From the NCBI GenBank assembly GCA_946699065.1, contig CAMPDV010000690.1:1-64000 (forward strand): DNA of 64,000 nt, given 5' to 3'. Below the pieces are notes generated by a model that was not told the origin of the DNA, searched no databases, and saw only the letters and a program-made list of their open reading frames with translations. This document shows, piece by piece, positions 1 to 64,000 of this stretch (the first letter of the stretch is position 1; each line of letters starts with the position of its first letter). The position numbers and the translations under genes are program-made. Source of the DNA: Loxodes magnus. Its lineage: Eukaryota; Ciliophora; Karyorelictea; Loxodida; Loxodidae.

Positions 1-193
1 TAGAAACAAAGGAATTTGTGATAAGCAAAGCGAACAGAAGCAATTGTGCTGAACAAAATTTTTTTGCACGAAAATGGAAGTATGTATAAGAGGAAGAATA
101 TGGAATTATAACCAAGCCAGACAGGAATGTAGAAAGGTAAAACTATCTAAAAAAATAGCAGATGGGAACGCGAAATCATAAAGTTGTAGTGCT
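1..193. other. Left flank outside the tandem unit
   Basis: This stretch does not match the sequence before unit B (about 39150-39244) or before unit C (about 63210-63300), although homology starts cleanly at the AGCAATATAATATAG motif at 194. It is less AT-rich than its surroundings and can be read as a basic peptide in more than one frame. It could be the end of another inserted element or the true edge of the array. I recognise no gene here. Confidence 0.35.
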
Positions 194-1291
194 AGCAATA
201 TAATATAGATTTGTATATAATAATAGAATTAAGTTTTTATCTTTAAATAATCTAGAATAATTTAGGTATTATTAATTTGAAATTATAATTACTAAAATAA
301 CCTAAATAATTAATATTAGTTTGCTATAAAAAGAGAAAGTTATATAAATGTATTTATTACAACTAATCTAATATCTAAATTAAAGAGAAATTAATTAATA
401 ACTAATAAAGCTAAAAGGATAAAATTTTAAGTATTTAATAGACATAATTAAACATATTAAAGCTTATTTTAATAATAAAATTAAATATTACTATTTAATA
501 ATTGTAAGATAAAATTAGTGATACACCATTTATAGTTAGTTTAAATATTTACTTTCTACTACTTATATTTATTACATTTATATATTTTGCTTAGAATCAA
601 CATTAAAATAAATTATATTAGTTTATTATTATAAGAGAGACCTTTATAAATAAAAAGTTTTAATTAAATAGTAGTAAGAAAGTGGACGATTAAAAGAGTT
701 TATCTTATAAATTCTAAAAATACTTTGTTTTAAATAATTTGATGTTTTTTAATATATATTTAAGCTAATTAATAAGAAACTTAATTTTATTTCATTTTTT
801 AATTAGTAAAAAGATTAAAGAAATCATCTTTTTTGATTAAATGTAAGTGAAAAATAATAATCAATAACAGTAGATTTAAAAGAATTGTAATATTTTATTT
901 ATCAATTAAATTAATTTACAAAGAAATAAGGTTTTCTTATTAAGAGTCTTTGATTTAAAGCACAAATAAGTAGTAACTAATAAATGCATATTAAAGTTAT
1001 TATAATAAGGATATAAATTCTTCGTTATAAAACTTTTGAAATAATAAATTATCCTTATATTTAAAAGTAAAAAGATATAAAATAATTAAAATTATAAAAG
1101 CTTTTACACTATTAGTTTAATATCTTGTATTGTTTTAAGACAAAAATAGAAAAATCAATGTTTAAGAAATGAGATATTTATAAATATGTTTAATAAATAA
1201 TTTAATTGTTTAATTGTATTGAAATTAAGTAAGTAAAACTTATTGAGTTATTTTAATTAAATATTTATTGAAGTAAGTTATAAAAATTAAA

Positions 1292-2372
1292 ATGGAGAGA
1301 AAATAAATGGAGAAAAAAGAAAAGCAATTTACTAAAGGTATTTTTTTAAGAAAACTCTTAAGAGCGAGAAGCCACTCTAGGGAAAATATCTCTACTTCAT
1401 TTTAAGTATGAAATTCTGCCTAACTTATGCTACTAAAAGTTAATAAACAAGATCAGTTATGACCAAAGTAAAGGTATTTCTTTAATATTTTTTAGACTAA
1501 GTCCTTACTGACATTTAATTTATTTACTCGGTAGCCATATCAAGTGACCTGAATTGGATTGTATCAAGTTCAGCATATCCTGAAAATAAGATAAAGATCT
1601 GGAATTTCCAGACAGGTACTCTCCTAAGAACTATAACAGGACATACTTCCTCAGTTAACTCGGTAGTAATATCCTCAGACTCTAGCTATATCGTATCAGG
1701 ATTTTCTGACTAAACCATAAAGATCTGAAACTTATAGACTGGTTCTCTCATAAGAACTTTAACTGGACATACTGGTTCAATTTAAATGGTAGTAATCTCC
1801 CCTGACTATAGATATATAGTATTAGGATCTTCTGACAACTCCATAAAGATCTGGAATTTCCTCAATGGTGATCTCCAAAGAACTTTGTCGGAACATACTT
1901 CTAGAGTTAACTCGGTAGTAATCTCCTATGACTCTAGATATATTATATCGGGATCTCGTGATAAAACTATAAAGATTTGGGATTTCTAGACTGGTCAGCT
2001 TGTGCGAACTCTTACTGGGCATCCAGGCTGAGTTTTATCGGTAAAAGTGTCTAAGGATAATAGGTATATAATATCAGGCTCGGATGACAGTACTATTAAG
2101 ATATGGGACTTCTCTTCTAGTTAGTGTATTCGTACTCTTTAAGGTCACGCAGATGTCGTATCAAGTATTCAGTTAAGTGTTGATTCAAGTGTTATATTTT
2201 CTGGTTCTGATGACTATCAAATCAAGATCTGGAACTTTGATAAAGGTGAGTGTATCTAGACTTTATAAGGGCATACAGGATCAATATCTTCTATAGCATT
2301 GAGTGTTGACAATAGATGGTTGGTATCGGGAGGATGGACAATACGATAAGAAAGTGGAGAGTTTCGAGTTGA
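1292..2372 (+). pseudogene. WD40 propeller gene, unit A copy, decayed
   Basis: Homologue of the intact gene at 41166-42249, with the same start context, the same 22-nt intron (1474-1495) and seven WD40 blades. Relative to that copy, two bases are missing in exon 1 near 1372 (CACTCTAGGG against CACATACTAGGG) and one base is missing in the last blade near 2334 (GGATGGACAA against GGATGGGACAA), so the frame is lost twice. The central five blades are well preserved, with GH, SPD-like and KIWNF motifs. A TGA replaces Trp in blade 2 (1726-1728) and blade 5 (2029-2031). TGG is kept at 1555-1557 and 1852-1854, where the unit B copy has TGA. Decay looks recent. Confidence 0.85.
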
Positions 2373-3013
2373 GTAACTTATGATTTGACTTAATTAAATT
2401 TTACGATTAAATATAAGATATTGGTAATGTATTTAAATGAATGTTTAATGTTTGTAATGTTTTTAGTTTTATGAAGTTTTTTTTAATTTATTTAAAATTT
2501 GTTATATTGTTAAATATTCTTGGTTTAAAAAAAAGATTGAGTAATATAGGTTATAGAAATTAGTGAGGTATACTGATTTAAACTGGGTAATGTTTAAAAA
2601 TATTTAAAATATAATTTTGTTAAATGAAAGAATGAAATAAGTTTAAGTTTAAATTTATGCTATAAATTTTATGGATTTATTTTTAGATTTAGTAAAAATT
2701 TAAGTTGAGTATAAATTATCATTTTTTTTGTGAAGTGGTTAAAATATTATTTATAAGGTTAAAGTAAGTTTATAATTTTGATTATTAATTAAAAAATTTA
2801 ATTAAGTATTTTAAATTAAATTAAATTTTGTTTTTTTATTATTTATTATTTATTATTAATTATTAATTATTTATTGTTATTATAAAATTTTAATATTTAA
2901 GTTTAATATTTTTTGTTTCCGATTGGATTATAAAATTTTTTGATATTAAGTTTTTTATTTATCATTATTTTTCGATTTTAGAGTTTAAATTTCATGAAAA
3001 TAAAAAATTTGTT

Positions 3014-3060
3014 TTTTTGCTCAGCGTTTTACACTACCAAAGATATCTGGGACGGAATAA
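3014..3060 (+). repeat. GCTCAGC motif, copy 1
   Basis: About 47 bases: T-run, GCTCAGCG, TTTTACACTACC, AAAGATATCTGGGACGGA, then ATAAA. It lies about 650 bases past the WD40 stop in gene orientation. Close copies lie downstream of the unit B WD40 gene (42987-43031, 43702-43749) and, inverted, downstream of the minus-strand kinase-WD40 gene (17488-17534). The role is unknown. Confidence 0.7.
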
Positions 3061-3510
3061 ATTTAATTATTTCGGGATAAAAATTTAAAAATAGGAATAA
3101 AATTTCAAGAAAAATTCAAAATATAAAAGATTTTTGAGAAAAAATAGGAATTAAAAAATTTTATATTAAAATAGAATTTGGAAATTTTTTTTGTTGAAAT
3201 GGTTTTTTGTAAAAATTAAAAAAAAATTTTTGTTTTTAAGAAAATTTTTTGAAAAATTTTCATCAAAACTTTTTTTCTTTTTTATTTAAAAGTATATTTT
3301 TGATAAGGTTAATTATGTTTGAAATTATAAAAAAAATTTATTGTTTATGCTTTGGAAAAAATACAATTTTTAATTTTGAACATCTTTTTGAGTAAATGAA
3401 AAACTTTGTTTTAAAATTTTTAATATTATAAGAATTTACTTAAATGAAAAGGATCTCAAGAAAAAAGGAGATATAATAAAATAACCATGAAATCGTGAAA
3501 AAATTATCCT

Positions 3511-3558
3511 TTTTTCGCTCTGAGTTATACGCTACAAAAGAATTTCGGGTGGATAAAT
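3511..3558 (+). repeat. GCTCAGC motif, divergent copy 2
   Basis: Reads CGCTCTGAG, TTATACGCTACA, AAAGAATTTCGGGTGGATAAA, and so keeps the spacing and the GG-rich end of copy 1. The unit B counterpart near 44195-44240 has lost the first half. Confidence 0.55.
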
Positions 3559-4977
3559 CCTTTTCTTAAAGGATAGAATTTTAAAAGATTTGAAAAGTTT
3601 TTTAAATGACTTTTAAGAAGTAAAGATAAAAAAATAAATTACAATTTTTGAAGAAACAAAATCAGTAAAATTTTTTTTTATAAGAGGGCTTAAAACTATT
3701 TTTTTAATGGATATTGTAAATTTTTAAAAATAACTAATCTAAAAAGAGCTAAAAAATCTCTTTATAAAAATATGATCAATCAAATAAAAAAAATGAGGTA
3801 AATACATCTGTAATAATAAATTTTATGCCAATTTACAAAGAGTCTAAAAAAAGTAATTAAACAAGGATCCAAATAAAATATCTAACCTAACTATATAAAA
3901 TATAGAAACAAAAATTTATTAATCAAGTTTAAAAATATTCTGCTTTATTATAATAATTATAAAAATATTAAAAATTTAAGATTAGTAAAAGAGTTTTGAA
4001 AAGAGCTTACTACGACTAACTATCTGTTTTTAGTTTGCGAAAAGATGTTAATTTAGAAGAGGAAAACAAGTTTTTAAGAAAAATTGCTATATTAAGTATT
4101 TTTTCTCTTTAAAATTTTTCTCATTCTGTAATATTAAAAGAAAAGCTTTAAAGATAAACTTTCTGATTATAAGCAACTTGAATATATCTACTGTGCATGT
4201 AGAAAATTGATTTTATTTATTAATCTTAAAATTTGAATTTATAATGAAGCTATTTTATTAAAGTTGAAAGCTTTTTAAAAAATAGATTGATTATTTATCA
4301 TATAAAAGCATTTGCTTGTAAACTATATAAATAATTTGAATATATGCAAAATTATAAAAATCTTCACTTTCTTGTAAATTATCTTATATTCCATCTAAAA
4401 TAAGAATAAAATTATATTCTAATATTAAATAATAAGAATTAGCAAAATGAAAGTGTAAATAATTAAGAAATCAATATAGTTTTAATTATATCAAAAAAGG
4501 TTAAAAGCTTTAATCTTTTGTATTAATTAAAATAATATACAAAGTGTAAGTTAATAACTATTATAATTATATCTATAAAAAATGGGAAATATTTCGTACA
4601 ATATAAAAAGAAACATATATACCATAATAAAAGCAAAGCTTCTACTAAGCCGATAATGCTAATAGTGCACAATTTCATAAATGATCTTAATAATGAGCTA
4701 TTTTTTGTTTTATTCTAAATTATTAGACAACTAAATTATAATTTATAATTTAAGCATTTCTTTAATAAATTCTTGCTTTAATATATAATATAGTATGATA
4801 TCAACTAAAAATTGCTAGATTATTTAAAGATTAAAACTTAATTCTTAAAACAATTCTTTTATAAGATAAACAATAATAATATGATATTATAGCCTAAAAA
4901 GAAAATTTTTTCCTGCAAATTGATTTATAAAACAAATCTTAAATTTATATGAGATTAATTGAAAATGAGCAAGAATT

Positions 4978-6600
4978 TGAGGAAATATAAAATAAATAGG
5001 TTATAAGATGCAATATATCGTCAAAAATATTTAGAATCTTTTCTGCAAACTTATCTCCGTCTATTTTAAATGAAGAATTTAGATTTTTGTAAAAAAACTC
5101 TAAGGCTTTTATTAGTCCAAGTGGTAGCTTAACTCTCTTAAATTGATCTAATAAAAGTCTTCTTTCTATTGAGTCAAACATTTTTTCAACATCTATCAGT
5201 GTTGCTATCAATTTAGTCTTACTTTTAGCACTTTTCCAATAGTTATCAATTATTTGTTATATTATTCAAATTTATTAAGTTGTTTATCTATTTTCATAAA
5301 TCCCATTTATGAAGAACTAATCAAATTTCTCTAATAAAGCAGATTGTATAATCTTCTCGTTAAAGCTTTATCATATAGTTTTATAATAATATTAATAAGA
5401 GAAATAGGTATTCAGTTTTTCCAGTCATCTTTATTTCCTTTTTTAAATATTGGAATTACCGACAATGTATTTAATTCCTAAGGATTTATTCTAAATCTTA
5501 ACATATTATTCAGAAAAGAGTGAAGAATTATTAACAAATATTATCCACCATATTTCAGAAATTCACTTTTTATTCTGTCTGGACCAGCTATTTTTCCATT
5601 CGTAATTTCTTTTATAATTTTTTGTATTTCTTGTATGGTAAAAAGATAAAATCCTAATAAATATGAGAGTTGATAATCTTTAATTTCTTAAATACTATAT
5701 TATATTTTATCTATTTTTTAATTACTAAGATTTATTTATTATTTAGTTAGATTAGAATGTTTGTTAAAAATAAATTCTCCCATGATTCAATGGATTTATT
5801 TTTGATTTCTTAATTAAAGTTCATTTAATTATTATTTTAGGCTTTTTAATATTCTTAGTATGTGAAAATATTTCTTTAGCATCTCCATTTAGAAGTAAAA
5901 GTTTCTTTTTTGCTTTATTTTTTTAAATTTTCAATTAAAAAATTTTTACTAAATATATAAGAGACAAAATACAATAATATTTTTATAATACAGCTACTCA
6001 AAAGTTTAAGAGAATGAAAAAAGCTAAAATATATACTAAGCAGTTTCGTATCTTAACCAATTTCCAGTAAACACTTACATTAAGTTGAACAAATAATTTA
6101 GACATGAAATTATCAGTATATATAAGCTTAGAACCCAATCTTTTAATTTTCTAAAATACTTTAAAATCTTCATTATCCTATTGATAATCCCTACTGTATG
6201 TGTGGAGAGTATGGTACATTTTAGCACATTTTTAAATGTATATACTATTCTAATATAAGAGATTGACTATCGTAAAAGATTGGGAATTATGACTTAAGCC
6301 GCTTTATAATATATGATTAAGGACTTATAAACTTCTTTCCAAAGTCTTATTTGAGATTTTTAGATTTATAAATAAAAATATTTCACAAGAAACTTATATC
6401 AAGAAGATTAGAATTATTAGAAATGGAAAAAGCAAAAAGGAAAACATAAAAGAGAGACTATAACAAGAGTAATTAAAAATTGATGAGATCAAAATTATAT
6501 TAAAAAGCATTAAAAACATTTACTAATGTCTATAATTGAAGGAAGCAATTCATGCAGTTATAGATGTCAAAAAACTCTTTTAATTTAAAATTTAAATAAA
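4978..6600. mobile_element. LINE-A fragment with an inverted middle segment
   Basis: Three pieces of a LINE-A relative in mixed orientation. Bases 4978-5053 (+) match 13652-13727 of the full element. Bases about 5058-5935 (-) encode reverse-transcriptase segments, including GPDRIKSE, an IPISL block with TGA at the expected Trp, and LIDVEKMFDSIERR (motif A). Bases about 5943-6600 (+) match the 3' end at about 15790-16450, including the CxC...H...C segment, a TGATGA stop and a 3' stem-loop at 6526-6567. The 5' junction falls at a GAG shared by target and element. The reverse-transcriptase catalytic core between the pieces is missing. It is absent from unit B. Confidence 0.8.
6526..6567 (+). other. 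3' stem-loop of the LINE-A fragment
   Basis: ATGTCT pairs with AGATGT and an inner TATAATTG pairs with CAGTTATA. It corresponds to the 16384-16425 hairpin. Relative to that copy, two C-to-T changes turn two pairs into G-U wobbles, and the stem survives. The CAAAAAACTCTTTTA tail box follows directly. Confidence 0.6.
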
Positions 6601-6895
6601 CAGTTTCATACAATAACTCTATTATTAAATTGATATATTATTACTAAATAGCTTTAATTTATACCATTTATTTTTATAAATAAATATTAAAATTTAGGTT
6701 CTAAAAACTAATTAAATTGCTAATGAAGCCATTTAAAGAATTCTTTATTTAACTATAATTAATAATACATAGATAATATAAAGGAAGAAATATCTAAAAG
6801 GAATTTAAGTTCTAAGTAAACTAAAGAGAACCTTAGCTTTATTACTTTAATAATATAAATTCTAAATGATAGCAAAATATAGTTTAAAATAATCC

Positions 6896-7152
6896 TTTAT
6901 AATAGTAAGATATTAATATTAAAAATACTATATCAAAAATCTAAAATAATTAAATAATTATATGCTAGAATTAATTATCTTTGTATCAATTTAAAACTAA
7001 TAAAGAGGATGCTTTTCATAATTTTGATATGAGTTTTAAATAATTGGTTAACGATAAGCATTTGATTACTAGATTATAAAAATATAAAAGTTCTCATTTG
7101 ATAATTAATGTCTACAATAATTAAAACAATAATTTAGTAAATTAAAAAGTAA
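6896..7152 (+). repeat. Direct repeat, left copy (257 bp)
   Basis: Nearly identical to 22174-22435, which has five extra bases (CTTAG near 22242). The two copies bracket about 15 kb of LINEs plus the kinase gene. The sequence is AT-rich with no coding signal. The right copy ends exactly where unit A regains homology with unit B, while this left copy lies inside the inserted block. Confidence 0.85.
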
Positions 7153-8649
7153 ATATAGTTAAACATATCTTTAGAGATAACTGTATAAAATAAAATTAAT
7201 AAAGAATTATCAATAATTATAAATTTAATGAATGTATAATTTTTAGTTCTAAGTAATATAAGTAATTATAATAATAATCTTAACTAACTTTTATTATATT
7301 TTAAAGTTAACTATAAATTATTAATTTATATATCAAAATGTAATTAAACTTATTATAATTATGTAAAATTAATTATTTTATCATTGTCAGTTATAGAAAT
7401 TTAAATATAAGCCATTATTATTAATTTGCTAATAATAAGAAAATTATACTTACATAAAATATTTAACTATAATTAAATTACTTTATTTCTTTAAAAACAT
7501 ATTTTAACTAAAACTATCCTTTAATATTATAAATGCTAAAAGATTAAATTTTATTTATCCTATCATTTTTATTATTTATATATATCAAGAATTATATTAG
7601 AAAATTTTCATATTTTAGCTTAAAAATAATAAAATAAATGATAATTATTAAAATAATTTAAAAATCTTATTCACTATTTAAAAGTTTAAATAATAAGTAA
7701 TAATAATAAACTATAAGAGTTTAAATATTTTAAATATTGAGACATAATTGTATAATTATTGGCATTTAACCAGGCAAATTAAGCTAAATTTAAAAGTTTC
7801 TATATTTCATTCATGGTTCTCTTTCACTCTCATCTTGATAAAGAATTTTTTAGCTCATTAAATCTGTTTATGGGTTTTTAATATAATCTATTTTCTATTT
7901 ACTCTAGTTCTTAAAATCTCTAATGGTCTTCTAAATATTATTTAAATATTTTTATGTACTTATTTAATTTAATTATCTTATCTTTTGAAAACGATTTCAT
8001 ATAGTTTAATCATATAAAAGTAGTTTTTTACACTATTTTCCATTAATTATTTTAAGTTTATTAAAAAAAATTTTAAATATTTGTAAAAAGATTACACTTG
8101 AAAATGTACTCAAATGTATCAAATTCCTATTTACTTAAGCAAAGTTTATTAAATTGAATTTGATATATCGATGATTCAGTTCATATTAAAAATTATATGT
8201 ATAAGTAATTAGTTTTTAGATTGAAATAGTTTCTTAAATTAGATATCTATTGTATTTAGCGTATATTATTAAAGAGAAAATGTTTTATATATCTTTTATT
8301 AATTTAGCAAATCTTTTTACTGTTGACATGACTGCATTCTTTAAAGGCATTCTTAGAATAAACATTTTTATTTAAATATTGCTATGCTTATTAAACTCTT
8401 TGAAATCATCAATTATAATATCTATTTGCAAATATTCATAAGTAAGCAAGATTTTGATTATCTTGACAACTCTTAATTTTTAATAAATAGTTATCTTACT
8501 TCAGATTTATTTCTTTGCTCTGATTTTGAGAATAAAGATTAAATGGTGTAATTTTTATCTTTTTACTAAGTAGAATTATTAATTAATTACTTAATATGTT
8601 TTTACTATATTTTCATATAGATAATAAGAAAGTTTAGTAGATTTCCCGA
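7153..8649. other. AT-rich stretch, no gene recognised
   Basis: Lies between the left direct repeat and the 3' end of LINE-B. The part nearer 8649 may be the 3' untranslated tail of LINE-B on the minus strand. I see no conserved motif on either strand, and no copy of this stretch elsewhere in the window. Confidence 0.4.
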
Positions 8650-10460
8650 TCAGTTTTCTTGGTCAATATCTGATTCATATTCTTCTTCTTCTTCATCACC
8701 ATTGGAACTTTCAAAGCTTTCATAATTCAATGTATCTTATAAAATTTCGTTATTTTACTCAAGAATTTGTTTTCTTCTTCTAAGTAGCTTTTTATGAAAT
8801 TATTTTATTCTAAAATCAATATGTATTAGTTTTTTTAAGGTTGGAAAATTTTGATTAAGATAAGTTTAATTATATGTCACAAGTTTGAGCAAATCATAGT
8901 TTTTGAAATCTTAAAATTCTTAAATCAAATCTTTTAGAGATTCACATTGTTCAATATGTTAGATTGTATCTAATTATCCACAGTTGCAAAATTCTGAATG
9001 TTTTATTTCGTAATGTCTTTTCTTCAAATCATGCTGAAAATTGTAACTAAAAGTTCTTAGCTTGTAAATTGAAATTATTTCTCTTTTTTTGTTTTTGTTA
9101 ATTGTTGTGTATGTGTAATAAGGAAATTTTTCAGTATCGTTTTTTATTTCTCCGAAATAGAAACTTGTTGTAGACATTTTACTCATCCGATTCACTGAGT
9201 CTTGATAAAATTTCTTTTGTAACTAAGTTTTCACCTCTTTGATAAGTAATTAAGTTTCATTAGTATTTTCTAAATCTATTTAATAGTGTTTGGTCAACTT
9301 CTAAAGATTTTTAAAGTATTGCAAATTATCACTCTTAGATCTATTAAAAAGAAAACTAATATCCGAATCAGGTTGTAATTAAGTTTCTGTTTTTATTTTG
9401 GTATAAAATTTTATGTATTTTGTTGTAATATAATATTCAAATGGTAACCAATTTAAATCTATAAAACATGATTCATTAAAGGTCGCATTCGGACTTTATA
9501 AGGCCTATCTTGCTACTTTTCTTTAGCTCGCATAAATATTATTTTTAATCTTTTTAATTCCTTGGATGATAGATCAAGGGATTACTTCTGAACCATATTC
9601 TACTTTTGGAAGAATAAAAGATCGAAAAATTTGTAAATAGTTTGAAGGTGTAATATTTTTATATTTAGAAAGTTACAAAATAGCGCCATTTACACATTAT
9701 CTATATTTTAAATATATTTCATTGCAATGAGATTTATAGTATTCATGCTCATTAAATTTGTATCCTAAATATGTTATATTTTTAGATTTTTTAATCTCTA
9801 TGTTATTCAAAGTAATTTTTAGGTTAGAATCATTTTATCTTTAATTTTTCTTTAAGAAGCAGATGTACTCGCACTTATCTACATTAATAGTTAACTTTAC
9901 TCATCTAAAAACTTTACAAGTTGCTTAAATCAATGCATTCATATTCGTTTCATCTGAAAATAAGATTAAATCATCCGCCCAAGCCTTAGTAATAAATATT
10001 CGACTACATATTTTAAAACCACGCTTTTTTTAATAAGTTTCAATATATCTTATTACAATATCATAAAAGATTATAGCAAGTATTGGTCCATGAGAACTCC
10101 CTTATAATACTCCGTTATTATAAAGTAAATTTCTAGATAAGGTCCCATCTAAAATAAATCTAACATCTAATTATTTATAAAAAGATTCAAAACTATTAAT
10201 CAATGCTAAAGGAAGCTTTATTCTTCTTAAATGATCAAAAAGTAATCGCCTGTCAATTGTGTCAAACATCTTTTCTACATCTATAAGAGTAGTAATAAGT
10301 TGTTTCTTCTTTCCTCATCTTTTATGCAAATCAATAATTTGTTATAAAGTCCATACATGATGCATAGTTTAATTTTTTTTAAGAAATCCTTTTTATGAAG
10401 GATGTATAATTCTACGTTAATTAACATACTCATAAAGTCTCTAAGTTAATAGTTTGTCAT
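8650..10460 (-). mobile_element. LINE-B: ORF2 C-terminal two thirds, interrupted at its 5' side
   Basis: One continuous minus-strand frame of about 603 codons under the reassigned code, ending at TGA (8652-8650). In order it shows a YDKLL...QKGFLKK thumb-side block, LIDVEKMFDT (motif A), GVLQGSSHGP (motif B), AWADDLILFS (catalytic DD), a TGA-coded Trp before LTIN, YLGY, DLNWLPF, then the LINE C-terminal CxC...H...C segment (FCNCGQLDTIQHIEQC) and an acidic tail. No frameshift is seen in this part. The endonuclease and the fingers region are missing, because the frame is cut at 10460 by the A-run that opens LINE-A. The missing 5' part is not found beyond LINE-A, so sequence was lost or moved. 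Confidence 0.88.
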
Positions 10461-10473
10461 AAAAAAAAAAAAA

Positions 10474-12993
10474 ATGGACGAAATATAGAATTCACTAGTT
10501 TTTAATAGTGACTCTTCTTTAATTAATTTCAAAGAAGCTGCAAATTCATAGGAAAAGCATAGGCAGGTGCATTAAAATCTCCAAACGAAAGATTTGGAGT
10601 AACTACAAATTAAATAAGTAAACCTAATAATGAATTTATTAAGACAACTACTTAAAAATTGTAGTCAAAAACCGGAAAACAAATTCATACACGTCCCATT
10701 AAAACTACTTAGGAACTCTCTTCAACGTGGATATTAATTGTAGCGTATTATGAAAGCGAAATCAACCTATAAATAGATGAACAGATTAACCGCCTAAAAT
10801 AGTACCGCGAAAGATACGAAACGATTAACTAAGAAATCTTTCCAAAAATAAGATATTATCTTAGATAGTTAGAATTCAAAAGATATACCTTCAAATCCTA
10901 ATTAAAATTCAAATAAAGATATCCTTTTATGGTAGTCAAAAATAACATAAACTTAAGATTCATTTTTGAATAATACTAATTAACAATTCTATTAAATTTC
11001 AAATAACGAAATTAATCAGAAATAAAATAATATTACTAATCCTGATAATTCAAATAATCAATATTTACCTGATCTTCAGAGCAAACAACCTTAAAATTAA
11101 ACTGCTGATTTAAGAAATGTAATATAAAATCAAATAATTAATTAGTCTAATGAGGATTTATTTACCTTAGAAATAAAAGAACTTAAGCATAATATATAAA
11201 GACTTATAGATAAGAACCAATAATTAAATGAAATGCTAATTAATATAAAAGCAAAATATGAACGAGATATTGAAATATTGATAAGTAACTAAGAAATATC
11301 CAAAATATATTATAAAACTTATATAAATAAAATTTATTAGAAATATAAACTATTATAGTACAATTTTTAATCAATCAAATCTGATATATAGCAATATCAC
11401 AAAAAAATGTTATCAAAATAACTAGTTCATAAAATTACTTAAACAAATTTCTCCACTTATTACAGTAACTAAATAGTTTAAACAGATGAAATAATTAGTA
11501 TAGTTCAAGAAATTTAGATATAATAGAAATACTATGAGAATTAAGTCAATTCAATAGATGAAATATAATCTAATTAAGAGATTCAAATTGAAGCCAATGC
11601 TAATTAAAGCTTTACTTAAGCTTAAATGATAGGAGTAAATAATTCACTATGTCAAAACTTTAATAAAATTAGAAATTTTACTTAGATTGAAATAGATAAC
11701 TTTCTAAATAAAACTTAGCAAGGATATCAATAGACTATATTAGAATAGAACTAATATTTACTTCAACAAATTACCTAATAAAAAATAATAACCGAAATTT
11801 AACTCCAAGAGTTATATTCTTAATATTAAAAATTATAAAACTAAAATAAGTAATTTATAGATTAAGAATAGAAAGCTTAAATGGAAATTTTAACTTTTAA
11901 AATCGAATTAGATAAGTAAAGATAATAAAACTATGAAATAAATATAGCTTTTCAAAATTAAATTCTATTAAAAAATAAGGAAATTCAAATGTATAAAGAA
12001 TTATTTTAGAAGAAGTAATTTTTAGATACATAAACTTAGACATTATATGGAAATATTTAAACAAATGATAGTATTATCTAAACAGATAATATAAATAAAT
12101 AATAAACAGCTTTTTTGTGTCAAAAATTTACTCAAACAAGTATAATCAAGCAAGACAAGTTAATGTAAACTTAAAATAATTAATAGAAAACATCAACTAA
12201 TGCTATTATAACATAACATAATAACTAATACTGTCAAGTTAAATTGCCAGATGAAGATTTTGTTTTACTATAGCATTAATATCACTAACTCAACTTAAAA
12301 TTCATTTAAAGTACCCAAAATATGTAGACACTTGAGATAAAAATAGAAGAGTTTTAAAAACTTAATTAAAATTTGAAAACAGATATATTTAATTATTCTA
12401 CTAAAAGATGACAAAAATATTAATAAAACTAAACAGATTCGATCGATGCTATTTATCAGAATTAAACCTTATCTTACAATATTAATCTTAATATTCTTAA
12501 AAGGAAACATGAAGAAGAAGATAAAACAATTCCACCAGCAAAACGTATGAGTAAACATAATAATAAAAAAGAGTGCGATTAAATAATATGTTATTTCAAT
12601 CTGACTAGTCTATAACTTTAAAAGTTTATTAAATCCGAAACTTGAAGAAGTCTATAGTACGAAATGTACAATATATAAGGTAGATATGTCACAGTTACTT
12701 AAGATTTAGAATAAGGTACATGTGATAGTGTGAAAAGTAAAATTGATATAGATAGAAAGCTACTTAAAAAATATACGACGTAAGTAATATATATTTTGAT
12801 ACAATATTTTCATTAACATCCTGAGTATGGAAAAAGATTAGTACATATTTAGATTAACCAATAAGGATAGAAAAGCATTTGCATTTACGAAAGTAGTCTA
12901 CCTGCAGGATCGGAAAAAATTAGAAAGGACTAATAAATTTAAAAATAAAGATGGGACATATAGATATTAATGGAATAGCGAGCAAGTGCTTGA
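10474..12993 (+). CDS. LINE-A ORF1 protein, Gln/Asn-rich, probable RNA-binding
   Basis: Frame of 839 codons plus stop with only two internal TGA (in AKR-W-QKY and SET-W-RSL contexts). That is far below chance for this composition, which argues that the frame has been protected. The N-terminus is MDEIQNSLVF. Most of the first 650 residues is rich in Gln, Asn and Ile with coiled-coil-like stretches. A basic patch (LKRKHEEEDK...PPAKRM) precedes a more globular C-terminal 150 residues. No zinc knuckle is visible, unlike the short ORF1 elements at 39365 and 46082. The ATG follows 14 A residues, and the stop TGA (12991-12993) overlaps the ORF2 start by 43 nt. Family logic suggests an RNA-binding chaperone of the retrotransposon particle. 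Confidence 0.7.
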
Positions 12994-15900
12994 ATATTGA
13001 AGAATTTATCAGAGATAACAGTATAGATATTTTATCAATAAACGAAACCTGATAAAAAGATGACTTTCCTCCAATATTGATAAATGGATTTAAAACATAT
13101 TTTAAGAACTCAGGAAAAGGAGGAGGTGTATGCTTAATTGTAGGAGAAGAATTTAATAGTACAGAAATACATATATAAGTTGAAGAAAAAAAAAATCGAT
13201 TCATAACAATTAAACTGGATAATATTTTAACCACGTCTTGTTACATGCCTGATAATGGAAAAAGTTAAGATGTTAAAGATTTAGCTTATGAACAAATAAA
13301 TACATTGCTGAATTTATATAATGATAATCCACATATACTAATGGGAGATTTCAATGCTCTTTTATAAGGCTTCGGTGATAATCCTGAAAATGCTTATGAT
13401 AATAACATTAGACTATAAGAATTCTTACTATAAAACGATCTTGAGATAGTGAATGATAGCAACATTAATACATGTATTCATAAAGGAACAGGAAAAACGT
13501 ATTGTAATGATTATATCATTATAAACAACCATTTGAGCGTTAATTAGTTTGCAAATTTCACTGCTCATAATAATAGTTTATTTTCTGATCATATTCCAAT
13601 TACTGTCGACTTTATCAATAATTCTATAGTATATTGGGAAAAGATAACTCAGAGAAAATATAAAATAAATAGGTTATAAGATGCAATAGATAGGCAAAAA
13701 TATTAAGAATCTTTCCTACAAACTTATCTAGAATTCTTTTAAATAGATTAAGATAATCTTGAAGATTAATATGAATGCATCAAAAGTAGTATTTAAGACA
13801 ATGCTGATCAAACATTAAGTTCGTTTATTCCAGGCTCAAATTATAACAAACTTCCTCGAGCTCTCACAAAGAAATATATAGAGGCAAAAAGAGCTAACTC
13901 AGAATATAAGGAAGCTCACATAAAATTTGGAAGAATAAACTAGCAAGTAACTAATCTTCATGAGGCAGCAAAACGACTTTGGAAAGACTTCAAGTATAAT
14001 CTATGAAAATTTGAAAAAATAAAGCAAAAAAGAAATTTTTACTTCTAAATGGAGATGCTAAGGAAATTTTTTCACAAGCTAAGAAAATTCTAAATCTTTT
14101 GAAGAGAAATAATATGAACTTTAATTAAGAAATCAAAAAATAAATCCATTGATTCATGGGAGAATTGCACTTTTAACAAACATTCTAATCTAACTAAATA
14201 ATAAATAAATTTTAGTAATTAAAAAATAGATAAAATATACGATAGTATTTAAGAAATTAAAGATTATCCACTCTCGTATTTGTAAGGATTTGATCTTTTT
14301 ACCATAAAAGAAATATAAGAAATTATAAAAGAAATTCTGAATGGAAAAGCAGCTGGTCCAGATGGAATAAAAGGCGAACTTCTGAAATATGATGGATAAT
14401 ATTTATTAATAATTCTTCATTCTTTTTTGAATAATATGTTAAGATTTGGAAGAATCTCTTAGGAATTTAAACACATTGTCGGTAATTCCAATATTTAAAA
14501 AAGGAAATAAAGATGATTGGAAAAACTGACTACCTATTTCTCTTATTAATACTATTCTAAAACTATATGATAAAGTTTAACAAAAAGACTATACAATCTG
14601 ATTTATTAGAGAAATTTGATTCACCCTACATAAATGGGATTTATGAAAAACAGATAACAACTTAATAAATTTGAATAATATAACAAATAATTGATAACTA
14701 TTGGAAAAGTGCTAAAAGTAAGACTAAATTGATAGCAACACTGATAGACGTTGAAAAAATGTTTGACTCAATAGAAAGAAGACTCTTGTTTGATTAACTT
14801 AAGAGAGTTAAATTACCACTTAGAATAATAATAGCCTTAGAATCGTTTTATAAAAACCTAAATTCTTCATTTATCATAGATGGTAAGAGTACCAGAACTT
14901 TATAATTCAACAATGGAGTTATGTAAGGAAGTTCTCATGGACCAGTTTTAGCATTATTGTATTATGGCATAGTAATTAGATATCTGGAAAGTAAAAGTAA
15001 CTAATTGGGATTTAAATGCCAGGATTCAAGTATTAGCTTCGCTTGTAGAGGATGGGCAGATGATCTTATTCTTCTTTCCAAATCTGCAAAGTATATGTAG
15101 AATTTAATAAATGAAGCAAATAAAGTTTTTGCATGAACACATTTAAAGATCAATGTTACCAAATCTGAATGCATCTAATTTCTAAAGAAGAATTAGAAAT
15201 AATAAATTTTAAATTTATGATTAGGAAATTAACCAATTGCTTAAAAAGAACAAGTAACATATTTAGGAGTTATTCTACATCAGAAGAAGAACTTGAATCC
15301 CCATTGCAAAGAAGTTGCATTCAAATATATAGCTACAATGAAGAAAGCTGTTTTTTAACTGATGAGATATAAGAATGAAACTCCTTGACATTTTAAAACT
15401 TTATGTAGACTTTTTACATTACCTAAAGCAGAATATGGAGAAGACTTAGTACCATGAAGTATTCAAAAAGGAGTAACTGGAGTTCGGAACAGAATAGAAT
15501 CAAGCATGAGATTAATTTCAAGAAAAGCTTTTTAAGTAGCAACTTCAACATTTAATGAATCATGTTATATAGACTTGAATTGATTACCCTTTAAGCACAT
15601 TATGGCTATAAAATTCTTCAGATTCTACCATAAAATGAAATAAGAAAGTATTGATTTTCCAAGATCAACAATAGGCTCTCTTTTCATTAATATATGGAAA
15701 AAAGGATTTCAATACTACGATTAAGTGTAGCAATTATCAGACCTTTATAAAATCGATCTGCAGAATTAATAGAATAATACAAATCTTAAAACTTTTACTA
15801 AACATGTAAGAGAAAAAATACAACAATATTTCTACAAAGTAGCTACTAAAAAATTTATGAGAATGGAAACAGCTAAAGTATATACTGAATAATTTGGTAA

Positions 15901-16339
15901 TCTTTAACAATTTCCACAAATTACTTATACTAAATTAAACAAATTGTATAGAAGAGAAATTATCAGTATATATAAACTTAGAACCTAAACTTATAATTCC
16001 CGTAAGGATCTTTAAGATCGTCATTAACCCATTGATAATCCCTATTGTATGTGTGGATATTATGAAACTTTCGAGCATATCTTTAAATGTGTGTATTATT
16101 TTAATATAATGAATTGATTATCGGAAAAGATCGGAAATTATGACTTAAGGCGCCTTATACTATACAATCAAGAATATCTAAACTCATTTTCAAGGTCTAA
16201 ATTGGAGTATTTAGACTTATAGATCAAAATATTTCACAAGAAGCTAATGACAAGGAGACTTGAGATTCTAGAAATGGAGAAAGCAAAAAAGGAAGAAGCT
16301 AAAGATGAATAGAAAGAAGAACTAATTAAAGAAAAATGA
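12951..16339 (+). pseudogene. LINE-A ORF2: endonuclease plus reverse transcriptase, frameshifted
   Basis: Begins MGHIDINGIASK in a different frame from ORF1. The N-terminal 330 or so residues are an APE-type endonuclease with SINET-W (TGA 13050-13052), GDFNALL and SDHIPIT. The reverse transcriptase follows: AAGPDGIKGE, DDWKN-W-LPISLI (TGA 14527-14529), LIDVEKMFDSIERR, GVMQGSSHGP, GWADDLILLS, then a TGA-coded Trp (15134-15136) before THLKINVTKSE. The C-terminus has CMCGYYETFEHIFKC. It ends at a tandem TGATGA (16337-16342). The start lies in phase 0 and the end in phase 2. At least three frameshifts are inferred by comparison with the fragment at 5058-5935, for example near 14030-14150 and 14466. 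It is a dead copy. Confidence 0.85.
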
Positions 16340-16383
16340 TGAGATGTAAACAAGATTAAAAAACAATTTAAAAACATTTACTA

Positions 16384-16447
16384 ACGTCTATAATTGAAAG
16401 AAGCAATTCTTGCAATTAAAGACGTCAAAAAACTCTTTTAGTTTAAA
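16384..16447 (+). other. LINE-A 3' stem-loop and tail box
   Basis: ACGTCT (16384-16389) pairs with AGACGT (16420-16425), and ATTG (16393-16396) with CAAT (16413-16416). The conserved box CAAAAAACTCTTTTAGTTT follows. The same box follows the terminal hairpin of the SINE-like element at 22506-22816. In LINEs such 3' hairpins are known to be recognised by the reverse transcriptase. That role here is inferred. Confidence 0.65.
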
Positions 16448-16809
16448 TTAAATTAAATTTAAATTCTATCAAATATTTTTCAACAATAATCAAATAATTT
16501 TTAGCTATTTTTGAAGGAAAACTTATGATATAGAACAATAATCTATTTATAAGTTAATTTACTGAGTAGTTGATAAATTACATATTAAATCTAATTTTTA
16601 ATTAAAAATATTTAGCTCATTTATATAAGCATATAACCACTTAATAAATCTTCAAATTAATTTTCCTCTTTACAATTTATTGAAACTATAGATTGATAGT
16701 TAATCAAAAATTTATGATGCCATTTTATAATATTGATAGGATATTAAATTTTAAAGGTATTTTAAATATTCAATTATTTTAACATTTTATTTAATAACAT
16801 TACATCTTT

Positions 16810-17211
16810 ATGCAATTTCTTTCTTCCTTATTTAATTACTTCAACTTTCAAGAAATCATCATCTTAACTGTATTATTAACAAGATTAACTATTTATGCTT
16901 TTTCTGGAGAAAGAGGAATTTTTAGAGATTACTTAAATTCTAATTCGACTGTAAAATATTGCTTTTACAAATTGGCTTCTATTTTCTACCAGAAAATTTT
17001 AAGTCATTTTCACTAAAAAAGCATACTTACTGGAATATTTTATCCTAATTCTTAACTATTTGCAGTTTTTGATGGAAATTTCAGTTAGTTTATTAGGAAC
17101 TTAATATGCTTAAAAATCTAAGACATTTTAATTATAATCATTTTATTGTTTTCTGCACTTTCTATTTTTTCCATTTTCAACTTCGTGAAGATACTACTAA
17201 TTTTTATGTGA
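16810..17211 (+). CDS. Possible small membrane protein, 133 aa
   Basis: ATG to TGA with no internal TGA, reading TAA as Gln at a few positions. A hydrophobic segment near residues 14-28 (EIIILTVLLTRL) and a strong one near 106-130 (ILIIIILLFSALSIFSIF) flank a mixed central part with FSGERGIFRDYL and FYPNSQLFAVFDGNFS. The peptide looks protein-like, but I recognise no family, and with reassigned stops its length is weak evidence. It lies between LINE-A and the kinase gene's 3' flank and has no second copy in the window. The frame is also open under the standard code for its first 68 codons. Confidence 0.3.
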
Positions 17212-17487
17212 ATTAAAATATTTTTGTTAATTTCTAAAATATCTTTAAAATATTTATTTATTAATAAATATAAGATTAAATATCATATTTATTCAAAAAG
17301 TTTCGAGATATATATACAAAAATTTTTAGTATTTTTAATTCTCTGATGCAAAGAAAAATTAGTTTTTTTTTAATATTTTTAAAACTCTTTCTCTTAATAA
17401 AATTTATCTTTAAAAATTCTGCATATATTTTATTTTTCGAAGAAAAAATACTTTTATCTTGAATATTAGCCTGATTTTTTAAAAGTT

Positions 17488-17534
17488 TTAGTCCGTCCGA
17501 AAATTTTCCTGTAATGTAAAAAGCTGAGCAAAAA
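17488..17534 (-). repeat. GCTCAGC motif, kinase-gene flank, copy 1
   Basis: On the minus strand: TTTTTGCTCAGC, TTTTTACATTACAGG, AAAATTTTCGGACGGACTAAA. It keeps the order and spacing of the copy at 3014-3060. A second CGGACGGACTAA half-copy lies at 17808-17825. Confidence 0.65.
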
Positions 17535-18019
17535 CAAAATTAAAATTTTTGCCTTTTTTAATTAAATATATCATCATTCACATTATTTTTTATTGTTATA
17601 AAATTTGCTTAACAAATATATAAGCTTTAGAAAAATTACTTTTCCTTTATTATTTACTTATTCTACATTTCTTTTTATAAACACATTCTAAAATCAAGTC
17701 CATCTTTATTTGCTAGTAATTTATTCTTTCAAATCTCTAAAATTTTTATTAAACAGTTATCTCAAACTTATTTTATCTCATCTTATCTCAAAAATTTTTA
17801 CCAAAGTTAGTCCGTCCGAAAATTCCTTTACCTTTTTTTTTTAATTTTGACTTTACTCTGAAAATTCAAAAAAATTCAACCAAAAATTATTTTCAAATTT
17901 TTCCTTACCCTTTTTTAAAAAACCCTTTTCAAAAAAATAATTCCGTTTAATAAAATTTTATTAACAACATCCACTAACATCTTTAAATAATTTTAGTCCC
18001 TTCTCAAATTCCACATAAA

Positions 18020-18054
18020 AAAATTCCCTATAGTGCTAATCGCTGAGCAAAAAT
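18020..18054 (-). repeat. GCTCAGC motif, kinase-gene flank, copy 2
   Basis: On the minus strand: ATTTTTGCTCAGCG, ATTAGCACTATAGGGAA. The first half matches well; the GGACGGA end is lost. It is preceded by the same GAAAATAAAAAATTTG box as the WD40 genes' flank. Confidence 0.6.
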
Positions 18055-19109
18055 CAAATTTTTTATTTTCACAATTCTTATTCTCTAACAATTTACAAAA
18101 AAATAAATTTAATTAATTAGTTAAAAATAAATAAAATAAACCAAATTAAAATCAAATAAAAAATTAAAGCATTAACTTTTCTAACTAACTTTTATTCACC
18201 TTTTCAAAAGTTTATTATTTATTAACTAATATTAACGCAAATAAATCTAAAATAAATAACTCATAAAAAAATATTAAAAAATAATTCTAAAAATTAATAT
18301 TAAAAAACCAATAAATTCATACCATTCGAAGTAATAAAAACTCAGATTAAAGCGAAATATTTAAATCAAAACAAATTATTAACTCTTACCCAACTTGAAC
18401 TTATTCACTCAAAAATAAAAAATTATAAACATTAAAATTATCAATATAAACCTATATCACTTTATTTAATAAACACTTCTACTTTAAAAATTATACTCTT
18501 TTATACTCTACTCTCAATACCTTCACAATATATAATCATAATCAAATTTTGAATTACTTTAATAATCCTAAATTAAAAAATTAAAAATAACTAAAAATTA
18601 AAATATTTTATACTTATATATAATTACTCACACACATAAACACTTAAACTCTTAAACACTTACCAGTCTCTTAATATTATCATACTATTTTTTATTAATA
18701 ATAAGTTAAAGCATTTTTAAAATAATATCAATTAATATAAATTAATGTCCTAAACATATTTACATACATTATCATATCACTTTAAATAAATAATTAATTT
18801 AACTTTTTTTAATGCCTTTAAAGTCACATCCCTTAAACTTCCAAATTATTATAAATTCTTATATTACACATTTATACTTAATGACTTCATAATTCTATAA
18901 AATATTAATAATATATTTATCAACTCCTTTTATATTTAAATACTTAACTTTTATTTAAGTTTAAATCTACTTAGTACTCTCAAAATATTCCACAATTTCC
19001 CTCCAACCTCTTCTATTCCTCCTCACCCACTCTTGTCCCCTCAAAACTATTCTCCTTTATAACTCTCCAATCCCCTCAATCATACGTCTTTACACAATCA
19101 TATTAAAAT

Positions 19110-20789
19110 TCAACTTACTTTATCCACCTATCCCTACTTTGTCAACTCTAATATCCTCCTTATATTCCATTTTCTTATCGAGGAATCATAAGATGCTGAT
19201 ATTATATAGTTAGAGTCAGGGGAGATTACTACCGAGTTAACTGAATCAGTATGTCCAGTCAAAGTTCTTAGGACAGTTCCAGTCTGGAAATTCCAGATCT
19301 TTATCGAGGAGTCATAAGATGCTGATATTATGTAGTTAGAGTCAGGGGAGATTACTACCGATTTAACTCAATCAGTATGTCCAGTCAAAGTTCTTAGGAG
19401 AGTTCCAGTCTGGAAATTCCAGATCTTTATCGATGAGTCTGAAGATGCTGATATTATATAGTTAGAGTCAGGGGAGATAACTACCGAGTAAACTGGATTA
19501 GTATGTCCAGTAAACAATTTGTTTTGCTCTAGTTGAATATTCTATATATTTGATATACTTGCCTTGCCAAAATTACATTTTACAATCTCACCATTTGATA
19601 TTTTAATATCCTATAAACTTGAATTACTAAAATCACAACCCACAAAGCAAGGCTCTCTCAAATCAACTCCCTTTATTCTCACTCCTCTCATATCCTAGTT
19701 AAAAAACACAAAACCCAAACAACTCAACATTGTTATCGCATTCCCCGAAGCTTAGGTAATCTTGTCACTCCATTTAGATATCTTTATCACCTCTAATAGT
19801 TTTTACTCTATTGTCTGGTCTCTCATAACCTCTAACTATTATAAGATGTCCGTCTACTCTAACAAATGCTTGTTATTCAGTATGCTTACTTTTATCTACT
19901 CTATATATATTTTTTATTCCCTGAACAGGATTAGAAATTATCTTATTTTTTAACTACTCATTTAAGGATTAACGACAGGAATTTCAATTAATTAGATTGC
20001 GCTTTACTTTATAGCCTCTATATTCAATCTACTTTAAGGCATCTACTACCAACATCCTCTTATTATTTAGGCAAACTATTCTGGACACTCTTAAGGTATT
20101 TACTCTCTTTCTCCATGACTAACTTAGTATATAACAACCTAATCGTTTAAAGCTTTGAAAGGAATTTCTCTTGTCGCTATTTCCCAGAATACCATACCCA
20201 AAGCGTATATATCCGATTAAATGCTATATTTAGGTCTAAGCGTCATTAATTCCGGAGCCATCCAACGAGTAGTTCCCACCTATTATACTGAACTTAAAGA
20301 TTTAGATTCTGTCTTTATTCTGGATAGTCCAAAATCAGTTATTTTAACTTTATAACTAGCATCCAATAGTATATTACTACTTTTCAAGTCTCTATGAATT
20401 ACTTTCAACTCATGAATATACTATAATCCCTATACTATCTATAAACATATCTCATACCTTAACTTCCATTCAATCTCTTAACTACTATGTAAAAATCCAT
20501 ACAAGGATTATTACATTAACTCCATGACCAAAGACATTGGAGAAGGACAGTATCCATATAATAAAACTACATTTGGATGTCTAAGCTTTTATAATATATT
20601 AAGCTCTTATAGAAATTCATTAGTTATCTCATTCATAGAACTCTAAATTAATAGCTCCTTTATAGCCACATCAATACTTCCTTACCATTTCCCTTTATAC
20701 ACAATACCAAAGTTTCCACTGGCAATTTGAGAAGCTTTTTATAAACTTTAAGCCTCTATAACTAAATATTGATCTATGGTAGATTCCAT
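19110..20789 (-). CDS. Protein kinase (TKL-like) fused to coiled coil, NAI/pentapeptide linker and WD40 blades
   Basis: Intact 559-codon frame, start ATG 20789-20787, first candidate stop TGA 19112-19110. The kinase domain spans residues about 20-265: glycine loop [11 protein letters not shown] (23-33), VAIK (Lys44), Glu62, HRDLKSSN (132-139), DFG (152-154), RWMAPE (175-180), [11 protein letters not shown] and GCWQQM near 245-250. The HRDLKSSN and RWMAPE forms fit the TKL group. A helical stretch (about 285-345) precedes an NAI...CLGF module (about 350-365) and pentapeptide-like GVDL...CDFSNSSL repeats (about 370-420), then three WD40 blades (about 426-545). One Trp in blade 2 is TGA (19370-19368). 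All catalytic residues are present, so it is probably active. Three blades cannot close a propeller alone. It has no counterpart in unit B. The role, perhaps signalling from a sensing propeller, is inferred. Confidence 0.9.
19175..19515 (-). repeat. 126-bp WD40 blade repeats, near identical
   Basis: Units start at 19175, 19301 and 19427, exactly 126 bases (42 codons) apart, and differ at only a handful of positions. Such identity, including silent sites, points to recent blade duplication or ongoing homogenisation within the kinase-WD40 gene. Confidence 0.85.
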
Positions 20790-20989
20790 TTATAATTGAT
20801 GAAAATGATTACTTTTAAAGCTATTAAATATAAGAAATGATTAGTAATATTAATAGCTTATAAGAGTTACTTATTATTTATACATTAATATAGCTATTTT
20901 ATTTAAATACTAATATATTTAATTATATAGTAAATTTAAGTAATATAAATAAGATATAATCATATTTATTAAATAAGATAGTTTAAATA

Positions 20990-21292
20990 AACTAATTATA
21001 TTATATCAGTCAAAGCTTTATCAAGAACTAAATTATTACAAATTCAAATTACTAAGATATCTAAGAAAAATTAACTAACCTTCAAATCAAGAGCTAATCA
21101 AGCGTAGATAGATAGAAGATAGAAGAACAAGAGATCATGTAGAGGAAAATTAGCAAGATATGTAACTAATAAGAGAAGACTTCTATTACCTAAAGGCTTA
21201 ATTGAAGAAACAGATATATATTGAGATATAGAAAGAGCTGCGCACCAACGAGTTGGTATGCGGTCTATAATAAAATAAATAAATAAATAATT
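20990..21292 (+). mobile_element. Possible retroelement 3' end with hairpin and TAAA tail
   Basis: The stretch ends in a hairpin (CGCA-CCAA, loop CGAG, TTGG-ta-TGCG, 21241-21262) followed by CTATAATAAAATAAATAAATAAATAA. A terminal stem-loop plus A-rich tail is the pattern of the other retroelements in this window. It abuts the LINE ORF1 on the opposite strand at 21293. Upstream sequence is mildly basic-peptide coding (RRQKNKRSCRGKLARYV) but unrecognised. No target duplication was found. Confidence 0.35.
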
Positions 21293-22157
21293 GATTATAA
21301 AAAAAAAGTTAAAAAGCTTTGTTAAAGCCTTAGTAGTCAGCCATCTGACCTATTCTATCAGCTTGTCTCTATTAGTTTGTCTTGAATTTCTACTAGGCTT
21401 AGTTAGGCGGTGTAGCACTTCATTAGTGCACCATCCTTTAATATTCGGAATAGTTTTGGTCTTGCACTTAGCGTTCCTAATTATTTATCCAAGGATTAAG
21501 ATTTGAATTAAAGAATTTTTTTCTATAAATTTTTCCGCTTTATGTTGGATATATCCTAAATAGTTTTCTAAAAATATCTTATTTATTCTTTCTTTAAATT
21601 TCGCTTAGTTAGTAGCAGTATTTTCATTGGTGTTATTTATTGCACACATAGTATTTTATTCTTCTTTTAAACTATTATTCCTGTAACACTTATTTAATTT
21701 AAATTTACTACTTATTTTAAATAAACGTTTACTTTTTATTTTAATTTGAGGCTTCATTTTCTATTTCCATAGGATCTGATTAATTCTGTTAAATCGAAAA
21801 TGGCGTAACCTGAATTTATTATTAAATTTAAAGAATTCTTTGTTCCAGTTTGTTTTCTATTTCTTATGATTATTAATATTGTTTCTCAAGTAAAGACGTT
21901 ATTAGTTTTTCTAATTTTTCTACTTTACCAGTGAGGTATCTATTTTTAAACATAAACTCTTTTAATGACTTAGATAATATTTCTATTTGAGTTTGTGTTA
22001 GAAGTTTTTTTAGTTCTGGATTTCCAAGTGGTTAATGTTCGTCATATCAATCATATTTCTCACTTTCACTCATTGTAATTATTTCGCTTTTTTATTTTTT
22101 AGAGAATTTTCCTGTTTAAATGTTTTGTTCAAAGTTCTGTTATTTCTTAGAAGCCAT
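21293..22157 (-). mobile_element. LINE ORF1 region, minus strand
   Basis: Starts ATG 22157-22155 after an AT-rich leader, giving MASKKQQNFEQNIQTGKF. A KYDWYDEH segment (TGA as Trp) is followed by a coiled coil around residues 55-110 (LSKSLKEFMFKNRYL, KVEKLEKLITSLLEKQ). About 165 codons in, the best coding signal moves to other frames, including a possible second ATG (MCAINNTNENTATNQAKF) and then IPNIKGWCTNEVLHRLTK. The segment is either an ORF1/ORF2 junction or has a few frameshifts. Orientation matches LINE-B, so it may be the displaced 5' end of that element, but linkage is unproven. It is absent from unit B. Confidence 0.6.
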
Positions 22158-22173
22158 TTTATATATATATTAT

Positions 22174-22435
22174 TTTATAATAGTAAGATATTAATATTAA
22201 AAATACTATATCAAAAATCTAAAATAATTAAATAATTATATGCTTAGCTAGAATTAATTATCTTTGTATCAATTTAAAACTAATAAAAAGGATGCTTTTC
22301 ATAATTTTGATAAGAGTTTTAAATAATTGGTTAACAATAAGCATTTGATTACTAGATTATAAAAATATAAAAGTTCACATTTAATAATTAATATCTACAA
22401 TAATTAAAACAATAATTTAGTTAATTAAAAAGTAA
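22174..22435 (+). repeat. Direct repeat, right copy (262 bp)
   Basis: Partner of 6896-7152. It ends at GTAATCTAG, which is where unit A regains homology with unit B (45968). The right boundary of the 17.5 kb block therefore coincides with the end of this repeat. Confidence 0.85.
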
Positions 22436-22505
22436 TCTAGAAATAAGAAATATGGCATTACTTTAACAGATTTATTGAGAAATTTCATTTATCTTCAAAC
22501 TTAAT

Positions 22506-22816
22506 TAATTAATTTTAAACTAAAAGAGTTTTTGACTGCAACTTCTTGCAGTTTAACGACCCCAACACTCCCTTCATGGGATAACGGGGATATCCTGTTG
22601 CTTTCGAAAAGCAGCTGCCAGGGAGCTCCATCGCTATGGGCAGCCAGGCTTCAAGCCCCTACCAGGAGTGGATAATCAAAAGGAAGGCGTTCCCTTGCAA
22701 AGGTTGGCTTTGACCAGGGACTTTCTCAGCGACAGGAAAGAAACTTGTTCCTAGCCATAAAACCAGAAAGTATGATTCAGAAGGTCAATCTCAGCTCCCA
22801 CCATCTTTTTAATTAT
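22506..22816 (-). mobile_element. SINE-like element 1 with target-site duplication
   Basis: A GC-rich island of about 310 bp in an AT-rich region. It is flanked by a 19-bp direct repeat with one mismatch (22487-22505 and 22817-22835, ATTTATCTTCAAACTTAAT), and unit B has the uninterrupted site once (46023-46041), so this is an insertion. On the minus strand it begins AAAAAGATGGTGGGAGCTGAG. It ends with a perfect 7-bp hairpin with a 4-nt loop (22535-22552), then CAAAAACTCTTTTAGTTTAAA, the tail box of LINE-A. No protein is evident. No tRNA, 5S or 7SL head is clear, so its origin is open. Confidence 0.8.
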
Positions 22817-22953
22817 ATTTATCTTAAAACTTAATATCTTTTATATTTATTATTAAATAATAGTAAAATTAAGAGTTTACTATGTAATTTTAAAACTTTT
22901 TATTATATGTATAGTTATATTAAAATTATGTACGAATTATTTAAAAATTAGAT

Positions 22954-23275
22954 AATTAAAAAGATGATGGGAGCTGAAGTTGATTCTCATAAAACCTTTT
23001 AGCATTTTGGATAAGGTCAAGTTCCTATCCACTGAGAAGGTCCATGGCTAGAGTCATTCTCAGCAGGAAAACAAAATCTTTCCGATTATCCACTCTTGCT
23101 AGCAACTTGAAGACTGTCGGCTCCTTGTTATGGAACACCTGACTGATGCTTATCGAATTAAGCAACAGGATATCCTCTCTATATGCATTGAGAGAGTGCC
23201 CTGAGTCGTCTAGCTGGAAAGGAGTTTCCAGTCCCTCGAAAGAGAAATTTTAAAGTTTATAATTAATTAATTGTA
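22954..23275 (+). mobile_element. SINE-like element 2, unit A copy
   Basis: A GC-rich island related to SINE-like element 1 but in the opposite orientation, 120 bp away. It shares the head (AAAAAGATGATGGGAGCTGA), a central GATTATCCACTC and AAGCAACAGGATATCC. It folds well: a CTGAGA/TCTCAG stem, CAGG...CTCTC/GAGAG...CCTG, and a terminal CTGGAAA-GGAG-TTTCCAG hairpin (23214-23231). The tail has AAAGTTTATAATTAATTAATT. It is present at the same place in unit B (47062-47387), so it predates the unit duplication. A short open frame inside it is probably fortuitous. It could instead be a structured ncRNA gene. Confidence 0.65.
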
Positions 23276-23845
23276 AACTGCTTATTACTCCTAAGGATAA
23301 TATTTAAAGATTTAAAATACTTAATTGAAAATATTTGCTTGCTATGTTTGTAGAAATCTTTATAAGTCAGTATTAATAAATATTCGAAAATAGTCCCCGT
23401 TTCAGTTAAATATCTAAATCAAAATAGGTGAAAAGAAAATAAGTAGAATTGTCATGATATAGTATAAAACTGAGGAAGACTAGCGAAGTATTTAGTAAAG
23501 GAAATTATTTTAAATTGGTTTAAGTATTTACCAAGGTATTATCACTATATCTCGATATTGCTATTATTATATAGAAATATTACCAAAATATAGACATTAA
23601 AAAATATAAAATTTGAATTAATTTTTAAGATAAGACTAAAATTAAAATATTTAAATGTAAAAAATAAATAAATTAAATATAAATAAGAGCTTAATAAACT
23701 GCTTAGCTATAAGCATTAAATAATATCTATTTTAACAAATTTATTGTTTTATTAATTTTACTTTGTTTTCATTTAAACAAATTCTCTTTAATTTTAATTT
23801 ATAATATAATTAATTAAAATCTATAAGCTTGTTTTAGTTTAATAA

Positions 23846-25760
23846 ATGGATTAGTAAAATTATAAAAGTCCTAAAAAATAATTTGGTTCTTAGAAAAGAA
23901 TTCCTAAGATACTTCAATATAGTTGCTTAATGTGTTCAAAGTGCATTAAAATTGGCCTTATGTCGCTCAATAAATATTTTGTAAAACACATTAGTAAATA
24001 TTTAAAGGCTAAATATCTGAGTTAAAAGACTAGATTTCAACTGAAAATTTGAGAAGAAACTAATGAGTTTCAATAAAAAGCAAAACTAAATGAAAATTTA
24101 TAGAATTATTTGCAAATATTAAAATAATAAAAGATATAGTAAATTAACTTCATTAAAGTTATATTGATGATCTAAAAACTTTTTTCTAATATCATCAATT
24201 AAGTATGTACTTAAAACCACAAATAATATTATAGGGCAATTATAAAATAATATAAGAAAAATCGAAGAAATAATTTAAAATTTAGAAAAAACATTACATT
24301 TACCATCATAAACTAGATAGTAGCAAGAAGAAATAGTAGCATTATTACATATAATTAAATATCAATTCGAGCAGATAAATTTAATGATTTAGAAATATAA
24401 CTAAGTTAAAAATGAAGAAGTAAATGTTAATTAAATTTCAGATCAGTTAATTAAAATTATTTTATCGTTATGAATTTTATTGAGGAAAAGTGCAGAATTA
24501 AAATCCATAACATTATAATATTACAGATATATTAAATAAATATTTTAAATAATAAATTAAATATTATTTTACACTATTAACAGTAGAGAATGTTGCTAAG
24601 TTCTTAGAAAAATTTTAAAATAAAGTTTTGAAAAATGCTAATTTGTAAGAAAAACCTTTAAATTTTTCTAACATATGTAATAATTAAGATATTTTGATTA
24701 AATTCAAACAGTTATCAAGTTAAGGTTTGATAAAAAAAAATTGAATGATATCATAGAATTATCTAAGGCAAATATTAAAATAGAATAAGCTTCTGCAAAT
24801 GCGATAGCAATTTTAAAATGTTTGAACTATATCTTTATACAAAAAAATTTTGAGGGAATAAGAATCTAAGGTGCTAATTTGAGTGACTCAAATTTATAAG
24901 TGGTCAATCTAAGAAATATGAAGAATGCGAAGCTAACCAACTGCAATTTAAATGGAGTAAATTAAACTAAGATGTAATACGAATTGCTCTAATTTCTTAA
25001 TACTTTGCTGAAACATATGGATTGAATTTATTCGATAGCGGTCACGAGTGACTAGAAATAATCATATCAGGAAGTAACGATTTGACTATAAAGATTTGGG
25101 ATTTTCTGAGTGATTTTTATAAGAGTACTTTGACCGAACGAGCGAGTGAAGTTTTATCGATAGCTGCAAAGAGAGACTAAAAATAAATAGTTTCGGGAAG
25201 TTATGCTAGTACAATATAAGTATGGGAATTTTTGAATGTGACCTTAAAAAGTACTTTGATGGGACACACGAATTATGCTAGATCAATAATGGTAACAAAT
25301 GAATCGTTTCGGAAAGTTCTGATTAAACTAAAAAATATGAAATTTTTCAACTGGTTAATGTATTCGAACTCTCTAAGGATATCAAGATTCGATAAGAACA
25401 ATAGAATTTAATCATGAAAAAAACTCATAATATTTGGAGGTTATGACAAAACAATCAAAATATGAAACTTTCCAACAAAAAAAGCATACGAACTTTAGAA
25501 GGCCATACAAATTTAGTGAGAATATTACTAATAACAACTGACAATAAGTTTATAATATCTTGATAATATGACACATTGTAAAAATATGGAATTTATAAAA
25601 AGATGAGAAGTTAATAATTTTACGAGGACATAAGGGAGAAATTTATGAATTAGTGCTGACTGGAGACTAAAAGGAGTAATATCAGGTGGATAAGAGAAAT
25701 AGATAAGAAAGTGAAATATTCAAAATTATTACAAGATCTTAAAGATGGTTAAGTATAAAA
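23846..25760 (+). pseudogene. Coiled-coil / NAI-pentapeptide / WD40 gene, unit A copy, decayed
   Basis: Starts MDQQNYKSPKK, followed by a basic segment with CLMCSKCIKIG and coiled-coil stretches. A frame change near 24220-24290 leads into an EEIVALLHIIKYQF coil region. Around 24790-24960 comes the NAI module (ASANAIAILKCLNYIF) and pentapeptide repeats (GANLSDSNLQ, NCNLNG). Degenerate WD40 blades follow (TIKIWDF, GSYASTIQVWEF, MGHTNY), ending RK-W-NI with Trp as TGA. Several frame changes break the blades. The linker is the same module as in the kinase gene, with a coil N-terminus in place of the kinase. Unit B carries the same wreck, so much of the decay is older than the duplication. Confidence 0.75.
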
Positions 25761-28700
25761 GAAGGTAAGTATATAATTTAAATATAAATAGGAGTGAATT
25801 TGAGTGAATTACAATAGATATCTTCCATTCAAATAGTAATTTGTAGTTTTGAGAAAATAGTGGCGAGTGAAAGCATCAAGAAAATGTCGAATATGAAGTT
25901 AGTTTTAGAATATGAATTAAAAAAACAAATTCATTGAAATTTAAATTAATACCTTAAAAGATATAAAGCAATCTAAAATAATTTTAGCTTAGCAACAGTC
26001 AAAGTTTTCATAATAAATAAAAAGCATAAACTTTAAATTATTTTTACTTTGATTTTTTAACTATTAATTATTTGAGTATGGATATATAATTTTGGTACTA
26101 TAAAATTATTTAAAAAATTAAAAATAATATACTAACTTTTATTATAAATTTTACTTTTAAAAAATTAAGAAAATAATTCTGTTTTAATTTTTGTAAATTT
26201 ATAATAAAACAATAAAAATAAGGCTTGATTAAAAAAAATTATGAATTTATGAAAATATAATATGCTAAAAGCTCTGGATTTTGGACTTCCAGAGATCAGT
26301 TAGTACAAACAACAATATCCTCAAGAGAAGTTACTTTACTATTAAAAATTTGAATAAAGAGTTATTGAAATTAAAAAAAACCTGATTAAATCTGTGATTC
26401 TTTTACAATTAAAGATTAAAGGAAGTAAACTAAATTTCTTGGAAGATTTTTAAAAAATAATTCTTTTGTTAAAAACAGTATATGATAGAAAATTCGAGAA
26501 GCTTGACAAAATATCTAAAGAATTAAGGATTTAAAAATTCATTGAATAAAAACAAAAAAAATCTGAAAAATTACAGAATTTCATTAAATATAATAATTTT
26601 ATTGACAAAAATCTTAATATCTAGATAAAAAATAAGCAATTCTTTATATTAAAATAATTTTATTTTAATAAATTTAAAAAATGTAAGAGATATTTAATAA
26701 TTATAAAAGAACAATATTTTATTTTTATTTTTACAATAATTTTGCACTTAGTCATATATAGTTAAAAATTGTTCGTAATTTTATATTTTCCAATTCTAAT
26801 TAGAGAAATTTTTTTAATCGTAAATTATAAAAGTACAATCTTTTTCATTTTATTTATTTAAATTACATTTTTTTATAAGATGCTTTATTTAAGAAAAGTT
26901 AATGAAATATGTTCTTATATAATGATTTTCTTTTTAATTTAGCATTTTTAATTATAAATCTTTAATTTAATAATAAAAATAATATTTTATTTTGCATTAC
27001 TAATTAGATTTTTTAGTTTATTTTTGCATTATGCTTTCATTATTATTAATTTGAAAATAATTTACAATTAATTTATAATTTTCAGACTTATGAATATAAT
27101 CTATCTTGATATTATTTTTTAATATATTATAAACTAAGAAAATTATATAGACTAAAAAATTAAATTCTTATAATATTTGATAAAATGTAAAGAAATATTA
27201 ATTTCTTTGGTATACTAGTTTTATTTTTAATAAAACTTATCCTTTATAGAGATTAACATATTAAAACATAAACTAGTTACTTTTCTTGTATCTTTCTTAC
27301 AGTAATCAACATTTCTTAAAATAAACTTAAAGCATTTTAAATTCCAATAAATATTAAAATTACGATGAAAAATAGTAAAAATTATTATATTTTAAATTTA
27401 TAATTTTCGTAATTTAAACTTTTTTCTTATTTGGGAAATAAATAATTTTATTGTTTAAACTAAATAAAATAATTTTATTTCCTTTTGTAAACTAATTTTT
27501 ATGCATGAATAATATAAAATTTGAATTTTAAGTTGTTTTTAAGATTTGAACTTTAAAATATTGAAGTCATCAAATTATTTTATTTTATTTGCTGTAAGCT
27601 TCAAATTTTTTGCTCAATTTCTTTAAATTAAAAACATTTTTAATTGTTTTTTTTAATTAGTATTTAGTTTTTTTAAATAATTAACAAATCTGTATTAAAT
27701 CTAAAAATTTAAGCATCAATGACCTAATAATTCTAAATTACTATTACTTCTAAATATTTTTTCATTCATTCGAAAAATTTTTTCCAATTATCCGTAGTTT
27801 ATTAAAAAGCATTACAATCAACATCTAATTATAAAAATGCAAAATAAGTCTTTAGTTATAATCCTAATATATTAAATAATTTGGAATTTTAGTAAGATAG
27901 TAAGTAAAAGGTGATTAAAAAATAAACTATTAAATTAATTTTTTAATTTTATGATTAAAGATATGATATACGAGTTATTACCATTATATTATAAAAATAC
28001 TTAAGCAAATTTAGGATATCAATACATAATAAAAGTTAAAGAAAGTAAAATAATTTATTTTCGAAAATTTTAAAAAGTTTAATTATTTCTTAATCGGTTG
28101 CATAGAAATAAGAAAAATGGTAAAATTTGATTAAAAATTAAAAAATTAATAGAATAAAAAAATCTTTAAAATTAAAGAATTTCATTAAATATAATATTTT
28201 TAATGCCAAAAATATTAGTATTTTAGTTAAAAAAGTAAGCATTTCTTTATATTAAAATGATTTTACTTAAATAATTGAATTATTTAAAAAAAACTTCATT
28301 TAATAATGATAATAATTTATCTAATTTACAGTAATCAAAATAATTAAAGCTAAAATTTAGTATAATAAGTCAAAATAAAATTTAAATTTAAACATTTAAA
28401 ATTCTTAAGAAACTTCAATTTATTAATAATTTTTTTAATTAATTTAGATGGAAAAATAAATATGTATAATTTAAAAAATATATAATTTTTAGATTATGAA
28501 ACTTGAAAAGCATAACTATTAATCGTTATATTTTTAACGTGTCTCTTAATAATTCAACAAGAATATATTACAAGGCATTTAACACAAATACAAATTTCTA
28601 TGTAAAATTCATATTATAAAATTTAAATTCCACTTGCCGTTTTTTGGATGCGTTCTCTTCAAGATATTAATTCTAATTAGGAATCACTTTAATTTTATGA

Positions 28701-31700
28701 ATTATAAGAAAATACTTAATATTTTTGCTAATTACGATTTTGTTTATATGATAAAAAACTAATGGAAAACTTGAGAAACTTTTACCAAAAATCTTGAAAT
28801 GAATCTGTATCATTTGCAGATAATTTCGAGACTTAAGGAAAATTGATTTCTAAACTTAAGCTTTAAACACAAAAAATTTGGCTTTTGTTTGCACAAAAAT
28901 TTGATTGTAAAATAAGCAAAGGATCAAATCTAAATTATCGAGAAATAAACTATCTAAAGAAAAATTTGCAAAAGAGACTTCCTTAAAGAAAATATTTTTC
29001 TCTTTAAGATTAAAACTTAAGTCTCTCGGAAATTGTCATTTTACAATTAAGGTTGAATTATTTTATTTTCGTAGTTCTTTTTATTAGTTTAATAAATTTA
29101 TATTTTAATAGAAATTAAAATTAATTCTCTTTTAATATTCTTTGAAGAGTGTTTATATCTCTTTCTATTAATTATAAGAATTTATTTACTTTTTTAGATT
29201 ATTTAAATTCCAGTTTTTAATTTGATTTTATATAGTCCAATTGTTGATCATAGTTAATTAATTTTACAAGTTATTTGCTTTATTATTATTTTGACATTTT
29301 TATAAAGATTATAATCTATTTATTAATCTTGCTTCTTCATAAAAGTTTTAGTTTCTGTATAATGTTTAATTTTAAATAATCTCAGTAAATATATGAAACT
29401 TATTAGTTTAGATTTTTTATTTATGCTATATGCTTTAAATCTTAATCATCAAAAGATCTATTTTTTAATTCTAACAATGTGCAGAATAAACTTAATGAAA
29501 AACTAACTTTTTTATTTAATTCTTATAAGCAACAAAACTATCTATATTTATACTAATAAATATTAAACTAATGAAACTATACATTCTCTCCATTTAGTAA
29601 AGTATCTGTTTAAATAATAATTTTAAATAATTATAATTTATAGTAAACATACTATTTTAAACTATAAAAAGTAATAAAATTTATAAATTTATAGTAAGTA
29701 ATTTAGACATAGCAAAGATATTCTAGAAATAGAATATTAATAGATAATATATTAATCTTTTTCTAATAAAATTATTATTTAATATATAGGAAAAATAGGT
29801 ATTATTAGCATAAGAATAAACATTTGATAAATTTAAATATGATAAATAAATTAATAAAGTGGTAGTATACTTTTATTTAAGATTAAAGTAAATCAAAATT
29901 AAAGATATTTTAACATCAAAATAAACTCTTAATTTGAAAATTGAAATAATTACTGATAAGTCATAGTAAACAGTCTTGCTAAGTTTTAGATATGAAACTT
30001 AATAATAGTATCGAAGTTAGAAAAATGTTTTAAATGTTCATAAAATTAATAATATCTTATGCCATTTAGATAATTCTCTTATCATAGTAAAGTATCATGT
30101 ATTGATTCTCACTTTTATATAAATAATAAGAATATAAAAACTCATAAAGAAGGAGACTGCTTATAAATTACTTCAAAAACAAGTAAAATTTAGAATGCTT
30201 TGAAAGGGCTATCTAGATAATTGAAAAACGAAAAACTTCAACCAATTAAGTGTTTTAATTGAAATCTTCGAAATATCCGGAAAAGACAATTGAAAATTAA
30301 AGGCAATAGTTAAATTTTAACTTGATATCAAGTTAGAAAGAAAAAAATTGTTTCTATAATTTAAAAATAAAGAGAAAAATGAATGTACTACTGAAGTTTC
30401 TTATTTAGAGATCATAAGGATAAAAAGCCTTAAAAATTTAAGAAGGGTTATTATAACTAAGATAATTCACTAAGTAGCTGAAAGATTTATCAAGTGAATA
30501 AATTATTTTAATTAAAGGACTGATTGTTGATATAACTATGCTTGAATATCTTTAAGTTAAATTATAATTATTTATTATTTGATAAATCTTAATCCACTTA
30601 ATGTGTTTATTTTAACTATATGCTTTTTAAGTAAAATATTATATTACATGGTTTATTATTGGATAATTAAGTGAATATATGAGAATACTATTATTTCTCT
30701 TTGTTATTATTATTTTACCTAAGATATTTTAAACTCTAATGTTAATAGCTTACTTTATAAAGTGTTAAATTAATTTTATAGACTTTAGTATATATTGTTT
30801 TGATAATTTTCTATTTAAAACTAATTATCTAGTCCCAAAAAGTTATTCTTGATGCATTAATTTAAGCCTGGCTTACTATTATATTGGTTAAACTTATGTA
30901 AGATGAATGATAATAGAAAATAAATGAAAAGTATGATAGATTGAGTATAATTATATGGTTTACTAATAATAACTGGAAGTATTATTATTATATCATACAA
31001 TTACTTATTATAATCTCTAAAATTAATTTTAATTATTATATCCTTTTATAAACTGGATACTATTTCTATTTTTAATTCCTATATCATTTAACATTTGTAA
31101 CAGCATTCTAAAATTATTTAGTTAAAAGTATTAGGGATTTCAATAGCTCTAAGTTTCATTATAACTTAGATTATTAAAAAGAATATTCAATTACAAAGAA
31201 AATTTAAAAAATGCTTAAGTATAAAATAAAAAGTCTGTAGGAGTATCATTATGTGCTTCTCTCAATTTTAGTATTCTAAATAATCTCCTAAAATCCTTAA
31301 AAATATTAAATTCATACCTAGGAGGAAATAAATTTATGCTCTAAGAGAGATTCTTAATATGATTGTCTTGAGGTCTGTAGCTATGTTTACTTTATGCTTT
31401 AATGAAACTTACTCAAAGTTAATATAGTAACGTAAGGCAAGACTTATAATGGAATATTTCTTGTACTAATGAGATTTCAATTATCTTTCCGAATTAAATT
31501 TATTTAGCAATAAATAAAAAATTAATGCTTATATCTAATCTATTATATCCTTAATAGGTTATTTTCCTTTCTTATCTAGCAAAGTTTAAGGTTTTAAAGT
31601 ATTGTAATTTAATAATAGTTTAAAAGTAATAAATTATAGAAGCTATTCTATTAATTTTAGCTTTAGTAAATGAGATTTATTTTATTTTTAGTTATTTAGT

Positions 31701-33121
31701 TTAAAAATAACTAAAAATAGATGAAAATATCTAGATTATGTAAAAGGGATATGTAATAAATTAAGTAGCAGTTAGTAAAATAGCAAAACTAGTTACTTTA
31801 ATAGAGAATTATAGGGAACTTTCTCTTCACTAAATTATAATAAAGATTAATTTAGATTTGAATTATAAGTATGAAGCATATATTACATAATACATTTTAT
31901 ATCATTAATCATATTAATTATATATAAGTATAAACAGCAACATTAGAGAATAATACTTTAATTTTAGCTAAAATAAAACATCATTATTGATGTTATAAAA
32001 TTAAATTAATCAAACTAATTACAATTATAGTTACTATCATTTTACACTAATGCACCTAACATTAAATAAAAACTAAATAAACCAACAAATTAAAAAGGAA
32101 AGTCGATAAAAATAGCAAAAGAACTAAACTGCAAATTAAGATTATATGTTAAGATATAAGAAATTGGCTTTTTTATTAAAAGGCAATTATAAAATCCTGA
32201 CGGAATGATAAATTTATATTGCCATTCATGAAACCTTAACTTCAATTATGAATAACCAATTAGGATGCTTAGCTTGTATTAGATATTAATAATGTACTAA
32301 AGTATAAAATCAAAAACATTACAAAAAGTAAAATAAAAATAATGGATTATAAAGGATTTTGGAAATAGATATTTATTAAACCTCTTATAACGTAGAATAG
32401 TAAATTATAATATATTTGAATTAATCCTTTTTTGATAAATATAAAATTTTAGAAATACTGAGAAGTTTGGAAAGTAGAATAATTTGCAAATGTTCTCATT
32501 AAATGAAAAACTAAGTCGAGATAAATAACGAAAACTTAAATTTAATAAAAATTAATCTAATCTAATAATATTTATTAATTTGAAAGATATAAATAATAAG
32601 CATTACTTTTCGAAGATAAATTATGAGATTTTTTACATATGACTCAAGCAAACTTTACTCCGAATCGTTTATTTGAGAGTAGCAGCAAAGAATTAAAAAA
32701 ATATAACTTGTTATGAATTGATTCTATTATTTAGTATAGGAAAAAAAGTAATTACTATAAGAACTAAAATAAAAAAATAATAATCTAATAAGTTACTTTT
32801 TTAGATTCAAAAAGTATAAACAAAAATCTTTTACCTAAAATTGCTAAAATTAACTCATTTTTATATAAACCTGTGACATTAAGAAGATACTAACTGTATA
32901 TTTAAAAGAAATAATTCTAAGAAAAGTTACAATGAAGATGCGTTTTAAATATTTGATACAGAATTAATAAACACTAAACATTATCCAACAAAATTAGCTT
33001 ATAAATTCAGAAAAAAGACTAGAAAATGAAAAATAAAAAATTAAAGTTAAACTTAAAATATTAGAAATTATAGATATTCAACTATAAATAAATTAAAAGT
33101 TAGCAATTTAATTTACTTAAT
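25761..33121. other. Long AT-rich tract, no gene recognised
   Basis: Matches 49871-57219 in unit B with scattered substitutions and indels. The 30110-30320 stretch reads as a basic peptide (THKEGDCLQITSKTSK) and 32090-32400 as KGKSIKIAKELNCK, which may be N-terminal remains of the P-loop gene that follows. Neither has a family I recognise. I see no RNA gene. Confidence 0.5.
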
Positions 33122-35240
33122 TTTGAAAAGCAAAATATTTAATACATACTTCTTCCATTAGGATCAACTGGAATAGGAAAATTTAAACTATTAAAAATAT
33201 TTAACAATATGATACTACTAATAAGTAAAATCCTGGAAATTATAAGAAATTGGCATAATTCCTAAACATACTAACACCTTATTCATTACTTAATTTACCA
33301 GCTTTTAGTAATTGATTAACTGTTTCAAAATAATAATAAAGAAAGAGTGAAAATAATTAAAATGGGATAGATTATTTATAGTAGACTAAATAAATATGTT
33401 AGCATCATATATTTGAAAATTTATAGATATAAGATTAAAAGAAATTGCTAATAAATAGGTACCAATTGGAAATTACAATATAATATATGTTGGTACCTTA
33501 GGATGAATACTACCTATAAATGAAATTTAATTATATTGATTTAAAGCAGTTAAAGATTGTTCAGATTTAATAGTTGGATTGTTATGTTCCAATTTAATAA
33601 ATATAATAATTTACTTACGATAAGAAATAAGGTAATAAATTAAGAATTTTATTAGTTCATAGGATTGCTGAAAAACTAGAAATTAACAGAGATTCATTCG
33701 TTAATAAACGCATTGATAGAAAACCTTAGATCTATTGTCAGCAATACATTAAGTAAAGTAAATTTGAATGGAGTTTGATTAAATAACTTTTGATGCGAAA
33801 GATGATTGTATATGCTTCCAAAATATCAGCAAAGATAAATGAAATCATAAAGTAAGTTAGATTATGCATAACGTACTTTTAGACATTCATATCTTTCTTG
33901 TATTTTTAAATATTTAATCTTATAAATGAATCTATATATAAATTAATATTCTAGTCTACCACTCTAGCAATTAAAAAACAGGCTTCTCATTTTAGTCTAT
34001 AAAGCTAAATTTCTAGCTTTTATTATTATTGCAGTTTAATGTATTTATTTAAAGATATTCCTTCAAGAAAGATCTACTTTTTGAGCTACTTAAATCTATT
34101 TTTTAAATAAAATTAGGTTTTTTTCTTACTTTTATATAATAAAAAATAAAGACATTGAAGATTGTAGCATATTGGCTTAATTTACTTATGATTTCATCTG
34201 TAAGAAAAATAAATAAAAATAGAAATTAAATTTTTGATTTTATCTTTGAACTATGCTTATAGCAGATGTTGAGGCTTTTCTAAAAATTGGATGAGAGAAT
34301 AAAAAGCTTCAAATGTAAATTTACTAACAGATATAAGAGTCTTTCGTGGAACTGTAAGCGGGTCTGAATTTTATACCAAAACGAGAAGAAAAACCAAAGG
34401 TTTCTTGGTATAATGAAGAGACAGGATAAACATGTTAGCAAGATTAAACTCAAAAAGAAGTAGCAATCGATGAAAAAATTTGTGCTCCATAGAGAATAAA
34501 ACTGTAAGAGTAAACCAAAGAAAACCATTAAGTTTTGCAGTAAAAAAGCTTTTAAAGCAAAATATTATAATCCACATTAATTCAGAAAAGATTGACAATA
34601 AATAGAGTGAAGCCAAATAAGTTAGAATCAGCTAATAGAATGAATAGCGATATTATAAATATAGATAGAAAGATATAGAAGAAATGAACATCCTTTTGAG
34701 TAAAAGCAGAGAAAGTAAGCGGGCATTTTTTACATAACTTCTAGAAGGTAATTGAAACTAACTCTGACTATTTAGAAGAGTATAAAAAATTACGGAATAA
34801 CACAGAGCTTAAACAATTGTGCATATACAAGATATGAAGGAATAGGCAGAGATAGGTAAAATTTACTATTTTAAGGTGCAGATTTATAAAAAAAGCCTTT
34901 TCATTAGTAAATGAGAGCTAAAATAAAGAAGAACAAAATAAATTTCTGAAAGGTTTATATATTTGTCGAGGCGATAAACACTTAGATGTTACGATTCAGG
35001 GAAAAAACAATTGCCAAATAGCAGAAAAATAAAATTATCCTTATTTTAAGAAGGAAACATCAGAAGAGTAAGAGAAAAGGAGCTTAATGGAATTCTATTA
35101 TTTATTAATTTTTAGTAAGGAAAAAGCATGGTAAAACTACATTCTTTTAGTGATAGTAATTATTTTGCTATTACCTGGTCTAATATATGGGTTATATTAA
35201 TTAATTAAGTTTATAACTAATATAAGAAGCTTAATAGCAA
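33122..35240 (+). pseudogene. P-loop / coiled-coil / transmembrane protein, probably decayed (unit A)
   Basis: One frame from 33122 to 35240 carries NIQYILLPLGSTGIGKFKLL, a Walker A motif (33161-33181) with Phe where Ser/Thr is usual. At 34271 it has EAFLKIGWENKKLQ, then a hydrophilic segment with KVSWYNEETGQTC, then a helical stretch (EKVSGHFLHNFQKVIE, SDYLEEYKKLRNN), and at about 35126-35210 a strong membrane segment (YILLVIVIILLLPGLIYGLY). The order resembles large protist P-loop GTPase-like proteins with a coiled-coil tail, as I recall them. TGA is frequent in the frame (near 2%), the P-loop to coil interval is poor in motifs, and the unit B copy has two one-base losses near 58990 and 59100. 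So I call it a decayed gene. True ends are uncertain. Confidence 0.4.
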
Positions 35241-38200
35241 ATAATAAATCTTTGTTTTCTATTATTATTTTGACTTATTTAAGTTTAGCTAATTATTACT
35301 TTTAACAAAATGTTTTAATACCTTCTCTATATTATATTAAACAAACACTATCAAGTTTATAATTATCAAATAAATGCTATTCGATACTTATTAGTAAATA
35401 AGTATTAGAAACCCTCAAAATGGAATTGATATTTTAGCTTTATTCCTAGTTATATTATTTCTTAAGAATCTTACTAATCTTCACTTTTAATCTAACATAT
35501 TATAATTATAAAGTCGTACAATATTATTCAAGTCTGTTTGCTAATAGCCTATGGATAAAAGAAATAATCATTTAAGGCTCTTTAGAATTTTCCACCTATT
35601 GGGTAAATCTTTTGCGAAAATTCCAATATTGATAGAATTTGTATTCCAGGAATTTGTTTGAAGGATAAAATTTTGTATTAGTTTTTTTAAAAAAGTCTTT
35701 AGCCTTTTTAGCATTATATTGTTTAATAACCAAAAATATAATAAATTAAGCATATTAACTATTTCCACTATAAAATTAAAAGTTCTACAATAGTATATAG
35801 ATGTGCTATTACTAAGATACATGGTTAATAATTATTTAAATGTTATAAGTATATCTCTTATAGTCTTTACATTAAAGCACTAAATATATAATACTAATAA
35901 GCTGCTTTGTTAAAATAAAGGGTTGCTAATAGTCTTAGTAACTGTAATATAATAATGCTAGGCTATTAAAATTAGGATATAGTGATTAGTTAATTAAGCT
36001 AGGTTGTTAATCTTATATCCTTGCTACTTTAATATCTAATTATTTGTCTATTTAGGTTAAAATAAGTTGCTATTAAAATAACAAGCTTTTACTTCTTTTA
36101 AATATATTAAGGTTTACCATTATTTGTAGTTATAGTGAGTGAGGTGTAATTAGCTTACTACGTTTGAATACCAATCAGTTTAATAGATTCAAGATAGTGA
36201 GATCTAATAAAAACCTTAGTCTAGTCTAGTAATATGTGAAGCTTAAAAACTTACTTGAAGTTGTTTATTGGCAATTCCTTTAGATCTTTATATGGTGAAT
36301 AAAGGAACATTAAAGAAAAGTCAGCAAGATGAAAATTTAATTCTATTCTAATAAGAAACAGTGATCTAAAAGACAGAGTCAGATATCAATTTCTATAGTC
36401 CAAATTTTAGTAAAAAGTAGAGAATGTTGAATGAAGCAAATAATAGACACTAAGAATGAGCTTAAAATTAAGATAAAGCGAGGTATTTGGACAATCTTAT
36501 ATTTGTCATTAATTGCTTGACTGGTTTTGTCTATGAATTCATCTAAGAAATATTTAAAAGCCTCAAATACTTCCAAACGAGAGATTCTTATTAGTGATGT
36601 TAATTTCTCTAAGGATTGCTAAAAATTTTGAACTCTTTGATGAAGGCTGCGGAGAACATTCAATTGCTGTCTGATTTCTACTTAACTTCATTGCTAGAAT
36701 TGCGATATTTTTGTAGTTAGAAATGCTTGATAAACAGAAAAATATATAGAAGACTAATCAAGCTTTGGAAGTTTTTTCGCTATATTTTGATATATATAAT
36801 ATTAAGCCTGATACCCGAATAAAATCAAAGAAACAGAAAAAGACGAAATACCAAAAACAAAACATTCCCAGTATGAAACTTAATCTTTAAAATAAAGTCA
36901 CATCTTCAAAGATAGAAACGAAATAGACGGTTAGCTTTTAATCCAGACCTCGTTGGATATAAACGGGTAGATTTGAAAGAAACTAAATATAGTTTAAAGA
37001 TTATCTGATAAAACCATCAGAGGTTTAGAAGAATTATTACTATGAAAGAATAGTTTGAACTAAAGGAATTAAAAAAAGAAAAAAGTATAGGAATATCCCA
37101 TCAACGATAGATATTTAAAATTAAAGAATCTCAATGAGTCTCCTATTACTTTTAACATGCTGAATATAACTGCCAAGTAAAACTGGCTAGTAAAAAATGT
37201 TTAACCTGCCTACTTTCAATTTTTTAAATTGCAAGTTTAGTCTCAGAGCTACAATGAGGAGTTTAATCTAGCAGTAAAGAGATAATAAGCAACTTTCTTT
37301 AAAAGGGAAGAAAAAAGCAAAAAAATAATCAATTTAAGCTATAAGATTTAAGGACTAAGGAACATATATATCATTTACTTACCTAATAAGTGGAATCTGG
37401 AGCTTAAAACAAAAAACATTTGATAGATTTATTTTAAAGCTTTTCGTAAAAGAAAATAGACAACTTCATATTATTCTTTTTTAGAAGATTTACATTATTG
37501 AAGCTAAGAAGTAGATTTACCTTCAAAGTAGCTGCTTGCTTATATGAATCAATTAAGATAGTTTAGTTGCTGGCTTAGTTTCTTTCAGTTTATCTTCTTA
37601 AAATTTATGTTAAAGAAAGACAAGCTATGTGTAAGAGCAAGGAACTACATATCAATGAGCAGTAAATTGAAACGATCAGAGAAGAATGCAAGTTCAAACT
37701 GACCAAAAAACAACTTCAAAGTACTAGCCTCAGAGTTAATAAATCCATTAAAGTATTTAATTGATTATTTATTGGAGCATTACTAGTTAAATTAATATAT
37801 TATTAAGATTACTAGACTCAGTATCTTTAATTAAAGATAGCCTAATTCTGTATAATACTTCTTATTTATGTATCTTAATAAACTAACAAGATACATTAAA
37901 CCTTTAAATATACTATATATTTCATTTTAAGCTTTTATTTACAAGATATTTGCTAATAAGTATATTAAACTAATTTAAAAATAAAATCTAGCTTTAATGC
38001 TTTTTTATGGTAGTTAATGTTTTAGGTTTATTTTAGCTTAAAGATATAAGGAAAATCAAAATAGAGTAGTATGATCTAAATGAAGAAAAGGGAAGTTAAG
38101 CAGATAGAGCTTTAAAGGATTAGACTGATAATGTTTTCAAGAGATTAAAGTATGAATGTTTTTGTAGTTTTGAGATTTAAATTTATGTCTATTGAATAGT

Positions 38201-39244
38201 GTAGTGAATGAAGCAGCAAATTCAATCTAAGATATTGCAAAGTTGGAGAAAAAAACAGCAATTTTTATATTCCTAAGAGAATAAAAAATAAACGTAACTG
38301 AAAATTTTTGATTTAAGATAATCAAGAAATTGAAAAACTTAAAGATTGTGTAAAATTATGGTACTTCGAAAATTTAGATCTCGAGCTATTTCATGAATAT
38401 TTCAATCTAAATTTTATAAAAGCCATTGAATATTCTAGTTCTAGAAGGATTTACATTTTTTTGTTTTTTTCAAAAGGACAATTCTTAGATTTATAAGTTC
38501 AAAGTAGACATTTTGGCAACCACTTTGGACATGTACATTTCTCATTTAATCACAGCTTTTTTATTTAAGACTTTGATTAATTAAATTTTAGTGACTTCTT
38601 TTTTTTCTATTTAGAAGCACTGGAATTCTATAATATTTATTCTTCTATAAAACTTTTGTTATTCTATTTTTCTTAAGAAGTACTTGTTAAACCATACTCA
38701 ATATCCAATTTGTAACTACTTGCAAACTTAAATATTTTTTAAATATCAAGCAGCCTTTTAGTTGCAATTGATTATTTTAATTTATTCAGAAAAAAATTAA
38801 AGTTTAGCAGCTATTTCATTCTAGATAGCAAATGATATTCTTAAATCTTTTAATTAATAAATTTAAATTTAAGCTTTAAAACTCTTATCTTGTAGGTTTA
38901 ATCTTTTTCTCACTTTCATTATGTTTATTTAAATACTTTCTTATTACTACTAAAGACTGTATTCTTTTTAAATTTTATGACTAAAGTCAACTAGATTAGG
39001 ATTTATTGTGGCTTTAATTTTAGTTTTAAATAACTTATACTAGCTAATCTAATACTTATATTATCTCATATTACAAAGAAATATATTATGTTAAGTTTAC
39101 TCTTTCTATTAATTCAGAAAATAATAATAGAAGATATTAAAAATATGCTTTCTTATAAGCTTATAATTTTCTTAAGAGCAAACAACTAATTTTAAGAAAG
39201 AGAGTATTAATAGTGATAACTATGTTTTTTGGATAAGAATAGAA
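35241..39244. other. Unit tail, no gene recognised
   Basis: Continues the plus frame of the P-loop gene without a motif I can place. Hydrophobic stretches (LVFLKKSLAFLALYCLI) occur near 35670-35730. Bases about 35170-37090 look identical to 59270-61190 in unit B, while neighbouring sequence differs. From about 37800 to 39244 the sequence is plain AT-rich. Minus-strand open frames here are mirror images of the plus-strand signal and are not called. Confidence 0.45.
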
Positions 39245-39355
39245 TAGTAGAATTAAGTTTTTATCTTTAAATAATCTAGAATAATTTAGGTATTATTAAT
39301 TAGAAATGATAATTACAAAAATAACATAAATAATAAATATAATATTAGTTTGCTA

Positions 39356-40190
39356 AAAAAAAAAATGGAATAATCTATTCGCCTTTCCAAAAACCAAATT
39401 AAGAACGCAAAAAGGAAAGCTGCGAAACAAATGCAGAGACAACAACAAGAAGAAGATAAATCAAGTTCCTCCTCTGAAGGAAAAATCATAATCGGAACAA
39501 TAGAATCGAATCCAGTAAAGGTATAAAAATAATCCGAAATATAAATATAGCTTGACCAAATGAAAACAATAATACAAAATTATTAGGAAACAATTTACAA
39601 CCAAGGGGAAAAAATAAGAGAACTAATGAATACTATCGAAGATTAAAATAACGAGCTTCTAATAATTAGACGATAATTGATTTAGAATAATCTAGTCACG
39701 GAATAGTAACTATATGAATAATCTCAATCGAATTTTAAGCAAGAACAAAATATGATTATCGAAAATGTTTCTACATAAGCAAACGTTTAAGAAAAATAGA
39801 ATGACTAAAAGATTAATATAGATTTAATCAAAAGAATCGATTAACTTGAAAAAAAAGTATTTCTGAAGAGATTCAAGAAAAAACAAGGCAAACAATGCTA
39901 TTATTGCAAATCAAAGTGACACTTATTACAAAATTGCGATTAGTGAAGATAAATTTAGATAAAAGAACAATAAAGAACGTTAAGCATACTCAGCAGACTC
40001 TGAATAACCTAAACAGGGATTTACAAGAGAAAACTATTCACATAAAAGACAGAAGATCCTCTGTGGTTCCATCCACATAAAAAAATGGCGTGGTATCCAT
40101 CCACGCTAAAAAAATGGTAGCAAAAACCTGGTTGAAAATCCAGGGAATGCTAAACTTTAATTACTTTTAGTTTACTATTATTATTATTAT
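39356..40190 (+). mobile_element. ORF1-only retroelement 1 (835 bp) with 16-bp target duplication
   Basis: Inserted in unit B between direct copies of TAATATTAGTTTGCTA (39340-39355 and 40191-40206). Units A and C have the empty site (near 317 and 63425). It starts with ten A residues and an ATG (39365). The frame MEQSIRLSKNQIKNAK shows a basic head, a coiled coil (residues about 60-120) and a CCHC zinc knuckle CYYCKSK-W-HLLQNC (Cys at about residue 178, TGA before His). Three hairpins and an (ATT)n tail close the element. It has both ends but no endonuclease or reverse transcriptase, so it is a non-autonomous, gag-like element comparable to half-LINEs. Confidence 0.85.
40062..40144 (+). other. 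Triple hairpin 3' end of ORF1-only element 1
   Basis: Three stem-loops in series: TGTGG-ttccat-CCACA (40062-40077), GCGTGG-tatccat-CCACGC (40088-40106, with one more loop base) and CCTGG-ttgaaaat-CCAGG (40127-40144). TAAAAAAATGG separates each from the next. That spacer is also what opens the LINE ORF1s here (A-run plus ATGG). Confidence 0.75.
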
Positions 40191-41165
40191 TAATATTAGT
40201 TTGCTATAAAAGAGAAAGTTATCTAAATGTATTAATTATAACTAATCTAATATCTAAATTAAAGAGAAATTAATTAATAACTAATAAAGCTAAAAGGATA
40301 AAATTTTAAGTATTTAATAGACATAATTAAACATATTAAAGCTTATTTTAATAATAAAATTAAATATTACTATTTAATAATTGTAAGATATAATTAGTGA
40401 TACACCATTTATAGTTAGTTTAAATATTTACTTTCTACTACTTATATTTATTACATTTATATGTTTTGCTTAGAATCAACATTAAAATAAATTATATTAG
40501 TTTATTATTTTAAGAGAGACCTTTATAAATAAAAAGTTTTAATGAAATAGTAGTAAAAAAGTGGGCAATTAAAAGAGTTTATCTTATAAATTCTAAAAAT
40601 GCTTTTTTAAAATAATTTGATGTTTTTTAATATTTATTCAAACTAATTAATAAGAAACTTATTTTATTTAATTTTTTTAATTAGTAAAAAGATTAAACAA
40701 ATAATTTTTTGATTAAATGTAAGTGAAAAATAATAATTAATAACAGTAGATTTAAAAGAATTGTAATATTTTATTTATTATTTAAAAGGGTCTATAAAGA
40801 AATAAGTTATTCTTATTAAGAGCCTTTGATTTAAAGCAAAAATAAGTTGTAATTAAATAAATGCATACTAAAGTTATTATAATAAGGATATAATTCTTCT
40901 TTATAAACTTTTGATATAATAACTTATCCTTTTATTAAAAGTAAAAAGATATAAAATAATTAAAATTGTAAAGATTTGTACACTATTAGTTTAATATCTT
41001 GTCTTGCTTTAAGACAAAGATAGAAAAATCAATGTTTTATAAATAAGATATTTATAAGTATGTTTAATAAATTATTTAATAGTTTAATTGTATTGAAATT
41101 AAGTAAGTAAAATTTATTGAGTTATTTTAATTAAATATTTATTGAAGTAAGTTATAAAAATTAAA

Positions 41166-42249
41166 ATGGAGAAAAAACAAACGGAGAAAAAAGAAAAGCA
41201 ATTTGTTAAAATTATTTTTTTAAGAAAACTCCTAAGAGCGAGAAGCCACATACTAGGGAAAATATCTCTACTTCATTTTAAGTATGAAATTCTGCCTAAC
41301 TTATGCTACTAAATGTTAATAAACAAGATCAGTTATGATCAAAGTAAAGGTATTTATTTAATATTTTTTAGACTAAGTTCTTACTAACACTTCACCTGTT
41401 TTATCGGTAGCCATATCAAGTGATATGAATTGAATAGTATCAAGTTCAGCATATCCTGAAAAATCGATAAAGATCTGGAATTTCCAGACAGGTGCTCTCA
41501 TAAGAACTATAACAGGACATACTTCTAATATTTTATCGGTAGTAATATCAGCAGACTTTAGCTATATAGTATCAGCATCTGGAGATTCAACTATAAAGAT
41601 CTGAAACTTATAGACTGGTGCTCTTCAAAGAACTATAACGGGACATACTTCTAGAGTTAACTCGGTAGCAATCTCCCCAGACTCTAGCTATATTGTATCG
41701 GGATCTTACGATAACACTATAAAGATCTGAAATTTCCTCAATGGTGATCTCCAAAGAACTTTGTCGGGTCATACTTCATATGTTATATCGGTAATAATCT
41801 CCTATGACTCTAGATATATTATATCGGGATCTTGGGATACAACAATAAAGATTTGGGATTTCTAGACTGGTCAGCTTGTACGAACTCTTACTGGGCATTC
41901 AGGCTGAGTTTTATCGATAAAAGTGTCTAAGGATAATAGGTATATAATATCGGGTTCTGTTGACAGGACTATTAAGATATGGGACTTCTCTTCTGGTTAG
42001 TTTATTCGTACTCTTTAAGGTCATGCAGGTGGTATATCAAGTATTCAGTTAAGTGTTGATTCAAGTGTTATATTTTCTGGTTCTGATGACAGAACAATCA
42101 AGATTTGGAACTTTGATAAGGGTGAGTGTATATAGACTTTATAAGGGCATACAGGATCAATATGGTCTATAGCATTGAGTGTTGATAATAGATGGTTGGT
42201 ATCGGGAGGATGGGACAAGACGATAAGAAAGTGGAGAGTTTCGATTTGA
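41166..42249 (+). CDS. WD40 seven-blade propeller protein, intact (unit B)
   Basis: Two exons, 41166-41349 and 41372-42249, joined across a 22-nt intron, total 354 codons, 353 aa, stop TGA. The N-terminal 60 or so residues are basic (MEKKQTEKKEKQFVK, then LRARSHILGKISLLHFKYEI). Seven WD40 blades follow from about residue 67, each 42 residues with GH, SVxIS, GS-D-TIKIW and a TG turn: a full propeller. Trp is TGA at 41431, in blades 2 and 3 (41728-41730) and in HSG-W-VLS (41905-41907). Gln is TAG or CAG at the same place in different blades. It probably serves as a protein-interaction scaffold; the partner is unknown. The unit A copy is broken. Confidence 0.9.
41350..41371 (+). other. 22-nt spliceosomal intron of the WD40 gene
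   Basis: GTATTTATTTAATATTTTTTAG, phase 1, between the AAAG end of exon 1 and ACTAAG. Removing it joins exon 1 to the first blade in frame and makes the total length divisible by three. The same intron, with one change, is at 1474-1495 in unit A. Very short introns are typical of ciliates. Confidence 0.8.
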
Positions 42250-42986
42250 GTAACTTGCTATTTGACTTAATTAAATTTTACGATTAAAGATATAAGATAT
42301 TGGTAATGTATTTAAATTAATGTTTAATGTTAATAATGTTTTTAGTTATATGAAGTTTTTTAATTATTAATTAAAAATTTGTTATATTCTTAAATATTAT
42401 TGGTTTAAAAAAAAGGTTGAGTGATAGGTTATAGAAATTAGTGAGGTATGTTGATTTAAAGTGGTAATGTTTAAAAATATTAAAAATATAATTTTGTTAA
42501 ATGAAAGCATGAAATAAATTTAAGTTTAAATTTATGCTATAAAATTTTATGGATTTATTTTTAGATTTAGTAAAAATTTCAAGTTGCGTATAAATTATCA
42601 TTTTTTTTGTGAAGTGGTTAAAATATTATTTATAAGGTTAAAGTAAGTTTATAATTTTGATTATTAATTGAAAAAATTTAATTAAGTATTTATTTTAAAT
42701 TAAATTAAATTAAATTTTGTTTTTTTATTATTTATTTTTTATGATTGATTATTATTATTTATTAATTATTATTAATTATTATTTATTATTAATTATTTAT
42801 TGATATTATAAAATTTTAACATTTAAGTCTAATATGTTTCGTTTCCGATTGGATTATAAAATTTTCTGATATTAAGTTTTTTATTTATCATTATTTTTTC
42901 GATTTTAGAGTTTAAATTTCATGAAAACAAAAAATTTGTTTTTTTTGTTTTACACTACCAAAGATATCTGGGACGGAATAAATTTT

Positions 42987-43031
42987 TTTTTGCTCAGCGT
43001 TTTATACTACCAAAGATATCTGGGACGGAAT
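42987..43031 (+). repeat. GCTCAGC motif, unit B copy 1
   Basis: TTTTTGCTCAGCG, TTTTATACTACC, AAAGATATCTGGGACGGA. It is directly preceded (42947-42980) by a partial copy lacking GCTCAGC, so the motif itself is tandemly duplicated here. Confidence 0.7.
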
Positions 43032-43230
43032 AAATTTTTTGATTTCGGGATAAAAAATTCTAAATAGGAATAAATTTTTTGATTTCGGGATAAAAAATTC
43101 TAAATAGGAATAAATTTTTTTTGATTTCGGGATAAAAAATTCTAAATAGGAATAAATTTTTTGATTTCGGGATAAAAAATTCTAAATAGGAATAAATTTT
43201 TTGATTTCGGGATAAAAAATTCTAAATAGG
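43027..43230 (+). repeat. 40-bp minisatellite, about five copies
   Basis: Unit of 40 bases containing GGAATAAATTTTTT, GATTTCGGGA and TAAAAAATTCTAAATA, repeated about five times with one slightly longer copy. Unit A has a single degenerate version near 3055-3100, so the expansion is specific to unit B. Confidence 0.85.
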
Positions 43231-43701
43231 AATAAAAATTTTGAAAGTAATTTAAAAAAAAGTTTTTAAAATTTCTTAGAAAAGCGTTTCTAAAATAATT
43301 TCGAAAATAATTATCCAAAATCGTTTTTGAAATTAAATTTAGAAATTAATTTAAAAAATCTTTAAATTTTTTTTAAGGAATTTTTTTGAAAACTTTTTTT
43401 GATAAATATGTCTGGGACGGGATACATTTTTTTAATATGTAAAAAAGGTTTTTTTTTATAAATAGACTTAAAACTAAAAAAATTTTGAATTTTGGGATGG
43501 TAATTTAATTTTTTAAGTTATATGTTAATAAATTTATTTAAATTTGTTTATTCTTGTGTTTAAGTTCAATAATAAATTTTTATTTTTATTTTAATATGTT
43601 TCGTTTCCGATTGGATTATAAAATTTTTTGATATTAAGTTTTTTATTTATCATTATCTTTCGATTTTAGAGCTTAAATTTCATGAAAATAAAAAATTTGT
43701 T

Positions 43702-43749
43702 TTTTTGCTCAGCGTTTTACACTACCAAAGATTTTCGGCACGGAATAAA
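43702..43749 (+). repeat. GCTCAGC motif, unit B copy 2
   Basis: TTTTTTGCTCAGCG, TTTTACACTACC, AAAGATTTTCGGCACGGA. It belongs to the second half of the 760-bp duplication and aligns best with 3014-3060 in unit A. Confidence 0.7.
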
Positions 43750-46072
43750 TTTAATTATTTCGGGATAAAAAATTTAAAAATAGGAATAAAATTTCAAGAA
43801 AAAATTCCAAATATAAAAGATTTTTGAGAAAAAATAGGAATTAAAAAATTTTATATTAAAATAGAATTTGGAAATTTTTTTGTTGAAATGGTTTTTTGTA
43901 AAAATAAAAAAAAAAATTTTGTTTTTAAGAAAATTTTTTGAAAAATTTTAATCAAAACTTTTTTTCTTTTTTATTTAAAAGTATATTTTTGATAAGGTTA
44001 ATTATGTTTGAAATTATAAAAAACATGTATTGTTTATGCTTTGGAAAAAATACAATTTTTAATTTTGAACATCTTTTCTAGTAAATGAAAAAATTTGTTT
44101 TAAAAATTTTTAATATTATAATATTTACTTAAATGAAAAGGATCTCAAGAAAAAAGGAGATATAGTAAAATAACCATGAAATCGTGAAAAAATTATCCTT
44201 TTTTCGCTACAAAAGAATTTCGGGATGGATAAATCCTTTTCTTAAAGGGATAGAATTTTAAAAGATTTGAAAAGTTTTTTAAATAACTTTTAAGAAGTAA
44301 ATATAAAAAAATAAATTACAATTTTAGGAAGAAATAAATTAGTTAAAAAATTTTTCTATAAGAGGGCTTAAAACTACCTTTTTAATAGATATTGTGAATT
44401 TTAAAAATAACTAATCTAAAAAGAGCTAAAAAATCTCTTTATAAAAATATGATCAATCAAATAGAAAAAATGAGGTAAATACATCTGTAATAATAAATTT
44501 TATGCCAATTTACAAAGAGTCTAAAAAAAGTAATTAAACAAGGATCCAAATAATATATCTAACCTAACTATATAAAATAAAGAAACAAAAATTTATTAAT
44601 CAAGTTTAAAAATATTCTGCTTTATTATAATAATTATAAAAATATTAAAAATTGAAAAGATGAGTAAAAGAGTTTTGAAAAGAGCTTACTACGACTAACT
44701 ATCTGTTTTTAGTTTGCGAAAAGATGTTAATTTAGAAGAGGAAAACAAGTTTTTAAGAAAAATTGCTATATTAAGTATTTTTTCTCTTTAAAATTTTTCT
44801 CATTCTGTAATATTAAAAGAAAAGCTTTAAAGATAAACTGTCTGATTTTAAGCAACTTAAGCATATCTACTGTGCATGTAGAAAATCGATTTTATTTATT
44901 AATCTTAAAATTTGAATTTCTAATGAAGCTATTTTATTAAAGCTGAAAGCTTTTTTAAAAAATTGATTGATTATTTATCATATAAAAACATTTGCTAGTA
45001 AACTATATAAATAATTTGAATATATGGAAAATTATAAAAATCTTCACTTTCTTGTAAATTATCTTATATTCCATCTAAAATAAGAATAAAATTATATTCT
45101 AATATTAAATAATAAGAATTAGCAAAATGAAAGTGTAAATAATTAAGAAATCAATATAGTTTTGATTATATCAAAAAAGGTTAAAAGCTTTAATCTTTTG
45201 TATAATTAAAATAATATACAAAGTGTAAGTTAATAACTATTATAATTATATCTATAAAAAATGGGAAATATTTCGTACAATATAAAAAGAAACATATATA
45301 GCATAATAAAAAGCAAAGTTTCTACTAAGCCGATAATGGTAATAGTACACAATTTCATAAAGAACCTTAATAATGAGCTAGTTTGATTCTAAATGATTAG
45401 ACAACTAAATTATAATTGATAATTTAAGCATTCCTTTAATAAATGTTTGGTTTAATATACAATATAGTAATTTTTAATTTAAAATACTAAATATTCATAA
45501 ATATAATAATATTTAAAGTGCTTTATTTAAAATAAATAAAAAAAAGCAACTAATTTAAATTTAAAAGATCTTATCAAGAAATTAAATTAAAATGTTTTAA
45601 TATTCATTTTCTAATTAAAAATAGTTATTATTTTTTGTTCATTGATCTATTTTATTTATGATTAAAGATTGTAATTAATGTTTTCATAATGTCTGAAAAA
45701 TTGTTAGATTATTTAAAGATAAAAAATTAACTCTTAAAATCAATCCTTTTATAAGATAAACAGAAATAAGAGGAATTATAATTAAAAAAATTCTAACAAA
45801 CAAATTTATAAGACAAAAAAATTAATTTTATAAGAGATCAATTGAAGATGTGCAAGAATTTGAGAGCAAAAATATTACAGTTAATATCAAAATATTGTAA
45901 TCCAAAAGCCATAGATGCAAAAATTGATGCTCAAATTAAACTACAAATAGATTTATTATTTGGTAAATTAATCTAGAAATAAGAAATATGGCATTGCTTT
46001 AACAGATTTATTGAGAAGTTTAATTTATCTTCAAACTTAATATCTTTTTTATTTATTATTAAATAATAGTAA

Positions 46073-46956
46073 TTAAAAAAAATGGATTCTTAAAATCTTG
46101 TTCCCGGCTTTTTCTTCAGCAAAGAAGAGAAAAAAGCTCTGGAGAAAAAGCAGCCATAAAAAAATTAGCAAGAGTCTTCTTCTCCCCACTTACAAAACTA
46201 ATAAAAACCTAATAACTATAATAAACACCTCCTAAAGTAATGAAAAGAAAGGAATCTAATATAATAACAGGAAAAGAACTTCCATCAAAGATAATTAAAA
46301 AGGAAATCAATGTTTATTAGTTAGTATTTGAAATATCCAATCTCTAGGAAGAGATTAAAGGGCTTAAGTAGGAAAATTAAGAACTAAGAAATTTATTATC
46401 GCTTGGATAAGATAACTTAGAGATTAGAATTATTAATCAAGAAAGGGAACTCCAAGCATATTCGAACATTTAAACTGAACATAGATAAGAAACAGCAAGG
46501 CTTGGAAATATCGTATAAAAACAAGAGTTGGAGTTTATTAAGCAAAAGAATATTAGCACAACATAGCTAATTAGACAAATTAGATGGAATTAGAATAAAA
46601 AGAGGTTATAAATCGAAAACCAATCAGATAAGTAAGGAAGAAATGCTACTACTGTAATAGTAAGTGACATTTGTACAAGAATTGCTAAAAATTTTAGAAT
46701 TTCAAGAAAAAATTTTGGCGTAAAGAATAAGAAAAATATTAGAGGCTCTATTGCAACTAGCATGGAGATATTTACAGAAGAAAATGATGTGAAGTACCTT
46801 TTGAAATAATAAGAATGAGAAATCAAAGAAATTGAGAAGACCTTAGTGAAGATAATTTCATTAGAAAGTCAAGAATGATGAGTAATATTGCTGATAAAAC
46901 AACTTATTTTAAACAGTGTCCAGATTGGCACTTTTGAACATTTTAATTTCATTATC
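46073..46956 (+). mobile_element. ORF1-only retroelement 2 (884 bp) with 18-bp target duplication
   Basis: Flanked by perfect ATTATTAAATAATAGTAA (46055-46072 and 46957-46974). Unit A has the site once (about 22850-22868). After a short A-run the ATG at 46082 opens MDSQNLVPGFFFSKEEKK. A strong coiled coil follows (ISNLQEEIKGLKQENQEL), then a zinc knuckle CYYCNSK-W-HLYKNC at 46644 with TGA before His, now one frame off the ATG, so at least one frameshift is present. A bulged hairpin (46915-46932) lies near the 3' end. No endonuclease or reverse transcriptase is present. It is a different family from element 1 with the same plan. Confidence 0.82.
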
Positions 46957-47061
46957 ATTATTAAATAATAGTAAAATTAAGAGTTTACTATGTAATTTTA
47001 AAACTTTTTATTATATGTATAGTTATATTAAAATTATGTACGAATTATTTAAAAATTAGAT

Positions 47062-47387
47062 AATTAAAAAGATGATGGGAGCTGAAGTTGATTCTCATAA
47101 AACCTATTAGCATTTTGGATAAGGTCAAGTTCCTATCCACTGAGAAGGTCCATGGCTAGAGTCATTCTTAGCAGGAAAATAAAATCTTTCCGATTATCCA
47201 CTCTTGCTAACAACTTGAAGGCTGTCGGCTCCTTGTTACGGAACCCCCTGGCTGAAGCTATTGAATTAAGCAACAGGATATCCTCTCTATATGCATTGAG
47301 AGAGTGCCCTGAGTCGTCTAGCTGGAAAGGAGTTTCCAGTCCCTCGAAAGAGAAATTTTAAAGTTTATAATTAATTAATTGTAAACT
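47062..47387 (+). mobile_element. SINE-like element 2, unit B copy
   Basis: Orthologous to 22954-23275, same orientation and flanks. It differs by several changes in the middle (for example GGAACCCCCTGGCTGAAG against GGAACACCTGACTGATG), while the terminal hairpins are unchanged. It predates the A/B duplication. Confidence 0.65.
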
Positions 47388-47953
47388 GCTTATTACTCCT
47401 AAGGATAATATTTAAAGATTTAAAATACTTAATTGAAAATATTTGCTTGCTATGTTTGTAGAAATCTTTATAAGTCAGTATTAATAAATATTCGAAAATA
47501 GTCCCCGTTTCAGTTAAATATCTAAATCAAAATAGGTGAAAAGAAAATAAGTAGAATTGTCATGATATAGTACAAAACTGAGGAAGACTAGCGAAGTATT
47601 TAGTAAAGGAAATGATTTTCAATTGGTTTAAGTATTTACCAAGGTATTATCACTATATCTCGATATTGCTATTATTATGTAGAAATATTACCAAAATATA
47701 GACATTAAAAAATATAAAATTTGAATTAATTTTTAAGATAAGACTAAAATTAAAATATTTAAATGTAAAAAATAAATAAATTAAATATAAATAAGAGCTT
47801 AATAAACTGCTTAGCTATAAGCATTAAATAATATCTATTTTAACAAATTTATTATTTTATTAATTTCACTTTGTTTTCATTTAAGCAAATTCTCTTTAAT
47901 TTTAATTTATAATATAATTAATTAAAATCTATAAGCTTGTTTTAGTTTAATAA

Positions 47954-49870
47954 ATGGATTAGTAAAATTATAAAAGTCCTAAAAAATAATTTGGTTCTTA
48001 GAAAAGAATTCCTAAGATACTTCAATATAGTTGCTTAATGTGTTCAAAGTGCATTAAAATTGGCCTTATGTCGCTCAATAAATATTTTGTAAAACACATT
48101 AGTAAATATTTAAAGGCTAAATATCTGAGTTAAAAGACTAGATTTCAACTGAAAATTTGAGAAGAAACTAATGAGTTTCAATAAAAAGCAAAACTAAATG
48201 AAAATTTATAGAATTATTTGCAAATATTAAAATAATAAAAGATATAGTAAATTAACTTCATTAAAGTTATATTGATGATCTAAAAACTTTTTTCTAATAT
48301 CATCAATTAAGTATGTACTTAAAACCACAAATAATATTATAGGGCAATTATAAAATAATATAAGAAAAATCGAAGAAATAATTTAAAATTTAGAAAAAAC
48401 ATTACATTTACCATCATAAACTAGATAGTAACAAGAAGAAATAGTAGCCTTATTACATATAATTAAATATCAATACAAACAGATAAAGTTAATGATTTAG
48501 AAATATAACTAAGTTAAAAATGAAGAAGTAAATGTTAATTAAATTTCAGATCAGTTAATTAAAATTATTTTATCGTTATGAATTTTATTGAGGAAAAGTG
48601 CAGAATTAAAATCCAATAAAATTATAATATTGCAGATATAATAAATGAATATTTTAAATAATAAATTAAATATTATTTTACACTATTAACAGTAGAGAAT
48701 GTTGCTAAATTATTAGAAAAATTTTAAAATAAAGTTTTGAAAAATGCTAATTTGTAAGAAAAGCCTTTAAATTTTTCTAACATATGTAATAATTAAAATT
48801 TTTGATTAAATTCAAACAGTTATCAAGTTAAGGTTTGATAAAAAAAATTGAATGATGTCATAGAATTATCTAAGGCTGATATCAAAGTAGAATAAGCTTC
48901 TGCAAATGCGATAGCAATCTTAAAATGTTTTAACTATAATTTTATATAAAAAAGATTTGAGGGAATAAGAATCTAAGGTGCTAATTGAATGAATCAAATT
49001 TTCAAGATTGTAATCTAAGAAACTCAAATTTATAAGAGATCAATCTAAGGAATGGGAAACTAACCAAATGCAACTTAAATGGAGGAAATTTAAATAATAT
49101 GTAATTGAAATTGCCCTAATCTTTTGATACTTTGCTGAAACATATGAATTGAATTTATTCGATAGCGGTCACGAGTGACTAGAAATAATCATATCAGGAA
49201 GTAATGATTCGACTATAAAGATTTGGGATTTTCTGAGTGATTTCTATAAGAGTACTTCGACCGAACGAGCGAATGAAGCTGTAAAGAGGGACTAGAAATA
49301 AATAGTTTCGGGAAGTTATGCTAGTACAATATAAGTATGGGAATTTTTGAATGTGACCTTAAAAAGTACTTTGATGGGACACACGAATTATGCTAGATCA
49401 ATAATGGTAACAAATGAATCGTTTCGGAAAGTTCTGATTAAACTATAAAAATATGAAATTTTTCAACTGGTTAATGTATTCGAACTCTCTAAGGATATCA
49501 AGATTCAATAAGAACAATAGAATTTAATCATGAAAAAAACTCATAATATCTGGAGTTCATGACAAAAAACCAAAATAGGAAACTTTCCAACAAAAAAAAG
49601 CATACGAACTTTAGAAGGCCATACAAATTTAGTGAGAATATTACTAATAACAACTATCAATAAGTTTATAATATCTTGATAATATGACATATTGTAAAAA
49701 TATGGAATTTCTAAACAGATGAGAGGTTAATATTATTACGAGGATATTAGGGAGAAATTTACGAATTAATGCTGACTGGAGATATAAAAGGAGTAATATC
49801 AGGAGGATATGAGAAATAGATAAGGAAGTGAAATATTCAAAATTATTACAAGATCTTAAAGATGGTTAAG
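47954..49870 (+). pseudogene. Coiled-coil / NAI-pentapeptide / WD40 gene, unit B copy, decayed
   Basis: Counterpart of 23846-25760. It starts MDQQNYKSPKK and shows the same coil, NAI module (SANAIAILKCFNYNF) and WD40 remains, ending GGYEKQIRK-W-NI with TGA as Trp. The last blade is better preserved than in unit A (GGATATGAG kept), but a stretch before the first blade has lost about 15 bases relative to A and further indels occur. The downstream AT-rich flank is also shared. Confidence 0.75.
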
Positions 49871-52800
49871 TATAAAAGAAGGTAAGTATATAATTTAAAT
49901 ATAAATAGGAGTGAATTTGAGTGAATTACAATAGATATCTTCCATTCAAATAGTAATTTGTAGTTTTGAGAAAATAGTGGCGAGTGAAAGCATCAAGAAA
50001 ATGTCGAATATGAAGTTAGTTTTAGAATATGAATTAAAAAAACAAATTCATTGAAATTTAAATTAATACCTTAAAAGATATAAAGCAATCTAAAATAATT
50101 TTAGCTTAAAAACAGTCAAAGTTTTCATAATAAATAAAAAGCATAAACTTTAAATTATTTTTACTTTGATTTTTTAACTATTAATTATTTGAGTATGGAT
50201 ATAAAATTTTGGTACTATAAAATTATTTAAAAAATAAAAAAATAATATACTAACTTTTATTATAAATTTTACTTTAAAAAATTAAAAAATAATTCTGTTT
50301 TAATTTTTGTAAATTTGTAATAAAGCAATAAAAATAAGGCTTGATTAAAAAAAATTATGATATTATGAAAATATAATATGCTATAAAGCTCTGGATTTTG
50401 GACTTCCGGAGATCAGTTAGTACAAACAACAATATCCTCAAGAGAAGTTACTTTACTATTAAAAATTTGAATAAAGAGTTATTAAAACCTGATTAAATCT
50501 GTGATTCTTTTACAATTAAAGATTAAAGGAAGTAAACTAAATTTCTTGGAAGATTTTTAAAAGATAATTCTTTTGTTAAAAACAGTATATGATAGAAAAT
50601 TCGAGAAGCTTGGCAAAATATCTAAAGAATTAAGGATTTAAAAATTCATAGAATAAAAACAAAAAAAATCTGAAAAATTACAGAATTTCATTAAATATAA
50701 TAATTTTATTTCCAAAAATCTTAATATCTAGATAAAAAGTAAACAATTCTTTATATTAAAATGATTTTATTTTAATAAATTTAAAAAATGTAAGAGATAT
50801 TTAATAATTATAAAAGAAAAATATTTTATTTTTATCTTTACAATAATTTTGCACTTAGTCATATATAGTTAAAAATTTTTCGTAATTTTATATTTTCCAA
50901 CTCTAATTAGAGAAATTTTTTTAATCGTAAATTATAAAAGTACAATCTTTTTCATTTTATTTATTTAAATTGCATTTTTTATAAGATGCTTTATTTAAGA
51001 AAAATTAATGAAATATGTTCTTATATAATTATTTTCTTTTTAATTACGCAGATTTTAATTATAAATTTTTAATTTAACAATAAAAATAATATTTTATTTT
51101 ACATTACTAATTAGATTTTTTAGTTTATTTTGCATTATGATTTAATTTTTTTTATTTGAAAATAATTTGTATTAATTTATAATTTTCAGACTTATGAATA
51201 TAAACTATCTTGATATTATTTTTTAATATATTATAAATTAAGAAAATTATAGAGATTAAAAAATTAAATTCTTATAATATTTGATAAAATGTAAAGAAAT
51301 ATTAATTTCTTTGGGATACTATTTTATTTTTAATAAAACTTATCCTTTATAGAGATTAACATATTAAAACATAAACTAGTTACTTTTCTTGTATCTTTCT
51401 TACAGTATCCAACGTTTCTTAAAATAAACTTAAAGCATTTTAAATTCCAATAAATATTAAATCTACGATGAAAAATAGTAAAAATTATTATATTTTAAAT
51501 TTATAATTTTCGTAATTTAAACTTTTTTCTTATTTGGGAAATAAATAATTTTATTGTTTAAACTAAAGAAAATAATTTTATTTTCTTTTGTAAACTAATT
51601 TTTATGTATGAATAATATAAAATTTGAATTTTAAGTTGTTTTTAAGATTTGAACTTTAAAATATTGAAGTCATCAAATTATTTTATTTTATTTGCTGCAA
51701 GTTTCAAAGTTTTCCTCAATTTCTTTAAATTAAAAACATTTTTAATTGTTTTTTAATTAGTATTTAGTTTTTTTAATAATTAACAAATCTGTATTAAATC
51801 TAAAAATTTAAGCATCAATAGCCTAATAATTCTAAATTACTATTACTTCTAAATATTTTTTCATTCATTCGATAAATTTTTTTCAATTATCCGTAGTTTA
51901 TTAAAAAACATTACTATCAACATCTAATTATAAAAATGCAAAATAAGTCTTTAGCTATAATCCTAATATATTAAATAATTTGTAATTTTAGTAAGATAGT
52001 AAGTAAAAGGTGATTAAAAAATAAACTATTAAATTAATTTTTAAATTTTATGATTAAAGATATGATATACGAGTTATTATTATTATATTATAAAAATACT
52101 TAAGCAAATTTAGGATATCAATACATAATAATAGTTAAAGAAAGTAAAATAAGTTATTTTCGAAAACCTTAAAAAGTTTAATTATTTCTTAATAGGTTGA
52201 CATAAATAAGAAAAACGGTAAAAATTTGATTAAAAATTAATAAATTTATAGAATAAAAAAATCTTTAAAATTAAAGAATTTCATTAAATATAATATTTTT
52301 AATGCCAAAAATCTTAGTATTTTAGTTAAAAAAGTAAGCATTTATTTATATTAAAATGATTTTACTTAAATAATTGAATTATTTAAAAAAAACTTCATTT
52401 AATAATGATAATAATTTATCTAATTTACAGTAATCAAAATAATTAAAGCTAAAATTTAGTATAATAAGTCAAAATAAAATTTAAATTTAAACATTTAAAA
52501 TTCTTAAGAAACTTCAATTTATTAATAATTTTTTTAATTAATTTAGATGGAAAAATAAATATGTATAATTTAAAAAATATATAATTTTTAGATTATGAAA
52601 CTTGAAAAGCATAACTATTAATCGTTATATTTTTAACGTGTCCTTAATAATTTAACAAGGATATATTACAAGGCATTTAACACAAATACAAATTTCTATG
52701 TAAAAATCATATTATAAAATTTAAATTCCACTTGCAATTTTTTGGATAAGTTCTCTTCAATATATTAATTCTAATTAGGAATTACTTTAATTTTATGAAT

Positions 52801-55800
52801 TAATAAGAAAATAATTAATATTTTTGCTAATTCGATTTTGTTTATATGATAAAAAACTAATGGAAAACTTGAGAAACTTTTACCAAAAATCTTGAAGTGA
52901 ATCTGTATCATTTGCAGATAATTTCGAGACTTAAGGAAAATTTATTTCTAAACTTAAGCTTTAAACACAAAAATTTGGCTTTTGCTTGCACAAAAATTTT
53001 ATTGTAAAATAAGCAAAGGATAAAATCTAAAATAACGAGAAATAAACTATCTAAAGAAAAATTCGCAAAAGAGACTTCCTTAAAGAAAACATTTTTCTCT
53101 TTAAGATTAAAACTTAATTCTCTCAGGAATTGTCATTTTGAAATTAAGGTTGAATTATTTTATTTTCGTAGTTCTTTTTATTAGTTTAATAAATTTATAT
53201 TTAAATAGAAATTAAAATTAATTCTCTTTTAATATTCTTTGAAGAGTGTTTATATCTCTTTCTATTAATTATAAGAATTTATTTACTGTTTTAGATTGTT
53301 TAAATTCTAATTTTTAATTTGATTTTATATAGTACAATTGTTGATCATAGTTAATTAATTTTACAAGTTATTTGCTTTATTATTATTTTGACATTTTTAT
53401 AAAGATTATAATATATTTATTAATCTTGCTCCTTCATAAAAGTTTTAGTTTATGTATAATGTTTAATTTTAAATAATGTCAGTAAATATATGAAACTTAT
53501 TAGTTTAGATTTTTTACTTATGCTATATGCTTTAAATCTTAATCATCAAAATATTTATTTTTTAATTCTAACAATGTGCAGAATAAACTTAATGAAAAAC
53601 TAACTTTTTTATTTAATTCTTATAAGCAACAAAACTATCTATATTTATACTAATAAATATTAAACTAATGAAACTATACATTCTCTCCATTTAGTAAAGT
53701 ATCTGTTTAAATAATAATTTTAAATAATTATAATTTATAGTAAACATACTATTTTAAACTATAAAAAGTAATAAAATTTATAAATTTATAGTAAGTAATT
53801 TAGACATAGCAAAGATATTCTAGATAATAGAATATTAATAGATAATATATTAATCTTTTACTAATAAAATTATTATTTAATATAGGAAAAATAGGTATTA
53901 TTAGCATAAGAATAAACATTTGGTAAACTTAAATATGATAAATAAATTAATAAAGTGGTAGTATACTTTTATTTAAGATTAAAAAAATAAAATTATAAAG
54001 ATATTTTAACCTCAAAATAAACACTTAATTTGAAAATTGAAATAATTACTGATAAGTCATAGTAAACAATCTTGCTAAGTTTTAGATATAAAACTTAATA
54101 ATAGTATCGAAGTTAGAAAAATGTTTTAAATGCTCATAAATTAATAATATCTTATGTCATTTAGATAATTCTCTTATCATAGTAAAGTATCATGTATTGA
54201 TTCTCACTTTTATATAAATAATAAGAATATAAAAACTCATAAAGAAGGAGACTGCTTATAAATTACTTCAAAAACAAGTAAAATTTAGAATGCTTTGAAA
54301 GGGCTATCTAGATAATTGAAAAACGAAAAACTTAAACCAATTAAGTGCTTTAATTGAAATCTTCGAAATATCCGGAAAAAACAATTGAAAATTAAAGGCA
54401 ATAATTAAGTTTTAATTTGATATCAAGTTAAAGAAAGAAAAAATTGTTTCTAGAATTTAAAAATAAAGAGAAAAATGAATTACCGCTGAAGATTCTTATT
54501 TAGAGATCATAAAGATGAAAAACCCTTAAAAATTTAAGAAGGATTATTATAACTAAGATAATTCGCTAAGTACCTGAAAGATTTATCAAGTGAATAAATT
54601 ATTTTAATTAAAGGACTGATTGTTGATATAACTATGCTTGAATATCTTAAAGTTAAATTATAATTATTTATTATTTGATAAATCTTAATCCACTTAAGGT
54701 ATCTATTTTAACTATATGCTTTTTAAGTAAAATATTATATTACATGGTTTATTATTAGGATAATTAAGTGAATATATGAGAATACTATTATTTCTCTTTG
54801 TTATTATTATTTTACCTAATATATTTTAAACTCTAATGTTAATAGCTTACTTTATAAAGTGTTAAATTAATTTTATAGACTTTAATATATATTGTTTTGA
54901 TAATTTTCTATTTAAAACTAATTATCTAGTCCCAAAAAGTTATTCTTGATGCATTAATTTAAGCCTGGCTTACTATTATATTGGTTAAACTTATGTAAGA
55001 TGAATGGTAATAGAAAATAAATGAAAAGTATGATAGATTGAGTATAATTATATGGTTTACTAATAATAACTGGAAGTATTATTATTATATCATACAATTA
55101 CTTATTATAATCTCTAAAATTAATTTTAATTATTATATCCTTTTATAAACTGGATACTATTTCTATTTTTAATTCCTATATCATTTAACATTTGTAACAG
55201 CATTCTAAAATTATTTAGTTAAAAGTATTAGGGATTTCAATAGCTCTAAGTTTCATTATAACTTAGATTATTAAAAAGAATATTCAATTACAAAGAAAAT
55301 TTAAAAAATGCTTAAGTATAAAATAAAAAGTCTGTAGGAGTATCATTATGTGCTTCTCTCAATCTTAGTATACTAAATAATCTCCTAAAATCCTTAAAAA
55401 TATTAAATTCATACCTAGGAGGAAATAAATTTATGCTCTAAGAGAGATTCTTAATATGATTGTCTTGAGGTCTGTAGCTATGTTTACTTTATGCTTTAAT
55501 GAAACTTACTCAAAGTTAATATAGTAACGTAAGGCAAGACTTATAATGGAATATTTCTTGTACTAATGAGATTTCAATTATCTTTCCGAATTAAATTTAT
55601 TTAGCAATAAATAAAAAATGAATGCTTATATCTAATCTATTATATCCTTAATAGGTTATTTTCCTTTCTTATCTAGCAAAGTTTAAGGTTTTAAAGTATT
55701 GTAATTTAATAATAGTTTAAAAGTAATAAATTATAGAAGCTATTCTATTAATTTTAGCTTTAGTAAATGAGATTTATTTTATTTTTAGTTATTTAGTTTA

Positions 55801-57219
55801 AAAATAACTAAAAATAGATGAAAATATCTAGATTATGTAAAAGGGATATGTAATAAATTAAGTAGCAGTTAGTAAAATAGCAAAACTAGTTACTTTAATA
55901 GAGAATTATAGGGAACTTTCTCTTCACTAAATTATAATAAAGATTAATTTAGATTTGAATTATAAGTATGAAGCATATATTACATAATACATTTTATATC
56001 ATTAATCATATTAATTATATATAAGTATAAACAGCAACATTAGAGAATAATACTTTAATTTTAGCTAAAATAAAACATCATTATTGATGTTATAAAATTA
56101 AATTAATCAAACTAATTACAATTATAGTTACTATCATTTTACACTAATGCACCTAACATTAAATAAAAACTAAATAAACCAACAAATTAAAAAGGAAAGT
56201 CGATAAAAATAGCAAAAGAACTAAACCGCAAATTAAGATTATATGTTAAGATATAAGAAATTGGCTTTTTTATTAAAAGGAAATTATAAAATCCTGACGG
56301 AATGATAAATTTATATTGCCGTTCATGAAACCTTAACTTCAATTATGAATAACCAATTAGGATGCTTAACTTGTATTAGATATTAATAATGTACTAAAGT
56401 ATAAAATCAAAAACATGACAAAAAGTAAAATAAAAATAATGGATTGTAAAGGATTTTGGAAATAGATATTTATTAAAACTCTTATAACGTAGAATAGTAA
56501 ATTATAATATATTTGAATTAATCCTTTTTTGAGAAATATAAAATTTTAGAAATACTGAGAAGTTTGGAAAGTGTTCTTATTAAATGTAAAACTAAGTCGA
56601 GATAAATAACGAAAACTTAAATTTAATAAAAATTAATCTAATCTAATATCTAATATCTAATAATAATATTTATTAATTTGAAAGATATAAATAATAAGCA
56701 TTATTTTCTGAAGATAAATTACGAGATTTTGTGCATATGACTCAAAACAAATTTTACTCCGAATCGTTTATTTGAGAGTAGTAGCAAATAATTAAAAAAA
56801 TATAATTTGTTATGAATTGATTCTATTATTTAGTATAGGAAAAAAAGTAATTACTATAAGAACTAAAATAAAAAAATAATAATCTAATAAGTTACTTTTT
56901 TAGATTCTAAAAGTATAAACAAAAATCTTTTACCTAAAATTGCTAAAATTAACTCATTTTTATATAAACATGTGACATTAAGAAGATACTGACTGCATAT
57001 TTAAAAGAAATAATTCTACGGAAAGTTACAATGAAGATGCGTTTTAAATATTTGATACAGAATTAATAAACAATAAGCATTATCCAACAAAATTAACTTA
57101 TAAATTCAGAAAAAAGACTAGAAAATGAAAAATAAAAAATTAAATTAAACTTAAAATATTAGAAATTATAGATATTCTACTATAAATAAATTAAAAGTTA
57201 GCTATTTAATTTATTTAAT
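49871..57219. other. Long AT-rich tract, unit B, no gene recognised
   Basis: Counterpart of 25761-33121. It differs by short indels and scattered substitutions. No protein or RNA gene is recognised. Confidence 0.5.
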
Positions 57220-59336
57220 TTTGAAAAGCAAAATATCTAATACATACTTCTTCCACTAGGAGCAACTGGAATAGGAAAATTTAAACTATTAAAAATATTT
57301 AACAATATGATACTACTAATTAAGTAAAATCCTGGAAATTATAAGAAATTGGCATAATTCCTAAACATACTAACACCTTATTCATTACATAATTTACCAG
57401 CTTTTAGTAATTGATTAACTGTTTCAAAATAAAAATAAAGAAAGAGTGAAAATAATTAAAATGAGGTAGATTATTAATAGTAGACTAAATAAATAAGATA
57501 GCATCATATATTTGAAAATTTATAGATATAAGATTAAAAGAAATTGCTAATAAATAGGTACCAATTGGAAATTACAATATAATATATATTGGTGCCTTAG
57601 GATGAATACTACCAATAAATGAAATTTATTATATTGATTTAAAACAGTTAAAGATTGTTCAGATTTAATAGTTGGATTGTTATGTTCCAATTTAATAAAT
57701 ATAATAATTTACTTACGATAAGAAATAAGGTAATAAATTAAGAATTTTATTAGTTCATAGGATTGCTGGAAAACTAGAAATTAACAGAGATTCATTCGTT
57801 AATAAACGCATTGATAGAAAACCTTAGATCTATTGTCAGCAATATACTAAGTAAAATAAATTTGAATGGAGTTTGATTAAATAACTTTTTATGCGAAAGA
57901 TGATTGTATATGGTTCCAAAATATCAGCAAAGATAAATGAAATCATAAAGTAAGTTAGATTATGCATAACGTACTTTTAGACATTCATATCTTTCTTGTA
58001 TTTTTAAATATTTAATCTTATAAATGAATCTATATATAAATTAATATTCTAGTCTACCACTCTAGCAATTAAAAAACAGGCTTCTCATTTTAGTCTATAA
58101 AGCTAAATTTCTAGCTTTTATTATTATTGCAGTTTAATGTATTTATTTAAAGATATTCCTTCAAGAAAGATCTACTTTTTGAGCTACTTAAATCTATTTT
58201 TTAAATAAAATTAGGTTTTTTTCTTACTTTTATATAATAAAAAATAAAGACATTGAAGATTGTAGCATATTGGCTTAATTTACTTATGATTTCATCTGTA
58301 AGAAAAATAAATAAAAATAGAAATTAAATTTTTGATTTGATCTTTGAACTATGCTTATAGCAGATGTTGAGGCTTTTCTAAAAATTGGATGAGAGAATAA
58401 AAAGCTTCAAATGTAAATTTACTAACAGATATAAGAGTCTTTCGTGGAACTGTAAGCGGGTCTGAATTTTATACCAAAACGAGAAGAAAAACCAAAGGTT
58501 TCTTGGTATAATGAAGAGACAGGATAAACATGTTAGCAAGATTAAACTCAAAAAGAAGTAGCAATCGATGAAAAAATTTGTGCTCCATAGAGAATAAAAC
58601 TGTAAGAGTAAACCAAAGAAAACCATTAAGTTTTGCAGTAAAAAAGCTTTTAAAGCAAAATATTATAATCCACATTAATTCAGAAAAGATTGACAATAAA
58701 TAGAGTGAAGCCAAATAAGTTAGCAACAGCTAATAGAATGAATAGCGATATTATAAATATAGATAGAAAGATATAGAAGAAATGAACATCCTTTTGAGTA
58801 AAAGCAGAGAAAGTAAGCGGGCATTTTTTACATAACTTCTAGAAGGTAATTGAAACTAACTCTGACTATTTAGAAGAGTATAAAAAATTACAGAATAACA
58901 CAGAGCTTAAACAAGTGTGCATATACAAGATATGAAGGAATAGGTAGAGATAGGTAAAATTTACTATTTTAAGGTGCAGATTTATAAAAAAACCTTTTCA
59001 TTAGTAAATGAGAGCTAAAATAAAGAAGAAGAAAATAAATTTCTGAAAGGTTTACATATTTGTCGAGGTGATAAACACTTAGATGTTACGATTCAGGGAA
59101 AAACAATTGCCAAATAGCAGAAAAATAAAATTATCCTTATTTTAAGAAGGAAACATCAGAAGAGTAAGAGAAAAGGAGCTTAATGGAATTCTATTATTTA
59201 TTAATTTTTAGTAAGGAAAAAGCATGGTAAAACTACATTCTTTTAGTGATAGTAATTATTTTGCTATTACCTGGTCTAATATATGGCTTATATTAATTAA
59301 TTAAGTTTATAACTAATATAAGAAGCTTAATAGCAA
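57220..59336 (+). pseudogene. P-loop / coiled-coil / transmembrane protein, unit B copy, decayed
   Basis: Counterpart of 33122-35240. The Walker A motif reads LPLGATGIGKFKL (GGA at 57259) and lies in a different phase from the membrane segment at 59222. In unit A both are in one phase. One-base losses near 58990 and 59100 are visible by comparison. The middle part, from EAFLKIGWENKK to EEYKKLQNN, is almost unchanged. Confidence 0.4.
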
Positions 59337-62300
59337 ATAATAAATCTTTGTTTTCTATTATTATTTTGACTTATTTAAGTTTAGCTAATTATTACTTTTA
59401 ACAAAATGTTTTAATACCTTCTCTATATTATATTAAACAAACACTATCAAGTTTATAATTATCAAATAAATGCTATTCGATACTTATTAGTAAATAAGTA
59501 TTAGAAACCCTCAAAATGGAATTGATATTTTAGCTTTATTCCTAGTTATATTATTTCTTAAGAATCTTACTAATCTTCACTTTTAATCTAACATATTATA
59601 ATTATAAAGTCGTACAATATTATTCAAGTCTGTTTGCTAATAGCCTATGGATAAAAGAAATAATCATTTAAGGCTCTTTAGAATTTTCCACCTATTGGGT
59701 AAATCTTTTGCGAAAATTCCAATATTGATAGAATTTGTATTCCAGGAATTTGTTTGAAGGATAAAATTTTGTATTAGTTTTTTTAAAAAAGTCTTTAGCC
59801 TTTTTAGCATTATATTGTTTAATAACCAAAAATATAATAAATTAAGCATATTAACTATTTCCACTATAAAATTAAAAGTTCTACAATAGTATATAGATGT
59901 GCTATTACTAAGATACATGGTTAATAATTATTTAAATGTTATAAGTATATCTCTTATAGTCTTTACATTAAAGCACTAAATATATAATACTAATAAGCTG
60001 CTTTGTTAAAATAAAGGGTTGCTAATAGTCTTAGTAACTGTAATATAATAATGCTAGGCTATTAAAATTAGGATATAGTGATTAGTTAATTAAGCTAGGT
60101 TGTTAATCTTATATCCTTGCTACTTTAATATCTAATTATTTGTCTATTTAGGTTAAAATAAGTTGCTATTAAAATAACAAGCTTTTACTTCTTTTAAATA
60201 TATTAAGGTTTACCATTATTTGTAGTTATAGTGAGTGAGGTGTAATTAGCTTACTACGTTTGAATACCAATCAGTTTAATAGATTCAAGATAGTGAGATC
60301 TAATAAAAACCTTAGTCTAGTCTAGTAATATGTGAAGCTTAAAAACTTACTTGAAGTTGTTTATTGGCAATTCCTTTAGATCTTTATATGGTGAATAAAG
60401 GAACATTAAAGAAAAGTCAGCAAGATGAAAATTTAATTCTATTCTAATAAGAAACAGTGATCTAAAAGACAGAGTCAGATATCAATTTCTATAGTCCAAA
60501 TTTTAGTAAAAAGTAGAGAATGTTGAATGAAGCAAATAATAGACACTAAGAATGAGCTTAAAATTAAGATAAAGCGAGGTATTTGGACAATCTTATATTT
60601 GTCATTAATTGCTTGACTGGTTTTGTCTATGAATTCATCTAAGAAATATTTAAAAGCCTCAAATACTTCCAAACGAGAGATTCTTATTAGTGATGTTAAT
60701 TTCTCTAAGGATTGCTAAAAATTTTGAACTCTTTGATGAAGGCTGCGGAGAACATTCAATTGCTGTCTGATTTCTACTTAACTTCATTGCTAGAATTGCG
60801 ATATTTTTGTAGTTAGAAATGCTTGATAAACAGAAAAATATATAGAAGACTAATCAAGCTTTGGAAGTTTTTTCGCTATATTTTGATATATATAATATTA
60901 AGCCTGATACCCGAATAAAATCAAAGAAACAGAAAAAGACGAAATACCAAAAACAAAACATTCCCAGTATGAAACTTAATCTTTAAAATAAAGTCACATC
61001 TTCAAAGATAGAAACGAAATAGACGGTTAGCTTTTAATCCAGACCTCGTTGGATATAAACGGGTAGATTTGAAAGAAACTAAATATAGTTTAAAGATTAT
61101 CTGATAAAACCATCAGAGGTTTAGAAGAATTATTACTATGAAAGAATAGTTTGAACTAAAGGAATTAAAAAAAGAAAAAAGTATAGGAATATCCAACAAC
61201 GCAAGAAAATCAATCTCCTATTGCTTTTAACATGCTGAATATAACTGCCAAGTAAAGCTGACTAGTAAAAATTTTTTAAACTCCCTGCTTTCAATTTTTT
61301 AAATTGCAAGTTTAGTCTCAGAGCTAAGCTACAATGAGGAGTTTAATCTAGCAGTAAAAAGATAATAAGCAACTTTCTTTAAAAGGGAAGAAAAAAGCAA
61401 AAAAATAATCAATTTAAGCTATAAGATTTAAGGATTAAGGAACATATATATCATTTACTTACCTAATAAGTGGAATCTGGAGCTTAAAACAAAAAACATT
61501 TGATAGATTTATTTTAAAGCTTTTCGTAAAAGAAAATAGATAACTTCATATGATTCTTTTTTAGAAGATTTACATTATTGAAGCTAAGAAGTAGATTTAA
61601 CTTCAAAGTAGCTGTTTGCTTATATGAATCAATTAAGATAATTTAGTTGCTGGCTTAGTTTCTTTCAGTTTATCTTCTTAAAATTTATGCTAAAGAAAGA
61701 CAAACTAAGTGTAAGAGCGAGGAACTACATATCAATGAGCAGTAAATTGAAATGATTAGAGAAGAAAGAAAGTTCAAACTGATCAAAAATCAACTTCAAA
61801 GTACTAGCCTCAGAGTTAATAAATCCATTAAAGTATTTAATTGATTATTTATTGGAGCATTACTAGTTAAATTAATATATTATTAAGATTACTAGACTCA
61901 GTATCTTTAATTAAAGATAGCCTAATTCTGTATAATACTTCTTATTTATGTATCTTAATAAACTAACAAGATACATTAAACCTTTAAATATACTATATAT
62001 TTCATTCTAAGCTTTTATTTACAAGAAATTTGCTAATAAGTATATTAAACTAATTTAAAAATAAAATCTAGCTTTAATGCTTTTTATGGTAGTTAATGTT
62101 TTAGGTTTATTTTAGCTTAAAGATATAAGGAAAATCAAATTAGGGTAATATGATCTAAATTAAGAAAAGGGAAGTTAAGCATATAGAGCTTTAAAGGATT
62201 AGACTGATAATGTTTTCAAGAGACTAAAGTATGAATGTTGTAGTTTTGGGATTTAAATTTATGTCTATTGAATAGTGTAGTGAATGAAGTAGCAAATTCA

Positions 62301-63300
62301 ATCTAAGATATTGCAAAGTTAGAGAAAAAAACAGCAATTTTTTATATTCCTTTGAAGATAAAAAGTAAACGCATCTTAAAATTTTTGATTTGAGATCATC
62401 AAGAAATTGAAAAACTTAAAGAGTGTGTAAAATTATGCTACTTTGAGAATTTAAATATCAAGCTATTGCATGAATATTTCAATCTAAATTTTATAAAAGC
62501 CATTGAATATTCTAGCTCTAGAAGGATTTACATTTTTTTGTTTTTTTCAAAAGGACAATTCTTAGATTTATAAGTTCAAAGTAGACATTTTGGCAACCCC
62601 TTTGGATATGTACATTTCTCATTTAATAGCAACTTTTTTATTTAAGACTTTGATTAATTAAATTTTAGTGATTTCTTTTTTTTCTATTTAGAAGCACTGG
62701 AATTCTATAATATTTATTCTTCTATAAAACTTTTGTTATTCTATTTTTCTTAAGAAGCACTTGTTAAACCATGCTCAATATCCAATTTGTAACTACTTGC
62801 AAACTTAAATATTTTTTAAATATCAAACATGCCTTTTGGTTGCAATTTATTATTTTAATTTATTCAGAAAAAAATTAACGTTTAGCAGCTATTTCATTCT
62901 AGATAGCAAATGATATTCTTAAATCTTTTAATTAATAAATTTAAATTTAAGCTTTAAAACTCTTATCTTGTAGGTTTAATCTTTTTCTCTTTTCATTATG
63001 TTTATTTAAATACTTTCTTATTACTACTAAAGACTGTATTCTTTTTAAATTTTATGACTAAAGTCAACTAGACTAGGATTTATTGTGGCTTTAATTTTAG
63101 TTTTAAATAGCTTATACTAGCTAATCTAATACTTATATTATCTCATACTACAAAGAAACATATTATGTTAAGTTTACTCTTTCTATTAATCCAGAAAATA
63201 ATAATAGAAGTAATTAAAAATATGCTTTCTTTCTTAAAAAAGCTTATAATTTTCTTAGTAACAAACAACTTATTTTAATAAAGAGAGTATTAATAGTGGT
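59337..63300. other. Unit B tail, no gene recognised
   Basis: Counterpart of 35241-39244. It is identical to unit A as far as I can see up to about 61190. After that the copies differ by a 21-base gap, a 5-base repeat (GCTAA near 61327) and many substitutions. It ends at the junction with unit C. Confidence 0.45.
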
Positions 63301-64000
63301 AGCAATATAATATAGATTTGTATATAATAATAGAATTAAGTTTTTATCTTTAAATAATCTAGAATAATTTAGGTATTATTAATTAGAAATGATAATTACA
63401 AAAATAACATAAATAATAAATATAATATTAGTTTGCTATAAAAGAGAAAGTTATCTAAATGTATTAATTATAACTAATCTAATATCTAAATTAAAGAGAA
63501 ATTAATTAATAACTAATAAAGCTAAAAGGATAAAATATTAAGTATTTAATAGACATAATTAAACATATTAAAGCTTATTTTAATAATAAAATTAAATATT
63601 ACTATTTAATAATTGTAAGATAAAATTAGTGATACACCATTTATAGTTAGTTTAAATATTTACTTTCTACTACTTATATTTATTACATTTATATATTTTG
63701 CTTAGAATCAACATTATAATAAATTATATTAGTTTATTATTATAAGAGAGACCTTTATAAATAAAAAGTTTTAATTAAATAGTAGTAAGAAAGTGGACAA
63801 TTAAAAGAGTTTATATTATAGATTCTAAAAATGCTTTGTTTTAAATAATTTGATGTTTTTTAATATTTATTCAAACTAATTAATAAGAAACTTATTTTTA
63901 TTTACTTTTTTTTAATTAGTAAAAAGCTTAAATAAATCCTTTTTTGATTAAATGTAAGTGAAAAGTTATAATTAATAGCAATAGCCTTAAAAAATGCTAA
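63301..64000 (+). repeat. Start of tandem unit C, cut by the window edge
   Basis: The last 700 bases repeat the first 700 of units A and B, starting at AGCAATATAATATAG. The window ends about 400 bases before the expected WD40 start codon. This shows that the array has at least three copies in the same orientation. C resembles A more than B at the very start, because B lacks the first 30 or so bases. Confidence 0.9.

Follow-up and report, generated by a model that had tools for sequence, protein, structure and literature searches.

The 64,000-nt stretch of DNA analysed here (hereafter the window) is almost certainly karyorelict nuclear DNA, from a macronuclear assembly of Loxodes magnus, and written in NCBI genetic code table 27. 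In this code, UAA and UAG specify glutamine, while UGA specifies tryptophan within genes and serves as the usual stop near the mRNA 3′ end; an exchange of TGG and TGA between duplicates is then a synonymous change. The codon identities, their conservation and the use of TGA at gene ends are demonstrated in this analysis. Their interpretation as the ambiguous Loxodes code is correct, has already been published for L. magnus and is not new. The assembly totals 705,730,643 bases, and the available parts of the L. magnus paper describe a 706 Mbp macronuclear assembly with the table 27 code, name UGA as the sole stop codon, tie its stop meaning to poly(A) nearness and short 3′ UTRs, and report that UAA, unlike UAG, is depleted ahead of stops (PMC11441545). 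According to the same parts, and to those of the work on Parduczia sp. (PMC4967479), both organisms read UAA and UAG as glutamine and internal UGA as tryptophan, as found here, and the window shows no difference in usage from these systems, in which UGA stops close to the transcript end.

Tryptophan and glutamine codons in duplicates and conserved genes

Two WD40 units on the forward strand, unit A (codon-aligned part, 1525..2322) and unit B (41401..42249, ending in RKWRVSI followed by TGA at 42247-42249), share 266 codon-aligned positions at 88% nucleotide identity. The original prediction had placed TGG/TGA swaps between them, and these were confirmed: TGG at 1555-1557 and 1852-1854 in unit A faces TGA at 41431-41433 and 41728-41730 in unit B, and both copies carry TGA in blade 2 (1726/41602) and at the HxGW site (2029/41905). 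Thus four alignment columns contain TGA, two of them as TGA/TGA and two as TGG/TGA, and in none does TGA face another residue. By themselves, the two swaps are weak evidence that UGA encodes tryptophan. Across both units, 85 codons lie one step from TGA, 14 of which are TGG, and the chance that both swaps come from TGG is ~0.03 when every one-step change is given the same weight and ~0.4 when transitions alone are counted (14/22). The further claim that TAA and TAG replace CAG at equivalent glutamine sites held between blades (CAG 1609, TAG 1735) and in histone H3, but not between units A and B, where these codons have no CAG partner; among the eight TAA/TAG columns of that comparison, six show the identical codon in both units, one faces Ser and one faces Asn.

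A gene related to these units, encoding a protein kinase and three WD40 blades (18990..20735, reverse strand), has a single in-frame TGA inside its domains, at the predicted tryptophan of HTDWVKSV (19370-19368, reverse strand), with further TGA past the last blade. Beyond the two swaps, it is the tryptophan columns of kinases outside the window that make the tryptophan meaning of UGA firm. In 30 kinase domains read among 136 matches listed, nine TGA codons fell in strict columns (conserved at at least 60%), eight at W and one at I, and of the TGG codons in such columns 38 fell at W and one at I. These nine TGA belong to a total of 21, seven of which fall in columns with a majority of D, Q, Y or E and five in columns with too few partners. 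At four conserved glutamine columns in 11 histone H3 genes, 22 of 38 codons were TAA or TAG (TAA 12, TAG 10). Reading codon meaning from conserved-domain alignments, the check proposed with the original prediction, was in its favour for both amino acids in the genes sampled. No tRNA was found in the window; a tRNA scan of 38 loci gave one tRNA-Phe, and 63 tRNA places are listed for RF00005 without isotype. A tRNA-Trp with a 4-bp stem is reported for Loxodes, as cited in PMC13092985.

Decay would provide a different account, in which TGA, TAA and TAG are ordinary stops of a standard or Tetrahymena-like code lying in decayed pseudogenes and dead transposons. The window is repeat-rich, its copy of the main LINE (LINE-A, see below) carries frameshifts, and unit A departs from the frame of unit B in its last blade. 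However, kinases and histone H3, which are conserved genes, use the codons likewise, and a multicopy LINE shares TGA at identical columns between copies and, in most of them, has its endonuclease and reverse transcriptase in one frame. These observations contradict decay, named as the alternative from the outset, and we regard it as extremely improbable; as the whole explanation we take it to be refuted, H3 speaking against it for UAA and UAG, and the kinase tryptophan columns for UGA.

Gene ends and a possible UAA stop

Intact genes had been expected to stop at TGA still, and this was borne out in 18 of the 20 histone genes read (31 were listed), the other two ending in TAA and none in TAG, as well as in two eRF1 paralogs, both of which terminate in TGA. 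Kinases, H3, histone ends and the eRF1 paralogs thereby support, outside the window, the context-dependent TGA that had been proposed for a karyorelict. Both eRF1 paralogs carry the motif NIKS(R/K)AVQKAV, in which Ala presumably replaces the Ser of human and yeast.

Unlike table 27 as the available text describes it, with UGA as the stop, two H3-variant genes outside the window (L077 and L080) apparently stop at UAA: TAA occupies precisely the place in which TGA terminates a paralog. The stop region of L080 reads TAATAATAA, and in-frame TGA is absent over ~60 further codons. The code could thus be nearer to the Condylostoma type (table 28), with UAA and UGA as stops near the 3′ end and UAG now almost purely sense, a reading that we consider possible but rather doubtful. 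Consistent with it, TAA is missing from the H3 glutamine codon nearest the stop (0/11 genes), compared with 12/27 codons in three further Gln columns (p 0.0076), while TAG is present there (3/11, compared with 7/27), and the depletion before stops mentioned in the accessible sections of PMC11441545 likewise concerns UAA and not UAG. On the other hand, TGA terminates most of the histone genes read, an in-frame TGA follows the TAA of L077 five codons on, the H3-variant paralogs are not independent, and UGA is named as the sole stop in PMC11441545. Condylostoma magnum shares the use of all 64 codons as sense and a stop meaning that depends on position, yet all three codons can stop there according to the portion of PMC4967479 at hand, whereas the small sample of histone genes here divides into TGA 18/20, TAA 2/20 and TAG 0/20.

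LINE reading frames and 3′ ends

The main LINE of the window, LINE-A, has a candidate single ORF (10750..16342, forward strand) spanning an ORF1-like part, an endonuclease part (PF14529, 12948..13988) and a reverse-transcriptase part (PF00078, 14702..16339), in the last of which six in-frame TGA precede the terminal one. Three in-phase ATG lie within 10501-11000, the second of them at 10750, and the 5′ end of the element was not found. TGA fills the tryptophan positions of NETW (13050) and NWLPISL (14527), as had been predicted. The family is of high copy number, with 80 matches listed (of 20,045 first-look candidates) that carry 5-7 in-frame TGA each. The copies read are very similar, at 90-91% identity to the window copy and with near-identical printed 3′ ends. 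Within the 545-codon reverse-transcriptase part, TGA in 30 copies is confined to six columns and the terminal one: five columns have TGA in 30/30 copies, and column 172 has TGA in 22/30 and TAA in 8/30.

Endonuclease and reverse transcriptase lie in one frame in 26 of 29 copies (L065, without the 5′ part, is left out of the count), the three exceptions being the window copy, L044 and L046. An intron or frameshift between the two domains, suspected from L044, was ruled out by this count. The presence of PF14529 and PF00078 in copy L045, the multiple copies and the common 3′ end with a (TTTAA)-type tail would class the element, on sequence features, as a non-LTR retrotransposon with an AP-type endonuclease. 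For the ORF1-like frame, comparison of the window copy with L092/L045 did not support selection (ratio 0.76, versus 0.48 in a wrong frame), and the differences peaked at the third position of that wrong frame (26 versus 14 and 14). Over the initial 1400 nt of L092, codon scores trained on kinases left the frame undecided, and it was positional base composition that decided it.

The ORF of LINE-A ends in a tandem TGATGA (16337..16342, forward strand), which is found in 30/30 copies printed and is followed by ~100 nt with a predicted hairpin (16384..16425; 118-nt fold, z -4.36) and then by a (TTTAA)n tail. A diverged relative of this 3′ end (5939..6597, forward strand; 79% identity to copy L045) also has TGATGA (6481-6486) and a hairpin (6526-6567) equal in length to that of LINE-A. 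LINE-B, represented by a reverse transcriptase on the reverse strand (PF00078, 8650..10545; TGA at 9903 and 9576), has a single TGA as its candidate stop (8652-8650). The predicted TGG of LINE-B in DLNWLPF (9450-9448) does face TGA in LINE-A (15581-15583), and a non-tryptophan residue stands opposite in four of the eight LINE-A/LINE-B columns with TGA.

The single frame and the TGATGA of LINE-A would fit adaptation to a code in which UGA inside a gene is unable to end translation. With internal UGA read as tryptophan, ORF1 and ORF2 would be inseparable by a stop and would form one polyprotein. A 3′ UTR of ~100 nt would have to keep a hairpin for reverse transcription, so that the distance between stop and RNA end would exceed that of host genes, and because this hairpin-bearing 3′ UTR is needed, the stop may have been doubled to UGA-UGA. 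We put forward tentatively, and as less probable than not, that the code has shaped the LINEs of L. magnus in this manner (fused polyprotein, doubled UGA), together with a residual UAA stop that stands alone in few genes such as the H3 variant.

Single-ORF endonuclease LINEs occur under ordinary codes too, for example Ingi/L1Tc of trypanosomes, and TGATGA and the single-frame ORF may simply have been inherited from one successful source element, independently of the code. We give this explanation roughly even chances: the copies read are so alike that they count as about one lineage, and LINE-B has a lone TGA as its candidate stop, but TGATGA is retained in the relative at 79% nucleotide identity.

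The L. magnus LINE family described in the available text of PMC11441545 resembles LINE-A in length (5-6 kb), domains (RVT_1 and Exo_endo_phos_2) and many copies, while ORF fusion, tandem TGA and 3′ hairpin were not found in that text. Among the titles listed for LINE ORFs and stop reassignment, none besides this paper dealt with the subject. Tandem stops in ciliates (PMC6879139) provide a second in-frame stop as a backup, immediately or shortly behind the first, like the TGATGA of the LINE, but they belong to host genes in species that read UAR as glutamine, whereas here they occur in a retrotransposon under ambiguous UGA.

Taken at the level of the code, a known oddity was recovered independently from raw sequence, and named genes that apparently end in UAA bear on whether this code is truly "UGA only". 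Retrotransposons in a genome without an unconditional stop codon make the rules of stop versus sense testable, with the fusion of ORFs, the doubling of stops and the length of the 3′ UTR as predictions that could be checked by reporters and transcripts.

Codon meanings inside genes

PMC11441545 assigns the code of NCBI table 27 to karyorelicts, Loxodes among them, and the context-dependent code is already published for L. magnus. The genome searched comprised 705,730,643 bases in 7,843 contigs, the window being contig C690; the same paper gives the L. magnus macronuclear assembly as 706 Mbp. We read 30 of the 136 protein-kinase matches listed, with TGA, TAA and TAG masked, and found 21 TGA and 61 TGG codons in the kinase domains. 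In columns at least 60% conserved, TGA fell on Trp in eight of nine cases (the other on Ile) and TGG in 38 of 39. Seven of the remaining TGA codons lay in less conserved columns with a majority of D, Q, Y or E, and five were unscored. Three kinase Trp columns together held 47 TGG and 13 TGA. Likewise, four Gln columns of 11 histone H3-type genes, located by their conserved neighbours (three could be matched in 11/11 genes and one in the five canonical genes), contained CAA 13, TAA 12, TAG 10 and CAG 3 times.

Within the window, every codon named in the original prediction was found in place, and its observation of TGG/TGA swaps between duplicates was confirmed. The two WD40 copies, units A (1525-2322, +) and B (41401-42198, +), share 88% nucleotide identity over 266 aligned codons and differ under table 27 by 25 synonymous and 47 non-synonymous codons (crude non-synonymous/synonymous ratio 0.58). 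Four alignment columns contain TGA: two are TGA/TGA, two TGG/TGA, and none faces another residue. Alone, these swaps are weak evidence, because they represent two events only. The predicted replacement of CAG by TAA or TAG held between WD40 blades, but not between the units, where six of eight TAA/TAG columns carry the identical codon in both, one faces Ser and one Asn.

A kinase-WD40 fusion gene lies at 18990-20735 (-), with blades that resemble those of units A and B and 75-79% identity between inverted arms; duplication of the propeller, but not of the kinase, may have given rise to both units. Among the 150 WD40 matches scored, arrays occurred on G000:C1503, C119, C9, C272 and C620, often in 126-bp steps, and those on C1503, C9 and C620 mixed matches with and without in-frame TGA. 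The window also contains a direct duplication (~22.8-37.5 kb versus 46.9-61.6 kb, spacing ~24.1 kb), with the listed 300-nt blocks 96-100% identical and one 209-nt block further on at 90%; the repeat listing covered 20 of 46 families.

Stop codons of histone and eRF1 genes

Intact genes had been predicted to stop still at TGA. Consistent with this, TGA followed the C-terminus in 18 of 20 histone genes read to their end among 31 matches listed (five further stretches ended short of the stop). The H3 genes among the 18 are five canonical, four of the six variants and one divergent copy, alongside six H2B and two H2A.Z; the variant names are labels that we assigned. The other two H3 variants, L077 (G000:C34:504270-504880) and L080 (G000:C327:221640-222240), have TAA exactly where their paralog L078 has TGA. 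In L077 the next in-frame TGA lies five codons downstream, whereas L080, which reads TAATAATAA at this position, has none in the remaining ~60 codons of sequence read. Seah et al. 2022 reportedly allow for stop-UAA in a minority of karyorelict transcripts.

Both eRF1 paralogs (L040 and L041, G000:C196, ~35 kb apart) end in TGA, with a second TGA three codons later. Both retain NIKS, have Ala at what we take to be the position of yeast Ser67, and carry FLCENTF where YxCxxxF is usual.

At the H3 Gln column nearest the stop, TAA occurred in 0/11 genes versus 12/27 codons at the three other columns (p 0.0076, with paralogs not independent), while TAG showed no such deficit in these 11 genes. The absence of TAA agrees with PMC11441545, which reports that UGA and UAA, but not UAG, are depleted before stops. 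That paper also describes UGA as Trp or stop according to distance from the poly(A) tail, and 3' UTRs of mean 53 bp and median 41 bp. Codon meanings by conservation and TGA at gene ends support the predicted context-dependent UGA code, in which, following this literature, poly(A) distance would set the reading. A Loxodes tRNA-Trp(CCA) with a 4-bp stem is cited in PMC13092985. tRNA matches clustered on G000:C103, C78 and C158, some evenly spaced (527 or ~1750 bases).

Architecture of the LINE

LINE-A, the main LINE of the window (~10.75-16.46 kb, +), encodes an endonuclease (PF14529) and a reverse transcriptase (RT; PF00078), and its window copy is interrupted by frameshifts. The RT part had at least 80 genome matches, the window's own included (80 scored of 20,045 first-look candidates), each with 5-7 in-frame TGA. 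Over 545 codons in the 30 loci read, columns 144, 228, 251, 293 and 471 were TGA in 30/30, column 172 was TGA in 22 and TAA in eight, and no other TGA column preceded the terminal one.

Endonuclease and RT share one frame in 26 of 29 copies, as does an ORF1-like Gln-rich stretch with the endonuclease in L092, the single copy fetched upstream; therefore LINE-A most likely encodes one polyprotein, of ~1,860 codons if 10750 is the start. The ORF1-like region has three TGA in the endonuclease frame versus 24 and 10 in the others. Codon-position base composition, trained on the endonuclease-RT part, favoured this frame in 15 of 16 bins of L092 (the last two inside the endonuclease itself), and its lead over the first 1500 nt was reached by 0/2000 base shuffles. 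Against this reading, the window copy and L092 do not differ in a pattern that favours the ORF1-like frame, kinase-trained codon scores were undecided before 1400 nt in L092, and no Pfam family exceeded the cut-off in the ORF1-like region.

The open reading frame ended in TGATGA in 30/30 copies printed, unlike the single-TGA candidate stop of LINE-B, the second LINE (RT at 8650-10545, -). Some 100 nt follow, missing for the most part in copy L064, and then a variable (TTTAA)-type tail; the 3' ends printed lacked the A run typical of a poly(A) tail. The ~100-nt stretch of the window copy folds into a hairpin (z -4.36, 0/200 shuffles). A relative of this 3' end at 5939-6597 (79% identity) retains TGATGA and a hairpin of equal length (z -2.13, 8/200 shuffles).

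TGA made up 12 of 19 Trp codons in LINEs (one copy, L092 plus L045 without overlap) versus 21 of 82 in kinases, a higher share (Fisher p 0.0028). The LINE may be adapted to the context-dependent code. The LINE architecture, together with the UAA-ending H3 variants, is what merits following up.
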